Assembly (NCBI RefSeq): GCF_032197885.1
Contig: NZ_CP134159.1
Coordinates: forward strand, 2,480,001-2,544,000
From: Levilactobacillus namurensis
Lineage (GTDB): Bacteria; Bacillota; Bacilli; Lactobacillales; Lactobacillaceae
DNA length: 64,000 bases
Direction of reading: 5' to 3'
Below are positions 1-64,000 of the stretch, piece after piece; position 1 is the first letter of the stretch; the number at the start of each line of letters is the position of its first letter. The notes beneath the pieces were generated by a model, which made no database searches, had not been told where the DNA came from, and was given only the letters and a program-made list of their open reading frames with translations. The position numbers and the translations under genes are program-made.

Positions 1-273
1 CTGGAAGTCCAGCGTGAGACCCGTATCGAAGAAGTACAGGTTGTAGTCCGATGACCATAACTTGAGGCCCCGAGCGTTATCAATCGCGACTGGATAATCG
101 GGATCCGGATGGTCCAGCGTAATCAGCGTGAACTGGGTCCCAATCGTACAAGCCCCGCCATTCAGAGAATACTTTCCGCCGCCATCGTCCGCAATCAGGA
201 TCAAGTCCTTATCCGTCAGCTGTTTCTTTACCAATAAGTCGTAAAACCGATCACTCATCTTTAAACTTGTCAT
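1..273 (-). CDS. Iron-sulfur cluster biosynthesis-like protein, C-terminus cut by window edge
   Basis: The first 91 residues are visible and the frame runs off the left edge. The start is the ATG at 273, preceded by AAAGGAG at a normal distance; a second Met five codons later has no such site. The sequence alternates short beta strands (LILIADDGGGKYS, then FTLITLDHP, then a DNARGLKLWSS stretch and YNLYFFDTG), the pattern of the HesB/IscA-type (FeS_biosyn) proteins that lactobacilli carry in several copies. The conserved cysteines of true IscA scaffolds cannot be judged because the end is missing. The family call is from recall of similar lactobacillar proteins and is moderate; the function is not shown. 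Confidence 0.6.
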   Translation of the reverse strand, partial: MTSLKMSDRFYDLLVKKQLTDKDLILIADDGGGKYSLNGGACTIGTQFTLITLDHPDPDYPVAIDNARGLKLWSSDYNLYFFDTGLTLDFQ

Positions 274-460
274 ACGCTCGACTCCTTTGCTTGATTACTT
301 ACTAATAATAAGTGTCCTTAGTATACACGCTATGGGGCTCGTTGCCAAATTTTCTCCGCCATTCAGCGGAATTATCCGTCCGAGGACGCTCCACCGCCTC
401 TGCCAAGGTACGAAGCATCCTAAGATTAGCTCTGCAAAACCTCAGCTGCGCTTGTCATCC

Positions 461-617
461 GCCTTACCGGACGGCCAGACAAGGCTGGAACGCCATGGGC
501 ACAACTTGAAGCCCCAAGTGCAGGTCTCCAAGCTTGGCCTTTTCCTAGGCGAGCTGAAAAACGCTCACCAAGGAAAATGTCACGGCTGAGCCTTGTCTGG
601 CCGTCCTCACGGCTTAC
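461..617 (+). repeat. Structured intergenic repeat, copy A
   Basis: A 157-bp element with an 18-bp perfect inverted repeat: GGACGGCCAGACAAGGCT at 469-486 pairs with 589-606. Inside are GCCaTG/CAcGGC (one mismatch), hairpin P2 (CTTGAAG with CTCCAAG, 6 of 7 pairs) and hairpin P3 (TTTTCCTAGGCGAGC with GCTCACCAAGGAAAA). The constant junction words GGGCAC-ACTT and TGTCAC are present. The conserved orientation (called top here) reads on the plus strand. The 3' side continues for about 45 nt with sequence shared only with copy C. No protein is encoded. Confidence 0.85.
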
Positions 618-695
618 AGTCGTGTAACCATGGCGGAACATGATTCGCCACTAGGCTGTGGTATTCAAGCATATTATTGACGACTATTATTGGTT

Positions 696-727
696 AAAAA
701 AGACCCCATCCTAAACAGGATAAGGTC
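696..727 (-). terminator. Possible terminator, minus strand
   Basis: GACC-cc-ATCCT-aaac-AGGAT-aa-GGTC hairpin followed on the minus strand by six T. It lies in a gene-free stretch, so what it ends is unclear. Confidence 0.45.
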
Positions 728-889
728 ATAGTGGTCGTTTATGTGAGTCAGACCGCCAATCGCTTGTAGCATCAAGTGTATGGTGATGCACATCAGCGAC
801 TCGAGGTTGCCTGCTTATTTGGCTTTAACAGTCCCACACGTTGATATTTCCAATTTAAAACGTTGGGAAAACTGCCTTAGGTAGCTCAA

Positions 890-920
890 TCCAGCCTCTT
901 CAGGGCACAACCGGTAAGGC
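890..920 (-). repeat. Fragment F of the structured repeat (one outer arm)
   Basis: Read on the minus strand, this matches the first 30 bases of copy B (GCCTTACCGGTTG, then CCTGAAGAGGCTGGA) with a small change in the middle. The rest of the element is absent. It faces copy A across a 272-bp spacer, the same convergent arrangement as pairs B/C and D/E, so it is probably the remains of a partner copy. Confidence 0.65.
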
Positions 921-955
921 AGATGAGAATGTCACTCCCCTTGGCTCAACGTACG

Positions 956-984
956 AAAAAAGCCTGGGCACCTAGTCCCAGACT
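956..984 (-). terminator. Terminator of the MarR gene
   Basis: AG-c-CTGGG with an 8-nt loop and CCCAG-a-CT, followed on the minus strand by six T, 15 bp after the MarR stop. Confidence 0.75.
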
Positions 985-998
985 CTTCCAAAATTATC

Positions 999-1547
999 CT
1001 AGAGATTCCCCATCCGGTTGGTGTGTTTCTCAGAGTGCCGGTTGGAGTTCCGTCGTTTATCATGTAAACTGTCAAACCCAACAAAGCCTGCCGCAATCGC
1101 ATTTTCGTTAGCCTTGTGGAGGACGTCGATAAAGTGTTCCGCTTCGTCGCGACCGAAGAAGCCTAACCACCGGTGGAACCGTTCGTCCGTGGCTTGGGCC
1201 AAGTTCCGTTGAACCCGACTCCCCGCCGCCGTTAAAGTGATGTACTTCACCCGCCGGTCGTTAGGATCTACTTTTTGCATCACGTAGTTTTCCTTCAGGA
1301 GGACGTTGACTTGACGGGCAATCGCGCTCTTGGAGACCCCCTCGAGCTTGGCCAGTTCTACCAACGTCTGACCGTTCTTGCTCCGCGCCACGTTCTCCAT
1401 GACCATGTAAGCTTCAAATGTCAGGTTGTACTTCTGCGTAGGGATCGACACGAAGTCCCCAATGTACTTGAAGATGTGCATGTACAAGTCGTCAAATTCT
1501 TGCTTGAGCTGTGCTTCCGTTAACGTGTCATTCGTCGTTTCTGTCAT
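999..1547 (-). CDS. MarR-family transcriptional regulator
   Basis: A 182-residue cytoplasmic DNA-binding protein. Residues about 35-140 carry the winged helix: helix-turn-helix around LVELAKLEGVSKSAIARQVN, then the beta wing VDPNDRRVKYITLTAAG (the DxRxxxxxLT signature of MarR). The N-terminal helix and the C-terminal DEAEHFIDVLHKAN helix form the dimer interface in this family. The last 25 residues are an Arg/Asn/His-rich tail that is not part of the domain. It is a single gene with its own terminator, and nothing adjacent reveals its target or ligand. The family is certain from the wing motif; the regulon is unknown. Confidence 0.9.
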   Translation of the reverse strand: MTETTNDTLTEAQLKQEFDDLYMHIFKYIGDFVSIPTQKYNLTFEAYMVMENVARSKNGQTLVELAKLEGVSKSAIARQVNVLLKENYVMQKVDPNDRRVKYITLTAAGSRVQRNLAQATDERFHRWLGFFGRDEAEHFIDVLHKANENAIAAGFVGFDSLHDKRRNSNRHSEKHTNRMGNL

Positions 1548-1798
1548 TGTCTTCCCATTACTCCTTTGCGGTCGCGCATCATGCGAACCAAGTCATTGTT
1601 TTTGTCTGTCCGGCAGTTCCGTCACGATGTCCCCATCAATCTTTGCCAGGTTCAGTGATGATTCTAGCCAAGTATATCACCTGTTATACGATTCAACCAT
1701 AAAGTAAATTATCCGGTGATGTTAAAAATAGGGCTCCCCAAAACGGAACATATGTTCTATAATAGATTTAATCTTCACCTCAAGGACGTGATGACCAT

Positions 1799-2029
1799 AT
1801 GCAACCTGCCAGTCAGCAAATTCGATCAACCTTGCAAACAGCCTACCAGGAAAACCAGTTAGCCTCCCTGATTGCCGGAGGACTAACGTATACGGGGACT
1901 GTGGATTTCGTGACCCCAACCACCGTTTTCCTGGGATTAGCTGCGGGTCGTTCTTGTGAACTGCCGTTGGCTCAAATCAGCCAAGTAAATTTACACCAAT
2001 TACGACCATGGTGGTATCTATACACTTAG
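1799..2029 (+). CDS. Small protein of unknown function, 76 aa
   Basis: The ATG at 1799 follows AAGGA at 1782-1786 and a TATAAT -10 box at 1758-1763, which supports real expression. The protein has a helical N-terminus and then a beta-rich core (YTGTVDFVTPTTVFLGL and SCELPLAQISQVNL) that could be a small SH3-like or YolD-like barrel; this is a resemblance only. There is no signal peptide or membrane helix. It lies between MarR (divergent) and the terminator of the DUF4097 gene (convergent). Confidence 0.55.
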   Translation: MQPASQQIRSTLQTAYQENQLASLIAGGLTYTGTVDFVTPTTVFLGLAAGRSCELPLAQISQVNLHQLRPWWYLYT

Positions 2030-2321
2030 TGTACCAGATACACCCCTGATAGTATCGCTTCCCTACCCGAAAACATCAACCTTTTTGAAAAATTGTCGTG
2101 CTTTGCTTTACAATTTGAAGAATCCGCGTGGTTCTAAGCCTAACGCCGAAAAGTGGTCTAACCAGAGGCCACCCGGAAAGGTCCTCAAACGACAACAATC
2201 TCACCTGATTATACTCCCGTCAGTCAAGAAATAGTAACCCCAAATTGCCCTACATGGTAACATTCCTAATGTTGCATAGAATAACTAGTTCCCATTAAGC
2301 AATACTTCGGGACCTGAAATT
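2030..2321. other. Intergenic stretch without a recognisable gene
   Basis: Between the 76-aa ORF and a bidirectional terminator. I see no ORF with a ribosome site, no repeat copy and no convincing structured element here. Confidence 0.5.
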
Positions 2322-2364
2322 AAAAAGCTACCGTTCTGTAAATAGGCAGAACGATAGCTTTTTT
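2322..2364. terminator. Bidirectional terminator
   Basis: AGCTA-c-CGTTCTG with its complement CAGAACG-a-TAGCT around an 8-nt loop, A-run on one side and T-run on the other. It ends the DUF4097 gene on the minus strand. Confidence 0.85.
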
Positions 2365-2367
2365 AGA

Positions 2368-3897
2368 TTACTTGAGGTGCACGTTGCCGTTGGTGGTGAC
2401 GACGGTGATTTGGTGCTGCGCGGCATCCCCCACCGCCCCAATCTTATGCTGATCATCATTTAAGCTGAGGTGCACGACTTGGGGTAACGCGACGTGGCCG
2501 TGGTGGGTCTTGAGGTCGAAACGGTAGACCTGATCCGGAGCAACGGTCAGGTGAACGTTGCCCGCCCCATCGGCCGCTAAGTCCCCGGTCAGCCGAGCGA
2601 CACCAATCTTCAGGCTCCCGTGGTGGGCGTGGAAAGTCCCCCCACCCCGTAACTGGTGCACGGTGAGTGAGCCGTTGGCGGTACTCCCCGTCAACTGCCC
2701 CGTTAATCCGTCGACCTGGACGGAACCGTTATGGCTGGTCACCTGGCCGTCACCCTGGAAGTCCGCGATGCGGAGACTGCCATTGTGCGACGTTGCGGTC
2801 AACTGACCCTGCCCGTGGCGAACACCCACCGAGCCGTTTTGACTGCTGACTTGGACTGTGGCCGCTGTAATCTGATCCACCCGGACGCTACCATTGGTGG
2901 CCTGGACCTGCACCCCCGCTAGCTGGTTGTTGAATAGCTTGACGCTGCCGTTCGTGGCGTGGGCCTCCACCGTGGTGGCCAGGTCTAAATCACTGATTTC
3001 CAGGCTGCCGTTGCCCGCATCTAGTTGGACCTTCCCCGTCAGACTAGCCGGCAGGAAGATCTCCGCACGAATATGCAGGGGCCAGAGCCGGGGGAGGTCC
3101 CCCTGTCGCAGGGTCAATTGATCCGCCGACTGGTCGGCCTGTAAGTAGTAGCGCGGGTTATCCCGACTCATGTACTCGTTGACCACAATCTGATTCTGAG
3201 CACTAGGACCCAGCTTAATCGCGGCATCCGGGTAGTTGATGACCAGCTGACGCAAGCCCGTAACCAGGAAGTGCCGGGTGTTGACCAGCTTCAAGGACTC
3301 CACGTAAGTCCGAAAGGTCTGCTTAGCCGTCTGGTCCCGGGAAGATTTATGCCGGTGACTCCCGGTGGAAACGATCTTCTGTCCGGCGATCCGCACGTTG
3401 TCACCATCGACATCGACTAGCCCGTCCGCCACTCGAACATGGTCACCGTCGACCTGGACCAGGTTACCCAGGTGAACCCGATCATGGTCGATAATCTTCT
3501 TCCCGCGCCAGGTGATTTGGTCGCCATGGATGTGTAGCCCGTTCTGCCCGCCAATGCGGACATCATCCCCGTCGTGGTCGACGAAGACCCCATCATCGTC
3601 CGTTTCACTGGTCTGGTCTGCGTTCTGCGCCCCGTGTTCGGCTTTGTGCGTGGTCTCAGATTGCGCGTTGGTCGTTCCCGTGACTTCCTTTAAGAGGCTG
3701 TCAATATCGCCCAGTTGGGCCATGGCCGCATCAATGGCGGCGTCCACGGCCATCCCCTGATTGATCTTTTCCGAGACGGCCTCGGTCAGGTCGGCCACCA
3801 GTTCTTCCTTTAATTCCGTTAAGTCGCGTGAAGCGGGATACCCACTGCATAATTGATCCATCCGCGTCCGAATCTCTAACGTCACTTTTTCGTCCAT
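2368..3897 (-). CDS. DUF4097-family beta-helical protein with N-terminal HAAS-type domain
   Basis: 509 residues. The first 75 form the helical HAAS-type prefix (EELVADLTEAVSEKINQGM, then VDAAIDAAMAQLGDIDSLLKEV) usually found next to PadR regulators. Residues about 100-170 are Asp/Gly/His-rich short repeats (DHDGDDVRIGG, HGDQITWRGK, VDGDHVRVADG, VDGDNVRIAGQ). The C-terminal 300 residues are the DUF4097 beta-solenoid with the repeated word NGS (ATNGSVKLFN, ATNGSVRVDQ, SQNGSVGVRH, SHNGSLRIAD, SHNGSVQVDG, TANGSLTVHQ). There is no signal peptide. The gene starts 2 bp after the PadR gene ends, so the two form an operon. In Firmicutes such pairs belong to envelope-stress circuits (LiaG/YvlB-like); that role is inferred. 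Confidence 0.85.
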   Translation of the reverse strand: MDEKVTLEIRTRMDQLCSGYPASRDLTELKEELVADLTEAVSEKINQGMAVDAAIDAAMAQLGDIDSLLKEVTGTTNAQSETTHKAEHGAQNADQTSETDDDGVFVDHDGDDVRIGGQNGLHIHGDQITWRGKKIIDHDRVHLGNLVQVDGDHVRVADGLVDVDGDNVRIAGQKIVSTGSHRHKSSRDQTAKQTFRTYVESLKLVNTRHFLVTGLRQLVINYPDAAIKLGPSAQNQIVVNEYMSRDNPRYYLQADQSADQLTLRQGDLPRLWPLHIRAEIFLPASLTGKVQLDAGNGSLEISDLDLATTVEAHATNGSVKLFNNQLAGVQVQATNGSVRVDQITAATVQVSSQNGSVGVRHGQGQLTATSHNGSLRIADFQGDGQVTSHNGSVQVDGLTGQLTGSTANGSLTVHQLRGGGTFHAHHGSLKIGVARLTGDLAADGAGNVHLTVAPDQVYRFDLKTHHGHVALPQVVHLSLNDDQHKIGAVGDAAQHQITVVTTNGNVHLK

Positions 3898-3899
3898 GC

Positions 3900-4256
3900 C
3901 TATTCCTCCTGATTGATCTGCCCAGTAATCAGCTGGTCAATGATGGGCTTGGCCACCCGCCAAGCCGCCGTATTCGCTTGTAAGATTTCTTCTCCCTTAG
4001 CGGTAATGTGATAGTACTTGCGCCGTGAGCCCTGGGTCTCGTCCCCCCAGTAATTCGTCACGGCACCGTTCTTGCCTAACCGGCGAAAGACCGTGTAGAG
4101 GGTCGCCTCGTTGAGGTCGTAGTGGCCGCCGCTCAGTTCGCGGACGCGCTTGGCCACCTGATACCCGTAACTATCACCTTGATGAAGAATGTTCAAAATA
4201 ATCGTGTCCGTATGTCCCCGGATGAGATCTTTAGAAATCACCTCAGCCAAACCCAA
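3900..4256 (-). CDS. PadR-family transcriptional regulator
   Basis: 118 residues, the usual length of the short PadR (PF03551) subfamily. The winged helix is visible at residues 12-85: LIRGHTDTIILNILHQGDSYGYQVAKR, then DLNEATLYTVFRRLGKNGAV with the conserved LYxxxxRLxxxG, and the wing GSRRKYYHITAKGEEIL. It is the first gene of a two-gene operon with the DUF4097/HAAS protein, which is the classical genomic partner of PadR. PadR proteins usually repress their own operon and respond to a ligand or envelope stress; the inducer here is unknown. Confidence 0.93.
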   Translation of the reverse strand: MGLAEVISKDLIRGHTDTIILNILHQGDSYGYQVAKRVRELSGGHYDLNEATLYTVFRRLGKNGAVTNYWGDETQGSRRKYYHITAKGEEILQANTAAWRVAKPIIDQLITGQINQEE

Positions 4257-4343
4257 CCAACTCCTCTCGTTCTGGTTGCATTAAATGTATCACCAATTAC
4301 TGTGTGTGTCAAAGTAATTTATCACAAAAGTTTGTCACGACCC

Positions 4344-4377
4344 AAAAGGCGCCGAACGCAAATTCACGTTCGACGCC
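4344..4377 (-). terminator. Terminator of the exopolysaccharide operon
   Basis: GGCG-t-CGAACG / CGTTCG-g-CGCC hairpin with a TTTT tail on the minus strand, downstream of the GH8 gene. Confidence 0.8.
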
Positions 4378-4488
4378 TACACACTCGAGACTGTCTAGAT
4401 TCTAATTGAAAGACTAATCTAGCAACCTAAATGGTCTCCGGAACCGCTAATTAGCCCGGTAAACCGCGATAAGGTAACTGCTTCGCCG

Positions 4489-5649
4489 CTAAGCCAAGTC
4501 CCCACTCATCACTAACATCAACATCTGCAACGTCGCCGCGTAGTAATTATCGGCGGGTTGCTTGGCGGTCAAGAAGGGCAGGTACCGCTGGCTCAAGCCT
4601 TCGTGGCCCATGGCCTGGGCCGCGTACGCTAACGGCGCCGTAAACGCCGGACTGCTGTATTTCTCTTGGGCCTGACCCCCCAGCGTGTAGACGGCTTTAA
4701 TCTCCTTTTGGTGGCTGAAGAAGGTCAGGAGTTTTTCGGCGACTTCCCCACTTAGCGGGCTCTTCGACACTTGATAGTCGTAAGCAGCCCGCCATGGGAC
4801 CCGACAAGCGTTGAAACCATACGCGTTGTCGAACTTCGACGCAATCTGGTTAGGCCGGACATCCTGCAAGTTCAAGTCCTGGTTGGTCACCCGGATAAAG
4901 TCCGGAATCAAGCCCGTTGAGTGGCGGTCGCTAATCTTCTGGAGAACCTTCTGACTATTTAAGGCCACCTTGATCCAGGACCCATCCTGCATGTATTTGG
5001 CGAATTTCCGGAAGTAGGCGGTCGACAAGTCCGATGGCCGGATGATTTGGGTACTCTGGCGGCTGGTCGCCCAGTTCCCCACCCGCGGTAGCTTCGTACG
5101 CGGATTGATTTCGTACTTTTCAATATCACTGATCAACTGCTGTGCGAGGGTCTTATAGTCTAAATCCCCGATACTTCCCCACCGCTCATGGGCCAACAAC
5201 AGAGCGTAAGCGATGTCCAAGTCGCCATCGGTCGCACTGGTCGCCGCAGCCTCACGATCCTTCATCTGATGCTGGACCTGTTGCTGACGCCAAGCCATCA
5301 GCGCGTTGTGCCGACCAATCCGGTGGTCGAGGTAGTACCGGGTCAACTGGTCGAAGGTCCGCCGGGTCGCAATTCCGTGTTCCGCAGCCAGCACCGTAAT
5401 CAGCATGCCGTATCCCTGAGCCTCGGACAGGGCCTGCTCGGGACCCTTAGTCGTGGTGCGCACGTGCTTCACTTGGTTCCCGCTAAGGTACTCCCGTTGC
5501 CACTGGCGGTAATGCTGCTGAATCATGTGGCTCTTAACCACGGCAACGGTCCGGGGTCGGTGTTGGGTGAAATAGATGGCGCCAGAAATGGCCAACGTGA
5601 CCAGGACCAACAAACTCCCAATCAGCCATTGAAAACGATGATGCCGCAT
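4489..5649 (-). CDS. Glycoside hydrolase family 8, membrane-anchored
   Basis: 386 residues with a single N-terminal membrane helix (about residues 8-28), so the enzyme sits outside the cell. The GH8 catalytic signature is present: Glu76 in SEAQGYGM (proton donor region) and the ATDGDLDIAYALLLA motif at 139-153 with the conserved aspartates. GH8 enzymes cut beta-1,4 linked glucans or glucosamine polymers; beside a GT2 synthase they trim or help export the polymer (compare BcsZ in cellulose operons and PssZ in Listeria). It is the last gene of the operon, 12 bp after the synthase. The exact polymer cannot be told from sequence. Confidence 0.9.
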   Translation of the reverse strand: MRHHRFQWLIGSLLVLVTLAISGAIYFTQHRPRTVAVVKSHMIQQHYRQWQREYLSGNQVKHVRTTTKGPEQALSEAQGYGMLITVLAAEHGIATRRTFDQLTRYYLDHRIGRHNALMAWRQQQVQHQMKDREAAATSATDGDLDIAYALLLAHERWGSIGDLDYKTLAQQLISDIEKYEINPRTKLPRVGNWATSRQSTQIIRPSDLSTAYFRKFAKYMQDGSWIKVALNSQKVLQKISDRHSTGLIPDFIRVTNQDLNLQDVRPNQIASKFDNAYGFNACRVPWRAAYDYQVSKSPLSGEVAEKLLTFFSHQKEIKAVYTLGGQAQEKYSSPAFTAPLAYAAQAMGHEGLSQRYLPFLTAKQPADNYYAATLQMLMLVMSGDLA

Positions 5650-5661
5650 CCCAGTCCCTCC

Positions 5662-6966
5662 TTAAAAGCGTTGCGTCTTGTACCACTGGGTCCGCCGTTT
5701 CCCCGTTACCCGGTCGCGACAGATATCCCAGACTGCCGCCAGCGCCACCACGATGAACAACTGGGCATAGGTAAAGTAGGCCACCAGACTATAGAGAAAG
5801 TTCTTAACGGTCGCCTGACCATAATCGCTGGCTAAGGCGATGTTGAGCTGGAGCAGGTACAGGTAGAACATCAAAAACCAGTTCACCAGAAACAGGAACG
5901 CCACCGGGCCATCGAGGTTCAACATGGTATGCAACGCCGGGTTCTCCCACTGCATCAGCGCCAAGAAGCCGTTTCCCAAGAAGGTCACGTTCGAGATGAC
6001 GATGGCCGCGTTGAACCAGAAGAAGGTGCACATGTAATACAACACCTCCAACTTGATGCGCCAGGGGGACCGGTCGAATAGGTGCTTGAGGTTGGCCCCC
6101 AACACTTCATAGTTTCCCCGGGCCCAGCGCTTCCGTTGGTTGTAGTAGGCAAAAAGCGTTTCGGGTTCCTGTTGAAAGGCCTCGGCTCGGTGGGCCAGCG
6201 CAATCAACTTGTCGCGCCGCATCAGGTTGAACGAGATTTCGGTATCCTCGGTCAGCGCCCCGTTGTGCCAACCACCCAGCTCTTGGACCACCTGCTTATT
6301 GATGATGAAGTTGGTTCCCGGAATCCGCCCAATCTTAAAGAGTTGCCACAACCCCGTGTGCTGAATCCGCTGGGTGTTGATGATTTCCAAATTGATGCAC
6401 CGCGTGAGAAAGTTTTGCTGGTAGTTTCGCGTCTTGTTACGTCCAAACGCCGCGGCGTAGCGGTCCGGGTCTTCCAAAACCTTCTGGACCAAGAAGTACA
6501 GGGCGTTGCGTTCGGGCGCCGCATCCGCATCATACACACCCAGGTACTCGCCGGTCGCAATCGCCAACGCGTCGTTCAAAACTCCCGCCTTTCCGCCGGT
6601 TCCCGTGCGCTCAATCACGGTCAGGTTCCGCCCCTGGAACTCGGTCCAGGTCAGTAGGCTTCGGGCCGCAACGGCGGTCTGGTCCTGACAGTTGTCTGCG
6701 TAGACTAGGACCTCCAGGCAATCGGCCGGATAGTTCAACCGTAAGATGGCTTTGACCGTGTCTTGAATCACCAGCTCTTCGTTATGCGCCGGCACCACGA
6801 CCGTCACCCGGGGCGTGCGCCGCAATGGCGGTAAGTCATCTACGTCAGTGCGGTGAAGATGGCGCAACAAAAAGAGCACCCCACCACTCAACGTGACCAG
6901 CGTCATCCCGATTGAGACCCAGATAGAAATAATGGACAGCACGTATAAATAATCAATCACGGCCAT
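5662..6966 (-). CDS. Membrane GT2 glycosyltransferase (exopolysaccharide synthase)
   Basis: 434 residues. One membrane helix at about 8-36, then a cytosolic GT-A domain, then four or so C-terminal helices (about 300-420). Processive-synthase motifs are all there: VVVPAHNE at 57, the first Asp at 91 (YADN), the DAD triad at 146-148, TED at 239-241 and QRKRW (QxxRW) at 277-281. This is the BcsA/IcaA/PssC type, which polymerises and exports a beta-linked polysaccharide. There is no PilZ domain, so any c-di-GMP control must come from a partner such as the adjacent GGDEF-like protein. Its start overlaps the end of the 45-aa membrane protein by 14 bp, indicating translational coupling. Confidence 0.93.
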   Translation of the reverse strand: MAVIDYLYVLSIISIWVSIGMTLVTLSGGVLFLLRHLHRTDVDDLPPLRRTPRVTVVVPAHNEELVIQDTVKAILRLNYPADCLEVLVYADNCQDQTAVAARSLLTWTEFQGRNLTVIERTGTGGKAGVLNDALAIATGEYLGVYDADAAPERNALYFLVQKVLEDPDRYAAAFGRNKTRNYQQNFLTRCINLEIINTQRIQHTGLWQLFKIGRIPGTNFIINKQVVQELGGWHNGALTEDTEISFNLMRRDKLIALAHRAEAFQQEPETLFAYYNQRKRWARGNYEVLGANLKHLFDRSPWRIKLEVLYYMCTFFWFNAAIVISNVTFLGNGFLALMQWENPALHTMLNLDGPVAFLFLVNWFLMFYLYLLQLNIALASDYGQATVKNFLYSLVAYFTYAQLFIVVALAAVWDICRDRVTGKRRTQWYKTQRF

Positions 6967-7090
6967 CCTCCTCAGCGTTGAACCGGTGAATCGTCCGCTG
7001 GAAGATCACCCACCAACAACTGGCAAACAGCACCACGGCCAACACGAAAATGCCGGTCATCAAAAAACTCATCCACAGTAACCAATGCAC
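6953..7090 (-). CDS. Small membrane protein of the exopolysaccharide operon, 45 aa
   Basis: An unlisted-size ORF supported by context: GTG start at 7090 with GGAGG 9 nt upstream, and a stop that overlaps the start of the GT2 gene. The product is one hydrophobic helix (residues about 4-29, LMTGIFVLAVVLFASCWWVIF) followed by a charged tail QRTIHRFNAEEDGRD facing the cytosol. Its position between a GGDEF-like sensor and the synthase parallels small accessory subunits such as IcaD or PssD/E-type proteins, but no family is recognised. It is likely a synthase partner; this is inference from place and topology. Confidence 0.75.
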   Translation of the reverse strand: MHWLLWMSFLMTGIFVLAVVLFASCWWVIFQRTIHRFNAEEDGRD

Positions 7091-7104
7091 GGTCAACGCC
7101 TCCT

Positions 7105-7968
7105 CTAAATATATTCCTTAACGATATCCGTCTCGGCACTACGCTCTAAGTTCGCAATAATCTCCTCCGCATGGTAGTCTTCCAAGCGCTCCTGCGTGGA
7201 CGAAATCTGACCGATCCGCAACACTAAGCCGTTCCGGGCTAACCCAAAGTGCCCCCCGATTTCATTAATATGGGCCTTTAACTTACGGCGCAACAGCCCC
7301 GCGTTAGCCTCGTCGAGCAACGGGGACTTGATTACAAACTTTCCCGACCCAATATAGTACAGGCGGTCGACGGTAAAGAGCATCCCTTCTAGCTGCCGCG
7401 CCGTTCCCCGCAACAGGTCGTTGAAGTGATCGTTCCCCAAGAAGTTGACCACGTTTTCCAAGAAATCGATCTTGACCATGGTCAGGGTAATCCGGTAGTC
7501 TTCGTGATTGTCCGCCAACAGGGCCAGCTCCCGCCGCAGTGCTTGGTCCAACGCAAACCCGTTGTAGGCGCCGGTGATGACGTCGAGTTCTGGTCGGTCC
7601 CGCTGAACCTTTTGCAGGTACGTGTGCAACGCTTGGCGCTTCATCAACCGGTGGTCGAGTAAATACGTCAGGTACGCCGTCAGGGGGGTAATGCTGATCA
7701 GTGCAATGGCACCCCAAAAGTACAGTTGTCGCGTGTCGTGCAGAATCAGTAACAACAAACCCACGCTAACGCAGACAAAGGACAGGGCACTAGCCAGGAT
7801 AATGTAGGTGGTCCGTCCTAAAAATAACCCGAGCAAAAACGCCCCGGCGACCATCACAAAGTTCTCCCAGGTCCCCGCAAAGATACTCAGGTAGAGTAAG
7901 GCGTACTGGTACAGCAAAATAAGTAGCATCCCGAAAAAGACAATATTATCGACCGTTTTTAACCGCAT
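7105..7968 (-). CDS. Membrane protein with degenerate GGDEF domain
   Basis: The ATG at 7968 (287 aa) has GGAG 11 nt upstream; an ATG 21 nt further up has no site. Four membrane helices (about residues 10-105) precede a GGDEF-like domain that opens with LDVITGAYNGFAL in place of the usual LDxLTGLxNR. The active-site loop that should read GG[DE]EF reads GSGKF at about 207-211, so diguanylate cyclase activity is very unlikely. Such domains usually bind a nucleotide or a partner and regulate the synthase. It is the first gene of the operon with the 45-aa protein, GT2 and GH8, which resembles the Listeria Pss c-di-GMP exopolysaccharide system. Confidence 0.85.
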   Translation of the reverse strand: MRLKTVDNIVFFGMLLILLYQYALLYLSIFAGTWENFVMVAGAFLLGLFLGRTTYIILASALSFVCVSVGLLLLILHDTRQLYFWGAIALISITPLTAYLTYLLDHRLMKRQALHTYLQKVQRDRPELDVITGAYNGFALDQALRRELALLADNHEDYRITLTMVKIDFLENVVNFLGNDHFNDLLRGTARQLEGMLFTVDRLYYIGSGKFVIKSPLLDEANAGLLRRKLKAHINEIGGHFGLARNGLVLRIGQISSTQERLEDYHAEEIIANLERSAETDIVKEYI

Positions 7969-8203
7969 CCCCGATTCAACTCCTCTCATTGGCCATTAGC
8001 GTAGCATGGATTCACCCGGTCCGGGGCTTTCGCGCAAAAATTGACCAGCCAGGCGTGTCGAGATTGCGTTATAGGGAAAAACGTGGACCCGCATAATTAG
8101 TCTGTTAATGTCCCCGGGGCCCCTACACAACGCTTAAGCCGCCCAATCTTTTGCCGTTTTACTTAAGTTTTCGCCAAACCAGCTGACCCCCGGATAGATT
8201 GTG

Positions 8204-8209
8204 CTACAA
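8204..8209 (+). promoter_or_regulatory. -10 box of lepB
   Basis: TACAAT, 37 bp before the lepB start; the -35 box is weak. Confidence 0.45.
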
Positions 8210-8245
8210 TGAGACCACTTTACAAAAACGGGAGTAATCAATATT

Positions 8246-8830
8246 ATGAAGACATTTCGCAACATTATGAGCTGGATTGTCCCCATCCTAGTCGCTCTGG
8301 CGGCGGTTTTCTTGATCCGGACCTACCTCTTCGAGATGGTCGGGGTCATGGGAGATTCCATGCAACCCAACCTGGAAAACAAGGAACGGATGATGGTCAT
8401 CAAGCCTCTCCAGGTCAAACGAAATAGCGTCATCGTCTTCGACGCTTACGGCGAAGACCCCACCGCTGCCAAAAACACCAACTACGTCAAGCGGGTCATC
8501 GGTCTACCGGGCGATAAGGTCGCCAGCCACAACGGTACCCTCTACATCAACGGCAAAAAGGTCAGCCAATCCTACATCAGCGAGGCGGAACGGACGTCGG
8601 GAACCGGTAACTGGACTCTGAGCCGCCTGGCCAAGCAACGCAACTGGAAGTATCGCGGCGCCACGGTTCCCAAGGGGAAGTACTTCGTCTTGGGGGACCA
8701 CCGCAGCGTCTCCGAAGACAGCCGTTACTGGGGCTACGTCAGTGCCAAGAAGGTCATGGGCGTCGTCAAGATTCCGTTCTGGCAGAGTACCAAGACCTAC
8801 CGGACCAACGTCAACAGCATGGCCAACTAA
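8246..8830 (+). CDS. lepB: Signal peptidase I
   Basis: 194 residues with one N-terminal membrane helix (about 8-26) and an extracytoplasmic S26 catalytic domain. The nucleophile is Ser38 in GDSMQPNL and the general base is Lys82 in YVKRVIGLPGD; the third box GDHRSVSEDSRYWG is intact. It removes signal peptides from exported proteins such as the WxL, DacA and Lys/Thr-rich proteins of this window. It starts at the ATG after GGGAG. It is a single gene with a strong terminator, divergent from the exopolysaccharide operon. Length and motifs are normal for Gram-positive enzymes. Confidence 0.96.
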   Translation: MKTFRNIMSWIVPILVALAAVFLIRTYLFEMVGVMGDSMQPNLENKERMMVIKPLQVKRNSVIVFDAYGEDPTAAKNTNYVKRVIGLPGDKVASHNGTLYINGKKVSQSYISEAERTSGTGNWTLSRLAKQRNWKYRGATVPKGKYFVLGDHRSVSEDSRYWGYVSAKKVMGVVKIPFWQSTKTYRTNVNSMAN

Positions 8831-8855
8831 CACCCGGTCATCTAAGTTAACCTAC

Positions 8856-8897
8856 AAAAAGGCACGCGCAAATCGGAATGATTTGCACGTGCCTTTT
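8856..8897. terminator. Terminator between lepB and oleate hydratase
   Basis: AAAAGGCACG-c-GCAAATC / GATTTGC-a-CGTGCCTTTT; symmetrical, so it can serve both convergent genes. Confidence 0.9.
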
Positions 8898-8917
8898 CAT
8901 TTTAAAAGCGTCTCACG

Positions 8918-10612
8918 TTAACTAAACATCTTCTTCGTCGCCCGCATCAAGGTCTTAGGATCCTTATCATACCGTGGCGTTTCAACTAAGTGGTCCATGG
9001 AGATTCCGGCAAAGTGGTAGGCCGCCATCTCACCTGAACGAACCGCACTCTGTTCCGTGAAGATCATCTGGTACGGCTGTTCGGCGAATTCACCCGTGAA
9101 GGCTAAGTTGGTCGAATGAGCGGGAATGACTTCCGGCCGGTCCGTCTTGGCCCGGTTATTGAACAACGCCGAGGCATACGGCATGTAGACCGGAATGTTG
9201 TTCACGATACTATCGAGAATTTCCGGTTCCTTGGTCTTGATATTGTTCGGCCCCGGGTCAACCTTGGACAGTTGCCCAATCAATTCTTGGGCCATTTCCT
9301 TCCCCGTCATCTTAATGTACTGCTTGTGGACGAACTCACCCGTCCGCCGCGGGTACAGGAAGTAGCCCCAGATGACCGACTCATTAGGCTTTTGCGTGGT
9401 GAAGTGGGGTTGGTGGTGAACCACGATTGACATGTTGACGTCCTTATGCCCCAACGGCGTGATTGGTGTCGTGGACAAGAAGGAGTTCAGCGCGTTACCG
9501 GGAATCTGGGTGGTAATGCGGGTGATTTCGTTCAGCAACAGGTGGTTCTTAGTGGTCAACGTGAAGCTGACCCACTCGGAACTCTTGCGGTCGTTGAAGA
9601 ACTTGTCCGGCGTCCCCAGGTTATAGAAGCGTTCCGTGGCTTTCTTCCAGAGCGCTGCACTGATCCCGTAGTCCATGTTCTCGGGCGCCGGTGTGTTGTA
9701 ATCCCCCATGGTCGCGGAGTCCGTGATCGACCCGTTGGTGAAGATGACCGCCGTCTCGTCATCAATCGGGACCAGGTCTTCCGTGTCGGTCTCGAGGTTC
9801 TTAACGTGTAATCCGGTCACGGTGATTTCGTCCTGCAGCTCACTATCTGCGAATTCCCAATCCGTGACAATCCGGTTGTCTAAGAAGGTGACCCCTTCGC
9901 CCTCCAAATACTTAATCAGGGGGAGCATGATACTTTCGAATTGGTTATAGCGGGTCCGGTTGACCCCCACTAAGTGTTCAATCTGCGTAAATTCATAAAT
10001 CATCTGGTGCATGTAACGCCGCAGTTCTTGGGCTGAGCTTTGAATCCGGAAAGCAAACGTGGTCTCCCACATATACCAGAAATTAGTCTGGAAGATGTGG
10101 GGATCGTCCTTAAAGTAGGCCGCAATGGAGACGTTATCTAACTTGGTCTCTTCATCGTCTGGCATCAGTACCAGCTTCGACAGCAAGACCCGGTCCTTAT
10201 TATTCAGGCCTAACTTTCCACCATCGATAATGCCCTTGCCCCCTTGGAGCAACCGAGCCTTATCAAAGGTCCGGTGGTGGGCGTCAAAGTCGTGGGTGTC
10301 TTCCGCGGCCGTCATCCCCGATTCCGTAACCGACGGAATGCGGTCCAACAGGTCCATCAAGTCCACGTAAGTCCGGTAATTCAACATCCGGCCACCCCGA
10401 GCAACGTACCCCGTGGTATTGGCCATCGGGTGTGCTTGGTTCCAATATTCGTCGGTGAAGTCGGCGGTTGGCCCGCCATCGTTAGCCCCGTGGAGGTCCG
10501 CCCCGTAGAAAGTGATTTGACTCCCTTGCCAGTGCGCCTCTTGAATCAGATAAACGGCAGCGGCCATGTTCGCCAGGCCGGCACCAATCATTACAGCTTT
10601 CGTCTTAACCAT
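8918..10612 (-). CDS. ohyA: Oleate hydratase (FAD-dependent)
   Basis: 564 residues from the ATG at 10612, which has GGAGG 8 nt upstream; an in-frame start 33 nt earlier lacks one. The enzyme adds water across the cis-9 double bond of oleic or linoleic acid to give 10-hydroxy fatty acids (myosin-cross-reactive antigen family, PF06100). The FAD site GAGLANMAAAVYL is at residues about 8-20, and long family-typical stretches such as YTEQ-free core MANTTGYVARGGRMLN and IWGYFLYPRRTGEF are intact. In lactobacilli it detoxifies unsaturated fatty acids. A cre-like site sits just upstream, suggesting carbon control. Single gene, full length. Confidence 0.94.
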   Translation of the reverse strand: MVKTKAVMIGAGLANMAAAVYLIQEAHWQGSQITFYGADLHGANDGGPTADFTDEYWNQAHPMANTTGYVARGGRMLNYRTYVDLMDLLDRIPSVTESGMTAAEDTHDFDAHHRTFDKARLLQGGKGIIDGGKLGLNNKDRVLLSKLVLMPDDEETKLDNVSIAAYFKDDPHIFQTNFWYMWETTFAFRIQSSAQELRRYMHQMIYEFTQIEHLVGVNRTRYNQFESIMLPLIKYLEGEGVTFLDNRIVTDWEFADSELQDEITVTGLHVKNLETDTEDLVPIDDETAVIFTNGSITDSATMGDYNTPAPENMDYGISAALWKKATERFYNLGTPDKFFNDRKSSEWVSFTLTTKNHLLLNEITRITTQIPGNALNSFLSTTPITPLGHKDVNMSIVVHHQPHFTTQKPNESVIWGYFLYPRRTGEFVHKQYIKMTGKEMAQELIGQLSKVDPGPNNIKTKEPEILDSIVNNIPVYMPYASALFNNRAKTDRPEVIPAHSTNLAFTGEFAEQPYQMIFTEQSAVRSGEMAAYHFAGISMDHLVETPRYDKDPKTLMRATKKMFS

Positions 10613-10630
10613 AAGAACACCTCCGTATGA

Positions 10631-10644
10631 TTGTAGCGCTTTCA
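10631..10644 (-). promoter_or_regulatory. cre-like site before ohyA
   Basis: TGAAAGCGCTACAA on the minus strand differs at one position from the CcpA consensus TGWAARCGYTWNCW. Confidence 0.45.
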
Positions 10645-10785
10645 CACCCCCATTATGCGTGCCGCAGGTCCCTTTGTAAAGGGATTATCTAGGGAGATTG
10701 ATCAGCCCTACGTGGTCCCACCAATTAGCCCGCCACGACTGGGTTTCCGCGGTCCGATTGGTCGACCCAATATCCGTGAGGCCAT

Positions 10786-10817
10786 AAAAAATGGTCGTCA
10801 TGACTGACGGCCATTTT
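10786..10817 (-). terminator. Terminator of the Lys/Thr-rich protein gene
   Basis: AATGG-CGTCA / TGACG-CCATT hairpin followed by six T on the minus strand. Confidence 0.8.
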
Positions 10818-10839
10818 GAGTACGCTTAGAACTTATCCT

Positions 10840-11730
10840 TTAGAACTTACCCGCAGTCAACGTAGAAGCTAAGACAAAGCCCTTAGCCTTCTTGGTCGTG
10901 ACGTACAGGTACTTCACCGTCTTCTTACCTTGCTTAACGGTGATGGCCTTAGTGGCGTAGACCGTCTTCTTGGCAGGCAGAACGCCCTTCTTGCTTAACG
11001 TGACCACGGACCGATCAGCGGCGAACTTCCCCGTGAAGTAGGCCGGACGCTTGGTGGTGTAGTGGTAAGCCGTCTTCTTTAACTTCTTGGCACTGACCAA
11101 TTGATACGTCTTAGTGGCCTTCTTGGTCGTCTTCTTGGTGGTCTTCTTAGCGACCTTCGCCGCAGCGGTCGCAGCGACCGTGTCCTTCTTGGCAGTCTTC
11201 TTAGTTACCGCCTGTTTAGTTGTGGCCTTCTTAGTGGTCTTTTTGGCGTTAGTCTTCTTGGCCGTTGCTTTCTTGGCATTGGCCTTCTTAGTGGTCTTCT
11301 TAGCAGCGACCGCCTTGCCCTTGGTCAGTTGATCCAACGCGATCCACCCCTTGACCTTGCCGTTAGCGCTCTTGACGTAAACGCAGGTTAAGGTCTTTGC
11401 CTTAGCGGTCTTAGTGGCCCGCGTTTTCACAACAATCTTTTTAGTCGCGTAAACCGTGGTCTTCGGCGTTAAAACGCCCTTCTTGCTGATGGTGACCGTT
11501 GCTTTGTCGGCCGCGAATAAGGCTTTGTTCAAAGCGGCTTGACGCTTAGCGTGGTACGCCGTCTTCTTCAAGGTCTTACTGCTCAGTAAGGTTAGCGTGG
11601 TCTTCTTAGCGGCCTTCTTGGTCGCCGCGTAAGCCGTCGTCACGCCCGTGTTCACCGGCGCAATTGCACCTAACCCCAAAGGTAATACCATCGCAGCCGC
11701 AGCAGCGACCATTGCAACTTTCTTCATCAT
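10840..11730 (-). CDS. Secreted Lys/Thr/Ala-rich protein with duplicated domain
   Basis: 296 residues. A signal peptide (MKKVAMVAAAAAMVLPLGLG, cut near AYA-A at about 35) is followed by two related copies of an approximately 80-residue domain. Copy one (about 46-140) and copy two (about 215-296) share LKKTAYH, then (A/F)AADxxVT(I/L)SKKGVLxxKxTVYATKxIxVK, then a YV-TxAxG(W/F)xxxxLT-GK end. They are separated by a low-complexity linker of about 65 residues made of KKTTKKA/KKANAKK units, strongly cationic. No LPXTG or WxL anchor is present, so binding to the anionic wall through charge is plausible. The domain is not one I recognise; surface adhesion or wall binding is inference. Confidence 0.8.
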   Translation of the reverse strand: MMKKVAMVAAAAAMVLPLGLGAIAPVNTGVTTAYAATKKAAKKTTLTLLSSKTLKKTAYHAKRQAALNKALFAADKATVTISKKGVLTPKTTVYATKKIVVKTRATKTAKAKTLTCVYVKSANGKVKGWIALDQLTKGKAVAAKKTTKKANAKKATAKKTNAKKTTKKATTKQAVTKKTAKKDTVAATAAAKVAKKTTKKTTKKATKTYQLVSAKKLKKTAYHYTTKRPAYFTGKFAADRSVVTLSKKGVLPAKKTVYATKAITVKQGKKTVKYLYVTTKKAKGFVLASTLTAGKF

Positions 11731-11922
11731 ATTAATCTGCCCCCAAAATAAAATATCAGCTTCATCATTTGATACCTCCGCGAAGCCACTTTAAAGTATA
11801 GTCGCCCACCGATCCCAGCGTTCGATTCCGGGGTAAAAACCGCGAAGATTGCAAACTAATTAAACAAAATAGCGTTAACATCGTTGATCAGCCGGCCAGG
11901 CTCCATTCCCGCTTAACCCACT

Positions 11923-11953
11923 AAAAAACTGCGCATCCGTACCGGATACGCAG
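11923..11953 (-). terminator. Terminator of the acyltransferase gene
   Basis: CTGCG-t-ATCCG / CGGAT-g-CGCAG hairpin with six T on the minus strand. Confidence 0.85.
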
Positions 11954-11973
11954 CGTTTAGCCAAAACAGGGCG

Positions 11974-13935
11974 CTATTTCTTCCCGTTCTCAGCGTTCAA
12001 TTGTTTGGTAATCGTCTTGGCAATCAATGACGTGAAGTGCCGGTTCCCGGTATTGTTGGGGTGAACGTCATCGTTAACGAACCAGCTGGACTGGCCCTTA
12101 GCGGTGGTGTACCAATCAATCACGTGGACGTTCTTGTACTTCTTAGCCGTCTTGTGAATCATGGCGTTCACCTGACCCTGCCACTCACGCGTTGGCACGT
12201 GGGCGGTGACCCAGAAGATCTGCCGGTCAGGACCCAGACCGTGAATGATCTGATCCGCATTATCCTGCGTGATGGTCCCGTTCGTCCCAATGTTTACCAG
12301 CACGTTCTTCGCCAGCTGACCCCGTTGCGATAAGCTGGAGATCACGCCGGGCATCGCAGACGCTTGCCGTCCGACCTGCCCGTCCACCACGGCGCCAGGG
12401 AAGACCTTCTGCAGGTCACCGGAGTCATCCAGGAGGACGGAGTCGCCGATCGCCGTCAACGGCGTGTTCTTACTGGTGTTCAACTCATCGGCGTTTAGGA
12501 AGTAGTACTTCGCCGTGGCCTTGTCCGCCTTAGACAGCTTCGCGTAAGCCACCGCTTTGTCGTGCTTTTCCTTGGATTCCGCCGCGGCCAGTTCTCGTTG
12601 CTTCTTGGCCGCCGCGGCGTTCTTCTTTTGTGCCTCAGACTGCCGCTTGGTAATGGTCTTCTGCAACGCCGTTTGCTTGGGTGCTGCCGGCTGTTGCACG
12701 AAGCCGGTCATGGTCAGAACCAAGCAGATGGCGGACAGCACGCTGATGGTGCTAGCAATCCGGTGACTGCCAGGATTTGACAAGATGCGTTTCAAGTCCC
12801 GGAAGGTGTTCCGGTACTGGTACCGCCGCAGCGGGTTTTCGATCCAGCGGTAACTGGCTTCCGTGACCAGCATAATCAAGATCACTTCAATGATTGAGTT
12901 GATCAGCGGATGGTTGCCGATATTCTTCACCCGTGCCTCGTAGAAAATCATCACGGGGAACTGGTAGAGGTAGATCCCATAACTGCGTTTCCCGACGTAA
13001 TCAAAGAGCGGGTTCGACAGGATCCGGTTCATGTCACTTCCGGGATGGGCCACGGTTCCCACCAGGACGGCCGATAAGATGGTGAACCAGAACATGCCGC
13101 CACGGTAGGTGCTAGGCGCCTGACCGTTCATGGTGAAGAACATGTAGACCACGGCCACCAGCGAGATCAAGCCCGCCGCATCCAGTAGCATTCGGTGGGC
13201 ACTACTGATATCATCTCGTAATTTATAAGCGGGCCAGATGAAGGCCATGCCGGCCCCAATCAGAATCGCAAACATCCGCGTGTCCGTCCCGTAGTAGACC
13301 CGGTTCAGGTTGTTCGGGTCGAACAGTAGCGCCATGGCGACTGCCGAGACCACGGCTAAGGCCAGAAGAATCAGCATGGACCGGAACTTGTTCCGGACTA
13401 GTAACAACAGGGCCAGGACCACTAGGGGCCAAACTAAGTAGAATTGCCCTTCAATGGACAGGGTCCAGAGGTGGGTGAACGGCGATTCGCCGTTAAACCG
13501 GTCAAAGTACGATTGCCCGTGGTTGATTTCAAACCAGTTGTAGACGTACAACAGGTTCGTGGTCACGGTTCCACGAATGTTGACCAGAAGTGACCGCTGG
13601 AACAGCGTAATGTACGCCGTCGTTCCCAATAGCATCGTGACCAACGCGGGATACAGACGCTTGACCCGCCGCTCATAGAAGCTCTTGATATTAATCCGAT
13701 CATGCGTTTCAAATTCTTGAATCAAAAGATAGGTCACGAGGTAGCCCGAAATCAGGAAGAAAATCGGGACCCCCAAGTACCCACCCTGTAATGACGACGG
13801 TACCAGGTGATAGATGATCACCCCTAAGACTGCCAGTGTTCGTAATCCGTCGAACCCGGTGATGTACCGCCGTTTGTGATTGGCGCGTTGACTTCGCCAG
13901 GACGCACGCGTAAGTGGCGTGTTCCGTTGATTCAT
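11974..13935 (-). CDS. oatA: OatA-like acyltransferase 3 with SGNH domain
   Basis: 653 residues in the OatA architecture. The N-terminal half (about 25-400) is the Acyl_transf_3 membrane domain with ten or so helices, opening with YITGFDGLRTLAVLGVIIYH and the catalytic-type His. A coiled, Lys/Ala/Glu-rich linker (about 425-475) leads to an extracellular SGNH esterase domain with AIGDSVLLDD (nucleophile Ser) and the DDVHPNNTGN block (Asp and His). OatA moves acetyl groups from the cytosol onto muramic acid of peptidoglycan and gives lysozyme resistance. Lactobacilli hold several paralogues, and another wall or teichoic target cannot be excluded. Single gene with its own terminator. Confidence 0.88.
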   Translation of the reverse strand: MNQRNTPLTRASWRSQRANHKRRYITGFDGLRTLAVLGVIIYHLVPSSLQGGYLGVPIFFLISGYLVTYLLIQEFETHDRINIKSFYERRVKRLYPALVTMLLGTTAYITLFQRSLLVNIRGTVTTNLLYVYNWFEINHGQSYFDRFNGESPFTHLWTLSIEGQFYLVWPLVVLALLLLVRNKFRSMLILLALAVVSAVAMALLFDPNNLNRVYYGTDTRMFAILIGAGMAFIWPAYKLRDDISSAHRMLLDAAGLISLVAVVYMFFTMNGQAPSTYRGGMFWFTILSAVLVGTVAHPGSDMNRILSNPLFDYVGKRSYGIYLYQFPVMIFYEARVKNIGNHPLINSIIEVILIMLVTEASYRWIENPLRRYQYRNTFRDLKRILSNPGSHRIASTISVLSAICLVLTMTGFVQQPAAPKQTALQKTITKRQSEAQKKNAAAAKKQRELAAAESKEKHDKAVAYAKLSKADKATAKYYFLNADELNTSKNTPLTAIGDSVLLDDSGDLQKVFPGAVVDGQVGRQASAMPGVISSLSQRGQLAKNVLVNIGTNGTITQDNADQIIHGLGPDRQIFWVTAHVPTREWQGQVNAMIHKTAKKYKNVHVIDWYTTAKGQSSWFVNDDVHPNNTGNRHFTSLIAKTITKQLNAENGKK

Positions 13936-14395
13936 AATTTCTCCCCCTCAACTCAATACCAGTCAGTGGTTCCCCCAACACAGGTCATCCCACCAACTGT
14001 CCTTATGCCAAAATGATTTATTCTCTCAAATATGATTTAAAATTTAACGGTGTTCAGACTGTCGGCGGCCGGAATGGTCCCGGCAAGCGCCGTCTATCGC
14101 ATGTTTTGCTGAACAGTCCCAATTTTATATTGTTTTGTGACCAGACACAACGGTTTTCGCCTAAAAAGTAAATTTGTAAAATTTGCCATCAGCCTAGGAT
14201 TCACAAGGGATTAGCCTAGACCACCAGCTTATGATACTCCCTAAAGCATATTGTGCGATTAATGTTTAACCCTATTAGCTTAATTCAGTTGCTTAACAAA
14301 CGGGCTTCGCGACGAACCATGGTATACTATCAGGTAAGTTTTCATGGTGTTTTCATGTTGTTTTGGATTACGGCATTTTAGAGGAGGAATTACAG
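13936..14395. other. Divergent promoter region of the acyltransferase and adenosine deaminase genes
   Basis: AT-rich region of 460 bp. It holds a TATACT -10 box at about 14321 for the plus-strand gene, GAGGAGG at 14381-14387, and a long imperfect stem-loop at 14052-14114. No ORF is supported. Confidence 0.6.
14052..14114. other. Long stem-loop of unknown role
   Basis: GTTCAG at one end pairs with CTGAAC at the other, enclosing CGGCG/CGCCG and CCGG/CCGG. It may be a leader on either strand; there is no T-run, so it is not a simple terminator. Confidence 0.4.
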
Positions 14396-15424
14396 ATGTC
14401 TCAAGTTACCCCGTTCACGGCCAGCGCCGTGCGGCAGTTTCCCAAAGTTGAGTTGCATTGTCACTTAGATGGTTCCCTGTCCTTACCCGCCCTCCGGCAA
14501 ATGGCCGCCGTCACCGGCGACGACTTACCTGCTAGTGACGCCGCGCTACGGCAACTGGTGTCCGCGCCCATGACCACGGTGAGTCTCATCGATTACCTGA
14601 AGCGATTCCAGGTGGTCACCGATCTGATGCAGACCACCCGGCAACTCGAAATCGCCGGGTATGATATGGTTCGAACCGCCGCGGCGGACGGTCTAATCTA
14701 CTTGGAGACCCGCTTCGCTCCCAGCCTCTTTACCGACCGCGGCCTTACCCTGGCCCAGGGGATTCAGGGCGTCTTGACCGGACTCCACCGGGGAACCGCG
14801 GACTTCGGGGTCCCGGTCAACGCCATCATCTGCGCCATGCGGGACCGGCCCACCGCCGAATCGGCAACCGTTTTCCGGACCGCCGCTGAGTTTGCCGACC
14901 AAGGCGTCGTGGGTTTTGACTTCGCCGGCGACGAGGCTCACCATCCCACCAGCGACCTGACCAGCGCCATCCAAGCGGGGCTAGCGACCGGGCTCCCCTG
15001 CACCCTGCACGCGGGGGAAGCCGGACCCGCCCAGAACGTGGCCGACGCCTTGACCCTAGGCGCCCAGCGTATCGGTCACGGCGTCCACATGAGTCAACAC
15101 CCAGCCGTCATCGCCCAAGCCAAAGCCGCTCACGCCACCATCGAGACCTGCCTGACCAGTAACCTTCAGACCAAGGCCGTCGCTGGCTACGCGGACTTTC
15201 CCCTCAGTGAATTTCTCAGTGCGGGACTCGCCGTCACCATCAACACGGACGACCGGACCGTCTCCCAGACGGACCTCACCACCGAGATCATGGCGCTCCA
15301 CACCCACTACGGCCTCGACTGGTCCCTGCTCACGCAACTAACGCGTAACGCCATCGACGGCGCCTTCATCCCCGCCGACCAAAAGACCGCACTCTGGCGA
15401 CAAGTCCAAGCAACTCAGATTTAG
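14396..15424 (+). CDS. add: Adenosine deaminase
   Basis: 342 residues from the ATG at 14396, with GAGGAGG 8 nt upstream; an in-frame ATG 33 nt earlier has no site. The metal-dependent deaminase motifs are complete: HCHLDGS near residue 19 (zinc ligands), the HAGEAG block near 202, RIGHGVHM near 222 and the INTDDR block near 281 with the two catalytic aspartates. It turns adenosine into inosine in purine salvage, or a related substrate such as adenine in the sister subfamily. It stands alone, ahead of an integrase-like gene. Codon use is strongly GC-rich, like the neighbours. Confidence 0.94.
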   Translation: MSQVTPFTASAVRQFPKVELHCHLDGSLSLPALRQMAAVTGDDLPASDAALRQLVSAPMTTVSLIDYLKRFQVVTDLMQTTRQLEIAGYDMVRTAAADGLIYLETRFAPSLFTDRGLTLAQGIQGVLTGLHRGTADFGVPVNAIICAMRDRPTAESATVFRTAAEFADQGVVGFDFAGDEAHHPTSDLTSAIQAGLATGLPCTLHAGEAGPAQNVADALTLGAQRIGHGVHMSQHPAVIAQAKAAHATIETCLTSNLQTKAVAGYADFPLSEFLSAGLAVTINTDDRTVSQTDLTTEIMALHTHYGLDWSLLTQLTRNAIDGAFIPADQKTALWRQVQATQI

Positions 15425-15511
15425 CCAATTAACCGGATAAGCCATTGCATCACCGTTTCTTTCACCCTTGACTTATGTTAAAGTAACTTCTATCAAGGAG
15501 GTTGCTTCCCC

Positions 15512-16336
15512 ATGAAGATCGTTTACCCTTATCAAGACGCCTTCGAACGCGACCTGGCGCAACGGGACATCGCCCAGGCCACCCGGGACGAATACACGTC
15601 CACGCTAAAAGACTTCTTCCATTACTTAGAAAACTTCAACCCGACTTATCAACGCGAGCACCGGGTCAACCAGCTTCAGACCCAAGACGTCGAGCAGTAC
15701 TTAGCCATGCTGACCGATAGCCGGCAGATTCTAAACGCGACCTATAATAAGGTCCTGTCCCACCTCAACGTCTACTTCAAGTTTCTCTTCTCGCACAACT
15801 GGACACCCTACCTGCCCACTTTAGACCTCAAGAGCAAGCCTAAGGAAGAGACCCGTCCGGTCAACTTCCACTGGGTCGACGACCTGGCGGACCTGTTGGC
15901 TGATTCGCGGCTGCACGTCTACACCCGGGCAGTCCTGTTACTGACCGCCCACGGGTACCCCGCGCGCGTCTACTTGCAACCCAACTTCATGGCGACCCTA
16001 AAGACCAGTGACTGGCCGGCCGACCAACAGGCGTTTCTTCAAACCTGGCACCGCTTCGTGGCCCCCTTGCAGGACCGCTTTCAGTGTGCCGACTGGCTGC
16101 TGAAACAACGCGCCGCCGCGGACCCACACCTGACGCTCCCGGGATTGCATAAGTACTTACGGCCCGACGAAGCCATCGTAGGCTTTCGGTTGAGTCCTTC
16201 GACTTTGTATCAGGGATACCTGGTCAACTACTTACGGCGGCATCCCCGGTTATCCGACCGTGAGGCGACTCAGCAGCTCCACCTGGAGCCCGATTCCATC
16301 GACTATTACCGTAAACTCGCGCGCCAGGCGCTCTGA
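15512..16336 (+). CDS. Integrase-like protein with N-terminal SAM-like core-binding domain
   Basis: 274 residues. Residues about 8-100 match the phage-integrase N-terminal SAM-like fold (FERDLAQRDIAQATRDEYTSTLKDFFHYLE, later YNKVLSHLNVYFKFLF), the DNA-arm of tyrosine recombinases. The C-terminal part shows no clear R...H-x-x-R...Y catalytic set, so recombinase activity is doubtful. Its codon use and GC match the chromosome and no prophage genes flank it, which points to a domesticated or degenerate recombinase rather than a live mobile element. It starts after AAGGAGG with an ideal spacing and has its own terminator. Confidence 0.7.
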   Translation: MKIVYPYQDAFERDLAQRDIAQATRDEYTSTLKDFFHYLENFNPTYQREHRVNQLQTQDVEQYLAMLTDSRQILNATYNKVLSHLNVYFKFLFSHNWTPYLPTLDLKSKPKEETRPVNFHWVDDLADLLADSRLHVYTRAVLLLTAHGYPARVYLQPNFMATLKTSDWPADQQAFLQTWHRFVAPLQDRFQCADWLLKQRAAADPHLTLPGLHKYLRPDEAIVGFRLSPSTLYQGYLVNYLRRHPRLSDREATQQLHLEPDSIDYYRKLARQAL

Positions 16337-16340
16337 TTTC

Positions 16341-16370
16341 CAACACCTTCTAACTTTAGGGGGTGTTTTT
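16341..16370 (+). terminator. Terminator of the integrase-like gene
   Basis: AACACC and GGTGTT around a 14-nt loop, followed by TTTTTG. Confidence 0.6.
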
Positions 16371-16444
16371 GTGGCGCCTCAACATTCCCAAGGCTATCTC
16401 TGAAATTTAAAGCCATCCCGTTTCGATTTTGTAAGCGGTACCTA

Positions 16445-16473
16445 TTGCGCTATGACGGCTTTGGGCGTACACT
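16445..16473 (+). promoter_or_regulatory. Promoter of the 30-aa membrane peptide
   Basis: TTGCGC at 16445-16450 and TACACT at 16468-16473 with a 17-bp spacer. Confidence 0.65.
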
Positions 16474-16514
16474 GAAGTTAGTAAATTCAGTAGCTCACAA
16501 GGGAGGCCATTCAG

Positions 16515-16607
16515 ATGGGAAGCACTGCGACATTGATCACCTGGTCCGTCATGTTACTCTTGATTGGCGGTGAAATCATTCGGGGAATCTTTATGTTTCG
16601 TCATTAA
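16515..16607 (+). CDS. Small hydrophobic peptide, 30 aa
   Basis: ATG at 16515 after GGGAGG, TAA at 16605-16607. The product is a single membrane helix (residues about 4-20, TLITWSVMLLLIGGEII) with a short basic end RGIFMFRH. It has its own sigma-A-type promoter 42 bp upstream and its own terminator 14 bp downstream, so this is a dedicated transcription unit of roughly 170 nt. The layout is that of a membrane-acting small protein; type I toxins look similar, but no antisense RNA promoter was recognised. Function unknown. Confidence 0.65.
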   Translation: MGSTATLITWSVMLLLIGGEIIRGIFMFRH

Positions 16608-16620
16608 CTCAATTATTTTT

Positions 16621-16654
16621 GCCAGCCGGTATTGCGGCTGGCTTTTTGTTTTTT
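16621..16654 (+). terminator. Terminator of the 30-aa peptide gene
   Basis: GCCAGCCG / CGGCTGGC hairpin with TTTTTGTTTTTT. Confidence 0.9.
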
Positions 16655-16747
16655 AAGGGTCCATCAGTCTGACCTTATTTCGCAATAAGCCCCGCCCGAA
16701 TTACCGGATCACCCGCGTCACGCTACCTACATAAGGGAGTTTTTCTA

Positions 16748-17599
16748 ATGTCCACATCGCAAGCACTCAATCAGCTACGCCACCAGCAAGCCCAGCAGAC
16801 CGCGCCAGTCCTGGCTACGGACCTGACCAGCGAATTCACCGAGACCCAGGTCTTCAACACCAGCGCGGGGGACATCCCCGTCTATTCACGGTGGCCCCAC
16901 TTTCACGCCGCTACCGGCATGGTCATCAACCTCCACGGCAACGGCTTCATCTACCCGCACACCGACCGGGACGCGCTCTTCTGTAAACAACTGTGTCTGG
17001 CGGCCAACGTGGCGGTCTTCGATGTGGACTACCCCCTAGCCCCCGAGCACCCCTTCCCAATTCCGCTAATGGCCGCCTTCGAGACGGTTCAGAAGATTCA
17101 AGACCGGTACCGCGAGCAGTTGGGGTGGCCGACGCTCATCGGCCACAGCACTGGCGGGAACCTGGCGGTGGGGACCCAGTTGTTGGCCCTACGGCAGGGA
17201 AAGCCCTTGGCCCAACAGGTAATCCTCGACTGTCCCTTGCTGGACCTCGACGCGGACCCGCTGACCAAACGCCTACCCCACACGGCTTGCTCTTCCGCCA
17301 GTCTGGGGGCTGTCCAGGCCACCGTGGATTACTACCGGCCCCAAGGCGAGACCGACAACGTGTTGATCTCCCCCAGCAAGGCCACGACTGCGGACCTCAC
17401 GAACTTTCCGGAAACCTTCCTGTTGACTGCCGACCAGGACCCCCTATTGACCGAGGGCGAGGCGTTCGGCCAACAACTGATTGCGGCCGGCAGTAAGGTC
17501 ACTGTTCGCCGGTACGCCAACTCCCACCACGGCTTCACGGTGGCGGGAACTGGCAACTCAGCCCTGGCCCTGCACGATATTGCGGCTTTGTTGGATTAA
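16748..17599 (+). CDS. Alpha/beta hydrolase of the hormone-sensitive-lipase type (esterase)
   Basis: 283 residues, cytoplasmic. The oxyanion-hole motif is INLHGNGFIYPH (HGGG variant, HGNG) near residue 60, the nucleophile elbow is GHSTGGN near 135, the acid is in TADQDPLL near 232 and the catalytic His in NSHHGFTV near 262. This is the HSL/BD-FAE fold that hydrolyses short acyl or aryl esters; substrate unknown. It starts at an ATG 12 bp after GGGAG. A minus-strand terminator and a structured repeat copy lie between it and the convergent dacA gene. Motifs are complete, so it should be active. Confidence 0.88.
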   Translation: MSTSQALNQLRHQQAQQTAPVLATDLTSEFTETQVFNTSAGDIPVYSRWPHFHAATGMVINLHGNGFIYPHTDRDALFCKQLCLAANVAVFDVDYPLAPEHPFPIPLMAAFETVQKIQDRYREQLGWPTLIGHSTGGNLAVGTQLLALRQGKPLAQQVILDCPLLDLDADPLTKRLPHTACSSASLGAVQATVDYYRPQGETDNVLISPSKATTADLTNFPETFLLTADQDPLLTEGEAFGQQLIAAGSKVTVRRYANSHHGFTVAGTGNSALALHDIAALLD

Positions 17600-17644
17600 G
17601 GGATTATTGGTGACCGTTCAACTAAGACTAATCCTGCTGAAACC

Positions 17645-17684
17645 AAAAAATCGCTCGGGGCCCTTTAACGGGGTTCCGAGCGAT
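17645..17684 (-). terminator. Terminator downstream of dacA and repeat copy G
   Basis: ATCGCTCGG / CCGAGCGAT hairpin with six T on the minus strand. No other terminator separates it from dacA, so copy G probably lies inside the dacA transcript. Confidence 0.75.
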
Positions 17685-17800
17685 AACGCTTCTTACCATA
17701 AATACGTCTTAATTTTTCGATTCGACGACGGCCGAACTCCAGCTTAAACCAATGTCAGTTTAGATACCCCCTGCCGGAACGTTGCAACCAATCCAATCGT

Positions 17801-17959
17801 CAGCCGTGAGGGCAATCAGACAGGGCTCAGCCGTGAAATTTTCCTTGGTGAGCATTTTTAGCTCACTTAGGAAAAGGCCAAGCTTGGAGACCTGAACTTG
17901 GGGCTCCAAGTTGTGCCCACGGCGTCCCAGCCCTGTCTGGCCGCCCGATAAGGCGCTGA
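17801..17959 (-). repeat. Structured intergenic repeat, copy G
   Basis: Top orientation on the minus strand, starting 33 bp after the dacA stop. The outer stem differs from copy A but still pairs (AGCCCTGTCTG with CAGACAGGGCT, plus GGGC/GCCC with three non-pairs between). GCCGTG/CACGGC, P2 CTTGGAG/CTCCAAG (7 of 7) and P3 (13 of 15 plus one wobble) are all formed. Junction words GTGCCCAC and CCGTGA are kept. Confidence 0.85.
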
Positions 17960-17991
17960 CCAGCACAGTGGTTAAGGGTTTAAAGTTTAGT

Positions 17992-19260
17992 TTACCGTAA
18001 CGCAAAGACCGCCGTCTGGAGCGTCAACCGTTGAATGGCTGGGGCGACCTTGGTCGGGCGGCTGAAGGTCTGGTGACTGCTGAACAGGGTGACCGGCGTC
18101 TGGGTGCGGTAAGCGACCTCCTGCGTCACGCCCGTCTGGGGGTCCCGGACCGTTAACGTGGCGACCTGGTCGTTAGCCTGGATCCGTCCCGCCTGCAAGG
18201 CCGCTGGCGTCAATGTTGGCTTGAAGGACGTGGTGATCTGACCACCGTCCTGCCCCTGCGTGGTCCACGACCCTACCTGGGAAGTGTCCGGAACTGCCTG
18301 GACCGTGGTGCCGTTAGCCAGCTTGACTGAACGGTTGGTCAGGTGCACGGACTGGAGCTGATACTGCTTCTTAACCTGCTTGACCAGCTTGTTCATGGCG
18401 GTAAACGTGGTGTTGCCACCCAGAATCGTGGCAATCATCCGCTCACCGTCGACCGTGAAGGTGGCGGTGAAGCACAGGTTAGCGTTTTCCGTGTAACCGG
18501 TCTTCAGACCGTCGATGTGGGTGTCCTTATCGTAATTGGCTTGCCCCTTCAGACTACCGTTTTCGTTGAAGATCTGGGTACCGTTGACCCGCGCCTGGGT
18601 CTGACTGGAGATCTTGGTGATCTGCGGGTCCGCCTGGAGAAGGTGCTGGGCCACAATCGAGATGGCCTTAGCCGAGACCAAGTTCTCTTCCTTGGCCCCC
18701 GTCCCCGGCAAACGGTAGTTGTACTTGTCCAAATCGGAATTATCTAGTCCCGACGAACTGATGAAGTGGGCGTTGATGCCCCAGGCCTGGCTCTGCTGGT
18801 TCATCAGCTGGATAAAGGCTGCGTTGCTCCCGGCAACGTAGTCCCCTAACGCCGACGCCGCACTGTTCGACGAGGCGACCATCGCGGCTTCGACCAGTTG
18901 GCGGACCGTAAACTTGTCGCTTGATTTCATCCGCAGTGAGGAGAAGACCGAGTTATGACTCAGACGAATCAGGTCACTATCGATGGGAACCTGATCATCC
19001 CAATTGATTTTACCGTCATTAATGGCTTGGACCGTTAAGTAGACGGTTAAGAGTTTGGTTAATGAGGCGATGGGATACCGGCGGTTCGCGTTCTGTTGGT
19101 ACAGGACCTGACCGCTCTGGGCGTCCATCACGTAAGCAGCCCGTGCGGGGACTTTCGAGATTTTTGAGCTGGCCGCTTGTGCGGTGGTGGCGGGAAGAAT
19201 TCCGGTGACCACCAAGAGTCCGACACTTAGCCGCACCAACCAGCGTTTTAAACTTTTCAC
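17992..19260 (-). CDS. dacA: D-alanyl-D-alanine carboxypeptidase (low-molecular-weight PBP)
   Basis: 422 residues from the GTG at 19260, chosen because AAAGGAAG lies upstream and a proper signal peptide begins there (LKRWLVRLSVGLLVVTG, cut after AQA near residue 29). The penicillin-binding motifs are Ser66 in SLTK (SxxK), SNS at 131-133 and KTG at 253-255. It removes the last D-Ala from peptidoglycan stem peptides and so limits cross-linking. After the catalytic domain a PBP5_C beta domain follows (about 290-385) and a C-terminal amphipathic helix that ties it to the membrane. Its 3' region contains repeat copy G. Confidence 0.95.
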   Translation of the reverse strand: MKSLKRWLVRLSVGLLVVTGILPATTAQAASSKISKVPARAAYVMDAQSGQVLYQQNANRRYPIASLTKLLTVYLTVQAINDGKINWDDQVPIDSDLIRLSHNSVFSSLRMKSSDKFTVRQLVEAAMVASSNSAASALGDYVAGSNAAFIQLMNQQSQAWGINAHFISSSGLDNSDLDKYNYRLPGTGAKEENLVSAKAISIVAQHLLQADPQITKISSQTQARVNGTQIFNENGSLKGQANYDKDTHIDGLKTGYTENANLCFTATFTVDGERMIATILGGNTTFTAMNKLVKQVKKQYQLQSVHLTNRSVKLANGTTVQAVPDTSQVGSWTTQGQDGGQITTSFKPTLTPAALQAGRIQANDQVATLTVRDPQTGVTQEVAYRTQTPVTLFSSHQTFSRPTKVAPAIQRLTLQTAVFALR

Positions 19261-19420
19261 AAGTAGCGTCTTCCTTTCAATATAAAAATGACCATCCTTC
19301 ATTATACGAAGTGTAACAAGAAAAGCTGAGAAATCCGCTAATCTTGCCAAAAATTTAACCGATTATCAAATTAATTGTAAAAACCGTCATCTAATTTCAA
19401 AAATGGTCAAAGGCCTTTTC

Positions 19421-19449
19421 TTGACACTTTTGGATTACAGATGTAAACT
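19421..19449 (+). promoter_or_regulatory. copYB promoter with CopY operator
   Basis: -35 TTGACA at 19421-19426, 17-bp spacer, -10 TAAACT at 19444-19449. The cop box TACAGATGTA (consensus TACAnnTGTA) at 19436-19445 overlaps the -10, so CopY binding would block polymerase; copper release would induce. Confidence 0.9.
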
Positions 19450-19488
19450 CTAAATAATCAAACCGAACGTAAAGGAGCTGAGTCCCCA

Positions 19489-19935
19489 ATGGCAACTACT
19501 GAACTAACTGCGACGATTTCCGACGCCGAATGGCGGGTCATGCGGATCGTCTGGACCTTAAAACAAACGGATAGCCGTACCATCATTGACCTGCTAGAAC
19601 AACAACACGATTGGAAGGCCCCGACCATCAAAACCTTGATTGGCCGGTTGGTCAAAAAGGGCGCGCTGACCACCCAAAAACAGGGGCGGCAATTCATCTA
19701 CACCCCACAGATCAGCGAACAAGCGGCCATGGACGCCGCACTGATGAACGAATTGAACCAGATGTGTGCGATGCACCGGGGAACTGCCCTGGTGCACACC
19801 ATCGACCAGCTGGAACTCAGCCGCGCCGATGTTCAAGAACTAATCACGCATTTACAAGCCAAGCTTGCCACCGCACCGGAACAAGTCGACTGCGACTGCC
19901 TACCGGACGGGTGTGAAGGGAGTTGTGCCAATTGA
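19489..19935 (+). CDS. copY: CopY/TcrY-type copper-responsive repressor
   Basis: 148 residues. Residues 9-75 form the BlaI/MecI/CopY winged helix (SDAEWRVMRIVWTLKQ, then KTLIGRLVKKGAL). The C-terminal metal site is the cysteine cluster CDCLPDGCEGSC (Cys135, 137, 142, 146), a variant of the CxCx4CxC of Enterococcus CopY. With zinc the protein binds the cop box; Cu(I) displaces zinc and frees the promoter. It is the first gene of the operon, and its TGA overlaps the TTG start of copB, so the two are translationally coupled. Confidence 0.94.
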   Translation: MATTELTATISDAEWRVMRIVWTLKQTDSRTIIDLLEQQHDWKAPTIKTLIGRLVKKGALTTQKQGRQFIYTPQISEQAAMDAALMNELNQMCAMHRGTALVHTIDQLELSRADVQELITHLQAKLATAPEQVDCDCLPDGCEGSCAN

Positions 19936-22058
19936 ATGATAAGCAACCAATGAACCAAGATAATCTGGGGATGCACGCTGACCACAGCCAACACCTCAGT
20001 CACGATATGGACCACATGGCGACCAATCAGATGCCCATGGACCACATGGACATGCACGGCGACATGGGAGATATGGACATGGGCGGCGGGCACATGATGC
20101 ACATGGGGAACCTCAAGCGTAAGTTCTGGGTCTCCCTGATCCTGACGATTCCCATCGTCCTCTTGTCGCCAATGATGGGCATGCGCTTGCCGTTCCAGTT
20201 GACGTTTCCCGGCAGTGACTGGGTCGTCGCGCTAATCGGCACACTGCTCTTCTTCTACGGCGGAGCCCCCTTCTTCAGCGGGGCCAAGGCGGAGATTGCC
20301 CAGAAGAAGCCGGCCATGATGACCTTGATCACCATGGGGGTCGGCGTCGCCTACATCTACAGCCTCTATGCCGTAATCGCCAATAACCTCTTCCAGGTGA
20401 CCCCGGTCGTGACCGACTTCTTCTGGGAACTGGCCACGTTGATCGACATCATGTTGTTGGGGCACTGGATCGAAATGAATACGGTCATGAACGCCGGTTC
20501 GGCTGTTGATTCGCTAGGTAAACTTCTTCCCCAAACGGCCCACGTTCTGGGGACGGACGGGCAAGTCACTGACATTAATTTAGCTGACCTACAAGTCGGC
20601 CAAGTGGTGGCTGTCCGGGCCGGCGAACAGGTCCCGGCCGACGCACAGATTCTGACCGGACACTCCGATATCAACGAGTCCCTGGTCACCGGAGAATCGC
20701 GGGCCGTGGCCAAAACCGTGGGCGATGCCGTGATCGGCGGGTCGGTCAACGGAACCGGGACCTTTACCGCCAAGGTCACGGGGACCGGCGACTCCGGCTA
20801 CTTGGCTCAGGTCATGGACCTGATTCAAAACGCCAAGCAGTCCAAGTCGAAGTCCGAGAACCTCGCGAACCGGGTCGCAGGATACCTCTTCTACGCCGCG
20901 CTGTTCGTGGGTATCCTGGCCTTCATCATCTGGGTCACGCTGACTAGTCTTCCCGTGGCCTTACCCGTGGCGGTCGCCGTCTTCGTGATTGCCTGCCCGC
21001 ACGCTTTAGGCCTGGCCGTTCCCCTGGTCGTCGCGCGGAGTACCGCCCTCGCCGCACAAAACGGTTTGCTGATTCGGAACCGAGATGCCATGGAACAGGT
21101 CAACCACCTGAAGTTTGCTTTAATGGATAAGACCGGGACCCTGACGCAAGGCCACTTCACGGTCAACCACTTGGTCAGCTTAGACCACCAGTACGATGAC
21201 CAAGCCATCCTCCAACTGATGGCTAACCTGGAGAGCGGGTCCAGCCATCCCCTAGCCACCGGTATCCTGACCGCCGCTAAGGCCGCCGGGGTGACCGTCA
21301 CGGCGGCGGAGAATCCGCACCAGGTGACGGGGATGGGCCAGTTTGGGACCATCGCCGGCACCGAGTACGGCTTAGTCGCCGTCAACTACCTGGACCAACA
21401 CCACTTGGCTTACGACCACGACCAGTTCGCGGCCTACGCCAGTGAGGGCAACTCCATCAGTTTCTTAGTCGCCAACCAGCAAGTCTTGGGCCTAGTCGCC
21501 CAGGGTGACCAGATCAAGCCCGCCGCCAAGCAATTGGTCACGGCACTGAAACGCCAGGGCATCACGCCGGTCATGTTGACCGGGGACAACCAGGAGACGG
21601 CCGAAAAGGTCGCCCACGCAGTCGGCATCACCGACGTCCAGGCCCGCCTATTGCCCGAAGATAAGGAACGCTTGGTCCAGCACTACCAGGCTAAGGGTAA
21701 GGTCCTCTTCATCGGGGACGGGGTCAACGATGCGCCTAGTCTGGCGCGTGCGGATATCGGCATGGCGATTGGCTCCGGGACGGATGTCGCGTTGGAATCC
21801 GCTGACATCATCCTGGTCGCCAGCGACCCCGCCGACGTGATCCAGTTCTTAGACCTCGCCCGGGCCACGAACCGCAAGATGACCCAGAACCTCTGGTGGG
21901 GGGCCGGATACAACTTGATTGCCATCCCCTTAGCCGCCGGGGTGTTAGCTCCAATTGGGTTCATCTTGGATCCCATGGTTGGTGCCGTGGTGATGTCCCT
22001 GAGTACCATCATCGTGGCGATCAACGCCATGACTTTGCGGGTCAAGCGACCCGCCTAA
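19932..22058 (+). CDS. copB: CopB-type copper-transporting P1B ATPase
   Basis: 708 residues from the TTG at 19932 (GGGAG 9 nt upstream, overlap TTGA with the copY stop); TTG 19923 and ATG 19950 are alternatives. The N-terminus is a His/Met-rich copper-binding tail (HDMDHMATNQMPMDHMDMHG) instead of CxxC domains. The membrane metal site is CPH (about 355-357), typical of CopB, not CPC. The actuator TGES (about 253), phosphorylation DKTGTLT with Asp399 and GDGVNDAPSLA are intact, with eight helices. CopB exports Cu(I)/Ag(I) from the cytosol. No copZ or copA lies next to it. Confidence 0.95.
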   Translation: MNDKQPMNQDNLGMHADHSQHLSHDMDHMATNQMPMDHMDMHGDMGDMDMGGGHMMHMGNLKRKFWVSLILTIPIVLLSPMMGMRLPFQLTFPGSDWVVALIGTLLFFYGGAPFFSGAKAEIAQKKPAMMTLITMGVGVAYIYSLYAVIANNLFQVTPVVTDFFWELATLIDIMLLGHWIEMNTVMNAGSAVDSLGKLLPQTAHVLGTDGQVTDINLADLQVGQVVAVRAGEQVPADAQILTGHSDINESLVTGESRAVAKTVGDAVIGGSVNGTGTFTAKVTGTGDSGYLAQVMDLIQNAKQSKSKSENLANRVAGYLFYAALFVGILAFIIWVTLTSLPVALPVAVAVFVIACPHALGLAVPLVVARSTALAAQNGLLIRNRDAMEQVNHLKFALMDKTGTLTQGHFTVNHLVSLDHQYDDQAILQLMANLESGSSHPLATGILTAAKAAGVTVTAAENPHQVTGMGQFGTIAGTEYGLVAVNYLDQHHLAYDHDQFAAYASEGNSISFLVANQQVLGLVAQGDQIKPAAKQLVTALKRQGITPVMLTGDNQETAEKVAHAVGITDVQARLLPEDKERLVQHYQAKGKVLFIGDGVNDAPSLARADIGMAIGSGTDVALESADIILVASDPADVIQFLDLARATNRKMTQNLWWGAGYNLIAIPLAAGVLAPIGFILDPMVGAVVMSLSTIIVAINAMTLRVKRPA

Positions 22059-22084
22059 CGCACAGCACTCCCCCTAAAACTGGT

Positions 22085-22119
22085 AAAAACCGCGTTCAGC
22101 ACCTTTGAACGCGGTTTTT
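22085..22119. terminator. Terminator of the copper operon
   Basis: AAAAACCGCGTTCA / TGAACGCGGTTTTT, perfect 14-bp stem. Confidence 0.92.
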
Positions 22120-22175
22120 GCTGGTGGACGTGGTATGCTGAACCCAGAAACATTTTACGCAAGGAGGCGTCACCA

Positions 22176-22691
22176 ATGTTTTACCACACCATCTATCCGT
22201 CCCCGCTGGGCGACCTGACTCTGTTAGCCGACAATCAGGCCCTATACGGTCTTTGGTTCAGTGACCAGCAGCATTACGGGGCCAACTACGACCTTGAGCG
22301 TTCTAAAGGCCAGGTCACGCCCCTGCTGACCCGGGTCACGACCTGGCTCGACGCTTACTTCGCCGGCCGCCAACCGGATCCAGCCACCCTGCCCCTCCAG
22401 CCCGAAGTCACCGCATTTCGCCAACAGGTGCTCAGTGTGATCCGCCAGGTGCCGTACGGGCAGACCATCACCTACCAGGAAATCGCCACGCGGATGGGTC
22501 GGCCCACCGCGTCCCGGGCCGTAGGCGGTGCCGTGGGGCACAACCCCATCTCCATCATCATCCCCTGTCACCGGGTGATGGGCAGCGACGGGTCCTTGAC
22601 CGGGTACGCCGGCGGAATCGACCGTAAGATTGCCCTCTTGACGCTGGAAGGTTGCGACCTCGCCGCGTTGCGCGCGGGCCAGGCCCACTAA
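22176..22691 (+). CDS. ogt: Methylated-DNA-protein-cysteine methyltransferase
   Basis: 171 residues. The acceptor is Cys131 in IIIPCHRVMGSDGS, and the DNA-binding helix-turn-helix TYQEIATRMGRPTASRAVGGAVG lies just before it. It repairs O6-alkylguanine by moving the alkyl group to the cysteine, once per molecule. The N-terminal domain is the short Ogt type, without an Ada regulatory part. It starts at an ATG after AAGGAGG. A convergent candidate small RNA ends at its stop codon. Confidence 0.95.
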   Translation: MFYHTIYPSPLGDLTLLADNQALYGLWFSDQQHYGANYDLERSKGQVTPLLTRVTTWLDAYFAGRQPDPATLPLQPEVTAFRQQVLSVIRQVPYGQTITYQEIATRMGRPTASRAVGGAVGHNPISIIIPCHRVMGSDGSLTGYAGGIDRKIALLTLEGCDLAALRAGQAH

Positions 22692-22753
22692 AAAAGGACG
22701 ATCAACTAAGATCGTCCGTCAGTGACCAATGGGTGGTCACTCCTGCCAAGGGT
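22690..22753 (-). ncRNA. Candidate small RNA with own promoter and terminator
   Basis: Minus-strand TATACT at 22760-22765 would start an RNA near 22753. It contains the hairpin GTGACCA-cccat-TGGTCAC form and ends with GGACGATC / GATCGTCC plus six T, overlapping the last bases of ogt. A 12-codon ORF starting GTG ACC lies inside, but its ribosome site is too close to be convincing. The -35 box is weak. It could regulate or just terminate read-through; RNA evidence is needed to decide. Confidence 0.45.
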
Positions 22754-22803
22754 ATGTTGAGTATACCACAACTCCCCCGATGAACCGCCCTTTGCGTGAC
22801 CTG

Positions 22804-22936
22804 AAAAAGGCCCCCGCACACAGCGGAGGCCCCATTCAACGTCGATTAAAGGTTTTCAGCGTGATGGTAGTCGTCGAACAATTCCCCTTGTTCCGTTGAA
22901 CCGATTGAGGTAACGGCCACTTAGCCGTATCTCTAC
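22804..22936 (-). ncRNA. Candidate structured RNA, about 130 nt
   Basis: Minus strand: TACACT at 22942-22947, then GGTAG...CTACC enclosing CGGC-taagt-GCCG and GAACAA-gggg-TTGTTC-like hairpins, then a strong terminator (GGCCTCCGC / GCGGGGGCC and five T). No ORF. The size and the isolated location fit a housekeeping RNA such as a 6S-type RNA, but I cannot match it to a family by eye. Confidence 0.45.
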
Positions 22937-23027
22937 CAGCCAGTGTAAGGGACCCCGCGACATAAGGGGTAACGCACCGTTCGGTTACGCTTTTCAATAA
23001 ATTAAAATTCCACACGGCTTAACGCCT

Positions 23028-23072
23028 AAAACGTCGGTCCCCCACAAAGTTACGGGAGACCGACGTTTTTTA
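23028..23072. terminator. Terminator of the C69 dipeptidase gene
   Basis: AAAACGTCGGTC / GACCGACGTTTT around an 18-nt loop, usable in both directions. Confidence 0.85.
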
Positions 23073-23130
23073 ATGGTTAGCGTACTGACTAGCGGCCGTT
23101 CGAACACAACGGCCGTGATTTAAACCGGAC

Positions 23131-24555
23131 TTACAGGTTCTGACCCTTTTCCCAACTGGTCAAGGAGAGGTTCAGCCCATGCTTGACCAGTTCGTCGAAG
23201 AGCGCGTGCGTCCGCCGGGAGACTTCACCGGCCGTCTCCGCGTTGCTCTGCGTTAAGAAGGCCGCAACGTCCTTGGCAGAACCCACGGCTTGATCCGTGG
23301 CTTCGACCCGGCTCCGGGCATAGGATTGGGCGGCGTCGCGGTAAGCGTTGATGGCGTCGACGTACTGGTGGAAGTGTGGTTCGATGATCACGGACAAGGT
23401 CTTCTCTAACCAGTACACGTTATCGGTCGAGACCGTGGTCGTGGTGTTCTGGTAATCCTCCGGCGTGTCGTTGATGTTGGTAAAGAACGGCACGTACGGG
23501 CTGTAAGCGAAGAAGCCCATGGCGACCCATTGAATCGCGGCGTGATCGGCGTCGACGTCGTTGCGAATCTGTAGGATGGACGAGCATTGGTTGCGGTCCA
23601 TCGCGATCGGCCGGTACTTCCGTTGTTCCGCGGCCGTGCCCGAGGCGAAGGTGCCGAAAGGATCATACTTGGTCCCGTTGTAGTGGGACGACAAGAAGAA
23701 CTGCACGTCTTCGATGGCGATCTTCTTGGCGGGCTGGCGGGTAAACGGCATGTCCTGGCTGGTCGGCTCTTGGTCGATCTCAGGATTGAACAGCTTTTGC
23801 CCGTACCAGGTCCGCGGCGTGTTGTAGTAAGCATCCGCTTCACTGTGGGTCCCGAAGATCTCCCGGAAGTTAAAGTGACCGGGTTCGGGGTTCAGGTGGT
23901 GCTGGTCCACAAAGTCTACCAGGTCACTGGCAACTAAGAAGTTGGCGGTATCCTGCACGTTGACTTCCTGCATCAGCGTCTGGTTCGGCGCGATGGCGTA
24001 GCAGTCGTCCGGCAACCGCATGGCGGCCCAATGATGCCCCCCGGCGGTCTCTAGGTACCAGATTTCGTTTTTATCGTTAAAGGCGATACTGTTGCTTTCA
24101 CCGGTCCCGTACTTCTCCAGTAAGGCACCCAAGCGTTGGGCCCCTTCCTTGGCGGTCTTGATGTACGGCAAGACCAGCGTGACCATGGCCTCTTCGTTGA
24201 TGCCATCATCGACTAACGGGTCGTAGCCCAAGACCCGGGCGTTGGTCGCCGTAGTCTCGGTCGCACTCATGCCGACGTTAAACTCATTGATGCCGGCTTC
24301 TTCGTACTGGCCATCACTCTGGTCAGCCTGTGGCGTCCCGGTGTAGCGGTAGGCGTGGGCTGGCAGCGGCACTGTCACGTCCGTGGTGATCGATGTAAAT
24401 GATGCGTTCGGTTGGTCCTGCGCTGCGTGGACCACGAACTTAATTGGATTGACTGGACCGTAACCGTCCTCGTTACGGGCAACAATCGTGGAACCGTCCA
24501 TACTGGCGGCTTTACCGACTAGAATCTCGGTACAATCGGAACTCTGTATCTTCAA
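23131..24555 (-). CDS. pepD: Dipeptidase A, C69 family
   Basis: 474 residues from a TTG start at 24555 with GGGGGCGG upstream. This is an Ntn-hydrolase: the nucleophile Cys8 lies in CTEILVGKAAS, followed by the family words DGSTIVARNEDGYG and ETAGGHHWAAMRLPDDCYA. C69 dipeptidases of lactic acid bacteria are cytosolic and split a broad range of dipeptides during protein breakdown. Cys8 would be exposed after removal of a short N-terminal piece. Single gene with its own terminator; full family length. Confidence 0.93.
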   Translation of the reverse strand: MKIQSSDCTEILVGKAASMDGSTIVARNEDGYGPVNPIKFVVHAAQDQPNASFTSITTDVTVPLPAHAYRYTGTPQADQSDGQYEEAGINEFNVGMSATETTATNARVLGYDPLVDDGINEEAMVTLVLPYIKTAKEGAQRLGALLEKYGTGESNSIAFNDKNEIWYLETAGGHHWAAMRLPDDCYAIAPNQTLMQEVNVQDTANFLVASDLVDFVDQHHLNPEPGHFNFREIFGTHSEADAYYNTPRTWYGQKLFNPEIDQEPTSQDMPFTRQPAKKIAIEDVQFFLSSHYNGTKYDPFGTFASGTAAEQRKYRPIAMDRNQCSSILQIRNDVDADHAAIQWVAMGFFAYSPYVPFFTNINDTPEDYQNTTTTVSTDNVYWLEKTLSVIIEPHFHQYVDAINAYRDAAQSYARSRVEATDQAVGSAKDVAAFLTQSNAETAGEVSRRTHALFDELVKHGLNLSLTSWEKGQNL

Positions 24556-24634
24556 TTGTTCCGCCCCCTTTGCTTAATAGTATAGGAGTAACCGGGAGGC
24601 AACGCTAGCCGATAATGAGAAAATGATGAAAAAG

Positions 24635-24874
24635 TTATTTGTAATGCAAATCACCGCGCCGGTGATGCCGCCAGGTCTCCACTAATAAGCAGACGCTCCA
24701 GACGACGTCGTAACCAATCGTCACGGCGAAGATCACGCCCAGCCAAACGACGGGGTGAACCCACCAGGCAATCAAAATCAGGAACTCAATAATTCCCACC
24801 CCGTTCTTATACCGGTCCGACCAGCGAATGAATGGGCTGTAATTGGTGAAATCAATTTGTGTTTTGGCGTGCAT
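24635..24874 (-). CDS. Small membrane protein, 79 aa
   Basis: Two hydrophobic segments (about 25-42 and 43-66: GIIEFLILIAWWVHPVVW, then LGVIFAVTIGYDVVWSVCLL) and a basic His/Arg-rich C-terminus. It follows the 85-aa membrane protein by 15 bp and probably shares its transcript. No family recognised. Confidence 0.65.
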   Translation of the reverse strand: MHAKTQIDFTNYSPFIRWSDRYKNGVGIIEFLILIAWWVHPVVWLGVIFAVTIGYDVVWSVCLLVETWRHHRRGDLHYK

Positions 24875-24889
24875 ATCTTGTAAACTCCC

Positions 24890-25147
24890 CTACTTCGATG
24901 ATTTAAAGCTGCGTGAAGCTCGCCACTGCCGTTGGTACTCGCGCCGGGCGATGACGTAAGTGGCCACCGCCCAAGCCCCCGTGATAATCAGGCTCCCCGC
25001 CGTCACCCACTCGAGCCAGGGCCACTGAACCCAAAACAACGCGATGACGCCGACAACCAAGACCCATCGTGCCCAGTGGGCCACCCCATCTAAGACGTGC
25101 CACCACCGTGGTAGTTTTTGACAATCAATTTTGTCCGTAAAAAGCAT
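24890..25147 (-). CDS. Small membrane protein, 85 aa
   Basis: Two helices (about 27-45 and 49-68) rich in Trp and Val, with a basic tail REYQRQWRASRSFKSSK. ATG at 25147 with GGAGGGG upstream. First gene of a two-gene unit with the 79-aa membrane protein; both have two helices and similar length, so they may form a complex. Function unknown. Confidence 0.65.
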   Translation of the reverse strand: MLFTDKIDCQKLPRWWHVLDGVAHWARWVLVVGVIALFWVQWPWLEWVTAGSLIITGAWAVATYVIARREYQRQWRASRSFKSSK

Positions 25148-25194
25148 GACGTCCCCTCCTCATTTTTAGGATACACCTTGTTTCTGGAAACGCC

Positions 25195-25224
25195 AAAAAG
25201 CGCCGATTGCCAGGCAACCGACGC
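25195..25224 (-). terminator. Terminator of the MFS permease gene
   Basis: CGTCGGTTGC-ctg-GCAATCGGCG with TTTTT on the minus strand. Confidence 0.85.
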
Positions 25225-25236
25225 CATGAATTCGGG

Positions 25237-26484
25237 CTAGTGCACTTTCTTAATCATCAAAATCAAACCGGCCCCCACTAAGCACATGACACCGGCCATT
25301 GGAAACATCATCCGGTAACCCACTGCTCCGATAACTGCCGAAGCACAGATTGGACCGAAGACCTGACCTAAGGAGTTGGCCAGGTTCACGATTCCCAAGT
25401 CCTTTGCCGAGTTATGCGGGTTGGGCAGAACCGTCACGTTTAAGGCTTGGTCCACCGAATTGTACATCCCCATGGCAGCCCCACTTAAACCAGCGTACAC
25501 GAACATGGTCCAAGGTGCTGGATCGATGGCAGGAATCGCCACACCAATCCCCATGGCAACGGTCGAGAGTGCAACCAGCAACTTCAAACTGTGGAATTTG
25601 TCGGCCATGGGACCCCCAATAATCCCAAACGACACCCCAGTAATTAAGAGAATAATCGACATAATAGATAGATTATGAGTTGCGTTGGCCGCGGATAGTT
25701 TCATGTAATCGGTGAAGATATAGAGCTGATACCCCGTAATAATGAACTGGGCGGAAACGAAGAGTAACTTGCCAAAGACCGCAAAATAGAAGTCCCGCAC
25801 ATCGCCATGAATGGGGAACGAGAAGGCTTCAACCAATTCCGAGCCGTGTAATTTAGGAACCTTTTCCCCCTTATTACTGCCATCACCGACTAAGAAGAGA
25901 CCAATCAACGTAAAGATCACTTCAAAAACCATGAAAATGTAAATCCCGCTATTAACGTTGGTAATGTATCGCGAAGCAATCATGGTCCCGACCGGCGTCC
26001 CGATGTTCATCCCCACACCATAAAAGGCGGAAATGGACCCCCGGTACTTCTTCGGCGCTTTATCGGCAATAAACGCCACTAACGGTGCCACCATCATGTT
26101 CAACGCAACTTGAAACAGAGACCAGTTAAGAATAATTCCCGTAATCGTGGTTACCTTGGTTAAGAAATAAAAACAGATCAGGGTACTAATCATCCCGGCA
26201 AAAATCCACGGGTTCCGTTTCCCCCACCGACTCACGGTCCGGTCTGAGAGTGCCCCTTCAATAATATTCGCAATTGTCGCCACAATCATGGCAATTGTCG
26301 CCAGTAACGCAACAATCTGTACCTTTTGAGTCGGTGCAATTTGTTGAATCTTGGCGGGCAGTAACGTCGAATTGACCCCCAAGTAAGGAATCAGCCAACC
26401 TAACAGCCCAAATAAAATCCCAAAGCCTAACCGATAGGGAAACTTCCCTTTCTGGGTCTCCGGCGCCTTCACTGTATTGTCCAT
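25237..26484 (-). CDS. MFS permease of the xylo-oligosaccharide locus
   Basis: 415 residues, about twelve membrane helices in two halves separated by a cytosolic loop (about 195-225). The helix 2-3 loop carries GALSDRTVSRWGKRNPWI, the GPH/MFS-type signature seen in oligosaccharide and glycoside permeases. It is transcribed behind the GH120-type enzyme gene; a hairpin between them (26547-26601) may reduce read-through. The likely job is uptake of xylo-oligosaccharides or xylosides by cation symport for the enzyme next door; this is inference from place. Confidence 0.8.
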   Translation of the reverse strand: MDNTVKAPETQKGKFPYRLGFGILFGLLGWLIPYLGVNSTLLPAKIQQIAPTQKVQIVALLATIAMIVATIANIIEGALSDRTVSRWGKRNPWIFAGMISTLICFYFLTKVTTITGIILNWSLFQVALNMMVAPLVAFIADKAPKKYRGSISAFYGVGMNIGTPVGTMIASRYITNVNSGIYIFMVFEVIFTLIGLFLVGDGSNKGEKVPKLHGSELVEAFSFPIHGDVRDFYFAVFGKLLFVSAQFIITGYQLYIFTDYMKLSAANATHNLSIMSIILLITGVSFGIIGGPMADKFHSLKLLVALSTVAMGIGVAIPAIDPAPWTMFVYAGLSGAAMGMYNSVDQALNVTVLPNPHNSAKDLGIVNLANSLGQVFGPICASAVIGAVGYRMMFPMAGVMCLVGAGLILMIKKVH

Positions 26485-26546
26485 TTAGAGTTCCTCCAAA
26501 CTGTTGTCCAACAATTCGTCAGCTATTTATGGTTAATTTTTGATAG

Positions 26547-26601
26547 AAAAAGATTCTTACTAGAAGTTTTTTAAGTCTCCCTCTCTAGCAAGAATCTTTT
26601 T
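26547..26601. terminator. Hairpin between the GH120-type gene and the MFS gene
   Basis: AAAAAGATTCTT-a-CTAGA pairs with TCTAG-c-AAGAATCTTTTT; T-runs both ways. It may tune expression of the downstream permease. Confidence 0.8.
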
Positions 26602-26660
26602 GGTCACAACGAACTAGCTATTATAAAATTATGTTTTGTAAGTTGGTCGCTAATGCTAGA

Positions 26661-28694
26661 TTAGTGGTTCCAGAGAACCGCTTTAGCCGCTTCCTCAGTC
26701 GCAAATGGTCCAGGAATCGTCGCAGTTCCCCGATGGTTGCCGAAGTAGTCTTGGTTAAAGATGATGTCGGAACCATCTGGTGCTTCATAACGTTGTTCTG
26801 GTTCGAAAGCTTCCCCTAATGTATCCGTAGTGATGATACCTTCCGCGTAGTCGCCAATCAGGTCAAAGAGGTTGGTCTTAATGGTGGTCTGATCACCATC
26901 TTCAACTAACTCAAAGTCCACTTTATCCTTAGTGTTGACCAGGTTGTCAGTTTCCTTCTTCCAAGCTTTGGCCCCGTTGAAGTACATGTTGCCGGCCGCC
27001 CAGATTGGTAAATGTCCAAAGTGCGCACTCATCAGCTCGTTCATGTCGTTTTCCTTCGCGTAGGTCCCGTCAAGCCGGGCAAACGGTGCGTACCACTCGT
27101 CGTAAGTTGGGTAATCGTCAAAGCCATTAGTCCCGACTTGTTCGGTGTCGTCCGCTTCCCGGTCAACCAAGGTCTCCTGATCCTTAGGTTCCACTGGCCA
27201 GTTCTGAACAAAGATGTTGTTGTAGAAGCGGTCATCCCCGTGCAGGATGGTCATGAACCCAGCCACTTCGGTCCGGTGTTGGATGTGGTATGGCGTGAAC
27301 CGTGGTTCAGTCTTCCCTTCGCCAGGGTAATCCGTGTTGGTCCCAATGGAAGTGATGGACCCCAGCATTAAGTTGTGAACACAGGCAACCCCTTCCGTCG
27401 CTAACCGCAGGGAGGCCTTGGACAGCATCAAGTTATTATCGATCAAAGTTGGCCCATGGCTAACTTCCACGAAGATGTCTTGACTTTGCATGGCCCCCAC
27501 GATTCGAACGGCCGTTCCATCAGGCGCATAGTTATGGTCTAAGAGGTTCTGGGTAATCCGCGTCCCTTGTGCTTCCCAGTCCGTCCAGATTCCCATGGTG
27601 CAATCGTTGATGTGGTTCCGCCGAATGATCACGTCAATGGCCGCGTGCATCTTAATTCCGGCAATTTCGGCACCGGCTAATTCCTGCATATTGTTAATGT
27701 CGTGGATGTGGTTGTCTTCAATTAAACTGAAGACGCCCCCCTGGCGGCCAACGATACCGTTCTGTTCACAATGGTGGATGTTACACCGCCGCACAATATG
27801 GTGCCCGATGTTTTCCTTTAACCAGCCATGGTATTGGCCCCGGCAGACCGCATCCCGTTCCATTTGGGTCGGGCTCTTCACGTGTTTATAGGTGAAGTAC
27901 TGGTCATTGACGGGATCTTTGTACTTCCCTAACGAGATGCCGGAACACCGGCTATGGGCGATGTCACAGTCTTCAATAATCCAATTCTTGGACCAGTGAG
28001 GGCCAATCATCCCATCTTGATATGAAGCTGGTGGTGCCCAAGTCGTGGCTGCCTTGTTGATCTTAAAGCCACTAACCGTGATGTTACTGATACCGGTCTC
28101 CTGGGGCATGAAGACTTCTCGCCGAACGTTGATTTCCACGTTTTCGTGGTTCGGGTTCTTCCCCTGGAAGTTGGCATAAATGACGGTCTCGTCCTTGTCT
28201 TCATCTTGTTCGGTATACCACTTATAGACCGAGTTCTTCCGCTCCCAAGAACGCCCGTAGACCTTGGCCTCCAGACATTCCTGTAAGGAATTGGTTTCGT
28301 AGAATTGACGGTCGTTCATGTAGACCGCACCCGTGTGCTTATCAACGGGGCCAAAGTACCAGTCCCCCATCACGTAGGTGGTGTACGGATTCCACGCGCC
28401 AAACACACCGTTATTGATCCGGGCGACCCAGACATTATCCTGGTAAGGTTGCCAGCTCTTGACCGCTTCGGCCCCGGTAATCGTTGCCTTCAAGGGCTCG
28501 ACACTCCGGTATGTAATTCTGGCATCGTCAGTTCCAGCATGGATCGGGTTGACGTATTCACGGTAAGTACCGGGGAAGACCAGAACTTCGTCGCCCGGCT
28601 GAGCAAGCTTAGCGGCCGTATTAATCTGTTTGTACGGTGCTTCTTTGGTCCCGTTACCGTCGCGAACAACGTTAGCATCAACATAGATTTTCAC
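26661..28694 (-). CDS. Right-handed beta-helix enzyme, probable GH120 beta-xylosidase
   Basis: 677 residues from the GTG at 28694; no signal peptide, so cytosolic. The N-terminus MKIYVDANVVRDGNGTKEAP and repeated NxxIxxxxxxGI coils show a parallel beta-helix. GH120 beta-xylosidases (Thermoanaerobacterium XylC; L. brevis) have this fold. Candidate catalytic acids are Asp372/Glu374 in IWTDWEAQG and Glu410 in FVEVSHGP. Between them about 15 extra residues (around YAPDGTAVRIVG) seem inserted relative to what I recall for XylC. It would release xylose from short xylo-oligosaccharides brought in by the adjacent permease; AraC regulator and a cre-like site lie upstream. GH120 is inferred from fold and context. 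Confidence 0.78.
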   Translation of the reverse strand: MKIYVDANVVRDGNGTKEAPYKQINTAAKLAQPGDEVLVFPGTYREYVNPIHAGTDDARITYRSVEPLKATITGAEAVKSWQPYQDNVWVARINNGVFGAWNPYTTYVMGDWYFGPVDKHTGAVYMNDRQFYETNSLQECLEAKVYGRSWERKNSVYKWYTEQDEDKDETVIYANFQGKNPNHENVEINVRREVFMPQETGISNITVSGFKINKAATTWAPPASYQDGMIGPHWSKNWIIEDCDIAHSRCSGISLGKYKDPVNDQYFTYKHVKSPTQMERDAVCRGQYHGWLKENIGHHIVRRCNIHHCEQNGIVGRQGGVFSLIEDNHIHDINNMQELAGAEIAGIKMHAAIDVIIRRNHINDCTMGIWTDWEAQGTRITQNLLDHNYAPDGTAVRIVGAMQSQDIFVEVSHGPTLIDNNLMLSKASLRLATEGVACVHNLMLGSITSIGTNTDYPGEGKTEPRFTPYHIQHRTEVAGFMTILHGDDRFYNNIFVQNWPVEPKDQETLVDREADDTEQVGTNGFDDYPTYDEWYAPFARLDGTYAKENDMNELMSAHFGHLPIWAAGNMYFNGAKAWKKETDNLVNTKDKVDFELVEDGDQTTIKTNLFDLIGDYAEGIITTDTLGEAFEPEQRYEAPDGSDIIFNQDYFGNHRGTATIPGPFATEEAAKAVLWNH

Positions 28695-28747
28695 GTCTAA
28701 TCACTCCTAATAATGATGACAACTTACTTGAAAAACCACTCATAACC

Positions 28748-28789
28748 CTCATGCGATTTGTCACATGAGTTATTTTATAAGCGCTTACA
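28748..28789. promoter_or_regulatory. Regulatory region between GH120-type gene and araC-type gene
   Basis: CTCATG (28748-28753) and CATGAG (28764-28769) form an inverted repeat that could bind the AraC-type regulator. Next to it TATAAGCGCTTACA (28776-28789) differs from the CcpA cre consensus at one position. A TATACT box at about 28798 faces the plus-strand gene. Confidence 0.6.
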
Positions 28790-28872
28790 TTCTGTAGTAT
28801 ACTGGCCATATCCGAATAAGATTTGAATAAACCGACATTTTTTGGCCATAATTTACAAAACGAGGTGCTCCA

Positions 28873-30066
28873 ATGACGCTAGAACAGCTCTATATCAGCT
28901 CCTTAAACCTCCCCGCTGCCCAAGTGAAAATAAGTTCAAGCGGCAACATTGTTCAATTCAAAACGGGCAAGATTCTGACCCACAAGTATCTCCAACTCCT
29001 CAAGCACGTTGCCCATCACGACGGATTCACCATCTTCCGCCACACCCAGACGCTCTATACCTTTTGCTTCATTAAAGACCACATTGCCTACCTGATAGGT
29101 CCCGAAATCGTCAATGATCTGCCCCACCAGCATCAATTCGACGCCACTTACCAAATCGTCTACCTAGCTAAGCGCCTGAATACCACCGTGATGGGCAAGG
29201 ACCAGTGCTACAAACAAGTCCTATTCTTCTCACAGCTCCTTGGAATGCCCGTCACCACGGCCCAAACCGACGCAGCCTTTGCGCACGCGACCCCCTCGGA
29301 CCAGCTCAACGACCTCATCACCACCGTTAACTTCAAGGAAAAAGGGGTGCACATCAGCTACGTTTACGAAAAGGCCTTAAAGTCCGCCGTTCTGGCCGGT
29401 GATACGGCCGTCATTCACACGGCCTTCACCGGACTGGTCGAGTCGGGACGAATCGGCATTTTATCCGATAAGAGTAAAATCCGGGGACTGAAGAACTGGG
29501 GCATCATCTGCGTATCCGTCACGATTCGGGCCGCCATCAACGCGGGCCTCGACTACGACCAAGCCTACTCGTTAAACGACCAGTACGTCCGCGCTATCGA
29601 GCAACTCGCCTCCTTTACCGAAATCATGCAAACCATCGAGGAGATCTTAGTGGACATGGCGAACCGGGTGAACCACCTGCGCAACGTCCACCTCTCCACC
29701 AACGTGCGGGCCATCTACCAGGCCATCATGGATTCCCCGGAAACGACCACGACCATCACCCAGTTCGGTAACCAGTTGGGGCGCTCCCCGCGTTACCTGT
29801 CCCAGCAGTTCAAGCAAGAGATTGGCGTCAGCATTCCCAAGTTCAAGCGATTGGCGAAGGTCAATCAGGCCATTCAGCTGATTAATGCGACGAATTTCTC
29901 AATGGCCCGCATCGCCGAAATCCTCAACTTCTCAGATCAAGCGCACTTTACCCGCGACTTCAAGGCTTTAGTGGGGGTCGACCCTTCCACGGTACGCAAG
30001 AACCCCCATACCGCAGAGAAGTGGAACCTTTACGACTACACCAAGATCAACGTTGGGGGACGCTGA
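28873..30066 (+). CDS. AraC-family transcriptional regulator
   Basis: 397 residues. The C-terminal 100 carry the double helix-turn-helix of AraC/XylS: ITQFGNQLGRSPRYLSQQFK and MARIAEILNFSDQAHFTRDFK. The N-terminal 270 residues are a YSIRK-like/AraC sensor part of the kind found next to sugar genes in lactobacilli, without membrane helices. It is divergent from the GH120-type enzyme and its permease and most likely activates them in response to xylo-oligosaccharides or xylose. The start ATG follows GAGGTG. Confidence 0.9.
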   Translation: MTLEQLYISSLNLPAAQVKISSSGNIVQFKTGKILTHKYLQLLKHVAHHDGFTIFRHTQTLYTFCFIKDHIAYLIGPEIVNDLPHQHQFDATYQIVYLAKRLNTTVMGKDQCYKQVLFFSQLLGMPVTTAQTDAAFAHATPSDQLNDLITTVNFKEKGVHISYVYEKALKSAVLAGDTAVIHTAFTGLVESGRIGILSDKSKIRGLKNWGIICVSVTIRAAINAGLDYDQAYSLNDQYVRAIEQLASFTEIMQTIEEILVDMANRVNHLRNVHLSTNVRAIYQAIMDSPETTTTITQFGNQLGRSPRYLSQQFKQEIGVSIPKFKRLAKVNQAIQLINATNFSMARIAEILNFSDQAHFTRDFKALVGVDPSTVRKNPHTAEKWNLYDYTKINVGGR

Positions 30067-30098
30067 TTATCCCAAGGGTAGCCTGCATCTAAAATTGG

Positions 30099-30150
30099 AC
30101 ACGAAAAAAGCCGCCGTCAATGAGCTATCGTTGACGGCGGCCTTACTATC
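30099..30150. repeat. Direct repeat 1 (terminator copy) flanking mazEF
   Basis: 52 bp identical at 51 positions to 30896-30947. It contains the stem GCCGCCGTCAA / TTGACGGCGGC and serves as terminator for the araC-type gene or mazF. Confidence 0.85.
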
Positions 30151-30181
30151 AATGACTGACAAATAAGCCTTGCTTAGATGT

Positions 30182-30547
30182 CTACATCATTTCAAAAATA
30201 TCTTTGATTGCATTAGCGGCTTGATACCGTGTAGCCCGGCTAACGCTTTCGACAATTTCACCATTTCGAGCAACATAGTCATATCCTAGTAGACCGCTTA
30301 AAATGGCATATCCATGTATCTTATTACCATTTATTTTTAATGCCATCGGAAAGCCGTTAGGGACAGCAGAGGTTATTGGGAACCCAGCAATCATTTTTGT
30401 ACGTTCATTATAAACGCCCGAGCTCATCACCAAAAAAGGACGTCGAATATTTTTCTGAACCACGCTATGTCCACCATACTCATGACCTGCATGAGGTTCC
30501 GCATCTATCCACACAATATCTCCTTGAACCGGCATCTTACCAGACAT
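30182..30547 (-). CDS. mazF: MazF/PemK-family mRNA interferase toxin
   Basis: 121 residues from the ATG at 30547, which overlaps mazE by 11 bp; MPVQGD four codons later is an alternative. The fold signature is clear: PVQGDIVWIDAEPHAGHEYGG, then RRPFLVMS, FPITSAVPNGFPMAL and the DYVARNGEIVESVS block. MazF cuts single-stranded RNA at short sites and is held by MazE. Base composition is clearly more AT-rich than the flanking xylose genes, a sign of separate origin. Arrangement (antitoxin first, overlap) is canonical. Confidence 0.92.
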   Translation of the reverse strand: MSGKMPVQGDIVWIDAEPHAGHEYGGHSVVQKNIRRPFLVMSSGVYNERTKMIAGFPITSAVPNGFPMALKINGNKIHGYAILSGLLGYDYVARNGEIVESVSRATRYQAANAIKDIFEMM

Positions 30548-30773
30548 TTTCTTTACCAATAGACTGACCATGATCGCCAATCCCCATCTCATCCATCGCT
30601 GCCTTAACATCATACGACGGATCCTTCTTAAATAAATTTTGATGAACTGGAATAAAAGAGATGATGCCATTTTCATCCATTACTGGTGTATATTCCGCAT
30701 TTTCCGGAATCTCAAAACTTGATGGAATGGTTACCATTAAAGAGTTTCCTTGCTTTCTAGTTTTAACCTTCAT
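30537..30773 (-). CDS. mazE: MazE-type antitoxin, AbrB-fold
   Basis: 78 residues from the ATG at 30773, 8 nt after GGGAGGAG. Residues 1-45 are a swapped-hairpin (AbrB/MazE) DNA-binding domain: MKVKTRKQGNSLMVTIPSSF, and the C-terminal acidic tail (DVKAAMDEMGIGDHGQS) is the part that covers the toxin. It represses its own operon in this family. AT-rich like mazF. Confidence 0.9.
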   Translation of the reverse strand: MKVKTRKQGNSLMVTIPSSFEIPENAEYTPVMDENGIISFIPVHQNLFKKDPSYDVKAAMDEMGIGDHGQSIGKENVW

Positions 30774-30895
30774 CACTAATTCTCCTCCCACGTTTTGATG
30801 TAATTATATATGTAATTACGTCGCTGTTCAAGGATTTAATCCTCTCAAAAACTATCAATTCTAACCATGAAACTAAAAGAAAGTTCCGCCAAACA

Positions 30896-30947
30896 ACACG
30901 AAAAAAGCCGCCGTCAATGAGCTATCGTTGACGGCGGCTTTACTATC
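30896..30947. repeat. Direct repeat 2 (terminator copy) flanking mazEF
   Basis: Second copy of the 52-bp sequence, one mismatch. On the minus strand it ends in six T and terminates the 63-aa membrane protein gene; this was probably the original shared terminator before mazEF arrived. Confidence 0.85.
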
Positions 30948-30958
30948 CTCAATAACGC

Positions 30959-31150
30959 TTACTTCCCGGCACCGGAGAGCAACATGAAGACAATCGTTGC
31001 GGCCAGTGAAGCGAACGTGCACAGCCCGTAGTGGCGCTTGTGCTTAACTTTACTTTTATCTAAGCGCGCGTAATCAAACGCCCACAGGAAGATGAACACC
31101 AGTAGGGCCAGATCCGCGATCCCTGATAAGACGTACCAGGCAGTTTGCAT
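30959..31150 (-). CDS. Small membrane protein, 63 aa
   Basis: Two helices (about 4-26 and 42-60: YVLSGIADLALLVFIFLWAF, then CTFASLAATIVFMLLSG) joined by a basic loop RLDKSKVKHKRHYG. ATG at 31150, own terminator. No family recognised; located upstream of and divergent from the xylose-type symporter. Confidence 0.65.
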   Translation of the reverse strand: MQTAWYVLSGIADLALLVFIFLWAFDYARLDKSKVKHKRHYGLCTFASLAATIVFMLLSGAGK

Positions 31151-31449
31151 ATTAAAGCCTACTTTCTAAACGGAACCAAATTAGGTTATTCGGATAAATT
31201 TTCTAAACGACTAATGATAAATCAGACCTCTTTTAGTTTAACGCCAATGATACCGTTTACACAACCCCTAATTTTCATCAAAAAATTTTTGGCCACACTT
31301 TTTGCCCAATTTAAACCGTTTTACAGTCCATCCCACCCTTAGCTGGAGTGTTGCCATTCAGGCATTTATACCTAGTCTAACCCACAAGCATTAATGGGTA
31401 ACCTAAATATAGTATCAACTAACTTTTTATTTCATAAATGTTTTTGATG

Positions 31450-31511
31450 TTGATTTATACGGACAATAGACCTATACTGTCATTTGTAAGCGATTACCAA
31501 AACCGCTTACA
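31450..31511 (+). promoter_or_regulatory. Promoter of the xylose-type symporter with overlapping operator
   Basis: TTGATT at 31450-31455, 17-bp spacer, TATACT at 31473-31478. Right at the expected start lies the inverted repeat TGTAAGCG (31485-31492) and CGCTTACA (31504-31511); each half looks like a CcpA cre site, suggesting roadblock carbon repression. Confidence 0.75.
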
Positions 31512-31569
31512 TGCTATTTTTCAGAGTTACATAGGGTTTGCACTTAATTTTTTCTAAGGAGTGTTTAAG

Positions 31570-32925
31570 TTGAAGAAAGTCTCAAACGGTTTTATCTATA
31601 CGTTTGGCGCTTTGGGTGGTTTACTCTTCGGGTACGATATCGCTTCCGTTTCTGGAGCGATCCTGTTTATCCAAAAGCAACTACACTTAGGACCATGGCA
31701 ACAAGGTTGGGTCGTTAGTTCCGTCTTAATCGGGGCGATTATCGGGGCCTTAGCCACTAGTAAATTCTTGGATAAATATGGTCGGCGGAAATTGCTGATC
31801 TGGGCTTCTGTCATCTTCTTCGTCGGGGCCATTACCTCCGGGTTCGCACCAGACTTCTGGGTTCTGCTGATTACCCGGGTTATCCTCGGGATTGGGGTCG
31901 GCATTACTTCCGCTCTGATTCCAGCCTACCTGCATGAATTGGCACCTAAGAGCATGCACGGGGCCGTAGCCACCATGTTCCAATTGATGGTTATGATCGG
32001 GATTCTGTTAGCCTACATCCTGAACTACACCTTCGCTCACATGTACACCGGTTGGCGTTGGATGTTAGGATTCGCCGCCTTACCAGCTGCAATCCTGTTC
32101 TTCGGGGCCCTCTTCTTACCAGAATCTCCACGGTTCTTGGTTAAGATTGGCAAGCTCCAAGATGCCCGCGACGTTCTGATGAACACCAACAAAGGGAACA
32201 CCGAAGCCGTTGACAAGGCCTTGAACGAAATCAAGGAAACTGCGCAACAGAAGACCGGTGGATGGAAAGAACTGTTTGGTAAGGGTGTTCGTCCAGCCTT
32301 AATCACTGGACTGGGTGCCGCTATCTTCCAACAAGTTATCGGTTCCAACAGTGTTATCTTCTACGCACCAACCATCTTTACGGATGTCGGCTGGGGAGTT
32401 ATCGCCGCGCTGTTAGCCCACATCGGGATCGGGGTCGTTAACGTCTTGGTCACGGTCGTTGCCATGTTCTTGATGGACAAGGTCGACCGGAAGAAGATGC
32501 TGATCTTCGGTGCCTCCGGAATGGGGATTTCCCTCTTAGTCATGTACGCTATCCTGAAGTTCGATAACGGGTCACAAGCCGCTGCCATGGTCAGTGCGAT
32601 TGCATTGACCGTCTACATCGCGTTCTACGCATGTACTTGGGCCCCCGTTACCTGGGTTCTGATTGGTGAAGTCTTCCCATTGAACATTCGTGGGTTAGGA
32701 ACTTCCCTGTGCTCCGCAACGAACTGGTTAGCCGACATGGTCGTTTCACTGACCTTCCCAATGATGCTCAGCTCATGGGGCTTGGACAACTCCTTCCTCT
32801 TCTACGCTGTCATCTGTGCCATTTCCGTTGTCGTGGTTCACAAGAAGTTCTTGGAAACTCGTGGGAAGTCTCTGGAAGAGATCGAACTCGACTTACACAA
32901 GCAAGCTGGTGTCACCACGCACTAA
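31570..32925 (+). CDS. Sugar:H+ symporter of the xylose (XylT/XylE) type
   Basis: 451 residues from the TTG at 31570 (AAGGAG 8 nt upstream; the GTG at 31561 is too close to it). MFS sugar-porter motifs are complete: GYDIASVSGA in helix 1, DKYGRRK after helix 2, PESPRFL between the halves, QQVIGSNSVIFYAP in helix 7, DKVDRKK after helix 8. The closest known relative by motif is XylT of L. brevis, the D-xylose proton symporter. It completes a pentose locus with the GH120-type enzyme and AraC regulator. Codon use is more biased than in neighbours, suggesting high expression. Confidence 0.88.
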   Translation: MKKVSNGFIYTFGALGGLLFGYDIASVSGAILFIQKQLHLGPWQQGWVVSSVLIGAIIGALATSKFLDKYGRRKLLIWASVIFFVGAITSGFAPDFWVLLITRVILGIGVGITSALIPAYLHELAPKSMHGAVATMFQLMVMIGILLAYILNYTFAHMYTGWRWMLGFAALPAAILFFGALFLPESPRFLVKIGKLQDARDVLMNTNKGNTEAVDKALNEIKETAQQKTGGWKELFGKGVRPALITGLGAAIFQQVIGSNSVIFYAPTIFTDVGWGVIAALLAHIGIGVVNVLVTVVAMFLMDKVDRKKMLIFGASGMGISLLVMYAILKFDNGSQAAAMVSAIALTVYIAFYACTWAPVTWVLIGEVFPLNIRGLGTSLCSATNWLADMVVSLTFPMMLSSWGLDNSFLFYAVICAISVVVVHKKFLETRGKSLEEIELDLHKQAGVTTH

Positions 32926-32958
32926 TGTCAGTTCACTGACAGTTAATCATTGATTAGT

Positions 32959-32993
32959 TAAAGGCCGCTACCTCATCGTAGCGGCCTTTTTGT
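32959..32993. terminator. Terminator of the symporter gene
   Basis: AAAGGCCGCTA / TAGCGGCCTTTTT hairpin. Confidence 0.92.
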
Positions 32994-32996
32994 GGC

Positions 32997-33029
32997 AAAA
33001 AGGGTCCGGCAACCTACGCTGCCGGACCC
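32997..33029 (-). terminator. Terminator of the 69-aa gene
   Basis: GGGTCCGGCA / TGCCGGACCC with TTTTT on the minus strand. Confidence 0.88.
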
Positions 33030-33064
33030 TTGATCACTGCCTCATTTAAATGGTGAGCCTTACC

Positions 33065-33274
33065 TTAAGCGCCCCAGACGTTCCCCATTGACCGTTCACC
33101 GTTGGCATCTTGGTAAACCGTCACCTGCAGGTTCTTTTGGGGATTACGGAAAAGGTAGACATCTTTCTCCGCCGAAGTAGCAAATAACTCCCACTTGCTA
33201 GCGTCACGCCCCATCTTAGTCAGTTCCCGGGCGGTCCAAGTTTTAATGTCTTCTGTTGCGTTAGTTTTGATCAA
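33065..33274 (-). CDS. Small protein of unknown function, 69 aa
   Basis: TTG start at 33274 after AAAGGATG. Soluble, mixed alpha/beta: ATEDIKTWTARELTKMG helix, then KWELFATSAEKDVYLFRN, LQVTVYQDANGERS strands. It ends GNVWGA. It has its own terminator, and a 19-bp palindrome lies 60 bp upstream that could be its operator. No family recognised. Confidence 0.6.
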   Translation of the reverse strand: MIKTNATEDIKTWTARELTKMGRDASKWELFATSAEKDVYLFRNPQKNLQVTVYQDANGERSMGNVWGA

Positions 33275-33332
33275 AGTAACATCCTTTCAGGGTCCGTGTT
33301 CAATCTTAGTTAGCACGTGATAGATTCGTTAT

Positions 33333-33351
33333 TGTACAAATAATTTGTACA
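33333..33351. promoter_or_regulatory. 19-bp palindrome, probable operator
   Basis: TGTACAAATAATTTGTACA: perfect 9-bp arms around one base, upstream of the 69-aa gene, overlapping its likely promoter. The type suits a dimeric TetR-, GntR- or MarR-like regulator. Confidence 0.6.
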
Positions 33352-33579
33352 CAATATAATTACCACTCTTAGTATACACGCTTAAGCAATCAATTCAACT
33401 AACTTGGGAGTTTGTCACACAATTGTCAATAAATTCCGTAATTTTTGGTCAATCATGGCGAATAACTTGCTGACAATCCTAATGAAAGCGGCTAATTTTC
33501 GAAACCAATTTGTTCGTTCAATTTACTAACTCGGTACGCTAGCCCATCATTGTGACTACCACACCTTGGTAAAAACGCT

Positions 33580-33626
33580 AAAAAACCGATAACCACCGCA
33601 CATAATGCGCAATGGTTATCGGCTTT
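33580..33626 (-). terminator. Terminator of the cation ATPase gene
   Basis: CCGATAACCA / TGGTTATCGG hairpin with a T6 tail on the minus strand. Confidence 0.82.
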
Positions 33627-33662
33627 TACGTTTAACTCAGATTAGAAGACAACGAACGCAGG

Positions 33663-36428
33663 TTATTCTCCTGCATCCGTTGCGGTACTGCGTTGTTCCT
33701 TCCGTTGCACGGCTTGCCGCCAACGGTGCCGCAGTGCCTTGGCAATTTCGGTAATCACCAACACCACGATCCCCGCAAGGATCGGAATCCCCCACCCGTA
33801 AGTGAAGTTGGCACTGGTGGTGTGGAAGACGCTTTGCATGGGTGCCCAGTAGATGATCATGGCCTGCAAGAGCAGTAAGACGCCCACAATCAAGAAGCTC
33901 ATCTTGTTACGGAAGAAGTACTTCGACAGCACGGGGTGGTCGTTCTGCAGGTTGAAGAGGTAGAAGACCTTCCCGAAGATGATGACTTGTAAAGTCATGG
34001 TACTGCCGATCACGGTAGCCAGTCCTTGGCCCGTCAACAGGTCGTAGGCGAACATCCCTAAGCCAGAAATCAGCAGGGACACGTAAACCACTTCGAAGAC
34101 GTCATACTTGGACAAGATCCCCTTCGCCACGTCCCGCGGTCCCCGGCGCATGATGCCCGGTTCGGTAGGTTCGAAGATGAACGCGAATTGAATCGTCAGG
34201 GCCGAGACCATGTTGATCCACAACAGCTGGGTCGGGAACAATGGTAACGACTGGCTCATCAAGATACTCATCACCACGATCAACCCTTCGGCGAAACTGG
34301 TAGGGAGCAGGAAGCGAATCGTCTTGCGAATGTTGTCGAAGACGTGCCGGCCTTCCCGGACCGCCCCTAAGATCGAGGTGAAGTCGTCGTCCGCCAAGAC
34401 CATGTCGGCAGAATCCTTGGCCACGTCGGTCCCCCGGATTCCCATGGCGACCCCAATGTCAGCTTGCTTTAAGGCCGGTGCATCGTTCACACCATCCCCG
34501 GTCATCGACACGATATGGCCCCGCTTCTGCTGAGCTCGAACGATTCGGAGCTTATCAGCAGGCGTGGTCCGCGCGAAGACCGTGTAGCGGTCAATCTGTT
34601 CAACCAGCTGGTCGTCACTTAATTGGTTCAATTCGGGACCCGTAATGGCCCGCGCTTGTTCGGCCAGATTCAGCTGTTCCGCAATCGCGGCCGCCGTTTC
34701 GGGGTCATCCCCGGTGATTATCTTAACCTTGATTCCCGCGTACCGTAACTGCTTGACGGCATCGGCGACTCCGGGACGCGGTGGGTCAATAATCCCCGCC
34801 ATCCCGGCCAGGTGGAAGTTCTTCCCAACCGGCAAGTCGTCCACTTCATCCGCATCCGCGGCAACCGGCTGGTACCCTAAGGCCACCACCCGTTTTCCTT
34901 GACGCGTCAGTTGCGACAACCGGTCCTGCCAAGCTGCCGCATCGACCGTCTCGCCATTTTCCTGCATCAACCGAATCAGGGTCTGAGGCGCCCCCTTGAC
35001 CAGCAACCACCGTTGGTCGCGGAAATCAACCAGACGAGCGGAGTAGCGAATCGCCGAATCAAACGGCAACGAATCGATTTCGGCCGGGTCCGGATCCGCG
35101 TGCAGCATCTTATGGTACAACGCCGTCAACGCCCCGTCGGTGGGTTCTCCCGTCAAAACCCACTGACCGTCTTCCTGGTGGAATTCGGCGTCAGAGGTCT
35201 GGCCGGCAATCTGAACCAACCAATCTAGATCGGAGCTGGCTTGCCAATCAACTGTCTGTTCCTGTTCATCGACAATCTGGCCCGCCGCATCGTAGCCCAC
35301 GCCGGTCACGGTGTAGGTGTGGTGCGGCGTCAAGATATCCGTCACGGTCATTTCGTTCTTGGTCAGGGTCCCGGTCTTATCGGTGTTCACGATATCCACC
35401 GCACCCAGCGTTTCCACGGCCGGCAACGTCTTGACAATCACGTTTTGCTTAGTCAGCTGTTGGGTCCCCATCGCCAAGACCACCGAGGTACTGGCAGGCA
35501 ACCCTTCCGGCATCGACCCCACGACCATGGTGATCACGGCGATCAGTAACGTTGGGAGGCTATAGACGTGGGTGATCATCCCTAACCCAAACAGGAGGAA
35601 GGCCACGACTAGAATGGCCAATGACAGGCCTAAGCCCAGGCTATTCAGGTTCTTCATCAACGGCGTCGGCTGAGCCTTCACCTTGGCCACGTGCTGTTGG
35701 ATACTCCCGATTTCGGTCTGGGTCCCGGTCACCGTCACAATTCCCCGGCCTGACCCATTGGTCACGGCCGTGGAGGCGAAGGCTTGGTTCTGCCGTTCCG
35801 CTAAGGGTAAGTCCTGGGCGGCAATCGGCTCTTCAATCTTCTCGACCGAATCGGTTTCCCCGGTCAGGGCGGATTCTTGAATTTTCAAGTTATCCGCGTC
35901 AATCAATCGCAAGTCGGCGGGTACGGTATCCCCGGCCTCCAACTGGACGATATCACCCGGAACCAGTTCCCGGGACGGCAACGAGATCTTTTGGCCATCG
36001 CGGAACACCACGGCTTCGGACACCAACAACGCCTTGATTTTAGCCAAGGCATTATCCGCCGAACGTTCCTGGAAGAACCCAATGAACGCGTTGGCGATGA
36101 TGACCAACCCGATAACGATCGAGTCGGAGTAGTGGTGCATGAAGAACGTCATGATGGCCGCGGCGGCCAAGATGTAGATGATACTGTTATTGAATTGCTT
36201 TAAGAACCGTAACAGGTTCGACTGGGGCTTAGCCGTCAGCTCGTTGGGACCGTATTGCTTCAGCCGTTGCTGGGCTTCCTGGTCACTTAACCCCTCATCG
36301 GGATCGGTGTGGTAGGCCGCCTGCAAGTGCTGCGCATCGAGTTGCCACAAGGGTTGCTGACTCGGCTCCGAATCGGGAGCCTCGGTTGGTTCTGGGGTAG
36401 GTTGGTGCATATCTGGCTTCTCTGCCAT
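33663..36428 (-). CDS. P2-type cation-transporting ATPase (Ca2+/Mn2+ type)
   Basis: 921 residues, ten membrane helices. Cation_ATPase_N is at about 28-95, actuator loop TGE at 189-191, helix-4 ion site PEGLP at 307-311, phosphorylated Asp350 in DKTGTLTKNEMT, and GDGVNDAPALKQADIG in the hinge. This is the PMA1/PacL-like group that exports Ca2+ (sometimes Mn2+) using ATP. The N-terminus has a Pro/Glu-rich extension of 25 residues. Single gene; terminator downstream. Ion specificity is inferred from PEGLP and overall length. Confidence 0.92.
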   Translation of the reverse strand: MAEKPDMHQPTPEPTEAPDSEPSQQPLWQLDAQHLQAAYHTDPDEGLSDQEAQQRLKQYGPNELTAKPQSNLLRFLKQFNNSIIYILAAAAIMTFFMHHYSDSIVIGLVIIANAFIGFFQERSADNALAKIKALLVSEAVVFRDGQKISLPSRELVPGDIVQLEAGDTVPADLRLIDADNLKIQESALTGETDSVEKIEEPIAAQDLPLAERQNQAFASTAVTNGSGRGIVTVTGTQTEIGSIQQHVAKVKAQPTPLMKNLNSLGLGLSLAILVVAFLLFGLGMITHVYSLPTLLIAVITMVVGSMPEGLPASTSVVLAMGTQQLTKQNVIVKTLPAVETLGAVDIVNTDKTGTLTKNEMTVTDILTPHHTYTVTGVGYDAAGQIVDEQEQTVDWQASSDLDWLVQIAGQTSDAEFHQEDGQWVLTGEPTDGALTALYHKMLHADPDPAEIDSLPFDSAIRYSARLVDFRDQRWLLVKGAPQTLIRLMQENGETVDAAAWQDRLSQLTRQGKRVVALGYQPVAADADEVDDLPVGKNFHLAGMAGIIDPPRPGVADAVKQLRYAGIKVKIITGDDPETAAAIAEQLNLAEQARAITGPELNQLSDDQLVEQIDRYTVFARTTPADKLRIVRAQQKRGHIVSMTGDGVNDAPALKQADIGVAMGIRGTDVAKDSADMVLADDDFTSILGAVREGRHVFDNIRKTIRFLLPTSFAEGLIVVMSILMSQSLPLFPTQLLWINMVSALTIQFAFIFEPTEPGIMRRGPRDVAKGILSKYDVFEVVYVSLLISGLGMFAYDLLTGQGLATVIGSTMTLQVIIFGKVFYLFNLQNDHPVLSKYFFRNKMSFLIVGVLLLLQAMIIYWAPMQSVFHTTSANFTYGWGIPILAGIVVLVITEIAKALRHRWRQAVQRKEQRSTATDAGE

Positions 36429-36675
36429 AGATTAAGGTCATCCTTTCTGGGTTCTAAAAATTAACGGTCTGGTACGCGAAACGTCTGATAGCCGAAGTAC
36501 AAGACGGCCACCCCCTTTGCCTAGTTTGATTACTTTACATTCTATCAGGTTACCCCACCATTTGCTGAAATTGACCATTAAAGTCTAAAAGAATTCACAA
36601 TTTCAACTCATTTTCCATCAGTTTGTTCGCCAAACAGACGGTTTGCCCGCCTAAACGCACCTTAAGGTTCCTAGA

Positions 36676-36731
36676 GCACTTTAAAGTGCCGTCTTCTTTT
36701 TGGTCAGCGCAGCTCGTATACTCTTGAGTAT
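36676..36731. promoter_or_regulatory. Two palindromes in the promoter region before the MFS efflux gene
   Basis: GCACTTTAAAGTGC (36676-36689) is a perfect 14-bp palindrome; ATACTCTTGAGTAT (36718-36731) is a second one that overlaps a TATACT -10 box (36717-36722). Both look like repressor operators. The rest of the 36429-36790 region shows nothing more. Confidence 0.55.
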
Positions 36732-36790
36732 TCACTTAACCGGCGGGACCAAAATACCGGCCCACCGCTCATTCAAAGGAGGGTTTACCC

Positions 36791-37999
36791 ATGCCATCAC
36801 GCACTATCTCATCAAACTGGATTTTACTATCACTGGCCATCAGCGCCTTTGCCATCGGATCCACCGAATTCATTAGCGTCGGACTCTTGCCCTTATTGAC
36901 GCGTAGCTTCGGCATCTCACTGTCTCAAGGCGGCATGACCGTCTCCCTCTACGCCGCCGGCATCACGGTCGGCGCTCCCGTCTTAGCCCTATTAACTAAC
37001 CGCTGGAATCGTAAGCACCTGTTGCTGGCAATCATGGTTACCTTTCTGATTGGCAACCTCCTCGCGGCCACCGCTCCGACGTTCGGGATTCTCCTAGCCG
37101 GCCGAATCATCGCGGCTCTGGCACACGGGATCTTCATGGCGATTGCGTCCTTAATTGCCGCGGACGTGGTGGCGCCCCAGAAACGGGCCTCGGCCATCGC
37201 CGTGATGTTCACCGGGCTGACCCTGGCGACCGTGACCGGGGTGCCCCTGGGGACCTTTATCGGCGAACACCTAGGCTGGCGGGCCTCGTTCCTCTTTCTG
37301 ATTCTGCTGGGTCTAGTCGGGTTGATCACTAACGCACTTCTGGTCCCACGCAACCTCCCACTGCCCCGCCCGACCAGCGTCAAAGGAATCTGGCGGATTC
37401 TAAAGCAACCGCAGCTCCTCTTGATCCTGATCATCACGGCCTTAGGCTACGGCGCGACGTTCCCGGTCTACACCTACCTTACCCCCATCCTGAACCAACA
37501 GATGGGCTGGTCGACCAGTGCCATCGTGGTCATCCTGGTGTTCTACGGGATTGCCGTTGCCATCGGAAACACCCTCGGAGGACGCTTCGCGAACCGGCGG
37601 CCCCTGCCCGCCATCATCAAGATGTTCGCGGGCTTAGCGCTGGCCCTCCTGCTGGTCCGTTTGACCATTAACTTGCAGGTCTGGGGACTGCTAGCCGTCG
37701 TGGTCATGGGCCTCTTCGCCTTCATGAACGTGCCCGGTCTCCAACTGTATATCGTCCAGTTGGCTGAGACCTACACGCCTAACGAAGTCTCCTTAGCCTC
37801 CGCTCTCAACATTTCCGCCTTCAACGTGGGCATCATGTTGGGGTCTGGGTTAGGTGGCCAAGCCGTCGCTCAGGGTCAGCTGACCAACACGCCTTGGTTG
37901 GGGGTCGGCATGTTGGTCTTCGGCATCGGCGTTGCGGCAGGCTTACAGCGTTTAGAAAACCGGCAACCGCAACGGGACATCGTCAAAGAGCACCACTAA
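36791..37999 (+). CDS. MFS efflux transporter (DHA1 family)
   Basis: 402 residues with twelve helices. N-terminal DHA1 features: FAIGSTEFISVGLLPLL in helix 1, then helix 2-3 loop LLTNRWNRKHLL, and motif C in helix 5 (LTLATVTGVPLGTFIG). This is the AraJ/YdhP-like group that exports drugs, sugars or purine compounds. It starts at an ATG after AGGAGG. Palindromic sites in its promoter suggest control by a local-acting repressor encoded elsewhere. Substrate unknown. Confidence 0.88.
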   Translation: MPSRTISSNWILLSLAISAFAIGSTEFISVGLLPLLTRSFGISLSQGGMTVSLYAAGITVGAPVLALLTNRWNRKHLLLAIMVTFLIGNLLAATAPTFGILLAGRIIAALAHGIFMAIASLIAADVVAPQKRASAIAVMFTGLTLATVTGVPLGTFIGEHLGWRASFLFLILLGLVGLITNALLVPRNLPLPRPTSVKGIWRILKQPQLLLILIITALGYGATFPVYTYLTPILNQQMGWSTSAIVVILVFYGIAVAIGNTLGGRFANRRPLPAIIKMFAGLALALLLVRLTINLQVWGLLAVVVMGLFAFMNVPGLQLYIVQLAETYTPNEVSLASALNISAFNVGIMLGSGLGGQAVAQGQLTNTPWLGVGMLVFGIGVAAGLQRLENRQPQRDIVKEHH

Positions 38000-38006
38000 C
38001 CATCGT

Positions 38007-38042
38007 GGGGTCATCCTAAAAAAATTAGGGTGACCCCTTTTC
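38007..38042 (+). terminator. Terminator of the MFS efflux gene
   Basis: GGGGTCA-t-CCTAA / TTAGG-g-TGACCCC with TTTTCT. Confidence 0.85.
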
Positions 38043-38086
38043 TAATTCGAACAAATAGTGTAAGATAATAGTTATTGTCATGACTT

Positions 38087-38170
38087 GCCCCGATGGCGGA
38101 ACTGGCAGACGCGCAGCGTTCAGGTCGCTGTTTGGGTAACCAAGTACAGGTTCGAATCCTGCTCGGGGCA
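38087..38170 (+). tRNA. tRNA-Leu (anticodon CAG)
   Basis: 84 nt. Acceptor stem GCCCCGA / TCGGGGC with discriminator A, anticodon stem CAGCG-TTCAGGT-CGCTG (anticodon CAG), a class II variable arm (TTTGGGTAACCAAGT) and T arm GGTTCGAATCC. CCA is not encoded. A terminator follows immediately, so it is a single-tRNA unit. Confidence 0.96.
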
Positions 38171-38175
38171 TCATG

Positions 38176-38218
38176 AAAAAGGGCACCACGTGAGTTTAGC
38201 TGACGTGGTGCCCTTTTT
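38176..38218 (+). terminator. Terminator after tRNA-Leu
   Basis: GGGCACCACGT / ACGTGGTGCCC with TTTTT; the A-run on the other side lets it also end the AAA ATPase gene. Confidence 0.92.
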
Positions 38219-38242
38219 GCGTTGCTTGGGATCTTTTGTCCC

Positions 38243-39502
38243 TTAATTTTTACGCTCCGATTTTAGTAAAAGCTCGTCCTTATGCTCACGAACATAGGCT
38301 TTAAACATCGGATCAATGAATCGCCACGAATGACGATTATCACTAGTCAATATTCCAAAGTTAGGACTTTTTAATTGCGTAAGTGCCGGACTAATCGAAT
38401 TTGCTTTCTTTTCATGATCATTTCTTAACTGATTAACGGCCTTTAAAATATCTTGCACAGTCATGGTCATACGATCATCATTAGCCATTGCATATAACAC
38501 ATAGTTTCTAACAGTTGTTTTCGTACTCGTCTTATTCTTCGCCTTTTGAAAGCTCGATTCATAATCCAACTCATTAACTTCAAAGATTTCACGAATCGCG
38601 TGGTCAATATATTGTGGCTTAATAACGCGATTATTTGCATCTACAGCAGCATAGCCAGTCTTTTGACCCAAATCATGGACGACCTTTCCAATTCCGCTGG
38701 AAATATAGACCGTTCGCTTAACTTGTTCCGCGGTGCTCTTCAAATCCGCTTTTTCCCACCCTAATTGGATAATGCGTTGACTTTCTTCTTGATTCAAGTA
38801 AGGAACTGCAATAGTTGCTAAGCGACTTTTGAGTGACTGCACATCAGCCCATAGCTGTTCGGCCGTCGTCGCAATCCCTACAAAAACGATCTTAGCATAT
38901 GAGTCTTCGTAATTAACGGCATCATCAGACATATTTTTTGCAATTTCAGCTAACCGAATTCTCAACTCTTCAGCAGTATCCGTTAAATTCTCCATATCGT
39001 CAACAACCAACACTGTATTCCGCTTAAACAGGGCTTCTTCCAAAATGGCAAAATCATCGGATCCCGTGTAACGCTCAACAATCCTTTGCTGCGACCGTTG
39101 ATTTTCACCGTCTGCTCCTACCGAAAACCAGTGAAAAAGTTTAAAATTTCCGCCAACCTTAGAATGACTCTCATCAGTATCTACCAGTTGAACCTGACGC
39201 GTTAACCCCAACTTAAACGCAATATCTGCCAGGAAGCTTTCAATTGTTGTTTTATTCGTCATGGTAACTCGTATATAGGTTGTTCCGTACCGCGACTTTA
39301 GTCGTTCCAAATTATCCAGTACCATACTCGTTTTTCCCGCGCCAGTGGGACCAAAGACTAACACTTGACGACCTTGCTGCGCAAATTCACGGAAAATCGT
39401 TCTGTCTAATGTTCCACGCTCAACGTAATTTTTAGTGGCCGGCTTACTAGGTGTAAACCACTTTGCTAGTTCGCTTTCTGCTTGGTCCTTATCCCACGCC
39501 AT
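38243..39502 (-). CDS. AAA-family ATPase (Orc1/Cdc6- or STAND-like), accessory
   Basis: 419 residues from the ATG at 39502, 9 nt after GAGGAG. Walker A is VFGPTGAGKTSM near residue 52, Walker B is NTVLVVDDMEN near 164, and sensor-like IVFVGIATTAEQLW follows near 210. After the AAA domain there is a lid (LNQEESQRIIQLGWEKA) and a C-terminal winged-helix part (about 300-410) ending RHSWRFIDPMFKAYVREH, the layout of ATPases that bind DNA or act as stand-alone defence or regulatory switches. It is much more AT-rich than its neighbours and sits beside a tRNA gene, which is typical for acquired cargo. Function is not known. Confidence 0.75.
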   Translation of the reverse strand: MAWDKDQAESELAKWFTPSKPATKNYVERGTLDRTIFREFAQQGRQVLVFGPTGAGKTSMVLDNLERLKSRYGTTYIRVTMTNKTTIESFLADIAFKLGLTRQVQLVDTDESHSKVGGNFKLFHWFSVGADGENQRSQQRIVERYTGSDDFAILEEALFKRNTVLVVDDMENLTDTAEELRIRLAEIAKNMSDDAVNYEDSYAKIVFVGIATTAEQLWADVQSLKSRLATIAVPYLNQEESQRIIQLGWEKADLKSTAEQVKRTVYISSGIGKVVHDLGQKTGYAAVDANNRVIKPQYIDHAIREIFEVNELDYESSFQKAKNKTSTKTTVRNYVLYAMANDDRMTMTVQDILKAVNQLRNDHEKKANSISPALTQLKSPNFGILTSDNRHSWRFIDPMFKAYVREHKDELLLKSERKN

Positions 39503-39596
39503 CAGAATCACTCCTCGTTTTAGTCAATTATAGCATGTCTAGGCGAGCAGATAGGCGAGGAATCTTTGTAGCCTTCAAATTAAAAATATAATATTC

Positions 39597-39631
39597 AAAA
39601 AACGGTTCCCAACAAAAACCATTGAGAACCG
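39597..39631 (-). terminator. Terminator of the ROK/permease operon
   Basis: CGGTTC / GAACCG with a 17-nt loop and six T on the minus strand; a modest hairpin. Confidence 0.6.
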
Positions 39632-39761
39632 CTGGTGATATCTATGACTTTTAGTGAATCGTTCACCATGATCACGTACTCGAAATACTGGCTAATTCCG
39701 TTAGCCGACTCAGGGACCCTTAGCTCAACTCGCTTTTAAAATAACCGAATCGCACGCCGCC

Positions 39762-40661
39762 CTACTGAAGCGTCCGTAACGCCAACAGCGCAATCCCGTT
39801 CAACGACGCGTTCTGCCGGTATAACGCCGGTTTTAAGACCGGCGGAAAGGGAACGCTCTGGGCTAGCTTAGCGGTCAGCGCCGGCGCAATCTGGTGGTAA
39901 GCCGCCTGCATGCCCCCACCCACGGCCACCACGGCGGGATCCCAAGCAATGCAGAGATTGCTGAGGTTGACCGCCCAGGTCGTCAGGAGGTGATCTTTAA
40001 ATTGCTGCAACGCCGGCGACAAGGTCGGGGCCTGCCACAGGTCCTTCGCCGTGTAAGGGTGACCGACTAGCGCCGTCAGCTGTTGCCCAATGCCCTGACC
40101 ACCCGTGGCCTCTTCCAGCGGTGCGTGGCCGGTCGCAAACCCGGCCGAGCTCTGGGCGTCCAATAGCCAGTAGCCCACTTCACCAGCCGCCCCGTGACTG
40201 CCCCGCACCACCTGATCCCCCAGGGTCAATCCGGTCGCGATGCCGGTTCCCAAATTCAGGTAGAGTCCCGCCGAGGTCCCCTTTAAGGCCCCGTTGAGCA
40301 GTTCGGCATAGGTCGCCGACTTCACGTCGTTTTCAATCAAGACGGGTACCGCGGGGAAGACCGTCTGTAGGCTCGCCCGCAGGTTCACCTGGTCCCACCC
40401 CTGGATGGTCGGGACCAGCTTCAAGTGGTCCCCGTCGACCACGCCGATGGTACTGACCCCGATGGCGGCGAATGTCAACTGCGCCCGCGCTTGCAGGGCC
40501 TGACTGGCCGCCAAGAGTTGGGCCACAATCTGTTCGCCGGCCAAGCCCGCGATGATGAACTTATCCTGTGCGCGCCACTCGCCAGTCGCACTGATGGCCG
40601 CCAAGGCGATCTTGGTGCCCCCAATGTCGATGGCTAACACGCCCGTTGCTGTCTGTGTCAT
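39762..40661 (-). CDS. ROK-family sugar kinase
   Basis: 299 residues from the ATG at 40661, 8 nt after GGAGGG. The N-terminal ATP-binding turn LAIDIGGTKIALAAIS, the active-site loop LIENDVKSATYAE and the ROK signature GTGIATGLTLGDQVVRGSHGAAGEVGYW are present. The zinc-site cysteines that normally follow the GE-GH motif are absent, so it is a non-zinc ROK like some N-acetylmannosamine or glucose kinases. It forms an operon with an amino-acid-type permease 13 bp upstream, an odd pairing; its substrate is uncertain. Confidence 0.85.
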   Translation of the reverse strand: MTQTATGVLAIDIGGTKIALAAISATGEWRAQDKFIIAGLAGEQIVAQLLAASQALQARAQLTFAAIGVSTIGVVDGDHLKLVPTIQGWDQVNLRASLQTVFPAVPVLIENDVKSATYAELLNGALKGTSAGLYLNLGTGIATGLTLGDQVVRGSHGAAGEVGYWLLDAQSSAGFATGHAPLEEATGGQGIGQQLTALVGHPYTAKDLWQAPTLSPALQQFKDHLLTTWAVNLSNLCIAWDPAVVAVGGGMQAAYHQIAPALTAKLAQSVPFPPVLKPALYRQNASLNGIALLALRTLQ

Positions 40662-40674
40662 GTTTGCCGCCCTC

Positions 40675-42018
40675 CTATGCACGCTTCTTAAAGGGCCAGT
40701 CGTTCTTGACCACGAATGACCGTCCCAAGAAGACCAGAATCCCCACGACCGTCCACACGACAGCTAAGCTGATCGCCGACTTGCCGGAAGAGAAGAACAC
40801 GAAGCCCCACCCGATAAACGCAATCAAGCTTGGCACCGGGTACAGCCATTCCTTATAGGGCCGCTGCAACGTTGGCCGCTTCTTCCGTAAGACGGACAGC
40901 GCGATGATCTGCATCATGAACTGAACCACGATCTGGACCGCCATCAGCGCGTTGATCACCGTGGTCAGGTCGAAGAAGCAGCAGACCACCATAATGGCGC
41001 CAATCACCAGCAGGGAATAGTTCGGAAACTTCATCTTAGGGTGCAGGTGGGCGAATTGCTTAAAGAACACGCCATCCTTGGCGGCATTGTACGGAATCCG
41101 CGAAGCACCTAACAACCCAGTGTAAACTGAGGCGAAGCAGGTCCAAATAATCAATAGCGTAATGATGGTCCCACCCCACGGGCCCCAAGCCTTGGTCATG
41201 AATAGCGACCCAATGTTCGAACTCTTAGCGGCGGTCTGCCACGGAACGTAGCCGATAATGCCGATGTTCATCAAGAGGTCGATCAACGCCACGAAGAGAA
41301 TCGACAAGGTAATCGACCGGGGAATCGTCTTCCCCGGCTGGGTCAGCTCGTCGCCCATGTAGGCGGAGGTATAGTAGCCCAGATAATCGTAGATTGACAG
41401 TAACATTCCGGCACCTAGGCCCAAGAAGAACTTGTTGGGTGTAAAGGCCCCTTTAGGAAAATCAAACGCCAAATGCGGGTCAAAGTGCAACAGCCCGGTG
41501 GCCACGATCAGAACCACCGTTAAAATCATCCCGATCCACAGGACCAAGGAGATCTTGGCGACACTGGTGACTTGCCGGTAGAGTAAGGCCACAGCTAACA
41601 GGGTCACCGCAACCGCAATCAACTTGGTCTGCAGCCCCGTCATCCCCGGGAAGAAGAACTTGGCATAGTTCGCCAAGCCAATCGCCCCGCTGGACAGCGT
41701 CAACGGTGTGGCCAAAAGGACGGACCAGATGAATAAAAACGGCATCAGGTTTCCCGTGCGGTCGTGGAAGGCCGCCTTCAAATAGTTATAGGTGCCCCCT
41801 TCACCGGGCAACGAGCTACCCAACTCACTCCAAATCTGACCATCCAACAAAGCTAAAGCTGCCCCGGCAATCCAGCCAAACATGGCTTGGGGCCCACCCA
41901 TGACCGTCAACACCAACGGAATCGTGATGAACGGTCCGGCCCCCATCATCTGCGACATATTAATGGTAATGGCCTGAAACGTCCCAATCTTACGTTCTAA
42001 TTCTCCCTGTTCTCTCAT
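40675..42018 (-). CDS. APC-superfamily amino acid/polyamine permease
   Basis: 447 residues, twelve helices. The unwound helix-1 motif is SQMMGAGPFITIP, followed by GGPQAMFGWIAGAALAL (helix 2) and the sugar-free core SSLPGEGGTYNYLKAAF, all typical of APC carriers of the AdiC/YbeC type. It is the first gene of the operon with the ROK kinase. The stretch ASRIPYNAAKDGVFFKQFAHLHPK is the conserved helix 8-9 loop. Substrate unknown; transport by H+ symport or exchange is expected from the family. Confidence 0.86.
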   Translation of the reverse strand: MREQGELERKIGTFQAITINMSQMMGAGPFITIPLVLTVMGGPQAMFGWIAGAALALLDGQIWSELGSSLPGEGGTYNYLKAAFHDRTGNLMPFLFIWSVLLATPLTLSSGAIGLANYAKFFFPGMTGLQTKLIAVAVTLLAVALLYRQVTSVAKISLVLWIGMILTVVLIVATGLLHFDPHLAFDFPKGAFTPNKFFLGLGAGMLLSIYDYLGYYTSAYMGDELTQPGKTIPRSITLSILFVALIDLLMNIGIIGYVPWQTAAKSSNIGSLFMTKAWGPWGGTIITLLIIWTCFASVYTGLLGASRIPYNAAKDGVFFKQFAHLHPKMKFPNYSLLVIGAIMVVCCFFDLTTVINALMAVQIVVQFMMQIIALSVLRKKRPTLQRPYKEWLYPVPSLIAFIGWGFVFFSSGKSAISLAVVWTVVGILVFLGRSFVVKNDWPFKKRA

Positions 42019-42478
42019 AGCTACTCCTTCTAAGGCGCCGAATCCGTGTGCCGCACGAATCCAATCACCATTGTGACGACTTTTCGCCAGTTTAGCGCTT
42101 TCCCTAGCCGCTAACGGAGAATCAGTCCCGTTTCAGGTCTGGTTAGCCCACTTAACTGACGTTATGGTCACCCTTTTTTATGAATATAATCATAGTTTGA
42201 TTAGGGACTAATGTAAATAGAAAATTAATAGTTTTCACAAATTTATAGGTTTAGGAAAGCGCAATTGGTATAGTCCTATAGAAAAGACTGGTCTAGCTGT
42301 TTAAATGACTGGCTAGTCTGTACCAAATAAAATTGGTTTAATCCTCTTAACTAAATTGGCTTATCTTGAAATCACAACAATACCATTCTCATGTTCAGCA
42401 TACTAGCCTCACCAGGCGCGCCACTGAAAAGGTCTGAATTATGCACATGTTTTCAATAAATATGCATCTAAGCCCACT
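42019..42478. other. AT-rich intergenic region without a gene
   Basis: About 460 bp with poly-A/T tracts, presumably carrying the promoter of the permease/ROK operon. A weak inverted repeat (AGACTGG...CTAGTCT) lies near 42285-42320. No ORF with a ribosome site and no copy of the structured repeat. Confidence 0.5.
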
Positions 42479-42509
42479 AAAAAACCTCCCGGCTAGTTCA
42501 CCGGAAGGT
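42479..42509 (-). terminator. Terminator of the aldo/keto reductase gene
   Basis: ACCTTCCGG / CCGGGAGGT with six T on the minus strand. Confidence 0.85.
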
Positions 42510-42550
42510 CCCTTTAATCTGTTTAATTTTCACTTAGCCGAACTAAACGA

Positions 42551-43399
42551 TTAGCCTTGCGTTGCGTTGTGGAAATGGTTCGCAGCTGTATCGGCCATCC
42601 CGTTCAACTTGGCCATGTCAGCGGCGGTAATCGAGAAGTCCAACTGAGCGTTGGCTTCAATGTGGTCCTGACTGGTTGCCTTCGGTAAGGGCAATACGCC
42701 ATTTTCCAAGCAGAAGCGGAGGGCCAACTGTGCCGCGGAAACGTGGTACTTGGCCGCCATTTCCTTCACAGCCGGGTTGTTCAACATGTCACCCGTTGCC
42801 AACGGCGAGTAAGCTTCGACCAATAAGTTGTGGTCGGTCGCAAACTTCACGATCTTAGGTTCCGTGTAGCCCACGTAGTATTGAATCTGGTCGACCATCG
42901 GGGCCACTTCGGCGTGGGACAAGATATTCTGCAAATCATGGACGTTGAAGTTAGAGACGCCAATCGCCTTGGCTTTCCCCGTCGCGTAAATCTCTTCCAT
43001 CGCGCGCCAAACATCGAGGTTCGCCGCGTCACAGTCCTTCCCGATTTCATTCCATGGCCACGGCGCATGAATCAAGTACAGGTCCACGTAATCGATATCC
43101 AGATTCTTCATCGTAGTCTGGAAGTCGGCCAACGCCCCCTTATACGACTTGGTTTCAGCAGGCAACTTGGTGGTGACGAAGATGTCGCTCCGGTCGATAC
43201 CGGAGTCCCGAATCGCCTTCCCCACACTCGACTCGTTCGCGTAAGCCTTGGCCGTGTCAATGTGCCGGTAGCCCGTCTTTAAGGCGTTAGCGACAGCGTC
43301 ATAGGCGGTCTGCCCACCTGGGATCTGCCAAGTCCCGAAGCCCACTTGGGGAATGGCGGTGCCATTTGCTAATTCAAAGGTATCCGTTAAAACTGCCAT
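42551..43399 (-). CDS. Aldo/keto reductase (2,5-diketogluconate reductase type)
   Basis: 282 residues, (beta/alpha)8 barrel. Catalytic tetrad: Asp50 and Tyr55 in DTAKAYANE, Lys in VTTKLPAE near 78 and His in YLIHAPWPW near 110. The NADPH site is at the C-terminus (LPKATSQDHIEAN, with Lys and Ser/His contacts). The family reduces aldehydes and ketoses with NADPH; in lactobacilli such enzymes handle methylglyoxal and other carbonyls. Single gene with terminator. An 18-bp palindrome lies 130 bp upstream. Confidence 0.92.
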   Translation of the reverse strand: MAVLTDTFELANGTAIPQVGFGTWQIPGGQTAYDAVANALKTGYRHIDTAKAYANESSVGKAIRDSGIDRSDIFVTTKLPAETKSYKGALADFQTTMKNLDIDYVDLYLIHAPWPWNEIGKDCDAANLDVWRAMEEIYATGKAKAIGVSNFNVHDLQNILSHAEVAPMVDQIQYYVGYTEPKIVKFATDHNLLVEAYSPLATGDMLNNPAVKEMAAKYHVSAAQLALRFCLENGVLPLPKATSQDHIEANAQLDFSITAADMAKLNGMADTAANHFHNATQG

Positions 43400-43528
43400 A
43401 TCAAAAAACCTCCATTCAGATGACTATGGGGCCAGTATAGTCCCTTAAGGTCACTCGAAGGCAAGTATTTTGTGAAGGTTTCCACCAGAATCAGGGCCAT
43501 CAAGTGATCTGTGATCCTGCTGGCATAA

Positions 43529-43546
43529 ATTTGTAATATTACAAAT
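43529..43546. promoter_or_regulatory. 18-bp perfect palindrome, probable operator
   Basis: ATTTGTAATATTACAAAT, between the aldo/keto reductase gene and a candidate small RNA promoter. It may control either. Confidence 0.65.
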
Positions 43547-43587
43547 CGCGTGGAAGCCCCAAAACTACCGGTTTCTCTGTTATGATA

Positions 43588-43750
43588 ATTCTGTCGTAAA
43601 GATTGCTTAACACAAACAGACGACAAACTAAAGCTTTTTTGGTGCCAGTGCCGGTGGTACCCGGAAACTACCTTCGGCGATAACTGCCTCCAAACCATAA
43701 CCCCATTGAATCAGACTAAATCCCAGTTTGATTCAATGGGGTTAATTTTT
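43588..43750 (+). ncRNA. Candidate small RNA, about 160 nt
   Basis: -10 box TATGAT at 43581-43586, then GTCGT/ACGAC, a long irregular hairpin (TTTGG...CCAAA enclosing CAGT/ACTG, GCCG/CGGC and GGTA/TACC), and a 15-bp terminator AACCCCATTGAATCA with its complement, followed by ATTTTT. No ORF. The terminator T-run lies on the plus strand, whereas both neighbouring genes are on the minus strand, so an independent plus-strand transcript is implied. Confidence 0.6.
43699..43750 (+). terminator. Terminator of the candidate small RNA
   Basis: Perfect 15-bp stem with AATTTTT on the plus strand only. Confidence 0.85.
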
Positions 43751-43765
43751 ATGCATTTTCGGGGT

Positions 43766-44194
43766 TCACTTGACCTGCAGGGTCTGGGCTAACCGTTGTA
43801 AGACCCGTAAGAGTTCCGCCCGGTCAGCCGCCGAATAATCACTCAGCCGTTCTTGAAGCTCAGCCGCTCGAGCTAGTTGAATCCGTAACAAGCCTTGGTG
43901 CCCCGCGGCACTCAGGGTCAATCGGCGGACCCGTTGATCCCGCCGGTCGGGCTCTTCAAGCCACCCCGCCGCCATCAACCGGTCGACCTGCCGACTGACC
44001 GACGAGTGGTTCCGCCCGATATGGTCCGCCAGTTGACCCACGCTGATGTTGGGCTGCCGGGCGACCCAGACCACGATGGGTAAGGCCGCTGGCTCCAAGT
44101 GCACCCGCGCCCGTTGCAACAGGCAGCGGTCCCGTTGCGGCTGGTCGAAGAACGTCACGATGTCAAACAACGCTTCAAAAATATCACTATCCAC
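43766..44194 (-). CDS. MarR-family transcriptional regulator
   Basis: 142 residues from the GTG at 44194 with GGGGG upstream. Winged helix: ISVGQLADHIGRNHSSVSRQVDRL with the recognition helix, and the wing EPDRRDQRVRRLTLSAAG (DxRxxRLxLT). It is divergent from the NADPH-dependent FMN reductase, 120 bp apart, and most probably controls that gene in response to redox or quinone/phenolic stress, as YodB/HypR-like and other MarR proteins do beside flavin reductases. No regulatory cysteine near the N-terminus is obvious except Cys in DRCLLQRA (about residue 24). Confidence 0.9.
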   Translation of the reverse strand: MDSDIFEALFDIVTFFDQPQRDRCLLQRARVHLEPAALPIVVWVARQPNISVGQLADHIGRNHSSVSRQVDRLMAAGWLEEPDRRDQRVRRLTLSAAGHQGLLRIQLARAAELQERLSDYSAADRAELLRVLQRLAQTLQVK

Positions 44195-44314
44195 GATTTA
44201 TACCCCCTACTCGCTAGATTAGTCACCAACCATTCAGCTCCTGATTGATTGTTAGTATACCAGAACCATGCTACCATGTGCATGACGCACAGACTAACCT
44301 GAAGGAGTGATTGG

Positions 44315-44872
44315 ATGACAAATCCTAAAATCGGGATTATTGTGGGGTCCACCCGGCCCAGTCGTATCGGTCCCAGTATCGCTGATTGGTTGCAAAAGCA
44401 GTTAAAGACGCCCCACCTGGACGTGGACGTAATTGATTTAGCCCAGATCGACCTGCCACTACTAGACGAGATTGCCATGCCCAGCGACGGCCATTACGAA
44501 CTCGAACATACCAAGAACTGGAGCCGTTTGATTCAGGGCTACCAGGGCTTCGTCTTGCTGTTCCCGCAATATAATTGGGGCTATCCTGCGCCCCTAAAGA
44601 ACGCGCTGGACTGCCTCTACAGCGAGTGGCGGGGCAAGCCTGTCAGCATGGTTTCCTACGGCGGACGCGGGGGCTTCCAAGCAGCGCTGGCCCTGTCGCT
44701 GGTTCTCCGGGGACTCAAGTTCCACCGGTTAAGCACCAACATTGAAATTTCTCTAAAACCTGCCGATCTCGACAGCCACGGACACTTCAAGGCGCCCAAC
44801 CAAGCCTTGGCCCCGTATGAATTTAACGTTCAACAGTTAAGTGCCGAATTCCAGCACGTGCTGACCGACTAA
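44315..44872 (+). CDS. NADPH-dependent FMN reductase
   Basis: 185 residues with a flavodoxin-like fold. The FMN phosphate loop is IIVGSTRPSRIGPSIADW, and the second FMN contact is FPQYNWGYPAPLKNALDCLY. The GGRGGFQ loop near residue 110 completes the flavin site. Enzymes of this family reduce FMN, quinones, azo dyes or nitro compounds with NAD(P)H. Divergent MarR gene suggests inducible detoxification. ATG after AAGGAG, own terminator. Confidence 0.92.
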   Translation: MTNPKIGIIVGSTRPSRIGPSIADWLQKQLKTPHLDVDVIDLAQIDLPLLDEIAMPSDGHYELEHTKNWSRLIQGYQGFVLLFPQYNWGYPAPLKNALDCLYSEWRGKPVSMVSYGGRGGFQAALALSLVLRGLKFHRLSTNIEISLKPADLDSHGHFKAPNQALAPYEFNVQQLSAEFQHVLTD

Positions 44873-44901
44873 GCGGCGTTAAGCGCGAGTTGAGCTGTTG
44901 C

Positions 44902-44936
44902 AGCGCTGTAAAACGATGGTTTTACAGCGCTTTTTT
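44902..44936 (+). terminator. Terminator of the FMN reductase gene
   Basis: AGCGCTGTAAAA / TTTTACAGCGCT with six T. Confidence 0.92.
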
Positions 44937-44973
44937 CTACGTTTAATCAAGGGACAGATTGTGGTAATCCCCC

Positions 44974-45134
44974 GCCTTACCGGTTGGCCCTGAAGAGGCT
45001 GGAACGTGGTGGGCACGACTTGGAGCCCTGAAAGTCCCAGGTCTTCAAGCTCGGCCTTTGGGTAAGCCAGCTGAAAAACACTGACTAACCCAAACGACAC
45101 CACTGAGCCTCTTCAGGCCCAACCTCACGGCTAC
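44974..45134 (+). repeat. Structured intergenic repeat, copy B
   Basis: Top orientation on the plus strand, 38 bp after the terminator of the FMN reductase gene. The outer stem is GGTTGG-c-CCTGAAGAGGCT against its complement (18 of 19 pairs), a different sequence from copies A, C and D but the same shape. Inner GTGG/CCAC, P2 CTTGGAG/CTTCAAG (7 of 7 with one wobble) and P3 TTTGGGT...ACCCAAA (12 of 14). Junction words GGGCAC-ACTT and AGCTCGGCC are kept. Confidence 0.85.
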
Positions 45135-45348
45135 ATTGAGCGTATCAAAAACAGTGTTTCCTGACGTCCAAAATTGGTACCGTGTGGGACTCTTAAACTA
45201 AAACACTAAGGCGTAAATCTTATCAGACCTCGAGTCCGTGGTAGGCATCATCATACTTGCGTCATGGCCACAAACGGGTGGCAACCTTATTCATACCAAC
45301 CACTACGGCCCGTCGGCAAATCATGTTTTGCTATTGGGTTACACAACT

Positions 45349-45503
45349 GTAAGCCGAGAGGACGGCCAGACAAGGCTCAGCCGTGAAATTTTCCTTGGTG
45401 AGCGTTTTCCAGCTCGCCTAGGAAAAGGCCCAGCTTCGAGACCGCTTTGTGGCTCGAAGTGGTGCCCACGGCGTTCCAGCCTTGTCTGGCCGTCCGGTAA
45501 GGC
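45349..45503 (-). repeat. Structured intergenic repeat, copy C
   Basis: Top orientation on the minus strand, facing copy B across 214 bp and starting 38 bp beyond the GDPD terminator. Outer 18-bp stem as in copy A, GCCGTG/CACGGC perfect, P2 CTTCGAG/CTCGAAG (7 of 7, a clean double change from CTTGGAG/CTCCAAG) and P3 with 13 pairs, one wobble and one mismatch. The 45 nt beyond its 3' end match those of copy A. Confidence 0.87.
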
Positions 45504-45540
45504 GGACATTTTCCACCATCCTGTCCTTGACTAAACGTAG

Positions 45541-45573
45541 AAAAAAGCCTGGGAAACACGCCCAGGCTTTTTT
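45541..45573. terminator. Terminator of the GDPD gene
   Basis: AGCCTGGG / CCCAGGCT with A6 and T6 flanks, bidirectional. Confidence 0.9.
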
Positions 45574-45582
45574 CGTGCTATC

Positions 45583-46290
45583 TTAATTTTGGGTCGGTGT
45601 GTTCAGAAGCTCGCGCTTCAACGCCATCATGGTCACAAAGTCATCGGTGAAGATGCCGGCCACGTGGTCCTGGAAGAGCCGCTTGGCTTGCCGCACACTA
45701 TCGACGGTCCAGATTCGTTCCACCACGGGAACGCCGTCTTGGTAGTGACTCAAGTGCAGGCCCGCCAAGTGCTCCTGCCGGACAAAATCAACGGGGTCCT
45801 TGACCCGTTTATCCGTCAACCAACAATACAGCTCATCCGGTGCTAAGGCCTGACAACGCTTAATGGTCGGCAGGTGGAACGACGAGAAGATAACCGGATG
45901 CCGTAACGGCGTCGCGTGCACCATCCCCATCACGATGCGCTCAATATTGGGATACTGAATCTTATCCGTCTTGAATTCCAAGTTCAACTGCACCTCTTGG
46001 TTCGCCACTAACTTCAAAAACTCCGCCAGTGTGGGCACGGGGTCCCCGTTTGCCAGCTTGAATTGCCGAAGCTCCGCTAACGTGTAATCCTGGATGTACC
46101 CCTTGCCGTTAGTGGTACGGTTGATTTTTTCGTCGTGCATGATGACCGGTACGCTGTCCTTGGTCAGGTGCACATCGAACTCTAAGCCTTCAATCTGGTG
46201 CTCAACCGCGTAGGTGAAGCCGGCCAGGGAGTTCTCCGGGAATTTTGCCGGATACCCGCGGTGCCCCAAAACCATCGTTTGCTTGACCAT
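45583..46290 (-). CDS. Glycerophosphodiester phosphodiesterase
   Basis: 235 residues from the ATG at 46290, 6 nt after GGGGA; an in-frame start 21 nt earlier has no site. GDPD motifs: LGHRGYPAKFPENS (catalytic His and metal residues), GLEFDVHLTKD with the metal Glu/Asp, and IMHDEKINRTTNG with the second catalytic His. The C-terminal WTVDSVRQAKRLF and GIFTDDF are typical. It splits glycerophosphodiesters from phospholipid or teichoic-acid turnover into glycerol-3-phosphate and an alcohol. No signal peptide, so cytosolic. Confidence 0.94.
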   Translation of the reverse strand: MVKQTMVLGHRGYPAKFPENSLAGFTYAVEHQIEGLEFDVHLTKDSVPVIMHDEKINRTTNGKGYIQDYTLAELRQFKLANGDPVPTLAEFLKLVANQEVQLNLEFKTDKIQYPNIERIVMGMVHATPLRHPVIFSSFHLPTIKRCQALAPDELYCWLTDKRVKDPVDFVRQEHLAGLHLSHYQDGVPVVERIWTVDSVRQAKRLFQDHVAGIFTDDFVTMMALKRELLNTPTQN

Positions 46291-46439
46291 GTTATGTCCC
46301 CTTCCCGACATCTCATCGGTTATTTACGCCTAGTGTAGCGCTTCTCGGGTAGAAATGCCGAGTATTTCATCACGCTACCTTCCAGAATACGCCGGCACGG
46401 TGCGGGAACCTTCATGATTGGGTAAATCTTCTGTAAAAA

Positions 46440-47573
46440 TTACTTGCCCCACACGTCGGTGGCAATCTGCTTGACCAGCTTCAACTTGGCCCATTGCTGG
46501 TCTTCCGTTAACTGGTTACCCTCTTCGGTCGACGCGAAGCCGCATTGCGTGGAGAGGGCCAGGTTCTCCAGCGGTACGAACTCGCTGGCCTGCTTGATTC
46601 GGGCCTTGATGTCGTCCGGATTCTCCAGCTCGGGGAACTTCGACGTGATCAGCCCCAGAACGATGCGCTTGTGGGTGTCGTGATTCCAGATGCGCTTCAG
46701 TGGCGTAAAGTCGCCGGCCCGGTCACTATCGTATTCCAAGAACAGGCCGTCGTAGTGCAGTTGTCCCAGGTAATCGGCGATGTCGTCGTAGCTCCCGGAG
46801 AACAGGTACGTGGACTTGAAGTTTCCCCGGCAGACGTGGGTGGTCACGGTCAGGTCGTCCGGTAACCCAGCTAAGACCTGGTTGATGACCCGTACGGCGT
46901 CCTGGGCCAACTTCACGTACTTGGCGTGTTGGTCGGGCTGGTCGGCGGTCGCGTTGAGCTGACTGATCAGGAAGGCCCAGGTGGTGTCATCCAGTTGGAG
47001 GTAGCGGCAACCCAAGTCGTAGAAGTGCTGGATGGTCTGGTGATAAGCTTGGGCTAAATCATCTAAGTATGCGTCCCAGGTCTCGTAGAACTGGTGCCAG
47101 TTATCACTCCGGTTGTCCCGGAACAACATGGTCGGGGACGGGATCGTCTGCTTAACGGCGATGCCGGCCGGAACCAACGTTTGGAGGTAGCTGAAGGTCG
47201 CGAAGAACGGGTGGTCTGGGTTGTAAGCAATCTTACCCACCAGGTCTGCGTTGTCGGTCCGGGTCTTGCTCCCGTGGAACTTGTAGCTTTGGTGGTAATC
47301 GTAATGTCCCACACCGTTCAGTCCCCAGAGGAAGTCCAGGTGCCACCAACTACGGTTGAACTCTCCGTCGGTCACCGCCTTCAAGCCTAAGTTCAGTTCT
47401 TCGTTGACCACGCGCTTGGTTTCGTCGTGTTGAATCGCCGCCAGTTCATCGGCATCGATCAAGCCTTTTGCCAAGCGGGCGCGGGCCTGTTTCAGTGCTT
47501 GGGGCCGCAGTAAGCTGCCGACCACGTCGTAACGGTAAGGATAGGTCACTGATTCTGTTTTGGTATTAGTCAT
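46440..47573 (-). CDS. MetE-like (cobalamin-independent methionine synthase C-terminal type) protein
   Basis: 377 residues: only the catalytic C-terminal half of MetE, as in Bacillus YxjG/YxjH. Signature words: DGEFNRSWWHLDFLWGL, YLQLDDTTWAF, THVCRGNFKS (zinc ligands His and Cys), LEYDSDRAGDF and LALSTQCGFAS (zinc Cys). These proteins methylate homocysteine, or a related thiol acceptor, with a donor that may not be methyltetrahydrofolate. A Met-specific T-box directly upstream ties it to methionine shortage. ATG at 47573. Confidence 0.9.
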   Translation of the reverse strand: MTNTKTESVTYPYRYDVVGSLLRPQALKQARARLAKGLIDADELAAIQHDETKRVVNEELNLGLKAVTDGEFNRSWWHLDFLWGLNGVGHYDYHQSYKFHGSKTRTDNADLVGKIAYNPDHPFFATFSYLQTLVPAGIAVKQTIPSPTMLFRDNRSDNWHQFYETWDAYLDDLAQAYHQTIQHFYDLGCRYLQLDDTTWAFLISQLNATADQPDQHAKYVKLAQDAVRVINQVLAGLPDDLTVTTHVCRGNFKSTYLFSGSYDDIADYLGQLHYDGLFLEYDSDRAGDFTPLKRIWNHDTHKRIVLGLITSKFPELENPDDIKARIKQASEFVPLENLALSTQCGFASTEEGNQLTEDQQWAKLKLVKQIATDVWGK

Positions 47574-47630
47574 CGTTCAAATTCCTCCTCAAAAGTCATC
47601 CCCTAAGGGTCTATCATGGTCGGGGCCAGA

Positions 47631-47905
47631 AAAAAACGCGCCCGTCCCAGAACGAAAATATCGTTCTAGGGACGAGCGCGTCGTTGTACCACCCTAATTC
47701 ACTACCGTCAGGTGACCGGTAGCCTCAACAGTACCGCAAAGCGATACCTGGGAAAGTAACGGTTCCTACCGACCAAGCAGCGTTAACCGCTTGATAGCAT
47801 TTAAGAGGTCATCTTCATGTTGCCGTTACCGACCCGGTTCCACCATGGGGGCTCGCTTAACGGACGGGCAAACACTACTCTTCTCCTAGCCATTTATGAC
47901 AGATC
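47631..47905 (-). promoter_or_regulatory. T-box riboswitch, methionine specific
   Basis: Minus-strand leader of the MetE-like gene. The T-box core AGGGTGGTACAACGA is at 47695-47681, followed by a long terminator (CGCG-CTCGTCCC...GGGACGGGCGCG, T7). Stem I carries GGTGGAACC and the specifier loop with ATG (47818-47816, context AACATGAAG). Uncharged tRNA-Met would stop termination and switch the gene on. Confidence 0.92.
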
Positions 47906-47923
47906 ACTTAGAAATTAAGGGTA

Positions 47924-47952
47924 ATGTTAGGCGTGATTCACGGAATTGTCAA
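47924..47952 (-). promoter_or_regulatory. Promoter of the T-box/MetE-like unit
   Basis: TTGACA (47952-47947), 17-bp spacer, TAACAT (47929-47924) on the minus strand. Confidence 0.85.
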
Positions 47953-48004
47953 GTCGCCCGCGCATTTTTCTGCCCGGGAGGAGGCAACATAGTAACGATT
48001 ATTC

Positions 48005-48161
48005 GCCTTACCGGACGGCCAGACAAGGCTGGAACGCCGTGGGCACAACTTGACGCCCCAAATCCATAGTCCCCAAGCTGGCCTTTTCCTAGGCGAGCTA
48101 AGAAACGCTCACCTAGGAAAATGTCACGGCTGAGCCTTGTCTGGCCGTCCTCTCGGCTTAC
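48005..48161 (+). repeat. Structured intergenic repeat, copy D
   Basis: Top orientation on the plus strand. The outer 18-bp stem equals copy A; GCCGTG/CACGGC is perfect. P3 pairs at 14 of 15 positions (TTTTCCTAGG-c-GAGC). P2 is the weakest of all copies (CTTGACG/CCCCAAG, 5 of 7). It lies between the promoter of the T-box unit and copy E, which it faces across 187 bp. Confidence 0.85.
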
Positions 48162-48348
48162 GATAGCGCAAGCCCAACAATAGTTGACCGCTCCGAAGGC
48201 CTTAAGTTTCTAGTCATGGCTAACCTTCTAATTAGTTTTCGGACAGTACCTAGAGCAACTGAGAAATGCCACCTAAATCAGGTTTCACAGTCCACAGTAG
48301 CACTAGCCTGGCCAACTGCACCATTGATTGTCGCGCACCACCAGGAGG

Positions 48349-48505
48349 TCCCGCCAGCCGATAGGGCCCAGCCAGTGACATTAGCGTTAGGCCAGTGGTT
48401 CTCTGGCCTTAGGCTAAGGCCGAGCTTTGAGATTCGCGATCTTGGCGAAGCTCAAAGTCGTGCCCACTGGCGTCACGGCCCTGCCAATCGGCTGGCGGGA
48501 CCGGA
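48349..48505 (-). repeat. Structured intergenic repeat, copy E
   Basis: Top orientation on the minus strand, beginning 16 bp after the stop of the alcohol dehydrogenase gene. Most diverged yet best folded copy: outer stem GGTCCCGCCAGCCGAT perfect over 16 bp, then AGGGCC/GGCCCT (6) and GCCAGTG/CACTGGC (7). P2 is CTTTGAG-c-TTCGC with its complement (12 bp and one mismatch) and P3 pairs at 13 of 15. Junction words GGGCAC-ACTT, AGCTCGGCC and TGTCAC are unchanged. Confidence 0.87.
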
Positions 48506-48521
48506 CCGTAACACCCAGCCG

Positions 48522-49538
48522 TTATTTGGTGAAATCAACCACCATTCGGCCTTCGATCTTGCCGGCCTTCATTTCGTCGATGATGTTGTTCAGGTCTTCC
48601 AGCTTGCGGGTCGCCACGATCGGCTTCACGTCGCCTTCCGCCGTTAACTGAAAGGCTTCGGCTAAGTCTTGCCGCGTGCCAACTAATGACCCGGCGATTT
48701 GGATGCCGTCCAAGACCACTTTCACAATGGAGACTTCCATGGCCCCCTTAGGCAGCCCTACGGCAACCACGCGTGCCCCGGCCCGAACGGAGTCGATGGC
48801 TTGGTCGAAGGCGATTTGGGAGACCGCCGTGACCACGGAAGCGTGGGCGCCCCCGATTTGTTCTTGAACCCAGGCACCCGAATCGGCCGTCTTGGAGTTA
48901 AAGGTCAGGTCGGCCCCCAACTTCTTGGCCGTTTCCAGCTTGTCATCGTTGATGTCAATGGCGATCACGTGGGCTTTGAAGACGTTCTTTGCCCACTGCA
49001 CGGCCAAGTTCCCTAAGCCACCGCAACCATAAATCGTGACCCATTCACCGGGGTGCAGGTTGGCGGTCTTCAAGGCCTTATAAGTGGTGACGCCGGCACA
49101 GGTAATGGAGCTGGCTTCGACCGGGTCCAGGTCATCGGGGACCTTGACTGCGTAGTTGGCTTTCACGATGACCTGTTCGGCCATGGCACCATCCACGTTA
49201 AACCCGGCATTTTCCACGTTGCGGCACAGCGTTTCCCGCCCGGTCAGGCAGTATTCACAGTGGCCACAGCCCGCGAAGAACCAGGCGATGGAGACCCGGT
49301 CACCGACTTTTAAGTTCGTGACGTCGGCGCCGATCTCCTTGACCCGACCGACCCCTTCATGACCGATGATCCGGCCAGCAGTGTTCCCGAAGTCGCCTTG
49401 TGCGACGTGCAGGTCCGTGTGACATAACCCACAGTACTCAACGTCCACTAACGCTTCGTTCGCCTTAATGTCCCGTAACTGAACATCCTTAATCTCAACG
49501 TAGCCATCTAAAGAATCCCGAACAACTGCTGCTTTCAT
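48522..49538 (-). CDS. adhP: Zinc-dependent alcohol dehydrogenase AdhP, copy 1
   Basis: 338 residues of the medium-chain dehydrogenase family. Catalytic zinc ligands Cys in [10 protein letters not shown] and His in GHEGVGRV, structural zinc four-cysteine loop [16 protein letters not shown], and NAD site [11 protein letters not shown]. AdhP interconverts acetaldehyde or other aldehydes and alcohols with NADH, which helps redox balance in fermentation. The promoter has a cre site between -35 and -10. No terminator lies between the stop and repeat copy E, so the mRNA should carry E in its 3' end. Identical second copy at 52008-53024. Confidence 0.95.
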
Positions 49539-49591
49539 GATAAAAACTCCCTTTTCGTGGTTTATCTTCCCGTGCTAGCAGGTATACCCAC

Positions 49592-49620
49592 AGTATAGAT
49601 CAGCGCTTACAATACATCAA
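49592..49620 (-). promoter_or_regulatory. adhP promoter with cre-like site, copy 1
   Basis: TTGATG (49620-49615), 17-bp spacer, TATACT (49597-49592) on the minus strand. The spacer is TATTGTAAGCGCTGATC, containing a CcpA-like half TGTAAGCGCT. The rest of 49621-49891 is AT-rich, with TTTTCAG-cgtttt-CTGAAAA at about 49708-49727 and nothing else recognised. Confidence 0.75.
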
Positions 49621-49891
49621 TACCAAGTTTTCAGGAATTTAAAAAAGTTTGTGAAAAATCGTCTCCTTTCATTTTAATCTGCGCACAAGAAAGTAAAACG
49701 ACCCTTTTCAGCGTTTTCTGAAAACTTATTTCGGAACTCTTCGTACCGTTAACAGCATAAATAATCGTCATCTATTAAAATTACGAAGTCTGTACCTTGA
49801 CCGTCAAAAAGAAAAGTGCTGTAATCGAGTTAAGTCGTTTGAGGCGTTTTCACGCCTCCGGGGACATCAAAAACGAGGTGGACGAAGAATA

Positions 49892-51127
49892 ATGGATGAA
49901 GTCGTTGAAACGTTGCGTGATATCATCAAACTTGATACCGTCAATGGCAACGAAAAAGTGGTGGCCGATTACATCGCGAACTTATTACAAGAACACGGCA
50001 TTGCTAGCAAACAAATCGCGTACACGCCCGAACGGGTCAGTCTGGTGGCCGAAATCGGTGACGGTAACGGTCCCGTGATTGGCTTCGATGGTCACGAAGA
50101 CATCGTTGCGCTGGGCGACAGCAGCAAGTGGCAAGTCGACGCCCTATCAGCTGCCGTGAAAGATGGTAAGCTGTTCGGTCGGGGCGCGGCCGACATGAAG
50201 TCGGGACTGATGGCCGGTGTCTGGGCCATGATTCACTTGAAGGAATCCGGGGTGCCACTCCGGGGAACTCTGCGGCTGATGGCCACGGTCGGCGAAGAGC
50301 TGGGCCAGTACGGTGCCCGGCAACTCGCCGAAGCCGGTTACGCTAAGGACCTAGACGCGTTGATCGTGGGGGAACCCAGCGGCGCGGACAAACGCCTGTT
50401 AGCCCAACCGCAGATTCAACAGATGCTCCAGATCGACGCGGCCGGTGCCCAGAAGTTAGCGGACGCCAACCACACCGACGAACAACACTTCATCGAGCTG
50501 GCGCATAAGGGCTCGTTGACCTACATGATTCACTCCCGCGGGGTCGCCGCGCACAGTTCCATGCCCGAAATCGGGAAGAACGCCATCGGTCCGCTAGTTA
50601 CCTTCTACCAGAAGCAAGAAGCCTACTTCGCGACGCTGACCAAGTACCGTAACCCGGTCTTAGGGCCCATCACGCCGGTGGTCACCATGATCAAGGGGGG
50701 CGAGCAGATCAATACGGTTCCCGCCAGTGCGGAATTAGCCGTCAAGATCCGGACCATCCCCGAACTGTCGAACGCCACCATCACCCAAGCCGTCCAACAA
50801 ATCATTGCGGACCTGAACGCTCAAGGTGCCGAACTGTCCTTCGAACTGATCAGTGACTTTACGCCGATGCACACCGCCGAAGACCGGCCTTTGATTCAGG
50901 CCGCCGCCGTCATCGGTCGGGCCGTACTGGAACAAGCCCTTCCTAAGATTGGGGTCTCCGGGGGGACCGACGCCTCCTCCTTCCTGGCGGTCAATCCCGA
51001 CATCGACGTGGTGGTCTTTGGACCCGGTAACATTACGGCTCACCAGGTCAACGAATACCTGGACCTCGACATGTACCACCGCTTCATCAAAATCTACGAA
51101 CGTATGATTACGCGGCTGCTTTCCTAG
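49892..51127 (+). CDS. M20-family ArgE/DapE-type deacylase or peptidase, copy 1
   Basis: 411 residues. Two-zinc catalytic domain: FDGHEDIVALGD (zinc His and neighbouring Asp), GRGAADMKSGLMAG (bridging Asp), VGEELGQYGARQL (general base and zinc Glu) and the dimerisation insert with HSRGVAAHSSMPEIGKNA. This matches the ArgE/DapE family, annotated in lactobacilli as succinyl-diaminopimelate desuccinylase or Xaa-peptidase; the true substrate is uncertain because no lysine or arginine genes are near. ATG at 49892 after GAGGTGGACG. It is followed 24 bp later by the GtrA gene. Confidence 0.88.
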   Translation: MDEVVETLRDIIKLDTVNGNEKVVADYIANLLQEHGIASKQIAYTPERVSLVAEIGDGNGPVIGFDGHEDIVALGDSSKWQVDALSAAVKDGKLFGRGAADMKSGLMAGVWAMIHLKESGVPLRGTLRLMATVGEELGQYGARQLAEAGYAKDLDALIVGEPSGADKRLLAQPQIQQMLQIDAAGAQKLADANHTDEQHFIELAHKGSLTYMIHSRGVAAHSSMPEIGKNAIGPLVTFYQKQEAYFATLTKYRNPVLGPITPVVTMIKGGEQINTVPASAELAVKIRTIPELSNATITQAVQQIIADLNAQGAELSFELISDFTPMHTAEDRPLIQAAAVIGRAVLEQALPKIGVSGGTDASSFLAVNPDIDVVVFGPGNITAHQVNEYLDLDMYHRFIKIYERMITRLLS

Positions 51128-51151
51128 TCGTAGAAAGGACCCTACAAACTC

Positions 51152-51646
51152 TTGAAACCAAATTCTGACTTACACCAACACAACCACCCCACCACGGAGG
51201 CCGAGTTCGAAGAAGAACTCGACGCCGTGGAGACTAAGGCCAACAACGAACTCCAACTTTACGCCGTCTGGGGCGTGATCACTGTGGTCTTCAACGTGGT
51301 CTTGTTCTACCTGCTGTACCACACGTTCGGCGTGGAATACCAGATTGCCAACCTGATCGACTGGTTCTTCAGCGTCCTGTTCGCCTTCATCGTGAACAAG
51401 TTCTTCGTCTTCAAACACAAGACCGAGAGCCTCTTCAAGGAACTGACCACCTTCTACGGCACTCGGGTGGCGACCTACCTGATTGAATTCGTGATCTTAT
51501 GGATTGGGATCTCCTTACTGGGCGCCAACGGGACCATCACCAAGGTCTTAGGCCACGGAATCGCGATTGCGGTCAACTATATCTTGTCGAAGCTCTTCGT
51601 CTTCAAGAAGCCCGCGACCAACGATTCAGAAACGCCCGCGGCTTAA
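51152..51646 (+). CDS. GtrA-family membrane protein, copy 1
   Basis: 164 residues from a TTG start. Four membrane helices in the GtrA pattern (about 37-58, 62-88 with FSVLFAFIVNKFFVFKH, 98-122, 126-155 ending NYILSKLFVFKK). The KFFVFK / KLFVFK twins are the family hallmark. GtrA proteins help flip undecaprenyl-linked sugars for teichoic acid or polysaccharide glycosylation. Here it is behind an M20 peptidase gene, so the link is unclear. A strong terminator follows. Confidence 0.9.
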   Translation: MKPNSDLHQHNHPTTEAEFEEELDAVETKANNELQLYAVWGVITVVFNVVLFYLLYHTFGVEYQIANLIDWFFSVLFAFIVNKFFVFKHKTESLFKELTTFYGTRVATYLIEFVILWIGISLLGANGTITKVLGHGIAIAVNYILSKLFVFKKPATNDSETPAA

Positions 51647-51667
51647 ACTAACCGCCAATTAACCACG

Positions 51668-51707
51668 AAAAATCCCCAGCAAGTCGCTGAACTTGCTGGG
51701 GATTTTT
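51668..51707. terminator. Terminator after GtrA gene, copy 1
   Basis: AAAAATCCCCAGCAAGT / ACTTGCTGGGGATTTTT, perfect 17-bp stem. Confidence 0.95.
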
Positions 51708-51712
51708 GCCGG

Positions 51713-51840
51713 TCAACTCGGCGCATCGGTCAACGTCCAGGTAATGGTGCCACGGTAGGTGCCGGTTGGGGTGCCACCATCTACTTCTAGCAACACACCG
51801 GTATGGTCGGTCCATCCCGCGACGACGTTGGTGACCCCGT
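51713..51840 (-). pseudogene. 3' fragment of the WxL lectin gene, left by the duplication
   Basis: Identical to 55199-55326. It encodes the last 42 residues of the WxL domain (through GTITWTLTDAPS and stop) without any start; the upstream part was replaced by repeat-E sequence at the duplication junction at 51841. Confidence 0.92.
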
Positions 51841-51991
51841 CAGCCGATAGGGCCCAGCCAGTGACATTAGCGTTAGGCCAGTGGTTCTCTGGCCTTAGGC
51901 TAAGGCCGAGCTTTGAGATTCGCGATCTTGGCGAAGCTCAAAGTCGTGCCCACTGGCGTCACGGCCCTGCCAATCGGCTGGCGGGACCGGA
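51841..51991 (-). repeat. Truncated copy E' of the structured repeat
   Basis: Identical to 48355-48505 but cut at the duplication breakpoint, so the last six bases of the outer stem partner strand are replaced and the stem drops from 16 to about 10 bp. Useful as a natural deletion variant of copy E. Confidence 0.9.
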
Positions 51992-52007
51992 CCGTAACAC
52001 CCAGCCG

Positions 52008-53024
52008 TTATTTGGTGAAATCAACCACCATTCGGCCTTCGATCTTGCCGGCCTTCATTTCGTCGATGATGTTGTTCAGGTCTTCCAGCTTGCGGGTCGC
52101 CACGATCGGCTTCACGTCGCCTTCCGCCGTTAACTGAAAGGCTTCGGCTAAGTCTTGCCGCGTGCCAACTAATGACCCGGCGATTTGGATGCCGTCCAAG
52201 ACCACTTTCACAATGGAGACTTCCATGGCCCCCTTAGGCAGCCCTACGGCAACCACGCGTGCCCCGGCCCGAACGGAGTCGATGGCTTGGTCGAAGGCGA
52301 TTTGGGAGACCGCCGTGACCACGGAAGCGTGGGCGCCCCCGATTTGTTCTTGAACCCAGGCACCCGAATCGGCCGTCTTGGAGTTAAAGGTCAGGTCGGC
52401 CCCCAACTTCTTGGCCGTTTCCAGCTTGTCATCGTTGATGTCAATGGCGATCACGTGGGCTTTGAAGACGTTCTTTGCCCACTGCACGGCCAAGTTCCCT
52501 AAGCCACCGCAACCATAAATCGTGACCCATTCACCGGGGTGCAGGTTGGCGGTCTTCAAGGCCTTATAAGTGGTGACGCCGGCACAGGTAATGGAGCTGG
52601 CTTCGACCGGGTCCAGGTCATCGGGGACCTTGACTGCGTAGTTGGCTTTCACGATGACCTGTTCGGCCATGGCACCATCCACGTTAAACCCGGCATTTTC
52701 CACGTTGCGGCACAGCGTTTCCCGCCCGGTCAGGCAGTATTCACAGTGGCCACAGCCCGCGAAGAACCAGGCGATGGAGACCCGGTCACCGACTTTTAAG
52801 TTCGTGACGTCGGCGCCGATCTCCTTGACCCGACCGACCCCTTCATGACCGATGATCCGGCCAGCAGTGTTCCCGAAGTCGCCTTGTGCGACGTGCAGGT
52901 CCGTGTGACATAACCCACAGTACTCAACGTCCACTAACGCTTCGTTCGCCTTAATGTCCCGTAACTGAACATCCTTAATCTCAACGTAGCCATCTAAAGA
53001 ATCCCGAACAACTGCTGCTTTCAT
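52008..53024 (-). CDS. adhP: Zinc-dependent alcohol dehydrogenase AdhP, copy 2
   Basis: Same 338 residues as the gene at 48522-49538, offset 3,486 bp, with the same promoter and cre-like site. Its downstream repeat is the truncated E'. Two active copies should raise AdhP dosage. Confidence 0.95.
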
Positions 53025-53077
53025 GATAAAAACTCCCTTTTCGTGGTTTATCTTCCCGTGCTAGCAGGTATACCCAC

Positions 53078-53106
53078 AGTATAGATCAGCGCTTACAATA
53101 CATCAA
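53078..53106 (-). promoter_or_regulatory. adhP promoter with cre-like site, copy 2
   Basis: Duplicate of 49592-49620. The remaining upstream stretch to 53377 is identical to that of copy 1. Confidence 0.75.
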
Positions 53107-53377
53107 TACCAAGTTTTCAGGAATTTAAAAAAGTTTGTGAAAAATCGTCTCCTTTCATTTTAATCTGCGCACAAGAAAGTAAAACGACCCTTTTCAGCGT
53201 TTTCTGAAAACTTATTTCGGAACTCTTCGTACCGTTAACAGCATAAATAATCGTCATCTATTAAAATTACGAAGTCTGTACCTTGACCGTCAAAAAGAAA
53301 AGTGCTGTAATCGAGTTAAGTCGTTTGAGGCGTTTTCACGCCTCCGGGGACATCAAAAACGAGGTGGACGAAGAATA

Positions 53378-54613
53378 ATGGATGAAGTCGTTGAAACGTT
53401 GCGTGATATCATCAAACTTGATACCGTCAATGGCAACGAAAAAGTGGTGGCCGATTACATCGCGAACTTATTACAAGAACACGGCATTGCTAGCAAACAA
53501 ATCGCGTACACGCCCGAACGGGTCAGTCTGGTGGCCGAAATCGGTGACGGTAACGGTCCCGTGATTGGCTTCGATGGTCACGAAGACATCGTTGCGCTGG
53601 GCGACAGCAGCAAGTGGCAAGTCGACGCCCTATCAGCTGCCGTGAAAGATGGTAAGCTGTTCGGTCGGGGCGCGGCCGACATGAAGTCGGGACTGATGGC
53701 CGGTGTCTGGGCCATGATTCACTTGAAGGAATCCGGGGTGCCACTCCGGGGAACTCTGCGGCTGATGGCCACGGTCGGCGAAGAGCTGGGCCAGTACGGT
53801 GCCCGGCAACTCGCCGAAGCCGGTTACGCTAAGGACCTAGACGCGTTGATCGTGGGGGAACCCAGCGGCGCGGACAAACGCCTGTTAGCCCAACCGCAGA
53901 TTCAACAGATGCTCCAGATCGACGCGGCCGGTGCCCAGAAGTTAGCGGACGCCAACCACACCGACGAACAACACTTCATCGAGCTGGCGCATAAGGGCTC
54001 GTTGACCTACATGATTCACTCCCGCGGGGTCGCCGCGCACAGTTCCATGCCCGAAATCGGGAAGAACGCCATCGGTCCGCTAGTTACCTTCTACCAGAAG
54101 CAAGAAGCCTACTTCGCGACGCTGACCAAGTACCGTAACCCGGTCTTAGGGCCCATCACGCCGGTGGTCACCATGATCAAGGGGGGCGAGCAGATCAATA
54201 CGGTTCCCGCCAGTGCGGAATTAGCCGTCAAGATCCGGACCATCCCCGAACTGTCGAACGCCACCATCACCCAAGCCGTCCAACAAATCATTGCGGACCT
54301 GAACGCTCAAGGTGCCGAACTGTCCTTCGAACTGATCAGTGACTTTACGCCGATGCACACCGCCGAAGACCGGCCTTTGATTCAGGCCGCCGCCGTCATC
54401 GGTCGGGCCGTACTGGAACAAGCCCTTCCTAAGATTGGGGTCTCCGGGGGGACCGACGCCTCCTCCTTCCTGGCGGTCAATCCCGACATCGACGTGGTGG
54501 TCTTTGGACCCGGTAACATTACGGCTCACCAGGTCAACGAATACCTGGACCTCGACATGTACCACCGCTTCATCAAAATCTACGAACGTATGATTACGCG
54601 GCTGCTTTCCTAG
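53378..54613 (+). CDS. M20-family ArgE/DapE-type deacylase or peptidase, copy 2
   Basis: Identical in sequence to the 411-residue protein at 49892-51127, with the same leader and ribosome site; all zinc motifs intact. Confidence 0.88.
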   Translation: MDEVVETLRDIIKLDTVNGNEKVVADYIANLLQEHGIASKQIAYTPERVSLVAEIGDGNGPVIGFDGHEDIVALGDSSKWQVDALSAAVKDGKLFGRGAADMKSGLMAGVWAMIHLKESGVPLRGTLRLMATVGEELGQYGARQLAEAGYAKDLDALIVGEPSGADKRLLAQPQIQQMLQIDAAGAQKLADANHTDEQHFIELAHKGSLTYMIHSRGVAAHSSMPEIGKNAIGPLVTFYQKQEAYFATLTKYRNPVLGPITPVVTMIKGGEQINTVPASAELAVKIRTIPELSNATITQAVQQIIADLNAQGAELSFELISDFTPMHTAEDRPLIQAAAVIGRAVLEQALPKIGVSGGTDASSFLAVNPDIDVVVFGPGNITAHQVNEYLDLDMYHRFIKIYERMITRLLS

Positions 54614-54637
54614 TCGTAGAAAGGACCCTACAAACTC

Positions 54638-55132
54638 TTGAAACCAAATTCTGACTTACACCAACACAACCACCCCACCACGGAGGCCGAGTTCGAAGAA
54701 GAACTCGACGCCGTGGAGACTAAGGCCAACAACGAACTCCAACTTTACGCCGTCTGGGGCGTGATCACTGTGGTCTTCAACGTGGTCTTGTTCTACCTGC
54801 TGTACCACACGTTCGGCGTGGAATACCAGATTGCCAACCTGATCGACTGGTTCTTCAGCGTCCTGTTCGCCTTCATCGTGAACAAGTTCTTCGTCTTCAA
54901 ACACAAGACCGAGAGCCTCTTCAAGGAACTGACCACCTTCTACGGCACTCGGGTGGCGACCTACCTGATTGAATTCGTGATCTTATGGATTGGGATCTCC
55001 TTACTGGGCGCCAACGGGACCATCACCAAGGTCTTAGGCCACGGAATCGCGATTGCGGTCAACTATATCTTGTCGAAGCTCTTCGTCTTCAAGAAGCCCG
55101 CGACCAACGATTCAGAAACGCCCGCGGCTTAA
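54638..55132 (+). CDS. GtrA-family membrane protein, copy 2
   Basis: Identical to the 164-residue protein at 51152-51646. In the ancestral order this gene was convergent with the WxL lectin gene. Confidence 0.9.
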   Translation: MKPNSDLHQHNHPTTEAEFEEELDAVETKANNELQLYAVWGVITVVFNVVLFYLLYHTFGVEYQIANLIDWFFSVLFAFIVNKFFVFKHKTESLFKELTTFYGTRVATYLIEFVILWIGISLLGANGTITKVLGHGIAIAVNYILSKLFVFKKPATNDSETPAA

Positions 55133-55153
55133 ACTAACCGCCAATTAACCACG

Positions 55154-55193
55154 AAAAATCCCCAGCAAGTCGCTGAACTTGCTGGGGATTTTT
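55154..55193. terminator. Terminator after GtrA gene, copy 2, shared with the WxL lectin gene
   Basis: Same 17-bp perfect stem as copy 1; 5 bp beyond the stop of the WxL lectin gene, which it ends on the minus strand. Confidence 0.95.
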
Positions 55194-55198
55194 GCCGG

Positions 55199-57308
55199 TC
55201 AACTCGGCGCATCGGTCAACGTCCAGGTAATGGTGCCACGGTAGGTGCCGGTTGGGGTGCCACCATCTACTTCTAGCAACACACCGGTATGGTCGGTCCA
55301 TCCCGCGACGACGTTGGTGACCCCGTCAGCCACCTGGTCATCGGTTCGATGGGTCAGGATTGGCGTTGGACTGGTATTCAGGGGGGTCGTACCAGTGGCC
55401 GTCACGTTGACCGGTCCGCCAGCTAATCGGTGCCCCGCAGCGTCGGTAAACGGCGTAGTCTGGGCATCCAAAGTCCACTGCTTCCCGGTTCCCCGGGTAT
55501 CTTGGACCACAATCTGCCAGCCAGCTCGACGCTGGACAAACTGATTCTGGCCGGAAAATCGCCCGGGTTCAAACCCGCTAGCCGTGTTGAGCATCAGGAA
55601 CTGCAGGCTGCCCGGCACCTCAATGTTCACGGTGACCGGCGCCGACCGCCGCGTTCCCTTAGCCGTCATCGCGGTCAGTTGTAACCGGTTGGGGCCGATA
55701 CGCAACTGATCCGCTTGAAGATGAACTTTGAACGTCCCCGTAGGCGGCTACCGTCACCGCTGGGCGGGTCAAGCCGTTCAGCGTGGTTTGAAGCACGACT
55801 GCGGGGTGGGACGCGCCCGATCGATCACGGACCCGCCCCGTTACCATGGTCCCCTGGCGACTAGGTAACTGGACCCGCTGGCCGCTAGTCACAGCCAGGG
55901 TCAACGCGTGCTTCGCCGCAACCGTGAAATCAGGTGTAGTGACCCTGGTGACGCCCAGATTAGAGGTCAAGCGACTGGTGGTCGCGGCCACCTTCTGGGT
56001 GGTGGGGACCGCGGCGATTCGCCCGGTCAAGTGTAGCTTGACCGGCGTTTGGTGCGGAGTCAGTCCCCGTTTAAGTGCCACGGGGAGGGCCGCTTGGTGC
56101 AGGTCCCGGGAACTCAGCGCGCTGGTCTGGCCGTTCGCAGCGACCCACTGACCACGCGTTAGCCGCAAGTCAGCCGGTAAATGCAACTGACCGGCAATGG
56201 CGGCCCAGGTCGCCTGAGGGTTACGGTTCGCCAGCCGCAGAGTCAAGCTGACCCGGTCACCCGCGTTGACCGAGCTGCCGGTGGTCACTGCGCGGTGTTG
56301 CGTCAGGTCCGTCACCCGCGTCACTGCACTGGTCTGTGCCGCCGCTGGGGTCTGGTCTACGACCACCAGCGTCGTGGTATCTTGCCGGTTCGTAGTGGCC
56401 GTCAATCCCCAACGGACGTGCCCCGTGTGGGACGGATCGATGGCTTGGCGATCAAGCGGTACCGTCCGGCTCACGCCTGGTTGGGGCGCCGCCGTGGCAG
56501 GATTGCGGTCATCATAGGTGGTGGTCATGGTTCCCGCCTGAGCGTTCCAGGTCAACGTGAGGTGGTGCCACCGCCCATCCGCTAGGTCGTTGACTGAATT
56601 CAGAGTCTTAGGGACCAGCGCATAGGCGTTACGGGCCGGCGTCAGCCAGCCACTCAAGAGGCCACCAGCACGCAACCGCCGGTAGGTGCTAGCCAGAGCG
56701 GGATACAAGGTCGTCAAATGCTGATCAGTGCCCGTTAACGTGGCAAAGGCGTTGGCGGCTCCCGGCTGGGCAGTCGCTGATGCGCTGGTCGGGACCACAC
56801 CCAACGCCCAGCTCCGCTGAATCGCCGTTTGACTTAACTTCTGCGCGGAAGTCTGGTTTTGATTGGTATCCGTTGCCAAGACACCCAGAGTCTCACCGAC
56901 CACGCGTGACCCCATGGCCGGCATCGCAGCTGCTCCCCGGCGATTGTTCTGCAAGACTAACGCCAGGCCGTCGCTGCCTGCCTGGTGCCGGGCACCTAAG
57001 TTGACCCAGACACCAAGCGTCTGATTCCGCCGCAGGTCCAAGGCCGCTGGGGCCGTCGACCACGCCGCGCCGAATTGCGACGGCCCCGACGTCAGCGCAA
57101 TGGCCGAACCGTCCGGCGTGGTCACAATTCGCGCGTGACTCATGGTCTCCGGTGCGGGGGCAATCGCCGCCGATGACCGGGCTAGCGAAATGCCCGTTGG
57201 CGCAGTCGTCACAGCCGCCTGATCAGCCGCCTGGGCTGAGGTGCCGGCACCGAACCCCAGCCCCATCATCAACGCAATGACACTCATGCTCAACCATCGT
57301 TTGCTCAC
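55199..57308 (-). pseudogene. L-type-lectin/WxL-domain surface protein, frameshifted
   Basis: GTG start at 57308 with GGGGGAG upstream; signal peptide (KRWLSMSVIALMMGLGFGAG, cut near AQA). The first part has an L-type lectin-like domain (FGAAWSTAPAALDLRRNQTL, then DGLALVLQNNRRG, ETLGVLATDTNQN), then Ig-like repeats, and the end is a WxL domain (GWQIVVQD and GTITWTLTDAPS). A GGGG run at 55736-55739 (minus strand) holds one base too many: removing it joins VTVAAYG to TFKVHLQADQLRIG and gives one 702-residue protein. As it stands, translation stops near 55659. WxL proteins bind peptidoglycan and work with the adjacent WxLIP. It could be a real mutation, phase variation or a read error. Confidence 0.82.
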
Positions 57309-57330
57309 AGAATCTCCCCCTTTGCGGTTA

Positions 57331-58347
57331 CTACTGCTGTTTCCGCGCTTGGTGATTGCGGTACAGCAGGTAAGCAATCAAAGCCAACAACAAGGCGATA
57401 ATCACAGCCAACAAGAGGTATAACCAGTTGTTCGGCTTGGTCGGATTGGTCGGTCCTAACTTCCGCAGCTCCTGCGACGTAATCGTGAAGTTCCGGACGA
57501 AGTGCCAGGTCTGACCGTCACCGTGGGCCGTCAGCTCCAACGTATAGGGCCCCGCCTTTAGCCGATGATTACCCCAAGGTAACCCGAAGTTGAAGTTACT
57601 GTTGGGTGCCATCCCCAAGGGCTTCTGATTCTGCTGCAAGATGGGCCGCAAGCCGTTACGGGCCTTGACACTAGCCTGAACGGACATCCCTGAGAGAATG
57701 CCGGGTTCAAAGTTCTGCAGGTTGGCCGTAACCAAGTTCTGCCGGTCGACCTGAGCCACGCCAACCCGATTCATGCGCAGATTAGGCGTGACGTTATGCG
57801 GGCTTTCCCGCAACCGAATGCTGACGGCGTAGGCGAAGATGTCCCGCAGACGAATCTTCGCCTTGGTCTGCTTGACCTGTTGCGGCTGGGCTTGAATCAC
57901 GTAGATGCCTCCCAGCACACAGCCCCGCAGACGTTGCGCCGGCATCTGGTAGGTCACCTTGACGGGCACCCGACCATTAGCCAGTACCGTGATGGTCTGT
58001 TGCCGCTTAGCGAACAGGTCCCGCATCTTGACCTTCAGCGATGGGTCCAGTTGGGGATCGTACTGACTGTAATCAATGATCCCGTTAGAATTCGTCACCG
58101 CCTGCGTCACGTGCACGTTAAACTTCTGTGGCCGATCGGTCTGGTTATGCACAATGACTTCCAACGTTTGTTGTGCGTTGGGGTGCGTGCGTAACGCAAA
58201 GTACCCCACGGTCTTATCGTCTTGGTTCTTCGGCTTGACCACTTGCACCGTATACCCAACGTCCGCGGCGTGCGCGGGCACCTCCGTTATGAGCCCACCG
58301 ACGAGTAGTGCGCCCAGTACCAAGAGTCCTTGCCAAAATTTTCGCAT
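57331..58347 (-). CDS. WxL-interacting protein (DUF916/DUF3324)
   Basis: 338 residues from the ATG at 58347 (GGGGGA upstream; the preceding in-frame start lacks a site). A signal peptide (FWQGLLVLGALLVGGL, cut near AHA), an extracellular peptidoglycan-binding domain (about 30-150: GYTVQVVKPKNQDDKTVGYF), a WxL-host-binding domain (about 155-290) and a C-terminal membrane helix (about 305-328) with a basic tail. WxLIPs anchor WxL proteins at the membrane-wall interface. It lies 22 bp upstream of the lectin/WxL gene, as in the csc clusters of lactobacilli. Confidence 0.93.
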   Translation of the reverse strand: MRKFWQGLLVLGALLVGGLITEVPAHAADVGYTVQVVKPKNQDDKTVGYFALRTHPNAQQTLEVIVHNQTDRPQKFNVHVTQAVTNSNGIIDYSQYDPQLDPSLKVKMRDLFAKRQQTITVLANGRVPVKVTYQMPAQRLRGCVLGGIYVIQAQPQQVKQTKAKIRLRDIFAYAVSIRLRESPHNVTPNLRMNRVGVAQVDRQNLVTANLQNFEPGILSGMSVQASVKARNGLRPILQQNQKPLGMAPNSNFNFGLPWGNHRLKAGPYTLELTAHGDGQTWHFVRNFTITSQELRKLGPTNPTKPNNWLYLLLAVIIALLLALIAYLLYRNHQARKQQ

Positions 58348-58383
58348 ATTAAGTTTCCCCCAAACTAAATATGGCCATTGTCT

Positions 58384-58417
58384 AAAAAAAGCCGGTGTCA
58401 CCGCAGCGACACCGACT
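58384..58417 (-). terminator. Hairpin between WxL and WxLIP genes
   Basis: AGTCGGTGTC / GACACCGGCT with seven T on the minus strand; likely a partial terminator setting a higher level for the first gene. Confidence 0.85.
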
Positions 58418-58477
58418 CATGATGCCTTCGCGCCGTTGACCGGTCGACGAAGCGCATCCGTATTCCACAACTACCTA

Positions 58478-59104
58478 TTATTGAGCCGTGTCACCCAACG
58501 TAAAGGTCAAGTTAGACGTGTAAGTCCCGGGCAATTGCCCAGCAGGTACGGCTAATGTGACATCCGCCAGATCAAGGTCGGCGTCAAAGACTCCCAGGCC
58601 ACCCTTGGCAGGTGCATCCAGTAACAGCGAGTTGGTGCCGTCACCCTTTAAGGTCACCGCACTGGCCACTGGTGCTGTCGAAGGGTTGCCAGTGTTCGCC
58701 GCAGCGACCTCTGGCGCACCCAGCGATAAGACGGCGCCACCCAGCTTATCACCCGTTGCGTTAGTGAAGGCTGAGTTGGCGACTTGAACGTTGTATCCGC
58801 TTGGTAGCCCTTGGTTTGCGACTTCTACCGGATTATCCGCACTAGTTGCCGTGTAGGTCTCGTTCGACTTAGTGTTTGGAGTCATTGCCCCACCAAAGCC
58901 AATGCTTGGTGCTGAATCCAATGAGATCGACGCGTTAGTCGGGTTCGTGAAGGTTTCACTCGCCGTAGTGCTTTGACTGGTCGTCGGTGTCGACGACGAA
59001 CTGGTGGTCGTGGTGTCCGCCAAAGCAGGCACTGCCAGACCACTAAGACCTAAAACCAGAGCCGCTGCTCCGGTCAATAAAGTTGTACGTAAACGACGCT
59101 TCAT
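58478..59104 (-). CDS. WxL-domain surface protein lacking both tryptophans
   Basis: 208 residues. Signal peptide (RTTLLTGAAALVLGLSGLA, cut near ALA-D), a Ser/Thr-rich stretch (about 31-48), then a WxL domain of normal length. The two hallmark WxL motifs are altered: the first reads GYNVQVANS and the second SNLTFTLGD, and the whole protein contains no Trp. Aromatic replacement (Tyr, Phe) may keep the fold. It heads the cluster with WxLIP and the lectin-WxL gene, so it probably is the abundant small WxL partner. Confidence 0.88.
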   Translation of the reverse strand: MKRRLRTTLLTGAAALVLGLSGLAVPALADTTTTSSSSTPTTSQSTTASETFTNPTNASISLDSAPSIGFGGAMTPNTKSNETYTATSADNPVEVANQGLPSGYNVQVANSAFTNATGDKLGGAVLSLGAPEVAAANTGNPSTAPVASAVTLKGDGTNSLLLDAPAKGGLGVFDADLDLADVTLAVPAGQLPGTYTSNLTFTLGDTAQ

Positions 59105-59255
59105 AGAAGTTCACTCCTTTATATCATTTAGGATCAAGTAGCCGCAACCAGTCGCGATTCACGTGATCGCCAGTCACTGTTGCTTGAGCGTCCCACCAAG
59201 TCACCGCACCGCTGCGCTAACCGGTGGTTCAACTTAAATCATAATCATCAGACGC

Positions 59256-59283
59256 AAAAAGACCAGCCAATGGCTGGTCTTTC
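59256..59283. terminator. Terminator of the 220-aa gene
   Basis: AAAGACCAGCC-aat-GGCTGGTCTTT, bidirectional. Confidence 0.9.
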
Positions 59284-59295
59284 GTATCGAGTTGC

Positions 59296-59958
59296 TCAAT
59301 CTTCAAAGTCGCTGACGGTTAAGGCCTGCAGGTCGTTTAACCACCGATAGGCCGGACTGCCTTCAGGCGCCGTCACGGCAAACCCCAAGGGGCCGAAGAG
59401 GGTGGCCACCGCCGACCACTTGATTTGCTGGTTGGATAAGAAACTAGCAACCAGTTGCATAAGCTGTTGATTAGTGATGGGGGTTGCCATCACCGTTAGT
59501 AAGTTGACCGCCAATTGCTGGGCAATCATCTGGGTGATGGCCGGAGCCGCCAGTGGGTCAATGATTTGCCGTCTAGGCGTGATTGGCACAGCCGGTCCCT
59601 CCTTGCGAAAGAAGTGCTGCCACTGGACAAACTGCGTGGCGAGAACTGCGTAGAATTGCCACGGGACTTGATTACCAATCCGCTTCAACGTTGGCGGGGT
59701 CAATGCCGTTAACGACCACTGCACCTGTTGCGGCCCGGCGGCCTGCGCGGTGGTCAACCATTCACTAAAGAAGCGTTGCATGGTGGCATCCACCAAGGGT
59801 GTGACTTGCGCGCCCTGCGTCAGGTGGTAACGCCCCAAGAGAAAGTCGGGGACCTGCTCCCAGGGAATCGTGTTGCCCCCCTGTTGCTGCTTGCGGCGGT
59901 TGAACTGCCGCAACTGCTTGATCCGACTTGATTTTGCAAATTTTCCTGGACGACTCAC
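59296..59958 (-). CDS. Protein of unknown function, 220 aa
   Basis: GTG start at 59958 after GGGGGCAG. Cytosolic, with a very basic N-terminus (RPGKFAKSSRIKQLRQFNRRKQQQ) that could bind nucleic acid or membrane, followed by a mostly helical body rich in Gln, Ala and Trp (WQHFFRKEG, ITQMIAQQLAVNLLTVMA) and an acidic end. No motif recognised. It sits between the WxL cluster and the permease gene, transcribed in the same direction as both and 36 bp after the permease stop, so read-through from the permease is possible. Confidence 0.65.
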   Translation of the reverse strand: MSRPGKFAKSSRIKQLRQFNRRKQQQGGNTIPWEQVPDFLLGRYHLTQGAQVTPLVDATMQRFFSEWLTTAQAAGPQQVQWSLTALTPPTLKRIGNQVPWQFYAVLATQFVQWQHFFRKEGPAVPITPRRQIIDPLAAPAITQMIAQQLAVNLLTVMATPITNQQLMQLVASFLSNQQIKWSAVATLFGPLGFAVTAPEGSPAYRWLNDLQALTVSDFED

Positions 59959-59994
59959 AGTATCTGCCCCCTATTTCTAAACCTGCAAGATGCC

Positions 59995-61359
59995 TTAATC
60001 CTTAGTGGCTTCGCGTGGCTGGTACTTCCGGAAGTAAACCACCGTCATCACCGCTAAGAAGACCACCCCAACAATGATCGAGATCCGCGTCTCAGGATTC
60101 AAGAACATGAATAAGAGCGTGACACACAAGAAGGCCAACGTAATGTAGTTGGACCACGGCGAGAACGGCATAGTGAACGGATGGTCCGCCATCTTCGCCG
60201 CATTCTGCTTCCGGAACTCAATCTCACTGACCAGAATCACGAACCAGGGCACCATCCCCGGCAAGACACTGGAACTGTAGACCATCACGAAGATCTGACT
60301 GGCATCCTTGAAGTACATGGGTAAGACCACGTTCAAGACCACCCCGATTGCGATTCCCAAGGAAATCGCGAGCACGGAATAAAACGGAACGCCGTGGCGG
60401 TTCAACAGGGTCATCTTCTTAGGCAGTTGGCCGTTCTCAGCCAAGGTGAAGGTCATCCGGCTGGCACTGTAGATCCCGGAATTGGACCCGGACAGCGCGG
60501 CGGTGATCACCACGAAGTTGATGATGGAAGCCGCGGCGGTAATCCCAATCTTGGCGAACGTCTGCACAAACGGTGAGCCTAATTGGTTCAGCTTATCCCA
60601 CGGGTAGATGCTGACGATCACGAAGATCGCCCCCACGTAGAAAATCAGGATTCGGGCAACGGTCGATTGAATCGCCGCCACTAAGGTGTGTTTCGGGTTC
60701 TCGGCTTCTCCGGCCGTGACCCCGATCAACTCGATGCCTTGATACGACGCCAGCACGATGGCTAACGCGTAGATGAACCCTTTGGCCCCACCGGTGAAGA
60801 ACCCGCCGTTGGCCCAGAGGTTACTGATGCCGACCGCGTGGCCCCCGTTCCCGAAGCCAAACAAAATCACGCCTAACCCGGCGATAATCATCAAGATAAT
60901 CGTGACCACCTTGATCAACGCGAACCAGAATTCCAATTCCCCGAACATTTTGACGGAGATCAGGTTCGCGACACACAGGAAGGTAATGGCAATCAGGCCG
61001 GGAATCCAATCCGGCAAGTTGGGCCACCAAAAGCGGAAATAGCCGCCTAACGCGATCATTTCACTCATCCCCACCACAATGAATTGGAACACATTGCTCC
61101 AAGCCGTGAGGTATCCAAATACCGGGTGCATGTATTGGGAAGCGAAGGTTGCAAATGAACCGGTCGTTGGGTGAACGTACAACATCTCCCCCAATGCCCG
61201 CATGATCAAGTACAGGAATACCCCGGAAATGATGTAGGCAATGAGGACGGATGGGCCCGTCCACTTAATGGTGGAACCAGACCCCATAAATAATCCAACG
61301 CCGATAGTACCGCCCAATGCAATCATCTGCATTTGGCGCGAGCTTAGTCTTCTCTGCAA
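59995..61359 (-). CDS. Amino acid permease (APC, AAT family)
   Basis: 454 residues from a TTG start at 61359 with AAGGA upstream. Twelve helices. Core AAT motifs: MIALGGTIGVGLFMGSGSTI (helix 1), GPSVLIAYIISGVFLYLIMRALGEM (helices 2-3), GSFATFASQYMHPVFGYLTAW, and SYQGIELIGVTAGEAENP (helix 6). Members carry proline, GABA, aromatic or D-Ser/D-Ala/Gly by H+ symport; this one looks closest to the ProY/GabP and D-serine/D-alanine/glycine branch, not resolvable by eye. A structured leader lies upstream. Confidence 0.9.
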   Translation of the reverse strand: MQRRLSSRQMQMIALGGTIGVGLFMGSGSTIKWTGPSVLIAYIISGVFLYLIMRALGEMLYVHPTTGSFATFASQYMHPVFGYLTAWSNVFQFIVVGMSEMIALGGYFRFWWPNLPDWIPGLIAITFLCVANLISVKMFGELEFWFALIKVVTIILMIIAGLGVILFGFGNGGHAVGISNLWANGGFFTGGAKGFIYALAIVLASYQGIELIGVTAGEAENPKHTLVAAIQSTVARILIFYVGAIFVIVSIYPWDKLNQLGSPFVQTFAKIGITAAASIINFVVITAALSGSNSGIYSASRMTFTLAENGQLPKKMTLLNRHGVPFYSVLAISLGIAIGVVLNVVLPMYFKDASQIFVMVYSSSVLPGMVPWFVILVSEIEFRKQNAAKMADHPFTMPFSPWSNYITLAFLCVTLLFMFLNPETRISIIVGVVFLAVMTVVYFRKYQPREATKD

Positions 61360-61394
61360 TCTAATTCCTTCTTTCTATAGAAATATGGTGAGTC

Positions 61395-61505
61395 TGACCC
61401 TCGGGCCGGGCCGGCCGTTGACATTCGGCTCTGGCCCAGCAACCTCACATGGCATTGTGAACTGGCCCCGTTACCCGTCGATCTTTCATCGAACGGGCCA
61501 CACTC
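61395..61505 (-). promoter_or_regulatory. Structured 5' leader of the amino acid permease gene
   Basis: GC-rich stretch in an AT-rich region. On the minus strand three hairpins follow each other: CCCGT-TCGAT / ATCGA-CGGG, TCACA-atgcca-TGTGA, and GC-t-GGGC...GCCC-g-GC enclosing GCCG/CGGC. There is no clear T-run and no T-box core. A riboswitch or protein-bound leader is possible; no known class recognised. The rest of 61506-61783 holds AT-rich promoter sequence, including TATACT for the next plus-strand gene. Confidence 0.45.
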
Positions 61506-61783
61506 GGTGATTCAAGATGAAAATAGTGTATATTCACATATGCTACTTGGTTTGACCCGTTCGCGCAAGCTTTTTTCGTCCCAAATCGGAAAACCACCTT
61601 GTTATTATGCGCTTCAACTAGGCTTGATTCAAACCGCCCCGGCACCGCAGCCCCAGTCCACCAAAGATTGACGGTCATCCTCACCATTTTTTAGCCTAAG
61701 CACCGGTCTTAGCGTATACTAGAACCAGATGGTTTTACTGTTCAATCATCATTAGTCTAAACAACTACATAGGAGGCACCACC

Positions 61784-62251
61784 ATGCACACCACCAAGAT
61801 TCTACTAACCACCGCCACCACCCTAGCTGCTCTGCTGGGTGGTCAAGCCCTGACCGCCCAAGCTGCTAAATGGCACAAGGGCACCCCCGCTAGTCTTCGC
61901 GGCACCTACGTGTCCAAAAAGACGGGGTACAACCGCGGCCTCAAACACGGCGACTACAGCTTCGAAAAGATGTACATCCAACCTAAGGGCGCACCGTTTT
62001 ATAGTTTTTCCTACTATAATCATAAGTATTCTACGAACTCGCCGATGATGGGGATGGCCGTGACCCATAAGTACAAGAAGATTGGCAAGCACACCTACCG
62101 GCTGGTCGGCGAATACAAGAATAATGGCGGCGCCACTAAGATGCTGCTGCGGTCTTACCGGCATCACCGGATTCGCTTCACCTTCAGCAAGTCCTTCAAG
62201 GGCGCTGAATACCTCCACCGGACCCGCAAACAATCCAACTTTGAGTGGTAA
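61784..62251 (+). CDS. Small secreted protein, 155 aa
   Basis: Signal peptide (ILLTTATTLAALLGGQAL, cut after AQA near residue 27), mature part of 128 residues rich in Lys, Tyr and His (pI clearly basic): SLRGTYVSKKTGY at the start, KHTYRLVGEYKNNGG in the middle and RKQSNFEW at the end. It resembles the small single-domain secreted proteins that lactobacilli hold in families, probably a beta barrel; no named domain. ATG after AGGAGG, TATACT box upstream, own terminator. Confidence 0.75.
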   Translation: MHTTKILLTTATTLAALLGGQALTAQAAKWHKGTPASLRGTYVSKKTGYNRGLKHGDYSFEKMYIQPKGAPFYSFSYYNHKYSTNSPMMGMAVTHKYKKIGKHTYRLVGEYKNNGGATKMLLRSYRHHRIRFTFSKSFKGAEYLHRTRKQSNFEW

Positions 62252-62295
62252 GCACCTCGCCATTGCACCTTCGAAAGTCTAACAACTGGCAACAC

Positions 62296-62345
62296 AAAAA
62301 GGCATCCCTTAGCCGTTCAACTGAACGACTGGGGGATGCCTTTAA
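62296..62345. terminator. Terminator between the secreted protein and GNAT genes
   Basis: AAAGGCATCCC / GGGATGCCTTT with an inner GTTCA-act-GAAC hairpin. Confidence 0.9.
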
Positions 62346-62357
62346 TCTTGGGTTAGC

Positions 62358-62906
62358 TTAGCTGGCGTCAGCCGTGATGTGGGCTTGACGCAGGTCCTTT
62401 TCGTAAACGAAGCAAGCATCATCGGGTTGGTAGACCCCGTTGATGGCGCCGACCTTGGTGAAGCCGTTCTTCACGATCAGGTGTTGCATCTTTGCGTTAT
62501 CCTGGTGCGTGTCGATCCGGATGCTTTGGCTTTCCGGATGGTTCTTCGCGATGTAGGCGAAGAGGTCTTGGAATAACTTCGATGCGTAGCCCTTCCCTTG
62601 GTGGTGGGAGAAGATAGCGACCCGGTGGACCGCTACGTAATGGTCCGTGTTGACCAACCAACCACCGTCTAACGTGTCGTAAGAATGGTCTGGGGCTTGT
62701 ACCACGGATGCGACGCCTAAGGTCTCATGGTCGTCACTATTGTAGATGACTGCCCGGCCAGCATTGATGTCGTCCATGATGGTCTCACGGTTCGGATAAT
62801 CGTTCTGCCATTGGTCGATCCCGGCATCAGCGAGTTGCTTCTTACCGTCTTCAATGATGTCCAATACAAGTTCTAATTCATCTGGTTTTGCTTTCCGTAA
62901 ATACAT
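62358..62906 (-). CDS. GNAT-family N-acetyltransferase
   Basis: 182 residues. GNAT fold: N-terminal helix and strand (LRKAKPDELELVLDIIEDG), strand with AVIYNSDDHETLGVASV, the acetyl-CoA pyrophosphate loop HHQGKGYASKLFQDL (Q/RxxGxG/A) near 120, and the C-terminal NAKMQHLIVKNGFTKVGAI. It acetylates an unknown amine. It lies 17 bp after the flavodoxin gene and is likely co-transcribed. Confidence 0.9.
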   Translation of the reverse strand: MYLRKAKPDELELVLDIIEDGKKQLADAGIDQWQNDYPNRETIMDDINAGRAVIYNSDDHETLGVASVVQAPDHSYDTLDGGWLVNTDHYVAVHRVAIFSHHQGKGYASKLFQDLFAYIAKNHPESQSIRIDTHQDNAKMQHLIVKNGFTKVGAINGVYQPDDACFVYEKDLRQAHITADAS

Positions 62907-62923
62907 ACTTACGTCACCTCATC

Positions 62924-63376
62924 TTAATTTCCTGATTCTAAACGATTCAATACCTGTTGCGCCAACTGATCGATCCGGGCTAGATCCGCTTGGTCGGGGT
63001 CACGGTCGATTTTCACGGAATCCGCGACCTGTTCGCCGTTACTAGAATTTAGCTGGATCGTCAGGTAGTCGACTGCCCGGCCGAAGTGCACGTGGGTCTT
63101 GGAACTGGAGCCGCAAACGGCAAACTTGGTCCGATTCAAATCAACGTCCTTCAGGTCTTCAAAGAAGTCCTGCATCTCGTCCGGTAGGTCCCCATCATGA
63201 TAGGTGTAGCTGACCACGATGACGGCGTCGTTTTGCGCCAACTCATACGCGTCGGCCTGGGAAACTTCCGTGACCACGGTCTGGGCGTGAGCGGCTAAGT
63301 CGGACTGTAGATGCATTGCCAGGGCCTGATTACGGCCGGATTGGCTGGCGAAGATAATTTGAATCGTAGGTGTCAT
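62924..63376 (-). CDS. Flavodoxin-like protein
   Basis: 150 residues from the ATG at 63376, 9 nt after AAGGAG; an in-frame start 27 nt earlier has no site. The FMN phosphate loop FASQSGRNQALAMHLQ, the second loop SYTYHDGDLPDEMQDFFED and the third loop CGSSSKTHVHFGRAVDYL match short-chain flavodoxins (compare B. subtilis YkuN/YkuP). It carries electrons with FMN in the cytosol. First gene of a two-gene unit with the GNAT protein. Confidence 0.93.
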   Translation of the reverse strand: MTPTIQIIFASQSGRNQALAMHLQSDLAAHAQTVVTEVSQADAYELAQNDAVIVVSYTYHDGDLPDEMQDFFEDLKDVDLNRTKFAVCGSSSKTHVHFGRAVDYLTIQLNSSNGEQVADSVKIDRDPDQADLARIDQLAQQVLNRLESGN

Positions 63377-63738
63377 AAGTTTGAACTCCTTGTACGTGTC
63401 CACCCCGGCATCCGGGCGCGGTTAAATTGACAATCGAATTTCCGATTTTTGATTATAACCTATTTGCGGAAAACCCCCTAGTCATATTGCTCAACTTTTC
63501 AAAAAAATTATCGATAATATAGAAGTGAACTTATTTCACAAGTCATGATTCCGCTCACAATCCCGTTCTCATCGGTTTTTGATTGGTCGTCACGCCATGA
63601 CCAGTTTCTCATCAACTTCCAACCTAAACTTACCACTTTTACCGTCTCAGGCCCCAAATTTTGCTTGGCGGGGTCAAAACTGGTCGACCACGCCAAGTCG
63701 GTGAGCAGAACCTCGAGCGGATGGTCTCAGAACCGGAT
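63377..63738. other. Intergenic region before the flavodoxin gene
   Basis: About 360 bp, the left half AT-rich (promoter region of flavodoxin). Open frames here lack ribosome sites. No structured repeat copy was found. Confidence 0.5.
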
Positions 63739-63772
63739 AAAAACGCGTCTGGACCTGTTCGCCCAGACGCGT
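63739..63772 (-). terminator. Terminator of the last gene
   Basis: ACGCGTCTGG / CCAGACGCGT with TTTTT on the minus strand. Confidence 0.9.
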
Positions 63773-63782
63773 CGCTTACTGC

Positions 63783-64000
63783 TTATTTGGATGACCGATG
63801 CTGCCGGAAGTAGGCCTTGATCTCGGCATCCGAGTAGCTGTGCTGCGGCAACTGTTGAACTCGCCGACGTTGCCAATCCGTGAGGCCCTTCCCCACTAGG
63901 ACCAGCCCAGATCCCACCAAGATGCCGCCCAGGGCGGACCCGTTAAACGGCTGGCCCGTCGACAGCCACTCCGTCACTACGGTCGCTGCCAACATCCAGG
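63783..64000 (-). CDS. Small membrane protein, possibly cut by window edge
   Basis: At least 70 residues from an ATG at 63995; the frame stays open to the edge, so the true start may lie outside. One Gly-rich membrane helix (ALGGILVGSGLVLVGKGL) and a basic C-terminal end (DWQRRRVQQLPQHSYSDAEI). No family recognised. Confidence 0.55.
   Translation of the reverse strand, partial: WMLAATVVTEWLSTGQPFNGSALGGILVGSGLVLVGKGLTDWQRRRVQQLPQHSYSDAEIKAYFRQHRSSK

Follow-up and report, generated by a model that had tools for sequence, protein, structure and literature searches.

Intergenic repeats that can each be folded into a three-way junction occur several times in the window (the whole 64,000-nt stretch of DNA analysed), which raises the question whether they represent a new structured RNA or something that acts as DNA. 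An earlier sequence-only reading had reported six full copies and taken their covariation as the mark of a selected structure. We favour, at a probability of about 0.5, the view that they belong to non-autonomous transposon-like DNA elements working like MITEs or REPINs. Paired subtypes, near-pure Watson-Crick stems and helix swaps fit such a DNA element with folded ends.

A covariance model recovered all six copies at the places first given (81.4 to 169 bits), and they are real. The count itself proved too low: a seventh copy is carried by a tandem duplication with a spacing of 3,486 nt, and a remnant was read by eye where the covariance model has no match (Table 1). The start of the spacer that precedes this remnant is common to several other copies in the genome, as seen by flank comparison.

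Table 1. Repeat copies, spacers and remnant in the window
Feature	Position	Strand	Evidence
Three-way-junction repeat, A subtype, P1 GGACGGCC...	460..618	+	169 bits, covariance model
Spacer of the composite unit begun by the 460..618 copy	619..889	.	Flank comparison and sequence
Facing partner of the 460 copy, outer end only, GGTTGG subtype, interior deleted	890..920 (approx.)	-	By-eye reading
Repeat, A subtype, single, convergent genes on either side	17798..17955	-	158.4 bits, gene calls
Repeat, GGTTGG subtype, left member of facing pair	44973..45136	+	167.5 bits
Facing-pair spacer, 211 nt	45137..45347	.	Gap between the 44973 and 45348 copies
Repeat, A subtype, right member of facing pair with the 44973 copy	45348..45504	-	164.2 bits
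Repeat, A subtype, left member of facing pair, P2 imperfect	48004..48162	+	153 bits
Repeat, GGTCCCGC subtype, right member of facing pair with the 48004 copy	48342..48503	-	81.4 bits; folds as three-way junction
Seventh copy, duplicate of the 48342 repeat	51830..51986	-	81.2 bits; tandem duplication

The fold is well supported. The folding of three copies exceeds that of their dinucleotide shuffles by 6.5 to 9.7 SD. A MAFFT alignment made without structure was built from 31 copies, five from the window and 26 from related genomes, leaving out the low-scoring subtype (48342 and 51830), the four-armed copies L055 and L056 and one weak match. In it, both sides change in 36 of 53 pairs and 95.1% of the cells pair; the covariation score is 0.512, compared with at most 0.093 after a shift of the partners by 1-3 columns and with 0.163 in shuffles. 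The covariation persists with more copies, both sides changing in 52 of the 53 pairs among 79 distinct copies, although this second alignment leans towards the model because it was fitted to it. One shared three-way-junction fold with strong covariation, as originally proposed, is thus upheld, together with the sequence types of P1 and the constant junction words. The exchange of G-C, C-G and T-A pairs in P2 likewise holds, apart from an imperfect alignment of P2 in the 48004 copy. Outside the stems, 13 of 48 unpaired columns keep one base at 90% or more. The conserved unpaired bases include GGAAC opposite TG, a C-T mismatch and an A-A mismatch, and the same bulges and mismatches are kept across genera. 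Such bases argue that something recognises the fold. Complementary outer flanks were considered as a general extra stem and rejected, since no more than some of the copies show them strongly (mean duplex energy -9.87 vs -8.71 kcal/mol in the diverse set and -9.0 vs -9.15 in the near set).

Selection for an RNA fold, either in mRNA 3' ends or in an element transcribed alone, would be in keeping with this very strong covariation and the conserved loops. A recognised terminator lies between gene end and element in 28 of 75 cases and is missing in 47, so that read-through is possible; 32 further gene ends were too short or too long to score, and the controls (97/205 convergent, 117/298 co-directional) make no informative comparison with 28/75. 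Moreover, A-C exceeds G-T in the stems (20 vs 9 pair columns and 23 vs 10), as if the complementary strand folds. Nevertheless, G-T pairs take up 0.49% of stem cells in 113 near copies and 1.27% in 79 diverse copies, whereas they reach 6.3% in the stems of 46 tRNAs from the same loci, and wobble pairs stay at 0.5-2.0% on either strand of the element. Between orthologous copies, 21 of 61 Watson-Crick-to-Watson-Crick changes are transitions, the share of one third to be expected if the changes do not pass through a wobble pair, and double changes are largely whole-helix swaps. Near-absent wobble and swapped helices form a pattern that points to DNA, on which such covariation can arise via gene conversion or template switching. 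Each unit also holds one copy in each direction, and a search of Rfam 15 at gathering and permissive thresholds gave no convincing match in the elements, the best permissive matches lying beside the repeat or far below the cut-off. The earlier statement that no known RNA class could be recognised is therefore confirmed, while its reading of the covariation as a selected RNA structure retains the strong covariation and the conserved loops and is weakened by the G-T rate, the transition share and the swaps. In sum, the elements share compensatory stem changes with structured RNA families and lack their wobble rate and an Rfam match, and a structured RNA appears improbable. For RNA discovery this is a caution, since covariation in 52 of 53 pairs coexists here with almost no wobble and with whole-helix swaps; wobble rate, transition share and facing pairs are tests applicable to other orphan structured-RNA candidates.

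The same mechanisms might also account for the repeats without any function. One template-switching event can be enough to fix stem pairing (PMC8794818), and long palindromic junk could have its arms matched by template switching and gene conversion only. Orthologues more than 90% identical show 16 double Watson-Crick changes and 70 stem changes of other kinds, as would suit this explanation. Correction of this kind should also remove bulges and mismatches, but these are kept unchanged between genera, and the pairing of subtypes would be left unexplained; functionless palindromes are very improbable.

That pairing bears on the mobile-element reading. In this genome, 48 of the 50 neighbours less than 600 nt apart are in facing orientation and none point away from each other, and outside it the counts are 97 of 106 and none, some of these loci being from L. 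namurensis. Two different subtypes are joined in 46 of the 48 facing pairs, like a left and a right end. In G281, a genome of another genus, 24 facing pairs were read, each of a shorter type and a usually longer one. Repeats that face each other and are of two kinds suggest the ends of a small mobile DNA element more than a new RNA gene. At distances of 600-3000 nt, 4 copies face each other and 12 face apart in the loci examined; this is no excess, and a parent element carrying a gene between widely spaced facing copies was therefore rejected for these loci. Decay is no greater in single than in paired copies (157.0 vs 155.1 bits; permutation p 0.39).

The family is large, 135 copies being scored in this genome, and dispersed, contrary to the initial description as something other than a simple copy-paste repeat. 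Elements are present in 33 of 35 genomes of the genus, and matches were found only in Lactobacillaceae among the samples searched. None of 81 units overlaps a called gene. Convergent gene gaps are favoured (31/81 units vs 141/814 gaps) and divergent ones avoided (9/81 vs 130/814). In this genome the units also avoid 788 kb round the terminus, which was rejected as a general property because it was not seen in genomes G032 and G281. If the mobile-element reading is true, these units rank with the most frequent intergenic features in a genus of food bacteria and have no Rfam entry; the open-licence literature yielded no paper recognisable as describing them.

Comparison between genomes bears on whether the units still move. 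Of the 27 units that could be placed in the L. namurensis comparison, 26 are shared, and sharing falls as divergence rises, from 112/118 sites at a flank identity of at least 90% to 60/68, 82/175 and 5/30. From L. andaensis, 13 sites have both gene neighbours here; read by eye, one of them carries a unit in this genome and the other 12 lack it. Nine apparent absences were followed letter by letter: five hold remnants, so that loss occurs by internal deletion, one is a missed copy, and three without a remnant are indistinguishable from deletion. No target duplication and no clean filled and empty site was found among the nine, and new insertion has no provable case in the orthologous-site comparisons. 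The sharing with L. namurensis and the remnants that losses leave, together with the preference for convergent and avoidance of divergent gaps, the gap round the terminus and the intactness of single copies, would suit immobile ancient repeats that serve the chromosome or the ends of mRNAs, are made alike by gene conversion and are gradually lost by deletion. Like BIMEs, they might protect 3' ends or bind a nucleoid protein or gyrase. Against immobility speak the unexplained order in which two subtypes are paired, the 12 of 13 sites that differ from L. andaensis and the two genomes in which terminus avoidance was not seen; we regard it as unlikely.

For non-autonomous mobile elements speak the copy number, the facing pairs and their two subtypes, the freedom from genes, the L. 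andaensis sites unoccupied here, the fall of sharing with divergence, the rarity of G-T, the low share of transitions, the swapping of helices as blocks and the conserved unpaired bases. Against them count the high sharing with L. namurensis, the undecayed single copies, the lack of an excess of widely spaced facing copies and the lack of a mobiliser, target duplication or clean insertion. In addition, phage and plasmid records gave no match to a copy from this genome in distant mode and viral contigs none by exact motif, searches that could both miss diverged relatives. The Y1 transposase domain PF01797 is absent from this genome and 11 others of the 35, all 12 of which carry elements, and both element-free genomes have it; a Y1 transposase is thus ruled out as the present mobiliser in this genome.

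In a unit, a short spacer free of genes would lie between two ends that face each other and are not identical. Each of them, about 160 nt long, would form a three-way junction, most plausibly in single-stranded DNA, and its conserved unpaired bases may serve as recognition marks. A putative enzyme acting in trans would recognise the folded ends and would have spread the units, while gene conversion or template switching at the DNA level would keep the arms matched; movement would now be rare. Folded DNA is recognised in integron attC sites, IS200/IS605 ends and the terminal repeats of parvoviruses, in which stems are free in sequence and unpaired bases fixed; parvovirus repeats are moreover T-shaped ends that face each other. 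The elements are alike in stems and unpaired bases, a works-like comparison only, no recombinase, Rep protein or cleavage site being known here. More speculative, and unlikely as matters stand, is a previously undescribed class of mobile DNA in bacteria with parvovirus-like architecture, whose two distinct ends would be recognised as T-shaped single-stranded folds and which, at dozens to more than 100 copies in most Levilactobacillus genomes, would be driven by a putative non-Y1 enzyme. If the favoured mobile-element reading is right, a natural system for the recognition of branched DNA by a putative protein would be at hand.

Among described systems, REPINs, doublets of REP sequences with RAYT transposases, come close: in PMC3116915 they are dispersed intergenic inverted doublets, foldable in single-stranded DNA, with compensatory stem changes, and inverted doublets are what was found here (48/50, and 97/106 outside this genome). 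REPINs differ in having one short REP hairpin per side instead of a three-way junction of about 160 nt and two subtypes, a Y1/RAYT transposase, which this genome lacks, and single copies more decayed than doublets, unlike those here. MITEs, by the definition in the same paper, are likewise short, gene-free, dispersed and multi-copy. Their ends are inverted repeats; those here face each other but are long, structured and of two subtypes in 46 of 48 facing pairs, with no parent element in the loci examined and, among the sites compared, no clean filled and empty site that would show a target duplication. The BOX and RUP repeats of Streptococcus pneumoniae, likened here by description (PMC3049150), are also small and interspersed, and their host is a Gram-positive bacterium that belongs to the same order.

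The intergenic elements are real and abundant, and they are not described in the databases and open-access papers searched. A covariance model recovered all six repeats claimed for the window by the sequence-only reading, with ends shifted slightly, and a seventh copy lies within a tandem duplication, on whose first copy zinc-dehydrogenase, M20-peptidase and GtrA-like genes were identified. Window copies have ordinary gene neighbours, of metabolic, hydrolase and regulator types. The same model found at least 135 copies in the window's genome, from which weak copies may be missing because only 150 of 928 candidates were scored. In the genus, 33/35 genomes carry elements (12 to 84 copies each, with at most 84 scored); by plain DNA similarity the count was 27/35. 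Searches over more than 40 genomes, run with stricter filters and few candidates scored per genome, gave 85/301 genomes and 14/40 genera in the family, 24/395 genomes in the order, every one within Lactobacillaceae, and 1/398 in the class, the window's own. Among the matches listed, a motif scan of named genomes included Levilactobacillus, Companilactobacillus, Lactiplantibacillus, Lacticaseibacillus, Schleiferilactobacillus and Pediococcus.

Window copies are ~160 nt each. Their ends are constant, CGCCTTACCGG and CCTCACGGCTTA in most copies, and together close a short outer stem; inside it lies a long P1 of free sequence, followed by a constant internal loop (GGAAC opposite TG) and an inner stem, which the arms P2 and P3, both with mismatches at fixed places, meet at a three-way junction. 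The covariation proposed for this fold was borne out. A structure-free alignment of 31 copies (5 from the window and 26 from related genomes) excluded the low-scoring subtype and two copies with four arms. In it, both sides change at 36 of 53 pairs, pairing holds in 95.1% of cells, and the covariation score is 0.512, vs at most 0.093 for slid partners. Pairs changing on both sides number 52/53 in a covariance-model alignment, itself fitted to the model, of 79 distinct copies drawn from 81 matches in 65 loci. A P2-like arm is duplicated in two loci from other genomes (L055, 1500-1681; L056, 1369-1546), and a four-way junction is predicted on folding the latter. In L096, L099, L114 and L118 at 5264, long copy-specific complementary flanks would extend the outer stem.

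Three copies fold as RNA 6.5-9.7 SD better than shuffles; as DNA, both strands of the single copy tested fold (z -6.9 and -9.0). G-T occupies 0.49% of stem cells in 113 distinct near copies and 1.27% in 79 diverse ones, against 6.3% in stems of 46 tRNAs from the same loci; A-C occupies 1.55% and 2.0%, figures without a control since the tRNA caller accepts G-U and not A-C. Between the window's genome and L. namurensis DSM 19117 (40 orthologous copies; matches below 80% identity excluded), 21 of 61 Watson-Crick to Watson-Crick changes are transitions; for rRNA genes PMC8794818 gives 61.0% as the kind able to pass through G-U. Whole-helix swaps occur in orthologues, both P1 arms or the entire P2 arm being replaced by another allele with the remainder nearly unchanged; read by eye, the swapped-in allele is also found elsewhere in the genome. 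In more similar orthologues other stem changes prevail (70 vs 16). Orthologous divergence is 5.4% at paired and 7.9% at unpaired positions, and in 13/48 unpaired columns a single base makes up at least 90%. Pairing of the stems is maintained, though not via the slow wobble route, and DNA-level gene conversion or template switching fits as its keeper. Correction alone would erase the conserved mismatches, and therefore we infer that something recognises the fold. That the elements are a structured RNA is improbable.

Neighbours less than 600 nt apart face each other in 48/50 cases in the window's genome (one ++, one --, none facing apart) and in 97/106 outside it (6 --, 3 ++). The 48 pairs comprise 31 A+C, 15 A+T, one A+A and one C+C, where T is the GGTTGG type and C the low-scoring class. 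In G281, from another genus, 24 facing pairs, read by eye, each join a ~160-nt type to one that is usually ~170 nt long. Spacers in the window's genome measure 36-301 nt, and 0/81 units (spacers counted in; 4 further units at stretch edges unscored) overlap called genes. The element at 460 has a facing partner whose interior is deleted. By eye, the long-pair spacers 619-889 and 45137-45347 are shared with other units of the genome, and spacers of long pairs contain a hairpin that, on the minus strand, carries a T run.

Coordinates of features in the window
Feature	Position	Remarks
Facing pair	44973-45504	
Facing pair	48004-48503	
Tandem duplication	48342-55250	3,486 nt; left break inside element, ~48350 and 51836

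Facing pairs of unlike members around gene-free spacers have the look of a small mobile element with a left and a right end. The elements may act in the manner of a MITE or REPIN whose ends are structured and distinct, a reading to which we give a probability of about 0.5; an immobile, BIME-like role is rather unlikely. They are not filed as REPINs because three of the four REPIN features tested failed. Single elements here are as intact as paired ones, unlike REPINs, whose single copies are not, according to PMC3116915. Of the 35 genomes in the genus, the window's own and 11 others lack a Y1 transposase (RAYT/IS200 type); these 12 all carry elements, and both element-free genomes have the transposase.

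Against L. namurensis DSM 19117, 27/34 units were placeable by both flanks, and 26 of these 27 hold at least one element in the window's genome. For L. andaensis, 13 sites have both gene neighbours in the window's genome, of which, read by eye, 1 is occupied and 12 are not. Over all loci, sites are shared in 112/118 cases at flank identity of at least 90%, falling with lower identity to 60/68, 82/175 and, below 70%, 5/30; the loci overlap, which makes these counts non-independent. Of nine apparent absences examined in full, five retain end remnants, one was a missed copy and three lack a remnant. Neither these nor the sites compared gave a proven gain. The comparisons and remnants therefore indicate species-scale turnover of sites, with loss by deletion proven.

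Convergent-gene gaps hold 31/81 scored units vs 141/814 gaps of the same stretches, and divergent-gene gaps 9/81 vs 130/814, by a simple gene caller written for the analysis. A region of 788 kb (929-1717 kb of G000:C1, in the window's genome; centre 1.323 Mb) is copy-free, with a GC-skew switch at ~1.34 Mb near its centre; its post hoc chance probability is 1.6e-11 for 85 uniform units, and terminus avoidance was not found in two other genomes, G032 and G281. In the window, two 52-nt hairpin sequences, 98% identical (30099-30150 and 30896-30947), flank an ORF at 30182-30676.
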